The position numbers and the translations under genes are program-made. Shown here piece after piece: positions 1 to 20,005 of a DNA stretch of 20,005 nucleotides. Every line of letters begins with the position of its first letter. Positions within the stretch are counted from its first letter, which is position 1. Origin of the DNA: Isohypsibius dastychi (Eukaryota; Tardigrada; Eutardigrada; Parachela; Isohypsibiidae); contig JAQIWT010000451.1 in assembly GCA_034696485.1 (NCBI GenBank), positions 1-20,005 on the forward strand, read 5' to 3'. The notes below the pieces were generated by a model. It saw nothing but the letters and a program-made list of their open reading frames with translations, had not been told where the DNA came from and made no database searches.

Positions 1-77
1 GTCAGGTTCGGTCAGGATTTCCCGGATATTATTCCAGGTTAAATCCACCAAGGAAGCAGATAACACCAACTGTTTCA
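1..77 (+). repeat. 3' end of the 5' LTR
   Basis: This stretch is identical to 19034-19110 and ends in TGTTTCA, giving the usual CA terminus. The rest of this LTR lies left of the window. It contains a small internal repeat: GGTCAGG occurs twice, separated by three bases (the first G is seen only in the right-hand copy). Confidence 0.9.
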
Positions 78-79
78 TT

Positions 80-97
80 TGGCGCCCTCTGGAGAAT
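80..97 (+). promoter_or_regulatory. Putative tRNA primer-binding site
   Basis: TGG, the complement of a tRNA CCA end, begins two bases after the LTR terminus, and the site starts TGGCGCCC. The first eight bases equal those of the classical tRNA-Lys primer site of gypsy and lentiviruses, but the following bases diverge, so the primer tRNA is not assigned. The site position is well supported and the exact length is assumed to be 18 nt. Confidence 0.7.
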
Positions 98-153
98 CCC
101 GGAGGAATTATTTATTTGGAGGAATTATTCACGTCGACGTGGAAAGGATAAAG

Positions 154-3100
154 ATGGCGGATTGCGGATCAGCCAAGGAACCAGTGAGTGGAAAAGCGCA
201 AGGAAGTTCCGACAACGTTCGTCAAAAGTCGGGAAAGTCCGTAAAAGACCCGGAAGTGGACAAGGACGGTCAAGGTCAGACCGGGGACACGTCATCGGAG
301 CACGGTTTTCCAACCAGGAATGCGAGGAAGGCTAACCCGGATCGAGTCATCATTCTGGATGAAAACGAGCTGGCAAGGGTGGAACAGGAAGCCAGGATGA
401 AAAGAGGAGTGGGACGACGGGGTAAGTCAGATTCAGCTGTTGAAATGCAGGCGGAAGTTGGGGTTATCCCGGGTATTCAAGGCCTGGATCCCAACTCCGA
501 TGCTTTCTTTCCGAGAAATGTTATTTTGGATATGGATAGCGAAGGAAACTTCGGTAATTCGTGTGGTGCGATCAAGGAAGTCAGTCTAGAGAACGCGAGA
601 GTTCCGGACAGCACCTTGAGTCGGCCAGCGAAGATGACCGGAAGTGGGTCGATGACCGGTGAATTGGCAGATGAATCGAAGGGTTCATGTTTGGAAAAAT
701 TCGACGAGTTCGAAAATAAATTGAACGATGTCTTTAATGACTCGGCATCTTCAGAGGATGGTTCGGAAGTCGGAAATAAAACACCGATTAATACAGTGGT
801 CAAAACAGGGTCATTGGGGCACGAGAAGAGTCATCTTCTTGGTTCTAATAGCCTGGTTGAGACACTGGATTGGCATGATGCTGATGAGACATTTATTGAA
901 ACTCCAGCTCGGGTTTTGAACAATCCGTTTAGCAAGGAGGCCATGGAGCGACGAAAACTGGCAAACGAATCGCCAGACATTCGCTTGAAACGTGCGTTAT
1001 CGGAATTCAGGAAAACGAGGGATTTGGCTGAGCAGAGATCTCGGTTGAGGAGCAGTCCTGAAGACCAAGAAGCGCGTCACATGGATCTGAAAAATATGGA
1101 TGATTCGGATATTCGGAAAGAATTGATGGAAACTCGAGAATTATCAGACTCGTTAATTTTACAAATTGATGAGTTGAATAATCAAATTCAGCATTTACGT
1201 ACAAGCGAAAAATCCTGGCAGCACAAGTGGCAAAAATCCGACGAAGATTGTCGAGTTTTCGTGGATGAAGTGCAGGATTTACGTCGGGAGGTTGACAGGT
1301 TGAGATTGGAATCCAGAACAAAAGAGGATTTGATTCTGGAACGAGCTAAGCTTGGCGTGGAGACACTCCGAGCTAAGCGGAATAAGCTGCAAGCTAAATT
1401 CCAAGCATGTCTGGAAGAAAACGAAAACTTGAAGATAAAGTTACGTTTGAATGGAGCGGACTTACCACCGAATTATTCGCAGAGCCAGGCAAAAGAAATG
1501 GCCTGCTACGAACAAAGTGAACGGGATAAAATCCGTGAGGGGGCTTTGAAACAAAAAGCACTCTGCGAAGCAGAGATCAATCGCCAGAAGAAAGAATGGA
1601 GCGAAGAAATTCATTCTCTGAGAGCAGAGCATGCGAGGTTGCAAGTCGCTGCGAAATTGGAAGATGACAGGCTTTCAAAATTGAAAGCAGAAGCGCGATT
1701 GTTCGAACCTGGAAACCAAAAGATGGTTACGGATTATAACCACCAAGAAAACAAACCGCCAAGTTACCGTCGAAATCCAAATTTTGCAGACGATATCTCG
1801 GCGATTGGAGATTTCGATAACAATTCGGTGGCAGAAACGGAATTTACAATGATAAGCTCCAGCACAAAAATTCCGAGTAAACAAAAACGGAAGATCGCGA
1901 CATCGTTGAACCTGGATTTTTCAAATCCAGCTCAAGATTTCATGAAGGGATCTCGCGTATATCACGATGAACCACTGGGACAATTCGCTCCAAGTTTCCA
2001 TGATAATTACGGAAACCCGATCACACAGGAACAATATACAGCGATGCTTTTGGATGAGGCGCGTGCACGAGATTATAATGCCTTAGGGAGACTGCGAGGT
2101 GGAGCAGGCGGACCAGATGGGCTCGGGGGATTACGTGGGGGTGCACCCGTAAGAAATGATCAAGGGGCTAACCACCCAGTCTATCGGAACAATTTGAGGG
2201 CGGACCACGTTGAAGCGCCTATGAATAATGCCAACCAGGCAGGGGGACAAAACCCAATCGTGGCGAATGGCAATCAACCTATTCCCCCAGTTGGTAGAGG
2301 TTACCAACAACTCCCAAACCCTGGTAATGGTTATGTCCCAAATAATAACGCGCCCGCGAATAGAAATTCGGTCCCACATAAAATGTGGATTCATCCTGAG
2401 TATAAATTCAGCAATGCGCAGGATCAGGATGTCGAAGATTGGTTGCGTAGCTGTTATTCTACGGCAGGACAAAATGGCCATGACGAAGCCGGTACGAAAC
2501 GATGGATCGTTTGCAATATGGCCGGACCAGTCCTTACATGGTATAACAGGCAAGCCATGGAATTAGCTGCACTAAACGTTAACGAGTTCGTGGAAGTGAT
2601 TATGAAGAAATATAATCGGAAAACGACTTTCCAGGATGAACTGGAAATGAACAACTGCACATATAATCCAGATTTGGACGATATGGCAGCGGATTACTGC
2701 GACACTAAATTAGCGCTCATTAATAAAGTGGGGCAGACTTGGAGTGAGCAATTGAAAGTTGCAAGGATGATCCAAGGAATCCATCGGTGCTCGATGGTTT
2801 ACCTCGAATTCCAACGTAAAAGCCAAACGCTTACGTTGGAGGAATTCCGAGAAGGTCTTGAATCATGGGAACGCGTTTATCGCAGCGAGCGGGTCAAGGA
2901 TGCAAAGTATCGACAAATGGTTTTAATACCACCATTACCAGGAGCGGTTATGAAACCAATTATGGGAAAATTGGCAGATGTACCGCCGGCTATTATAACA
3001 CCCGCATTCCCGCCGCAAGCGGCCAGGAAATTTAGCAGCCAGATTGTCCCGCCGGAAGCAAGTGCTGCAGAAAAAGAAGCTGGTACGGAAGTTGACAACA

Positions 3101-3798
3101 AGCAAGCTTCAGTAGCCTTTGCGGATCAAAGGAGTGCGCAACAAGCAGCAGGTGGTGCTAGCCAGAATACGCCAGCAAACCCGTACCAAAGTGGATCTAA
3201 TGGCGCATACCAAAGTGGAAACCCGGGTGGATTTCAACCCGGTTATCAGCGGAGCCGAACCCCAAACGGGGCATTCCGAAGGTCACAGAGCGGGAATTTT
3301 CGCAGTCAAAGCGGAAATCGTATGATTCCTGGAAACGGAAGTTACGGAAACGGAGCTGGATCAGGACAAGGCAGGCAGTCCCGAGATACTAGGCGATGTT
3401 ATAATTGTGGAGTTTCCGGCCACATTTCCGTAGACTGTTTGGTCAAGGAAGCTGTAAACAGGATGAACCCGCCTCGGGAATCCAGCGCAAACTTCAGGGC
3501 GAAAACTGGCGCTTATGAACCGCCCAAACCAAGTGAACCGGCTAAGGAAAGGTCATCCAGTTGGGTAAGACCAGATGACCCAGATTTTGCGGTTAAACGA
3601 GCACGATTTTGGGTATTAGGTGGTATGCAAGTTTGTGAATGCTGTGGCCGAGTTGGTCACACTTTCGCAGAGAAACTATGCCCAGAATCGCATGCAACCG
3701 ATACGGTTCGATTTAAGCCGCGAAATGGGTTTTTGGAACAGGCGATTCAACGCCATAAGCAGGCTTTAGCAGAGGCAACTAAAGCAAAAAACGGGTAG
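154..3798 (+). CDS. gag: Gag polyprotein (1214 aa)
   Basis: Structural protein that should form the virus-like particle and bind genomic RNA. The open frame extends up to a TTG at 79, but the first ATG is at 154 in good context (AAGATGG), leaving a 76-nt leader after the LTR. The N-terminal third is charged and serine-rich. Residues about 310-510 are a long heptad-like coiled coil. A glycine/asparagine/proline-rich linker follows. Residues about 745-915 look like a retrotransposon capsid core (tryptophans in VEDWLRS, RWIVCNMAG and TWYNRQ). Two zinc knuckles follow: a canonical CX2CX4HX4C (nt 3397-3438) and a variant CX2CX4HX6C (nt 3634-3681). It is unusually long for a Gypsy Gag. The last codons carry the frameshift site that feeds Pol. 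A strong splice-donor match (GTAAGT) lies at 422-427. Confidence 0.9.
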   Translation: MADCGSAKEPVSGKAQGSSDNVRQKSGKSVKDPEVDKDGQGQTGDTSSEHGFPTRNARKANPDRVIILDENELARVEQEARMKRGVGRRGKSDSAVEMQAEVGVIPGIQGLDPNSDAFFPRNVILDMDSEGNFGNSCGAIKEVSLENARVPDSTLSRPAKMTGSGSMTGELADESKGSCLEKFDEFENKLNDVFNDSASSEDGSEVGNKTPINTVVKTGSLGHEKSHLLGSNSLVETLDWHDADETFIETPARVLNNPFSKEAMERRKLANESPDIRLKRALSEFRKTRDLAEQRSRLRSSPEDQEARHMDLKNMDDSDIRKELMETRELSDSLILQIDELNNQIQHLRTSEKSWQHKWQKSDEDCRVFVDEVQDLRREVDRLRLESRTKEDLILERAKLGVETLRAKRNKLQAKFQACLEENENLKIKLRLNGADLPPNYSQSQAKEMACYEQSERDKIREGALKQKALCEAEINRQKKEWSEEIHSLRAEHARLQVAAKLEDDRLSKLKAEARLFEPGNQKMVTDYNHQENKPPSYRRNPNFADDISAIGDFDNNSVAETEFTMISSSTKIPSKQKRKIATSLNLDFSNPAQDFMKGSRVYHDEPLGQFAPSFHDNYGNPITQEQYTAMLLDEARARDYNALGRLRGGAGGPDGLGGLRGGAPVRNDQGANHPVYRNNLRADHVEAPMNNANQAGGQNPIVANGNQPIPPVGRGYQQLPNPGNGYVPNNNAPANRNSVPHKMWIHPEYKFSNAQDQDVEDWLRSCYSTAGQNGHDEAGTKRWIVCNMAGPVLTWYNRQAMELAALNVNEFVEVIMKKYNRKTTFQDELEMNNCTYNPDLDDMAADYCDTKLALINKVGQTWSEQLKVARMIQGIHRCSMVYLEFQRKSQTLTLEEFREGLESWERVYRSERVKDAKYRQMVLIPPLPGAVMKPIMGKLADVPPAIITPAFPPQAARKFSSQIVPPEASAAEKEAGTEVDNKQASVAFADQRSAQQAAGGASQNTPANPYQSGSNGAYQSGNPGGFQPGYQRSRTPNGAFRRSQSGNFRSQSGNRMIPGNGSYGNGAGSGQGRQSRDTRRCYNCGVSGHISVDCLVKEAVNRMNPPRESSANFRAKTGAYEPPKPSEPAKERSSSWVRPDDPDFAVKRARFWVLGGMQVCECCGRVGHTFAEKLCPESHATDTVRFKPRNGFLEQAIQRHKQALAEATKAKNG

Positions 3799-3826
3799 CA
3801 CCAGGGAGAGGGGAAAACTCTGGTGC
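3786..3826 (+). promoter_or_regulatory. -1 programmed ribosomal frameshift signal between gag and pol
   Basis: In the gag frame the codons just before the stop read GCA AAA AAC GGG TAG, giving the canonical slippery heptamer A AAA AAC at 3786-3792. A 5-nt spacer is followed by a perfect 7-bp stem: GCACCAG at 3798-3804 pairs with CTGGTGC at 3820-3826 around a 15-nt purine-rich loop. The pol frame is -1 relative to gag and already open upstream of the heptamer, so slippage fuses Gag to Pol directly. The same heptamer is used at the MMTV gag-pro junction. Whether the loop forms a pseudoknot cannot be told. Confidence 0.9.
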
Positions 3827-6800
3827 GGGTGAAATCCCCAAAGATCCGGACAAAGTAAAAGATTCGGTTACGAAACCGGAAGAGGAGGTGCAACCGGGAG
3901 AAGCGGTTGGGAATAAATCAAGCAGTTCGGAAAATGAGGTTGAAGGCCTAGAGCCGGAAACCGAAGTTCCGGAAAAGCGAAAATTTTACAATAAATTTCG
4001 CATCGAAAATATGGACGATTTGAACCGTCAAATGTCCAAGATTGATAAGGTAGTTGACTGCAAAGCAGTTGAAATCAACGAGAAAGTTGACGTCATCCCA
4101 AATAAGGATGAAATTGAAATCGATTGGGCAGACGACTACGAAGTTGTTTATTTGTATAAAAGATTGCAATTGTTACAGGCAGCAGCGGGCCTAGAACCTG
4201 TGGACGAAGGTGACGAGTTCCTAGAGGAACCGGACGAAACAAGGAGTTTCCTGCACGAAACGCTACCGGCTGCACCACAAATGGTCAGCTATAAGAAGCA
4301 CTGCTTCTGGGAGTCAGCATTGAATAACCGAGTGGTCAGATTGAAAATCGTGACCTCCTCGCCGGTGTCCATTATTCCGAAAGCGATGGCAGACGAATTC
4401 AAAATTCCGGTTTGGAAAGCGTCACCAACGGAGATTGTTCAGGTGGAGGATTGCCTTGGAAACATTAAGGACGTCGAGCTCGAATTTGCAGAGCCGGAAA
4501 TGATTCTGCCGTTTAAATTAGATGGCGTTTACGGTATACCCGACAAATTTATGTTTCATGTGGCGCCTATTGATGAAAGGAATGTAATCATTGGATTAGA
4601 TTTCTTAGCAAAATATGGAGTCAAATACGATTGTTTGACGGAGAAATGGGAAGCCGTTAAGCACATCGAAAGATCTGATAAAGACAAGGCGGACGACCTT
4701 GTTGCGATTAGACCTTACGAAAATATAGAGCGCAGAGTGCGTTGTTTTTCGAAAAATGTGGAGAATCCGCAATCAGATCCGAGAATTTTTAAGGCTAACG
4801 GTGAGGTCAAGCCAGAAAAAATACCTGCTGCGCCGGCAGCGGCGCTGAATAGCGAAACGGTTCTTAAACCACTTATCGATCGAGCGTTCATGGGGGCTAT
4901 GATTTTCGAGATTGAGATCAATGGGATAAAAGCCAATGCGATATTCGATACAGGGGCGACCCTATCCACAATCCCAATAGACTTTGCGGAAGAACACATG
5001 TTCGACATGGATAAGTTGTCGCCCGAATACGGAATCTGGCGAACAAGGTCATGTTTTGGCGAATCGCGTGAATTGCCAATGTTGGTTTCGAACGCCACGG
5101 TCGATATACACGGCATCATTTACAAGCACCGATTTTGGATCGAAAACGCCAAGGGAACAAATCTGATATTTATTGGAATTGATTTCTTAATGGATAAGGA
5201 CATAAGATTCCATTTTAATGAACGGGCAATCGTCGTGTCACAGGCATGTCCGATAACGGGAAAAATAAGATCATCCATTGCCAGTATGTTGGGTGACCCT
5301 GATGCGAAACGGCAATCGAAAACCTACTCGGTACAAAGAAATCGTGATGCCTTGGAAACCGGCATTCAAATCGTCTACAAAGATGAGGACCTAGTGGACG
5401 ACAATGAGGATTTAGGCGATGAACTAAATCGAAGATTTCTGGAAGATAATATCCATGTTTGCGAAAAGGTCATCCCGAATGAGAACGTGTCAGATGAAAT
5501 ATCGGCGAGCAGACGGGAAAAATGGATCGAGTCGGTAATACTCGATTCAAAAATGGATGACCATTTCATGGAACAAATCATTGCGGCATGGGGAGAGCTC
5601 ATTGACCGCGAAAACCCACCGACAATTCCGCAAAGGAAAGTGCCAGTGGGAAAAGAACAAATCGTTCTGCCAGAAATAAAAAATAATGCTGGTGCTAGCA
5701 TCTGGGGACCTTGGGTGATAACCAAAGGTCGAATACTGACCACGGTTTGGGATTTCGTGGGAAGAGACCCGTCGGAAATGCAGGCCGATAGAGGCGATTT
5801 GCTCATTGTTACGGTCGCGGAAGGCACGGGCGAAAACAAGGGCTGGACGAAAGTCCTTAGCTTTAATAAGGAAGGTTGGATTCCAACCAACTTCCTAGCA
5901 CCGATCTCAAAAATAACGCCGGAATGCCGGAAAATTGCGGAGAAATATTACGACCGTTGTCTGAAGGACAAGCGTGATAATTTCGATAATGCAAAGTTAC
6001 CGTTTTATGCAGGAGACAAGGAAGTCTCCAAGAACGCTAACGAGTTGGTATGGTCAAGTGCGGGTGTCCTCGCAAAGACAAATGTGGACCTATTGTTTGG
6101 GGATAACACCTCAATCGGAGCAGAACAATCGCGAACGATTTTGGTAGTGCTAGATTACCGCATGGCAGATTTCTCTGGTGACCTTTTGGTACGAAGAACC
6201 GCCCGTATGAAACGGAAAGGAATTTACTTCCACGAATCCATCATCCCGTTTAAAAACGGTTGTGGACTATTAAGGGTGCAGAATCGGAACCCTTATCGGA
6301 CCTACTTTGGTAGAAACGATCGTATTGGTGGGGCTGAAATATTTTCGGATTCTGATGAAGGAGAATATTTTAATCAAATACTGGAAGAATACCAGAGACA
6401 CGCTGAAATTTGTCAATGCGAGACTTGCCAGGCTTTGCTCAAACGAGCGAAACTGGGAAGTAAAACAATGCGCACGCCAAACACACCCGAGCTTCAGGCG
6501 CAATTCGACATTAAAATGTTGCGGGAATTTTTGAGTGGAGTAGACGAGGAGGAAACCCTTACGTCAGCTCAGGTAGCAAATTTCGAGGAATTCGTTACGA
6601 AGGAAGAAGCGAAAGCTTGGCTTAAGCCAGAGCCGCTAGTGCTGGCCAAAACAGGTGACGGAAAGGTCACCATAAATGGCAAGGAGCTCAAGATGCCAAA
6701 AGAGCTGGACCCAAAGCAGCAAGATGAGTTGGTAAATTTACTCAAGAGATTTCCCGAGCTTTTTCCCACAAAGGAAAATCCAATCGGGAATTGCACTCTA

Positions 6801-9800
6801 ATAGATCACCCAATACGGACAATCGGACATCCGATAACTACCGCACCCAGACCAATGTCGCACGAAAAAATGCGGTTGTGCGAGGAAACGATAAAGGAAC
6901 TGCTGGACATAGGAGTCCTGCAAAAATCACGATCCCCTTGGTCCACTCCAGTGGGGTTTGTCTCCAAAAAAGATGGTTCGGTGCGCATGGTTTGCGACTA
7001 CCGCAGGTTGAACTCGGTGACGGAAGCGGACGTTTACCCGTTACCCAGAATCGACCAGATTTTGGACGCTTTGGGAAAAGCAAGTTGGTTTACAAGTTTG
7101 GATTTAAATCAAGGGTTTAATCAAATCCTTATCAAAAAGGAAGATGTCCAGAAGACGGCAATCACCACGCCGCAAGGTTTATACGAATTTAAACGTTTAC
7201 CGTTCGGCCTAAGTGGAGGGCCAGCTACGTTCCAACGCTTGATGGATATTGTGCTCAGCGACCTTAAATGGAAAGAGTGCATGTGCTACATTGATGATAT
7301 CCTTATTTTTGGGGAATCATTCGACGAAATGTTATTGCGTTTGGAACATGTTTTTGATCGGTTGCGTGATGCGCGGCTGACAATCAAATTGGGAAAATGC
7401 ATTTTCGCGCAACGCGAGATAGCATTTTTGGGCCACATCGTGGACAAAGACGGAATGAGGATGGATCCTCTAAAGGTCAAGGCCGTGAAGGAATTTGCGG
7501 TACCGACCAATTTAAAGGAGGTTCAGATGTTCGTGGGTGTTACCACATATTACCGAAAATTTATTCCGGATTACGCTAAGATAGCGGCTCCATTGACGGA
7601 CCTCAACCGAGGTTCGAAGCAGTTCCATTGGGGGAAGGAGCAACAAGAGGCCTTCGATAGGCTGAAAGAGTTGATGACAACTCAAGGGGAAAACCAAGTT
7701 CTGGCTAGGTTCGACCCCACCTTAAAAACCGAGGTCAGGTGTGATAGCTCCAGAAAAGGAATAGGAGCGGTTTTGGTACAGCGGCACCCAGAAGGGTGGA
7801 GACCAGTCGCGTTCACGTCTAGAAAATTGAATGCGGCGCAAGCGACCACATGGTCAATTCCCGAATTGGAATTGTGGGCAGTCGTTTACGCTTTGCAAAT
7901 TTTTCGAACATATCTGGAAGCTATTCCATGGGAGAAAAAGTTTACGGTCATTACCGACCAACAAAGCCTAACCTCGCTGAAAAATATGAAACGGCCAGGA
8001 ATTCGCCAAGCACGTTGGCAGATATTCTTGGACCAATTCAATTTCGATACGGTACATAAACCGGGACATTTAAATTTGGATGCAGATGGCCTGTCCAGAA
8101 TGGCTGTCGACGAGCCGTTGCCTCTGGGAGAAGAAGACACGGCCGAAATAAAATGGTTGTATAATCAAGCCAGAGCACCGGAGGGCTTTGATGTTCGAAA
8201 ATACGCTTACGAACCAGACGATTGGCGTAAAGACTGGAAAATCGCGGGTGATGGGCAAGTAACGCCCGAAGAAGCTGCTTTGTTCGTTAGAAAATTTTAC
8301 AAAATGCCGGCAACGGAATTTGTAAATCGCATGGCACAAGCCAGGGTGAATGAGGAAATCAAAGAGGTATTTGGTATTCCGGATGCGAAAGTTGGCTGCG
8401 AAAGCTACATGAAACAAATGGCGCTACTCTCGTTCGAAAAGCAAATAAAAGCACCCGACAACAAAGGAGACTGGGTGCGAAATTGCATTAAGAATTTAGC
8501 GAAGTCCATCGAAGCCATTATTCCGGATGAATATCTGGAAGGTGAAGATGAGGATGAAGTGGAGAACCTGGAAAGAGGCGATACGGACTACGCCGATAAA
8601 TTAGAAAAAGATAGGGAGCCGAGAGCAAAACCTATAAAAAAGTCCCAAATTTATCGGGAAAAGAGGAAGCCGTACGAAATTCCTATAAAACCAGAAGAAA
8701 TCCCGGTTGAGCCAGGTCTGGAGAAATCGGAATCGGACGAATCGGTGTATATCTTCGCTGATGCAAAATCAAACTATGCAGGCTGGAGAGAAGCCCAGCT
8801 TGATGACAAATTTTGTCAGGTTATGATTTTTGTGCTTGAGGGAAAAAACCTTGGCAGAGAAGTCACCGAAGTTGAGCGGGCGAAAGCAAAAAATTTCCAG
8901 ATGAGGAAAGGAATTTTGTGCCGCATTAGGCGAGAACAGGATCATATCCGCCTAGTTACAGTGGTGCCGTCTGCCATGAGAAAAATTATCTTGCATGAAA
9001 TGCATAATTCAAAGGAGGCTGGACATCAAGGAATAAGCCAGACTGCCTTATGTTTGAGGCAAAGATATTGGTGGCAAACAATGGTCAACGATGTCGTTCG
9101 TTACGTGCAGTCATGCGATGATTGTCAGCGGAGGAAAATGCCAGCGCAGCTACCGCCGGGAAAAATGGGCAAACCAACGGTAGCAACGCAGAAATTCGAA
9201 AGATGGCACCTGGATTGTGCTGGTCCATTTATACCATCCTCAGGCGGCCATAGATGGATTATTGTAGCGATAGATCCATTTTCGAAAACAATGGCGATTA
9301 AAGCCATTCGGGAGAACACAGCCATTGCAACGGCCGATTTTATCATTCGAAAAATTATTCGACAATATGGAGTGCCAAAAATCATAACGACTGATAATGG
9401 CAAGAATTTTACTGCACAGGTGGTTGCACAAACGTTCCTTATGCTAGGAATCAAACATGTCCGCACGACAATTTATCACCCGATCGCCAATGGTCAAGTG
9501 GAACGATATATGCGAGAAGTCAAACAATACATTTCGCACCAGGTCAGACCTGACCAATCGGACTGGAATGAACATGTGAATTGGGTGGCTGTCCACCACA
9601 ACATGAGGCGAAATAATACAACCGGATTCTCGCCATTTATGATCAATTTTGGCCAAGAACCAGTGCGTTCAGCGGATACATGGCAGGGTCATATCGATGA
9701 AGATGGCGACAATGTGGACGACATGGACATGTACGTCCAAAAATTACGAGAACAAATGCACCGAAACAACGAAATTTTGGGTGCAAGGACGGAAGCGGCT

Positions 9801-10583
9801 TACGAAAAGTCGCGCGATCGGTTTAATGCAGAGCATTTGAATAAAGTATATAAGGAGGAGGATGAAGTCTTAATCCTTAGAAATACCTATATTACGGGCA
9901 CTAATCCTGGGTTTTCGAGCAAATGGACTGGTCCATTTAAAATCGTAAAAAGAACTTCGGGAAATAATTATAAGGTCCGCTATGAAGACGGACGAGCGGG
10001 CATTATACCGCGTGTTCATGTTTCACAAATGAAACCCTATATCAGGGGGGACCCCTCAATGGGGAGTTGCAAACACGTATCAAACCCGCCCACTACACGT
10101 GCTCAGGCGAAGGCGGACCAGGATAGGCTAAAAAAGCTACTGGGGGAAAAGCCAGTCGATTCGAATTCAGTCGAACCGAAGCCAGTTGAGGAAACGAGTT
10201 CCGGTGAAATAATATCTCCCATTTCTGAAAATCCTGTTGTGGACAAGGAAGTCGATCATTATCCCACTGCAAAGGAGCCCGAAGAACCTGTGCTCCCGAA
10301 GAACCATCCTGCGATTTCTGCAAGAAGAAAACGGACGACGAAATTCGCTGGTGAGTTCGAAAAACTGAAAGCTATTGCGAAATCTGGGAGTAAGTCCCCA
10401 GAGCTTGATTATGTCCTCAGGAATCTGCCGCCTCAGCCAGAAATGTCAGATAAGGTTGGGGAAGAAAAGCCAGTTTTGAGAAGGTCTCCCAGATTGAGGG
10501 AAAAGTCGGGAACCTCGGCGACCTCGAAGACCCCGGGGAAACCCATGGGCCAAAAACCGCCCGATTCCGAAGTTAAATTTTAA
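3792..10583 (+). CDS. pol: Pol polyprotein, made as a Gag-Pol fusion by -1 frameshift (about 2263 aa after the shift)
   Basis: No ATG near the 5' end is needed; the frame is open through the frameshift site (earliest alternative-start codon GTG 3888). In order: a protease-like fold lacking the catalytic Asp (nt about 4281-4670); a retropepsin with DTGA (Asp codon 4947-4949) and a second-half IGIDFL motif; an SH3-like domain (5730-5906); a dUTPase-like domain (about 6060-6350); RT with YIDD at 7287-7298; RNase H with acidic residues coded at 7743, about 7863-7870, 7956 and 8085; a 240-aa acidic linker; integrase with an HHCC zinc finger (about 8990-9140) and a catalytic triad at 9213 (D), 9393 (D) and 9501 (E), the last two 35 residues apart; and a GPF module (about 9920-10040). 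A 180-aa Pro/Lys/Glu tail ends at a stop in the centre of a palindrome. All key RT, RNase H and integrase residues are present. Confidence 0.95.
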   Translation, partial: RVAPGRGENSGAGEIPKDPDKVKDSVTKPEEEVQPGEAVGNKSSSSENEVEGLEPETEVPEKRKFYNKFRIENMDDLNRQMSKIDKVVDCKAVEINEKVDVIPNKDEIEIDWADDYEVVYLYKRLQLLQAAAGLEPVDEGDEFLEEPDETRSFLHETLPAAPQMVSYKKHCFWESALNNRVVRLKIVTSSPVSIIPKAMADEFKIPVWKASPTEIVQVEDCLGNIKDVELEFAEPEMILPFKLDGVYGIPDKFMFHVAPIDERNVIIGLDFLAKYGVKYDCLTEKWEAVKHIERSDKDKADDLVAIRPYENIERRVRCFSKNVENPQSDPRIFKANGEVKPEKIPAAPAAALNSETVLKPLIDRAFMGAMIFEIEINGIKANAIFDTGATLSTIPIDFAEEHMFDMDKLSPEYGIWRTRSCFGESRELPMLVSNATVDIHGIIYKHRFWIENAKGTNLIFIGIDFLMDKDIRFHFNERAIVVSQACPITGKIRSSIASMLGDPDAKRQSKTYSVQRNRDALETGIQIVYKDEDLVDDNEDLGDELNRRFLEDNIHVCEKVIPNENVSDEISASRREKWIESVILDSKMDDHFMEQIIAAWGELIDRENPPTIPQRKVPVGKEQIVLPEIKNNAGASIWGPWVITKGRILTTVWDFVGRDPSEMQADRGDLLIVTVAEGTGENKGWTKVLSFNKEGWIPTNFLAPISKITPECRKIAEKYYDRCLKDKRDNFDNAKLPFYAGDKEVSKNANELVWSSAGVLAKTNVDLLFGDNTSIGAEQSRTILVVLDYRMADFSGDLLVRRTARMKRKGIYFHESIIPFKNGCGLLRVQNRNPYRTYFGRNDRIGGAEIFSDSDEGEYFNQILEEYQRHAEICQCETCQALLKRAKLGSKTMRTPNTPELQAQFDIKMLREFLSGVDEEETLTSAQVANFEEFVTKEEAKAWLKPEPLVLAKTGDGKVTINGKELKMPKELDPKQQDELVNLLKRFPELFPTKENPIGNCTLIDHPIRTIGHPITTAPRPMSHEKMRLCEETIKELLDIGVLQKSRSPWSTPVGFVSKKDGSVRMVCDYRRLNSVTEADVYPLPRIDQILDALGKASWFTSLDLNQGFNQILIKKEDVQKTAITTPQGLYEFKRLPFGLSGGPATFQRLMDIVLSDLKWKECMCYIDDILIFGESFDEMLLRLEHVFDRLRDARLTIKLGKCIFAQREIAFLGHIVDKDGMRMDPLKVKAVKEFAVPTNLKEVQMFVGVTTYYRKFIPDYAKIAAPLTDLNRGSKQFHWGKEQQEAFDRLKELMTTQGENQVLARFDPTLKTEVRCDSSRKGIGAVLVQRHPEGWRPVAFTSRKLNAAQATTWSIPELELWAVVYALQIFRTYLEAIPWEKKFTVITDQQSLTSLKNMKRPGIRQARWQIFLDQFNFDTVHKPGHLNLDADGLSRMAVDEPLPLGEEDTAEIKWLYNQARAPEGFDVRKYAYEPDDWRKDWKIAGDGQVTPEEAALFVRKFYKMPATEFVNRMAQARVNEEIKEVFGIPDAKVGCESYMKQMALLSFEKQIKAPDNKGDWVRNCIKNLAKSIEAIIPDEYLEGEDEDEVENLERGDTDYADKLEKDREPRAKPIKKSQIYREKRKPYEIPIKPEEIPVEPGLEKSESDESVYIFADAKSNYAGWREAQLDDKFCQVMIFVLEGKNLGREVTEVERAKAKNFQMRKGILCRIRREQDHIRLVTVVPSAMRKIILHEMHNSKEAGHQGISQTALCLRQRYWWQTMVNDVVRYVQSCDDCQRRKMPAQLPPGKMGKPTVATQKFERWHLDCAGPFIPSSGGHRWIIVAIDPFSKTMAIKAIRENTAIATADFIIRKIIRQYGVPKIITTDNGKNFTAQVVAQTFLMLGIKHVRTTIYHPIANGQVERYMREVKQYISHQVRPDQSDWNEHVNWVAVHHNMRRNNTTGFSPFMINFGQEPVRSADTWQGHIDEDGDNVDDMDMYVQKLREQMHRNNEILGARTEAAYEKSRDRFNAEHLNKVYKEEDEVLILRNTYITGTNPGFSSKWTGPFKIVKRTSGNNYKVRYEDGRAGIIPRVHVSQMKPYIRGDPSMGSCKHVSNPPTTRAQAKADQDRLKKLLGEKPVDSNSVEPKPVEETSSGEIISPISENPVVDKEVDHYPTAKEPEEPVLPKNHPAISARRKRTTKFAGEFEKLKAIAKSGSKSPELDYVLRNLPPQPEMSDKVGEEKPVLRRSPRLREKSGTSATSKTPGKPMGQKPPDSEVKF
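4281..4670 (+). other. Pseudo-protease domain in Pol (degenerate retropepsin copy)
   Basis: This segment aligns by eye with the active protease downstream. IVTSSPVSIIP sits where the active copy has FDTGATLSTIP, so Val replaces the catalytic Asp and Ser the Gly. About 80 residues later both have the same second-half motif (IIGLDFLAKYG here, FIGIDFLMDKD downstream). Aspartic proteases of this family work as homodimers, so an inactive partner domain in cis could form a pseudo-dimer or regulate processing. The repeat relation is seen in sequence; the role is inference. Confidence 0.65.
5730..5906 (+). other. SH3-like domain inside Pol
   Basis: The roughly 59-residue stretch follows the SH3 signature: TVWDF in place of ALYDF, an acidic RT-loop region leading to RGDLLIV, GW followed by a beta strand, then EGWIPTNFLAP matching the G-x-x-P-x-N-F/Y-V ending. 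SH3 domains bind proline-rich peptides; Gag and the Pol tail are rich in prolines. An SH3-fold chromatin-type module is known in some retroelement integrases, but this one lies between protease and RT and resembles signalling-type SH3 domains. Confidence 0.7.
6060..6350 (+). other. Degenerate dUTPase-like domain in Pol
   Basis: Between the SH3-like domain and RT, about 95 residues follow the dUTPase pattern: NVDLLF near motif 1 (xGYDL); RRTARMKRKGIY at motif 2 (normally PRSGLA..GI); a variable strand region at motif 3; then VQNRNP and NDRIGGAEIF in place of L-x-N and GDRIAQLI. The catalytic motif-3 Asp and Tyr are not visible and PRSG is RRTA, so the enzyme is probably inactive or repurposed. 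dUTPase domains occur in the pol region of several retroviruses. A cysteine cluster CQCETC (about 6411-6428) follows. Confidence 0.5.
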
Positions 10584-10599
10584 AATTTAACTTCGAAAT
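10542..10599 (+). repeat. Palindromic repeat, copy 1, spanning the pol stop codon
   Basis: Bases 10568-10595 are a perfect 28-bp palindrome. The arms continue to 10563-10600 with one mismatch. The pol TAA (10581-10583) lies at the dyad centre. The whole 58-nt block is repeated 154 bases downstream at about 90% identity without gaps. Confidence 0.9.
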
Positions 10600-10777
10600 C
10601 ATTCTCCTGTCATGAAGCAGAGGCAGCATTGTACTTTCTTCAAATGATGTTTCGATTTTGCGGAAGGTAGTGAGGCCTGAGCGAAAGCAGTTGGTCCCAT
10701 GGACCGAAAATCGCCCGATTCCGAAGTTAAATCTTTAGATTTAACTTCGAAATATTATTGTGAAAATCGCTAATGAA
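10584..10777 (+). other. Pol-ORF3 spacer
   Basis: This 194-nt non-coding gap holds the right arm of the first palindrome, about 100 nt of unremarkable sequence and the full second hairpin copy. No convincing TATA box or polypyrimidine-CAG acceptor was found, so how ORF3 is expressed is open. Confidence 0.6.
10696..10753 (+). repeat. Palindromic repeat, copy 2, just upstream of ORF3
   Basis: This is a direct repeat of 10542-10599 with 6 differences in 58 positions. It holds a hairpin with perfect 12-bp arms (10722-10733 and 10738-10749) and a TTTA loop. Relative to copy 1, a T-A pair has become C-G by changes on both arms, which keeps the stem. It ends 24 bases before the first ATG of ORF3, so it may act in the leader of an ORF3 message. 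Confidence 0.9.
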
Positions 10778-11932
10778 ATGTTCTCTTCAGAAATGGAAGG
10801 AGAGAAGTCCAGTGACAATGGGATTAACTCCCCGGCCAAGAAGACGGATTCGGAAATGGAGGTGGAAGGCGACGAGCTCCCAACCGGACTCGCTTTGGAA
10901 TATCTTCACCAGCAATGCCGAAAAGCATATGCGGACGGGCTTTTGGAAGGAGCTAAGGATTGGATGTTCGATCCGAAAATTGATGATATCCGGAAGATCA
11001 CGCGAAATGCAATTATCCACTCGGTTCCGGACACCATGGGATCCGCGTCTTTCTTGCAGGACAAAGTCAACGCTGCAAACTGGCAGTTGAAGCTTGCGCG
11101 ACAAGCGGCGAGTGCGGCCCAGAGTGCCAGAGACATCATCCTGGATCGTTTGAGAGAAATGCAACGAGAGGAGGCCGAGCAGCGCAAGCAGGAACGCGAA
11201 CGTCTCGCTGAGGAACGGAAGAAGTTGGAGGCTGCCAAACGTGCCGAAGTTGGCGGATTGATGGCTGTGGCCGATCATTGGGATCCAAGTCGATTGAAGA
11301 ACAACGTCCTCAACCGAGAGCGTAAAAACTCCATTGGATCGGTCGTCAATCTCGCTGGTAACGGAAGTCACGGAGGAGCTGCCGTGGAAACGATTGCTGA
11401 TTGGAAGAAAGATTCGGCTGGAACATCGAATGGCTTGCCAAAAGTCCAGGATAAGCCAGCGGAACCAGCCCCGATTAAAGTGAATCCTCAGCAGTATCTC
11501 GAACAGCGAAAGGAGAAGGAGCCAGTTGAGCCACGATCCAACGGGAAGTCGCCCAAGAAGTCTCGAAGTGACTCGATCGACTCGGATGAGTTTGCCCCGA
11601 AAGATCCGCAAGATGCGTTGGAAGAAGCTGCCGATCAGGTTGCGGAGATCTCGTTCCGCATGTGGGCGAATTTGCATCAGATTCGGGGATGGAATGGTAA
11701 GCACCAGGAGTTGCTTAACCAAGGTGTGGAAATCCGAGCTGAGCAGATCCAGCGGGGATATTATTTGGAGGAAGACTTCATTAAAGAAGTCGAACAAATC
11801 TTGGACAGCACTCTGACCATCAAGGAGTTTGCTGAACGTCCGCGTGCAACTTTGGTTAGCGTGTTGCATCCGGAGGAGGACGAAGAGCCGATTTTCACTG
11901 AGGATGAGGAGAAGGATGGGCCTTCTGCCTAA
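10778..11932 (+). CDS. ORF3: uncharacterised coiled-coil protein (384 aa)
   Basis: No family is recognised. The frame opens at a GTG at 10760, but the first ATG is 10778; a second ATG at 10793 (GAAATGG) is also plausible. The N-terminus is acidic and serine-rich. Residues about 30-120 look helical and folded (contains KDWMFDPKIDDIRKITR). Residues about 125-160 form a highly charged coiled coil (REMQREEAEQRKQERERL). A basic/serine low-complexity stretch follows (KSPKKSRSDSIDSDE). A second folded segment has two tryptophans (SFRMWANLHQIRGWNG), and the C-terminus is acidic. No signal peptide or membrane segment is seen, so it is not an envelope. It is a separate gene from pol (194 nt apart), converges on the antisense RRM gene, and has a poly(A) signal 160 nt downstream. 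An accessory role is inferred from position only. Confidence 0.75.
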   Translation: MFSSEMEGEKSSDNGINSPAKKTDSEMEVEGDELPTGLALEYLHQQCRKAYADGLLEGAKDWMFDPKIDDIRKITRNAIIHSVPDTMGSASFLQDKVNAANWQLKLARQAASAAQSARDIILDRLREMQREEAEQRKQERERLAEERKKLEAAKRAEVGGLMAVADHWDPSRLKNNVLNRERKNSIGSVVNLAGNGSHGGAAVETIADWKKDSAGTSNGLPKVQDKPAEPAPIKVNPQQYLEQRKEKEPVEPRSNGKSPKKSRSDSIDSDEFAPKDPQDALEEAADQVAEISFRMWANLHQIRGWNGKHQELLNQGVEIRAEQIQRGYYLEEDFIKEVEQILDSTLTIKEFAERPRATLVSVLHPEEDEEPIFTEDEEKDGPSA

Positions 11933-12093
11933 ATGTTTCGAGTAATGTCTGGTGATTTCATTCGGTTTTGCACCAGAAGTTGAATGTTGAATGTTGACCT
12001 TTTAGTTAATTAACGTTTTCGCTGGAACGTATGTTGATTCATTTGACTCGTTAAAACGAACAACCTTGGCCAGGTTGGATCGTATCATCTTTT

Positions 12094-12099
12094 AATAAA
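12094..12099 (+). terminator. Poly(A) signal AATAAA, plus strand (ORF3)
   Basis: An exact AATAAA lies 160 nt after the ORF3 stop. It would end an ORF3 message but must be read through by full-length genomic RNA. Confidence 0.5.
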
Positions 12100-12157
12100 A
12101 CCCCGGGGATTAGAAACGACTTCTCGTGTTCGAACATTCGGAAGAAAAGACATAGGA

Positions 12158-12163
12158 TTTATT
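12158..12163 (-). terminator. Poly(A) signal AATAAA, minus strand (RRM gene)
   Basis: The plus strand reads TTTATT, which is AATAAA on the minus strand, about 212 nt beyond the RRM gene stop. It lies past the ORF3 signal when read from the other side, so the two messages should end close together, tail to tail. Confidence 0.5.
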
Positions 12164-12374
12164 TTCTGCAAACGATAAAGTTCTCGAACGTATGGTACAG
12201 CCAGTCATTTGAAAATCGGTGAAGGTTACATGCACCTCGAAAAAATTAAAATCATTGGAGCACGGAAAGCCACAAAGCTTATCAAGCAAAGAAAAGGCAC
12301 AAAAATTGAAAATCCCGAAGGCAGGCCGAATACATGGGAGCAAGAAGTCCGCTGAGGTTGCAAACCGGAAGCGA

Positions 12375-13739
12375 TCACTTTTTCTTCAAGGCGACTACCA
12401 AGCCATGGTGTCCATTCAAACCGGAAATAGCATGTTGAGCCTGCAAATAAAAAGCTTTGGTTAGATGAAGAAAATCCTTAAAGGAAGCAATGAGGCTTAC
12501 ATCCGCCATGGTATGAAAGTTAATGAATCCAAAACCAGGTCGATTCCTACGATGCTTTTGCACAACCTGGAGAACGGCAAAATAAATGCCAGGAACAACC
12601 AGATCGCACCGGAACGTACCTTAAGGTTGAAGAAGGGACCGTAGGGGTTGAAGATTTGGTGGAGGAAAGCCAGATTGTGGTGATGACCAAGATTTCCGAT
12701 GAAAACCGCAACTTCGGTCATAGCAGGAGCAGCTGGAGTAGGAGCAGCTGGAGTAGGAGCAGCCACAAGCGCTTGAAACTTGGGACTGGCATAGCGGGAC
12801 GAAATGCAAACGGAAATGATACGGGTCTGGAAAGACGGAGCTTGTCCGTTGAACTGGGCAATGGCGGATTGAGCGCTTGCAGCTTGGCGGAAGTGGACAA
12901 AACCATACTTTTCCGAGTTGGGAGTTCCTAAATCATGAAGACGTTCAGTATTATTTTACAAATACGAATAAACATGGTTAAAGGTCACGAAAATTACCAT
13001 CAAGATAGATTCGCGGTGTATCGATGACCTTGACAATGAAGATAGCCCCAAGAGGACGAAATTCCCGGTAAAGATGATGGGTTCGGACGTGTTGGGCCAA
13101 TCCGTCAATTTTGATCTGGGCAAACTTCTCAAGTTTCCCAGCTGGCAGAGCACGTTCAACCTGGAAGATATCCAGGTTAAAAATTCGTTGGTAAATAACG
13201 GAATGACAGAGCACGTAAAATTCCAAGAAAAAAACTCAGCAAACGTTGAGAATCGCAAAGCGAAAACCAAAAATCTGACTTACGTTGAGGATACGTCCTT
13301 CAATCATCAAGTCACGTAAAGCAGCGCGAGCTCGATTGGCCTCGTATTCCGAGATGAAGGTTGCATGCCCGAAATTCGATGCGATACCGGTGGTGTAGCC
13401 TTGGGAAAGCTTGTAGGGAGCAAGCAACGAGTCCATAATGGCTTCTGACCCCTGAAAATAAAGAACGGAATTGATATTTGTCAGGCAGAAGAAATAGGGC
13501 CAATTACATTCGTTGGAAGATGCGAAAAGATGAGCCTGGTAAGGATCTCGTCAGGTTGACTCGCACGAAATTCCTCGAATTTTCCATGGACGTTTGTCAC
13601 TTCACCTTCGGGGAAGACTTGGCGGGAAACGGCATTTGGGGATAGCCTGAAGAAAATCACCAGTTGAGCATGTGGCAAATGCAAACAAAAACAAAGAACG
13701 AAGAACGTACTTTGGATACGAAACCATTGAAGCTGCCAT
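12375..13739 (-). CDS. Antisense seven-exon gene for a three-RRM RNA-binding protein (312 aa)
   Basis: Minus-strand join, in transcription order: 13739-13711, 13646-13508, 13451-13284, 13160-12998, 12927-12620, 12566-12501, 12440-12375. All six introns (64, 56, 123, 70, 53 and 60 nt) have GT..AG ends and compatible phases; the total is 939 nt ending in TGA. RRM1 is about residues 45-118 (LIFSHL), RRM2 about 125-212 (RNP1-like KYGFVHF) and RRM3 238-312 (RNP2 VFIGNL, RNP1 RPGFGFINF). An Ala/Pro/Thr linker made of 15-bp tandem repeats lies before RRM3. The third domain ends the protein. The closest general resemblance is to PABP/ELAV-like multi-RRM proteins, but no orthologue is assigned. The gene most likely came from a host locus with its introns, which would not be spliced from sense genomic RNA. 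It faces ORF4 across a 478-nt divergent spacer. Confidence 0.85.
12726..12763. repeat. 15-bp tandem repeat in the RRM gene linker
   Basis: The unit GGAGCAGCTGGAGTA is present two and a half times. On the minus strand it encodes the Ala-Pro-Thr linker before RRM3. The repeat keeps the frame. Confidence 0.85.
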
Positions 13740-14217
13740 GTCTGTTGGATAAAAGGTCACTAAGAAAGTGGAAATACGAAGCTAAAAATAGCGGGATGTG
13801 GAATATGAGGATGTGCTGGAAAGGCAATCGGAATGAGAAAGATTTTCCAGAAAATGCTGGCTTTTAAGCCAGAAAATGGGAACAACGGACAAGATCCGTT
13901 TAGGAACGAGCTAAGTGCCTACAAGGCACTTTGACCATGCAAATAGCATGAGTAGACTGGGTAGTCATACCATAACAGCATACTGGAAAATAACTGCGCG
14001 GCACGAAACGGGGTAGGCGTAGGCCGCAAGACCGTGCGTATGCACACGGTTCAATTCGGTTCATTTCCACATTGTGCGGAGTGGAAAACCCGGAAAACTG
14101 CAGAGTCTTTGCAATCTTGAAAGAGGAAGTCTTGGGTTTGAATCCACTTACCAGATTGATTCTACAACCTGAAATTGATTATTCCTTGAGTGCGGGAGAG
14201 ATTCTGTGGAGCAGAAA
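13740..14217. other. Divergent intergenic region with a cluster of hairpins
   Basis: It lies between the start of the antisense RRM gene and the start of ORF4. Within about 170 nt it holds six short inverted repeats: 13884-13900 (6-bp stem), 13913-13931 (8-bp stem AAGTGCCT, 3-nt loop), 13936-13950 (5 bp), 13955-13966 (4 bp), 13998-14027 (5 bp) and 14031-14050 (6 bp). An octamer ATGCAAAT sits at 13937-13944. It could be a bidirectional promoter, a structured RNA element or both. No complete coding sequence or tRNA was recognised. Confidence 0.5.
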
Positions 14218-17200
14218 ATGGCTATGGACGGCCAGTGGCAAAAAGACACCTTCAAAACCATTATTTGGGATGTTGAGGGGAAAGTCGAGCTGGGAGAACC
14301 AATTGCGGTGGACGACATGGAGCCATCCAGATTTTACGCAGTGAATGATTCACACATTATCGTTATGACGAAGGAAAGCAAGTTCCACCTCGTCGGATAT
14401 TTTATGGAGCGGAGATCCCGATTTGGGGAGAAAGCGACATTCGAAGCCAGAACCGTCAAAGGGCTGATGAAGCGACTCCCGATATGCTTGCTGGTAAGCA
14501 AAATACGTTTACATTATTTAGACGTTGTGCAGGAGTGAGCAGGATATGTGGGGGCAGCAGGATTTCGAAAAAATGGACCGGAAGTGGAATTCTCGTTTTC
14601 AGGCTTGGGGAACAAACCCCTGCTCAAAATTTTGATAAAATAGCCTCAAAACGAACGAAAAAGCAGGAAATAATTATTTCATGCAGGTGGTGAGCGTTTG
14701 GGTTCAGGGAAAGAACCAAAAAATAATCGAAACTTTGGAAAAATTTCTTTTGTACATGCGCGAGATTTGCTCGCTAGGTGGCGCTAATATTCGAAAGTTG
14801 TTGGGTTACCAAACGGGATGGCGAAATTATTCGATACAACAAAGTCGCTAAATTATTCCCGAGGGCCGATTACAAATTATCGCTGCTGTAAAAAAGGAAC
14901 TAGGAATCCTGTAATAATGACTTTATATTTTGAAGGAATATAAACAAATCATAATATGCAGAAATCCAAACGGGATCGTTCATAGCGTGTGTAGGCTAGC
15001 AAAGGCTGAATATTTTACGAATTGTCCTGAAATATTTTGAGGAACGTGACGGAACCGGAAGTACATTTAAAGCATTTTGGCTTTGTAGGAAGAAATCCCG
15101 ATGAGTGGGAAGAACGTTACCCATTGGGTGCGCAAAGAGAGGATGCGTATTGACTGGAATCGCGCAAGTCCAATCAAGGAGTTCCTAAAACCCTATGTGG
15201 AATACGCTCTCCGTTTCCATGCGCTGGCGAACCGTATCCCGAAAAACGCTTATCAGCGAAGTGTGAACAAAGACGCGGGGGTCAGAAAGAATTTTTACTT
15301 TCCGGACAACATGGTGGAGCAAAGAACTTCGTATTTCATTTTGCGATCCGCTGATGGGACGTACTTAGAAGAACCCATCCAGTATCTAGGGGACGGAACA
15401 GACAAGGTCTGGATAATGGACGATTATGGAATCGTCTGGGAGCTCGTCGGTGATTATCGAGCGAAAAGGCGCGGATATGCCAGAGAAGCGAAAGCTGTAG
15501 ATCGGCTGGAATTCATTGGCGACCAAGATTTCACGTTCGGGGGAATGGATTTCTATTTTATGGGACGCGAATCCCTTATGGATATGGAACTCGGATCAGT
15601 GTTCAGCTCGAAGAACCGCGACGAGGGAATCGCTTTCCTGGTATACAATGCTACGTACAGCAACGTCAACCCTGAGAGAATCCATCGGATTGCGGAAGCA
15701 TTGGCGGAGGACGGCGACTTCCTCAGGGATTGTTTCGCGCTCCCGGGATTGATGGAACATTTGGAGGATGCCCCTCTGATGTTCCCACAGTTGAAAACGT
15801 TGTTGGAAAAGGCTGAATCCGACGACAAAAATGCAGCGACCTCGGCTGAACGAAAACTGGGAAGAGACTACCCAAAAGATAACCCAAAGTTGGATAGAAC
15901 CGACTTTCTGAAGAGATTGGAGTGGAAATCGGCTAAAACGCTGAGGTACGAAGATGACCCGTACACCATCCTGTTGAAACTTGCGAAAGAGGAAGATGGA
16001 AAGCGGGTAGAATTGCTGGGATCTATCCGGGAGAACATCGAGCTTCGATTGCAGGCTCGAATCCGAGCGAATCCAAGTAAGCCGGAAGTACAGCTGGTTG
16101 ATTTCAAGCATTTCGTGGATCTAAAGTCCCGAGGAGAAAAGGCCTACCCGACGGAAAAGGGAAGGCCGGATAGACTTCTCAATTTGGAGGAGAGACAAGT
16201 CTTCAACGAGGTTCGTTGCGGAAGTTCCGAGTTTGACCAGCAGTGTCGTAAAGATTGCTCAACTTGCGGGAAGACGGTCCAACCGGCGACGGATCGGTTG
16301 GTAGAGCGATTCCACGTGGGAACGGACCCCAAGGTGGATGTTTGGAAGCCGGTGTCGTGTGTAAATGATGTCGAACGAGCAGTCCGTTGGGAGAAGCCGG
16401 ACGGTGCTGAATGGCGATGGGGAGGCTTGCAGTGGAAAGCCGAACCAAAAAGGGAGAACAAGTTGCCGGTGGACATGGTGAACGCAAACCTGCACTCGTT
16501 CGGAATGATGAAAAAGTTGGCTTTGAAAAAGAAGTTTCCGGACCAGGTCGAGGAAGTCGACCCAGCGTTTGAGATGGCCGGCCTCATCAGGTCCTTGTCT
16601 ATGAGAAGGCGGCGGCTTGTGGGAGATACGAGCCGGGAGTACAGGATTTACATCCAAAAAGATATTCCAGTGGCCGGAAGTTGTTCCAAAACACCAAAAT
16701 CAGCCCGAAAGCCGAATGTGGTAGCGAGGGTTAAGCAAACCCCCGTATTCAAGGCTGGTATGCACATGATGCAAGTAATTGCAAATAAATTTCCTGAAAT
16801 TTGATGTTCCAGGAAAACGGAAGCAGAAGGAAACATCTTCGGAGGAAGAAGAAAGTGACCCATCAAGCCTTGAGGAATCCCATACTACCCCGAGAACGGG
16901 TACGAACGTTTTTCAAAATATTTTTGCAATAGCAAATGAACGAAATTAAATGAAGGTTATCTTTCAGCCAAACGGGGAAAGGCCAACCTACGAAGGGGAT
17001 CGGAAGCGGTGATGAGTAAGGCTTGGGAGACGTGTAAAGCCAAAATCTTCCGCGGGATTGAGTCAAACCTGAGTCCTCGGATAAGACGTGAATCTGCCTC
17101 TTCCGAACGTGGAGGAGATTTGGCCGCCGGAAACGTGAAATTCGCTGAAGGGACAATTGGCGCGAGGTTCGCTGCAAAAGCCAAGGAGCGTGAAAGGATC

Positions 17201-18076
17201 GCCAGAATCCCTGAAAATACCGCTGGTCCCAGCCGTCGTTCAGCATCTTCGGAGCTCGATGTGGAAAGAGCCCAGCCCCCGTACATTCGACTTCGCCAGC
17301 AGCTGGCGCAGAAAAAGTCAGCTCAAGATCAGGAGGATCGTTTTAAGCCATTCACAGCTAATTTGACAGCGGAGCAAAGGGCTCAGCCTGGATTCATCGA
17401 TCGAATTGAGCAGCATTTGGCCCAGAGAAAAGCGGCCCAAAGGGCAGCGCCGGAGGGATCGAGTTTCGCGATGAATCTCCGAAAACCCAAGGAGCCATGC
17501 GCAACTCAGCGTATGTCACCTGAAGATTCCGACTTCGAACGGGAAATGTTGCCAAAAATTCCCGAAACGATCCCAGTAAAATCCCAAGGCTCAAGAAAGT
17601 CACCAAGACCGGTTCGGAAGATGTCACCGGAAGAGACCGACGAAGAGGAGGTCAAGCTTGTGAGGAAACCGCTAAAGATCGCTACCAGGTCTGCGCGAAA
17701 AACTCGGCCGTTGTCTGAGCACGAAGAGCCGAAGCGATGCGACGCAAAGCGAACTGGACCGGAAGTTACCAGTCATTTGCCGAAGCAGTATGCCCTGGAA
17801 GCTTGGACGGCTCTGGCAGATCGTATGCCCAACGGCGAAGCCAGGGATTATCTGGCAGTGGGAAAGTTTATTCACCGCAGTGACATTACGGATGGGCAGC
17901 AGGCCGATTATAAGGAGGAAGCATTTATGGCGCTCACCTGCTGGAAGGAGCAGAATTGGGGTGTTGATCGACCTTTGTTGTACCAAATCGAGCGTCTGGC
18001 CGTGAAATGTGGATTCAAGCCTGACTTCGAAGAAACTGTGGATGATGTCGATGAATACGATGTACGTATCGATTAG
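14218..18076 (+). CDS. ORF4: spliced four-exon gene, 1046-aa protein with C-terminal death-fold-like domain
   Basis: Join 14218-14493, 15089-16757, 16813-16899, 16968-18076. The introns (595, 55 and 68 nt) begin GTAAGC, GTATGC and GTACGA, end TTTGTAG, TTCCAG and TTTCAG, and all phases agree (3141 nt in total). The start is the first in-frame ATG, in AAAATGG, after an upstream TGA. Residues 1-650 look globular and match no family I know; a CRKDCSTCG cysteine cluster could bind metal. Exon 3 is acidic (SSEEEESDPSS). Exon 4 is basic, with two repeats related to AQKKSAQ/AQRKAAQ and two MSPE(D/E) motifs. Residues about 952-1031 have the helical Trp/Leu spacing of death-fold domains (EAWTALADRM, ALTCWKEQ, QIERLAVKCGF). 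There is no signal peptide or membrane helix, so despite its env-like position it is not an envelope. Without splicing of intron 2 the frame stops at 16804. Confidence 0.7.
14494..15088 (+). other. Large first intron of ORF4
   Basis: The donor GTAAGC follows codon 92 and the acceptor CTTTGTAG lies at 15081-15088, with phase 0 on both sides. At 595 nt it is about ten times longer than the other introns here. It contains no convincing ORF. A second acceptor-like TTTCATGCAG at 14677-14686 could serve an alternative form. The alternative is that exon 1 and exon 2 are separate genes, with exon 2 starting at ATG 15101. Confidence 0.55.
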
Positions 18077-18359
18077 GTTGAATAATGCTCGGTAAAAAAC
18101 GATAAATTCGAAATAATTTATTGTGGCCGAACTAAAAAATTTGAGAAGTGGATTGGCCAAAATGAAGATTTTGAGAGCTTCCATATCTGGAATTTCTGAA
18201 AATTTCTGGAATCAAAATTTGAGGTTTATACACCCTTCAAACCGAGTAATGTTACGGTTGATGAATTATTTAAAATCATTTAATAATTCAAATCAATTTT
18301 GGTCATATCGCGGGGTGGAGTGCACTGCAGAGAACGCAGTGGCGCCCATTCCGAAGTAA
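18077..18359 (+). other. AT-rich region between ORF4 and the probable 3' LTR
   Basis: No gene is seen. It includes the first copy of the 20-nt repeat AGTAATGTTACGGTTGATGA (18245-18264) and a TGGCGCCC match at 18340-18347. No clear polypurine tract precedes either repeat copy. Confidence 0.5.
18245..18264 (+). repeat. 20-nt direct repeat, copy 1 (possible LTR start duplicate)
   Basis: It is identical to 18355-18374, with an offset of 110 nt. Each copy contains TGTTACGG, a plausible LTR 5' terminus beginning with TG. Confidence 0.8.
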
Positions 18360-18374
18360 TGTTACGGTTGATGA
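18355..18374 (+). repeat. 20-nt direct repeat, copy 2 (possible 3' LTR start)
   Basis: It is identical to 18245-18264. If the LTR begins at TGTTACGG here (18360), it is 751 bp long; if at copy 1 (18250), it is 861 bp. Confidence 0.8.
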
Positions 18375-18680
18375 TTTCCGGTCCTAATCCCTACGTTGAA
18401 CCTCCAGGATTAACGCGTCGCGGCTCGCCGGATAATTCGCATCCTGGATTCACGTTCAAACTTATGTTCACCTTGGATTGGATCTTCTCATCTGGACCGG
18501 ATATCATCATTGGACTACGCCGGAAGCACCATTGCCGGACGTAGGCTTTCTTTTGTTCTCTTTTATTATTGGGTCTCGCATTTAACATTCAATCGCTATT
18601 GGTTAAATGCAAACTGAACGGGGATTTATGTTCACGCCCCTTTTGTGGCCTTCGATGAAATCATGCCACACTTCAGTCAG

Positions 18681-18686
18681 AATAAA
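18681..18686 (+). terminator. Poly(A) signal AATAAA in the 3' LTR
   Basis: An exact AATAAA lies inside the probable LTR, on the strand of the element, and is the best candidate for polyadenylation of genomic RNA and the ORF4 message. Confidence 0.5.
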
Positions 18687-18809
18687 ATTACCCAAAAACA
18701 TCTTCGATATATCTTTTATAGATTATTTGAGATTCGGGTTTATCTTCTCCAGGATCGAGATTCTTCTTGATCTTGCTCATCGTTGCTGTGTGCGACATCC
18801 CTTCCGGAA

Positions 18810-18976
18810 CTGGTAGCTTCAGCTCAACAGATTCGGATTCCTTTGCTGTCCAAGGTCGCTGGTAGCTTTAGCTCAACAGCGGTCAATTGGAAACCCCATC
18901 CAGGATTCCAGGTAGCTTCAGCTCAACAGGAGTCCAGGAGATCCTATCGTCGTTCCTGGTAGCTTCAGCTCAACAG
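18810..18976 (+). repeat. Four regularly spaced copies of GGTAGCTTCAGCTCAACAG in the LTR
   Basis: Copies start at about 18810, 18859, 18909 and 18956, so the period is 47-50 nt. The 19-nt core is identical in three copies and has one change in the second (TTTAGC). The 26-31-nt spacers between copies are unrelated. The core holds a small inverted repeat, AGCT-TC-AGCT. A degenerate fifth element (GGTAGCAGC) may follow at about 18984. Confidence 0.9.
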
Positions 18977-19033
18977 GAGTAGCGGTAGCAGCCGGAAGCA
19001 GCGTCAGCAACTTCCGTTCGTCGTTGTATTCAG

Positions 19034-19110
19034 GTCAGGTTCGGTCAGGATTTCCCGGATATTATTCCAGGTTAAATCCACCAAGGAAGCAGATAACACC
19101 AACTGTTTCA
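19034..19110 (+). repeat. End of the 3' LTR, identical to 1-77
   Basis: All 77 bases match the start of the window. The sequence after 19110 is unrelated to that after base 77, which marks the element end. Confidence 0.95.
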
Positions 19111-19820
19111 CCATTCTTGAGAACGCCTACCAGCGAAATCCAAAGAAACAGAAGGTTGGTGCGAAGAAATGCTGATTTTTCGACCCACCACCTCCACGAG
19201 GAAATTTTGGTGTTTTTTGGCGGACATCTTATTATCGGATTTCCTGTTTTTCTGTAATATTTTTCGATGCATTCCTTGTGTCTTCTTTGAGAAAATCTGA
19301 TACTTTTGCGTGAGCGACCGTTTTCTGAATTTTTTTCGCACGCTGAAAGCTGGTGTAGTAAAAACGTAACACCTCTGATTGGTCACCGGAAGTCGTTTGT
19401 TAAAACGTGTTATCTTTGTGGTGCAGCAGGTTATTGGACCAACCGGTTTTGGAAACTGAAGTTTGATCTCAAAGATTTTATGTGGTTGAGATAAGTCCGT
19501 TTTGCGCCAGACATTTATTAGTCTTGAACGGGCGTTTAAGATTATGTTCCATTTTGAGACTGATACGTTTGAGATCTTATTGACTATCGATGACAAGGTT
19601 CTCCGAAGACGAAAAAGCTTTTCTTTGTTTACGCGTTTTCCACATCTCCCGAACTCATGGAAGTCAGTTCACTTGGCGAACGCAGCCAGTTCCGAAGAAT
19701 TTGCACTGCCGGAAGTTTTGTTGTCAAGGCTCAGAAGGTGTTCCCGCTTCAGCTTGCTATCGTTCTCCTGATTCAGTTCGATATTTTGGACGATTTTCTG
19801 ATCAACGAGAACGAGTTACG
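19111..19820. other. Right flanking DNA, no gene recognised
   Basis: T-rich host DNA outside the element. A 162-aa open frame on the minus strand (19108-19596) overlaps the LTR end and shows no family motif. A 55-aa plus-strand frame (19657-19824) ends across the ATG of the next feature. Neither is convincing. Confidence 0.5.
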
Positions 19821-20005
19821 ATGAAAAAATGCCGAACGAGTGAGTTTGTTCGTAAAAATATGTATCCAGCCCCGTTTATTTTGGTTTTGCAGAACCGGAA
19901 ACTCATCGGAACAGTCAGGTCACAGATCAGTTATTGCAGATTTATGGCGACCCGGAAGACCCGGAATTCCTGTTCGGTCAAGATCTTCGCAAGGTTGGTT
20001 CACCA
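19821..20005 (+). CDS. Possible host gene, 5' part with one short intron, cut by the window end
   Basis: ATG at 19821 opens a short exon to 19839, followed by GTGAGT and a 53-nt intron ending TTTTGCAG (19840-19892). The next exon (19893 onward) joins in frame and stays open to the window edge, with an acidic Asp-Pro-Glu-rich stretch (GDPEDPEFLFGQDL). The frame is also open upstream of the ATG, so the true start may lie further left or in an earlier exon. No family is recognised. Intron size and borders match the genes inside the element, which fits a shared host splicing style. Confidence 0.35.
   Translation, partial: MKKCRTSEFVRKNMYPAPFILVLQNRKLIGTVRSQISYCRFMATRKTRNSCSVKIFARLVH

Follow-up and report, generated by a model that had tools for sequence, protein, structure and literature searches.

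The window analyzed here (20,005 nucleotides, positions 1-20005) is the entire contig C451, and it represents a giant, probably autonomous Ty3-type LTR retrotransposon, which has three additional genes in the 7.8 kb between pol and the 3' LTR. Copies were sought across the 30.4-Mb assembly of the same genome. The recurrence of the cargo genes in relatives of the element, together with the purifying selection that acts on ORF3 and ORF4 (dN/dS 0.14-0.30), makes the cargo look like an old, retained part of the element lineage and not like a recent passenger. We are highly confident of this anatomy and of the long-term retention of the element. The best explanation as a whole, which we favor with moderate confidence, is a giant Ty3-type element that encodes its own RNA-handling system.

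The order of the parts, 5' to 3', is left LTR end, gag, pol, ORF3, antisense RRM gene, ORF4, 3' LTR and flank (Table 1), and the element spans about 19.1 kb plus the unseen remainder of the left LTR. A preliminary description of this DNA had claimed an intact gag-pol followed by three more genes, two of them with introns and on opposite strands. This agrees with what is read in C451, i.e., open gag and pol frames, ORF3, a seven-exon minus-strand RRM gene and a four-exon plus-strand ORF4, with the splice sites predicted from the sequence. Matches to THAP, PAN and DnaJ are also present in the neighboring sequence and suggest that the host is an animal, as THAP is not known outside animals. Nematode cuticle collagen and SL1 RNA had no match in the genome, but neither did the controls, so that this result does not count against a nematode.

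Table 1. Features of the element in C451, in positions of the window.
Feature	Position	Strand	Basis
Left LTR, last 77 nt	1..77	+	100% identical to 19034-19110; cut at contig end
Candidate primer binding site, starts TGGCGCC	80..105	+	Just inside left LTR, read from sequence
gag, 1214 aa, with a CCHC zinc knuckle towards the C terminus	154..3798	+	Open frame from ATG 154; zf-CCHC E 2e-4 (Pfam)
pol, 2266 aa	3783..10583	+	Open frame; Pfam domains
A AAA AAC slippery heptamer, at which a -1 shift from gag into pol is likely	3786..3792	+	pol frame is -1 relative to gag
Hairpin copy 1, end of pol, core CCCGATTCCGAA	10560..10600	+	Fold of 10530-10605, z -5.5
Second hairpin copy, 154 nt downstream of the first	10714..10754	+	Fold of 10690-10760, z -6.4
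ORF3, 379 aa, resembling a coiled coil by eye	10793..11932	+	Single open frame
Antisense gene, predicted to have 7 exons; product of 312 aa with three RRM-like domains	12375..13739	-	Gene model from sequence
ORF4, 4 predicted exons (14218-14493, 15089-16757, 16813-16899, 16968-18076), 1046 aa	14218..18076	+	Joined frame open
Hairpin-forming stretch directly 5' of 3' LTR	18309..18359	+	Fold of 18300-18362, z -3.7
3' LTR, 751 bp, TG...CA, four short internal repeat copies	18360..19110	+	LTR copies compared

The pol domains identified with Pfam are, in order, an aspartyl protease, SH3, reverse transcriptase (RT), RNase H, H2C2 and an integrase core, with the protease matches falling below the Pfam cut-off. 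This is the protease-RT-RNase H-integrase order of Ty3/Gypsy elements, with SH3 inserted between the protease and the RT. Among solved structures, to which this comparison is limited, the RT is closest to the Ty3-type RT 4ol8 (E 1.3e-65), followed by 7q5b (Ty3-G), and the first ranks lie between E 1e-65 and 1e-64. A phage search with the RT gave no match. The slippery heptamer is found at the corresponding place in C731, a close relative of the element.

Two LTRs with TG...CA ends, as expected of a Ty3/Gypsy element, are present; the right one is complete and the left one is cut short because the window is the whole contig. The limits of the full LTR follow from the copies in C332 and C24, the two others that are visible with both ends, since both begin and finish with the same bases; each of these copies has a 4-bp duplication at its borders (CTTT for C332, AGGG for C24). 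A duplication of this length at the C451 copy would read CCAT, the first four bases of its right flank. The preliminary description had also stressed the identity of the LTR ends. The identity itself stands, but assemblers commonly use words of 77 nt, and so, it is probably an assembly overlap and weaker evidence than it appeared. Therefore, it gauges neither LTR-LTR identity nor age. A clear purine tract was not seen by eye before position 18360. The CACTGC/GCAGTG stem letters of the hairpin that precedes the 3' LTR are also present in C655.

A left LTR of just 77 nt and the absence of a left flank are what might be expected if two unrelated LTR insertions had trapped host genes between them, or if the contig were an assembly chimera. 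The other copies argue against this reading. Eleven contigs, including C451, have an RT match of at least 202 of 336 residues with at least 64% identity (C383, with an RT piece of just 71 residues, was excluded), and six of the 11 have antisense RRM matches. In C731, whose RT is 91% identical to that of C451, the order is the same: pol, ORF3, antisense RRM gene and ORF4. This copy is decaying, with stops in the RT, ORF3 and the ORF4 stretch; its RRM stretches also have stops, some of which may be in introns. In C655, ORF4 is joined to its own LTR, and the 3' region plus LTR matches C451 at 73-75% of nucleotides. Because ORF4 in C655 runs directly into an LTR of the same family, the cargo is not a set of host genes between two insertions, and four more contigs have the antisense RRM matches behind pol. 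Trapped host genes are thus ruled out by the recurrence of the cargo, and we consider the reading as a whole, the chimera included, extremely unlikely. The suggestion that C451 belongs to a family of giant elements, with the cargo at matching positions in independent insertions, is borne out by the collinear C731 and by the ORF4-LTR junction of C655.

Not all of the relatives display the same pattern. For example, no RRM match was seen in the 847 bp that precede ORF4 on C655, no RRM domain was found in the two frames tested in C67, and neither an antisense RRM match nor the core of the hairpin described below was seen in C712 and C1068. C1612 ends too early for either mark to be judged.

ORF3 and ORF4 are related to the corresponding frames of other copies to different degrees. 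Between C451 and C731, the amino acid identity is 48-50% for ORF3 and 26-32% for ORF4. An ORF3 fragment is found in C436 (dN/dS 0.145), and the ORF4 relatives are in C655, C383 and C731, with dN/dS values against C655 of 0.16, 0.14 and 0.30 by exon. ORF3 of C572 resembles that of C451 weakly (hhalign E 0.034, not significant), and adding C67, which has ORF3-like frames, to the C572 profile left just an 8-column match (E 0.79). Likewise, the hhalign comparison of ORF4 of C572 with that of C451 was not significant, as six of 20 shuffled controls equaled or exceeded its score. In C451, a splice-acceptor-like CAG lies 2 nt 5' of the ORF3 ATG and 3 nt 5' of the ORF4 ATG; the CAG directly 5' of the ATG is common to ORF3 of C451, C731 and C572 and to ORF4 of C451, C655 and C572.

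No known domain was found in ORF4. Its exon 2 has no convincing relative among solved structures (best E 0.6), a viral-contig search with this exon gave no match, and AlphaFold run on it without an alignment gave a mean pLDDT of 34. A Death-like domain at the end of ORF4 was an idea by eye alone (AlphaFold without an alignment, mean pLDDT 44) and was rejected. Both pLDDT values are too low for a fold to be judged. Protein-database searches gave no match at E 0.001 with ORF3 (7995 candidates scored), ORF4 exon 2 (7998) or the RRM protein (7862). This database needs shared exact words and consists of proteins predicted from genomes and metagenomes; therefore, these null results do not show that such proteins are absent in animals.

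ORF4 occupies the position of env and seems, from the predicted acceptor, to be expressed from a spliced message. This would fit an endogenous retrovirus-like element in which ORF4, and perhaps ORF3, is a virion or cell-entry component that replaces env. However, Pfam gave no env or fusion-protein match in gag, pol, ORF3 or the frames with ORF4 exons 1, 2 and 4, and the best solved relative of exon 2 is at the E value given above. We consider such a role quite unlikely.

The antisense gene belongs to a more readable class. All six of its predicted introns are GT-AG, and the joined frame, read from the sequence, is open over 312 aa. The frame with the largest exon scores 34.7 bits for RRM_1 against a Pfam cut-off of 20.7 bits, whereas exons 3 and 4, each alone, gave no RRM match in Pfam. 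A solved-structure search with the whole protein returned 102 distinct sequences with E values up to 0.01, with PABP and ELAV proteins as the best relatives (top 6r5k, E 8.6e-15) and TIA lower.

Beyond C451, antisense RRM matches occur in C731, C572, C551, C1362 and C1519. With the C451 protein as query, just C731 was matched in the genome besides C451 itself, and the exon identity between the two is 52-64% in the best two stretches. The tie to the more distant genes consists of local phmmer comparisons (C1362 E 1e-7, C572 0.017, C551 0.047), Pfam RRM_1 scores (C1362 50.2 bits, C551 28.8, C572 26.2), position and an intron site. The match in C1519 was obtained only with the C1362 protein as query, and the gene itself was not read. 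The RRM match lies 7.1-7.8 kb from the RT start in C572, C551, C1519 and C1362 (the anchor of C1362 being extrapolated from a partial RT match) and 5.8-6.1 kb from it in C451 and C731. One predicted phase-0 intron is at the same site in C451, C731, C1362 and C551. Because this site is shared and the gene lies behind pol, in antisense orientation, in elements with RTs just about 64-73% identical to that of C451, the gene was probably acquired before these elements diverged. The earlier label "gene-capturing", which suggests an opportunistic pick-up, does not fit this history well.

These observations also bear on the possibility that the antisense gene acts through its transcript and not through the encoded protein, with the transcript pairing, for instance, with the genomic RNA. 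For plant elements, a regulatory role of such antisense transcripts has been proposed (PMC7264820). However, the protein frame of C451 is open over seven exons, the antisense genes of related elements also have RRM domains and the intron site is common to four elements, C451 included. We regard this reading as very unlikely.

The other RNA feature is the hairpin array at the junction of pol and ORF3. The hairpin core has 19 matches genome-wide, 11 of which are in arrays behind pol (a reversed-pattern control gave none), and it is in tandem behind pol in five of the 11 contigs with closely related RTs. C67 has the motif core and no evident stem. Six cells in the stems are changed on both sides versus 2.5 in shuffles, and one of 500 shuffles was as high; the number of pairs changed is two versus 1.8 in shuffles (380 of 500 as high), and further pair types number two versus 3.7, so that by these two measures the shuffles equal or surpass the stems. 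The covariation consists of two pairs that differ together in C572 versus the other two elements, which is probably one event.

We predict that a full-length RNA from the left LTR would serve both as genome and, via -1 frameshifting, as the gag-pol message, and that ORF3 and ORF4 would be produced from spliced (or trans-spliced) messages that use the acceptor-like sites located 2-3 nt 5' of each ATG. A promoter of its own would drive backward transcription of the RRM gene, whose introns would persist through retrotransposition because the genomic RNA represents the opposite strand. The RRM protein could bind the element RNA and regulate the unspliced genome at the level of splicing, nuclear export or stability, a control that we liken to Rev/RRE or to the CERV protein of Cer1, and the hairpin array may be its cis signal. 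It is reasonably likely that the RRM protein has a role in RNA regulation. The specific pairing of protein and hairpins, for which the sole tie is that they are in the same element, is doubtful. Equally tentative is a two-part control in which an antisense triple-RRM protein and a tandem hairpin target would set the nuclear exit of unspliced RNA, in a Rev/RRE-like manner that originated separately from that of retroviruses. The earlier proposal that the cargo helps in RNA handling or against host defense fares unequally: the three RRM-like domains fit RNA handling, but no evidence for host defense was found.

RRM proteins of the PABP/ELAV type act at many stages of RNA life. With PABP and ELAV ahead of TIA among the solved relatives, the RRM protein might be cytoplasmic, where it would protect the element RNA, promote its translation or shield it from small-RNA silencing, and the hairpins would serve otherwise. 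However, domain similarity reveals neither compartment nor target, and we regard this as a genuine but minor possibility beside the regulatory role outlined above.

LTR elements with additional genes downstream of pol are known, and these genes are often frames without a known job. Among the closest known systems is Cer1 of Caenorhabditis elegans, also a Ty3/Gypsy element. Its post-pol frame forms part of the CERV protein, which is translated from a spliced message; splice acceptors are kept near the predicted ATG, and CERV is needed for export of unspliced genomic RNA (PMC10309623). The post-pol frames of C451 have predicted splicing and acceptor-like sites near the ATG as well. One such protein is described for Cer1, whereas C451 has three extra genes, one of them antisense, a term that is absent from the main text of that paper. 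The plant Retand/Grande Gypsy elements, as presented in portions of PMC11963269 and PMC7264820, share with C451 a long pol-3' LTR region with antisense genes, which are kept in nearly all members, and tandem repeats, which occur in about half. The Retand region is 2.9-6.6 kb versus 7.8 kb and carries TRP28 and similar domains; no TRP28 was found in the antisense frames scanned in C451 and its relatives, where RRM_1 is the sole Pfam match above cut-off, and the term RNA-binding is absent from the main text of PMC11963269. Burro of planarians, as far as the consulted part of PMC6431247 goes, is also a giant animal Gypsy-type element with many extra domains. Most of these lie inside a single huge polyprotein that includes an env-like portion, whereas the extras of C451 are separate genes on both strands. 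Bdelloid rotifer LTR elements likewise have extra genes, in the form of a captured ORF3 of env, DEDDy, GDSL, coiled-coil or TM type, in the account drawn from PMC5408684, whose main text lacks the terms RRM and intron. In titles and abstract openings of the open-licence PubMed Central literature, we found no LTR element described as carrying an RRM gene in antisense orientation.

Set beside these systems, the three post-pol genes of C451, with introns and on both strands, form a module common to two elements of one family, and its antisense gene is common to more distant elements and of a readable biochemical class, RNA binding. The module suggests a route by which an intron-bearing gene could pass through an RNA stage, on the strand hidden from the spliceosome in the genomic RNA. 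Together with the recurring hairpins and the splice acceptors, it makes the job of retrotransposon antisense accessory genes directly testable.

The three genes that follow pol in the window, namely ORF3 and ORF4 on the plus strand and an RRM gene on the minus strand, belong to the element. The window is contig C451 in full. The preliminary description proposed to check whether this cargo recurs in other insertions, and in a second element (C731, RT 91% identical) pol, ORF3, antisense RRM and ORF4 are collinear with the window copy. In another contig, C655, ORF4 and the LTR are kept together in one block, with no RRM match in the 847 bp preceding ORF4.

The gag and pol frames, which are -1 to each other, overlap around a heptamer that is also present at the corresponding place in C731. 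Gag contains a zinc knuckle by Pfam, which also assigns SH3, RT, RNase H and integrase domains to pol along with a protease match below the cut-off; among solved structures, Ty3-type RT is nearest to the window RT. The SH3-type domain lies between the protease and RT, to our knowledge an unusual position. As for a polypurine tract, no clear purine stretch precedes the LTR. A hairpin separates two copies of the LTR start in the window, and the same arrangement is present in C655.

Coordinates of features in the window (C451) and in other contigs of the same genome
Feature	Contig	Position	Remark
LTR end, last 77 nt	C451	contig start	then gag, pol, ORF3, antisense RRM gene, ORF4
Heptamer A AAA AAC	C451	3786	gag/pol overlap
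SH3_2	C451	about 5751-5906	pol residues 657-708; E 1.2e-6
41-nt hairpins, two	C451	10560 and 10714	spacing 154 nt
AGTAATGTTACGGTTG, second copy	C451	about 18247-18262	~110 nt upstream
AGTAATGTTACGGTTG, LTR start and a few preceding bases	C451	about 18357-18372	
Complete LTR	C451	18360-19110	after ORF4; ~0.9 kb flank follows
28-nt repeat, four copies	C451	18807-18980	inside LTR; core GGTAGCTTCAGCTCAACAG; spacing 47-50 nt
ORF4 and LTR block	C655	855-5303	
Hairpin core, opposite strand	C572	6983-6996	within ORF3-like gene
Element-type RRM protein match, minus strand	C837	3617-3919	E 4e-7
Element-type RRM protein match, minus strand	C1067	6211-6456	E 0.02
Hairpin core	C1067	255	
Frame with herpes UL52-type primase match near frame with MULE/ZSWIM transposase match	C24 (L040)	1774-5861	E 7e-5 (primase)

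An RT search of the genome gave 123 matches, and those reaching 64% identity or more across 202 or more of the 336 residues define a family of 11 contigs, window included (C451, C731, C572, C712, C67, C551, C1519, C1068, C1612, C1143 and C1362); C383, with only a 71-residue RT piece (70%), was left out. Six of them (C451, C731, C572, C551, C1362 and C1519) have antisense RRM matches. The C1362 RRM query (E up to 10) found eight matches besides itself: four on family contigs, all antisense to pol (C1519, 6e-10; C551, 2.5e-9; C572, 1.4e-5; C731, 0.05), and four on others (C837, C357, C1067 and C296). The RT-to-RRM distance is alike within each of two groups, and a phase-0 intron after an HLP motif is common, by predicted splice sites, to the four elements compared, C451, C731, C1362 and C551. 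Of the 153 RRM matches counted genome-wide and listed in part, most are presumably host genes, and so an RRM gene could be a chance neighbor of one element, but this is unlikely for five. In C712 and C1068, covered by the genome-wide searches only, neither an antisense RRM match nor a hairpin core turned up. C1612 terminates inside pol, and an RRM gene is undetectable in C1143 because that contig stops ~1 kb past its hairpin cores. C837 and C1067 are possibly further elements.

The RRM gene is predicted to consist of seven exons, which join into a stop-free frame of 312 aa across six GT-AG introns of 53-123 bp. Among solved structures, those nearest to its product are poly(A)-binding and ELAV-type proteins, with matches spanning three RRM-sized stretches; exons 3 and 4 taken alone show no RRM by Pfam. 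Within the genome its DNA is found only in the window, and the protein search also matches C731. ORF3 (379 aa) has no match in Pfam or the protein database; its relatives in the genome are in C731 (50%) and a C436 fragment (78%, with stops). ORF4 (four predicted exons, 1046 aa without a stop) has no known domain, and exon 2 no convincing solved relative; its relatives are in C655 (75% over a long piece), C383 (67-71%, with stops) and C731 (30-32%). ORF4 intron 1 is 72% identical to C655 (427/591 aligned bases), nearly as much as the coding sequence (75%).

The dN/dS values are 0.145 for ORF3 against C436 (169 codons) and 0.16, 0.14 and 0.30 for ORF4 against C655 (92, 397 and 176 codons), at dS of 0.67-0.96. 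Against C731, RRM exon 3 gives about 0.2 (56 codons, dS 1.8); synonymous changes have reached saturation in ORF3, pol, RRM exon 2 and ORF4. A CAG precedes the start codon by 2-3 nt in ORF3 (C451, C731, C572) and ORF4 (C451, C655, C572), and likewise in the RRM gene of C451; at the corresponding place C731 has CAA.

Behind pol, C731 has two hairpins spaced as in the window, C572 has three (117 and 124 apart), C67 has two cores 156 apart without an evident stem, and C1143 has two 400 apart (core positions only). Each window hairpin folds better than all 200 shuffles. The genome scan gave 19 core matches, i.e., 11 in arrays, the opposite-strand one in C572 and seven single ones (C255, C522, C630, C807, C866, C1067 and C1361), and no match came from the reversed pattern used as a control. 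Before the scan, the pattern had been relaxed to fit copies already known, and therefore C1143 is the only fresh confirmation. Covariation is limited: C572 differs in two pairs, on both sides and in each of its three copies. Shuffles rarely match the covariation score and the paired cells (1/500 equally high) but often match the number of pairs changed (380/500).

Judged from its sequence, a spliced antisense gene with a predicted RNA-binding product is best interpreted as an accessory regulator. Accessory genes in antisense orientation are in themselves already known (PMC7264820, PMC11963269). By likeness to Rev and to CERV of the C. elegans element Cer1 (PMC10309623), we argue that the RRM gene may have a role in export.
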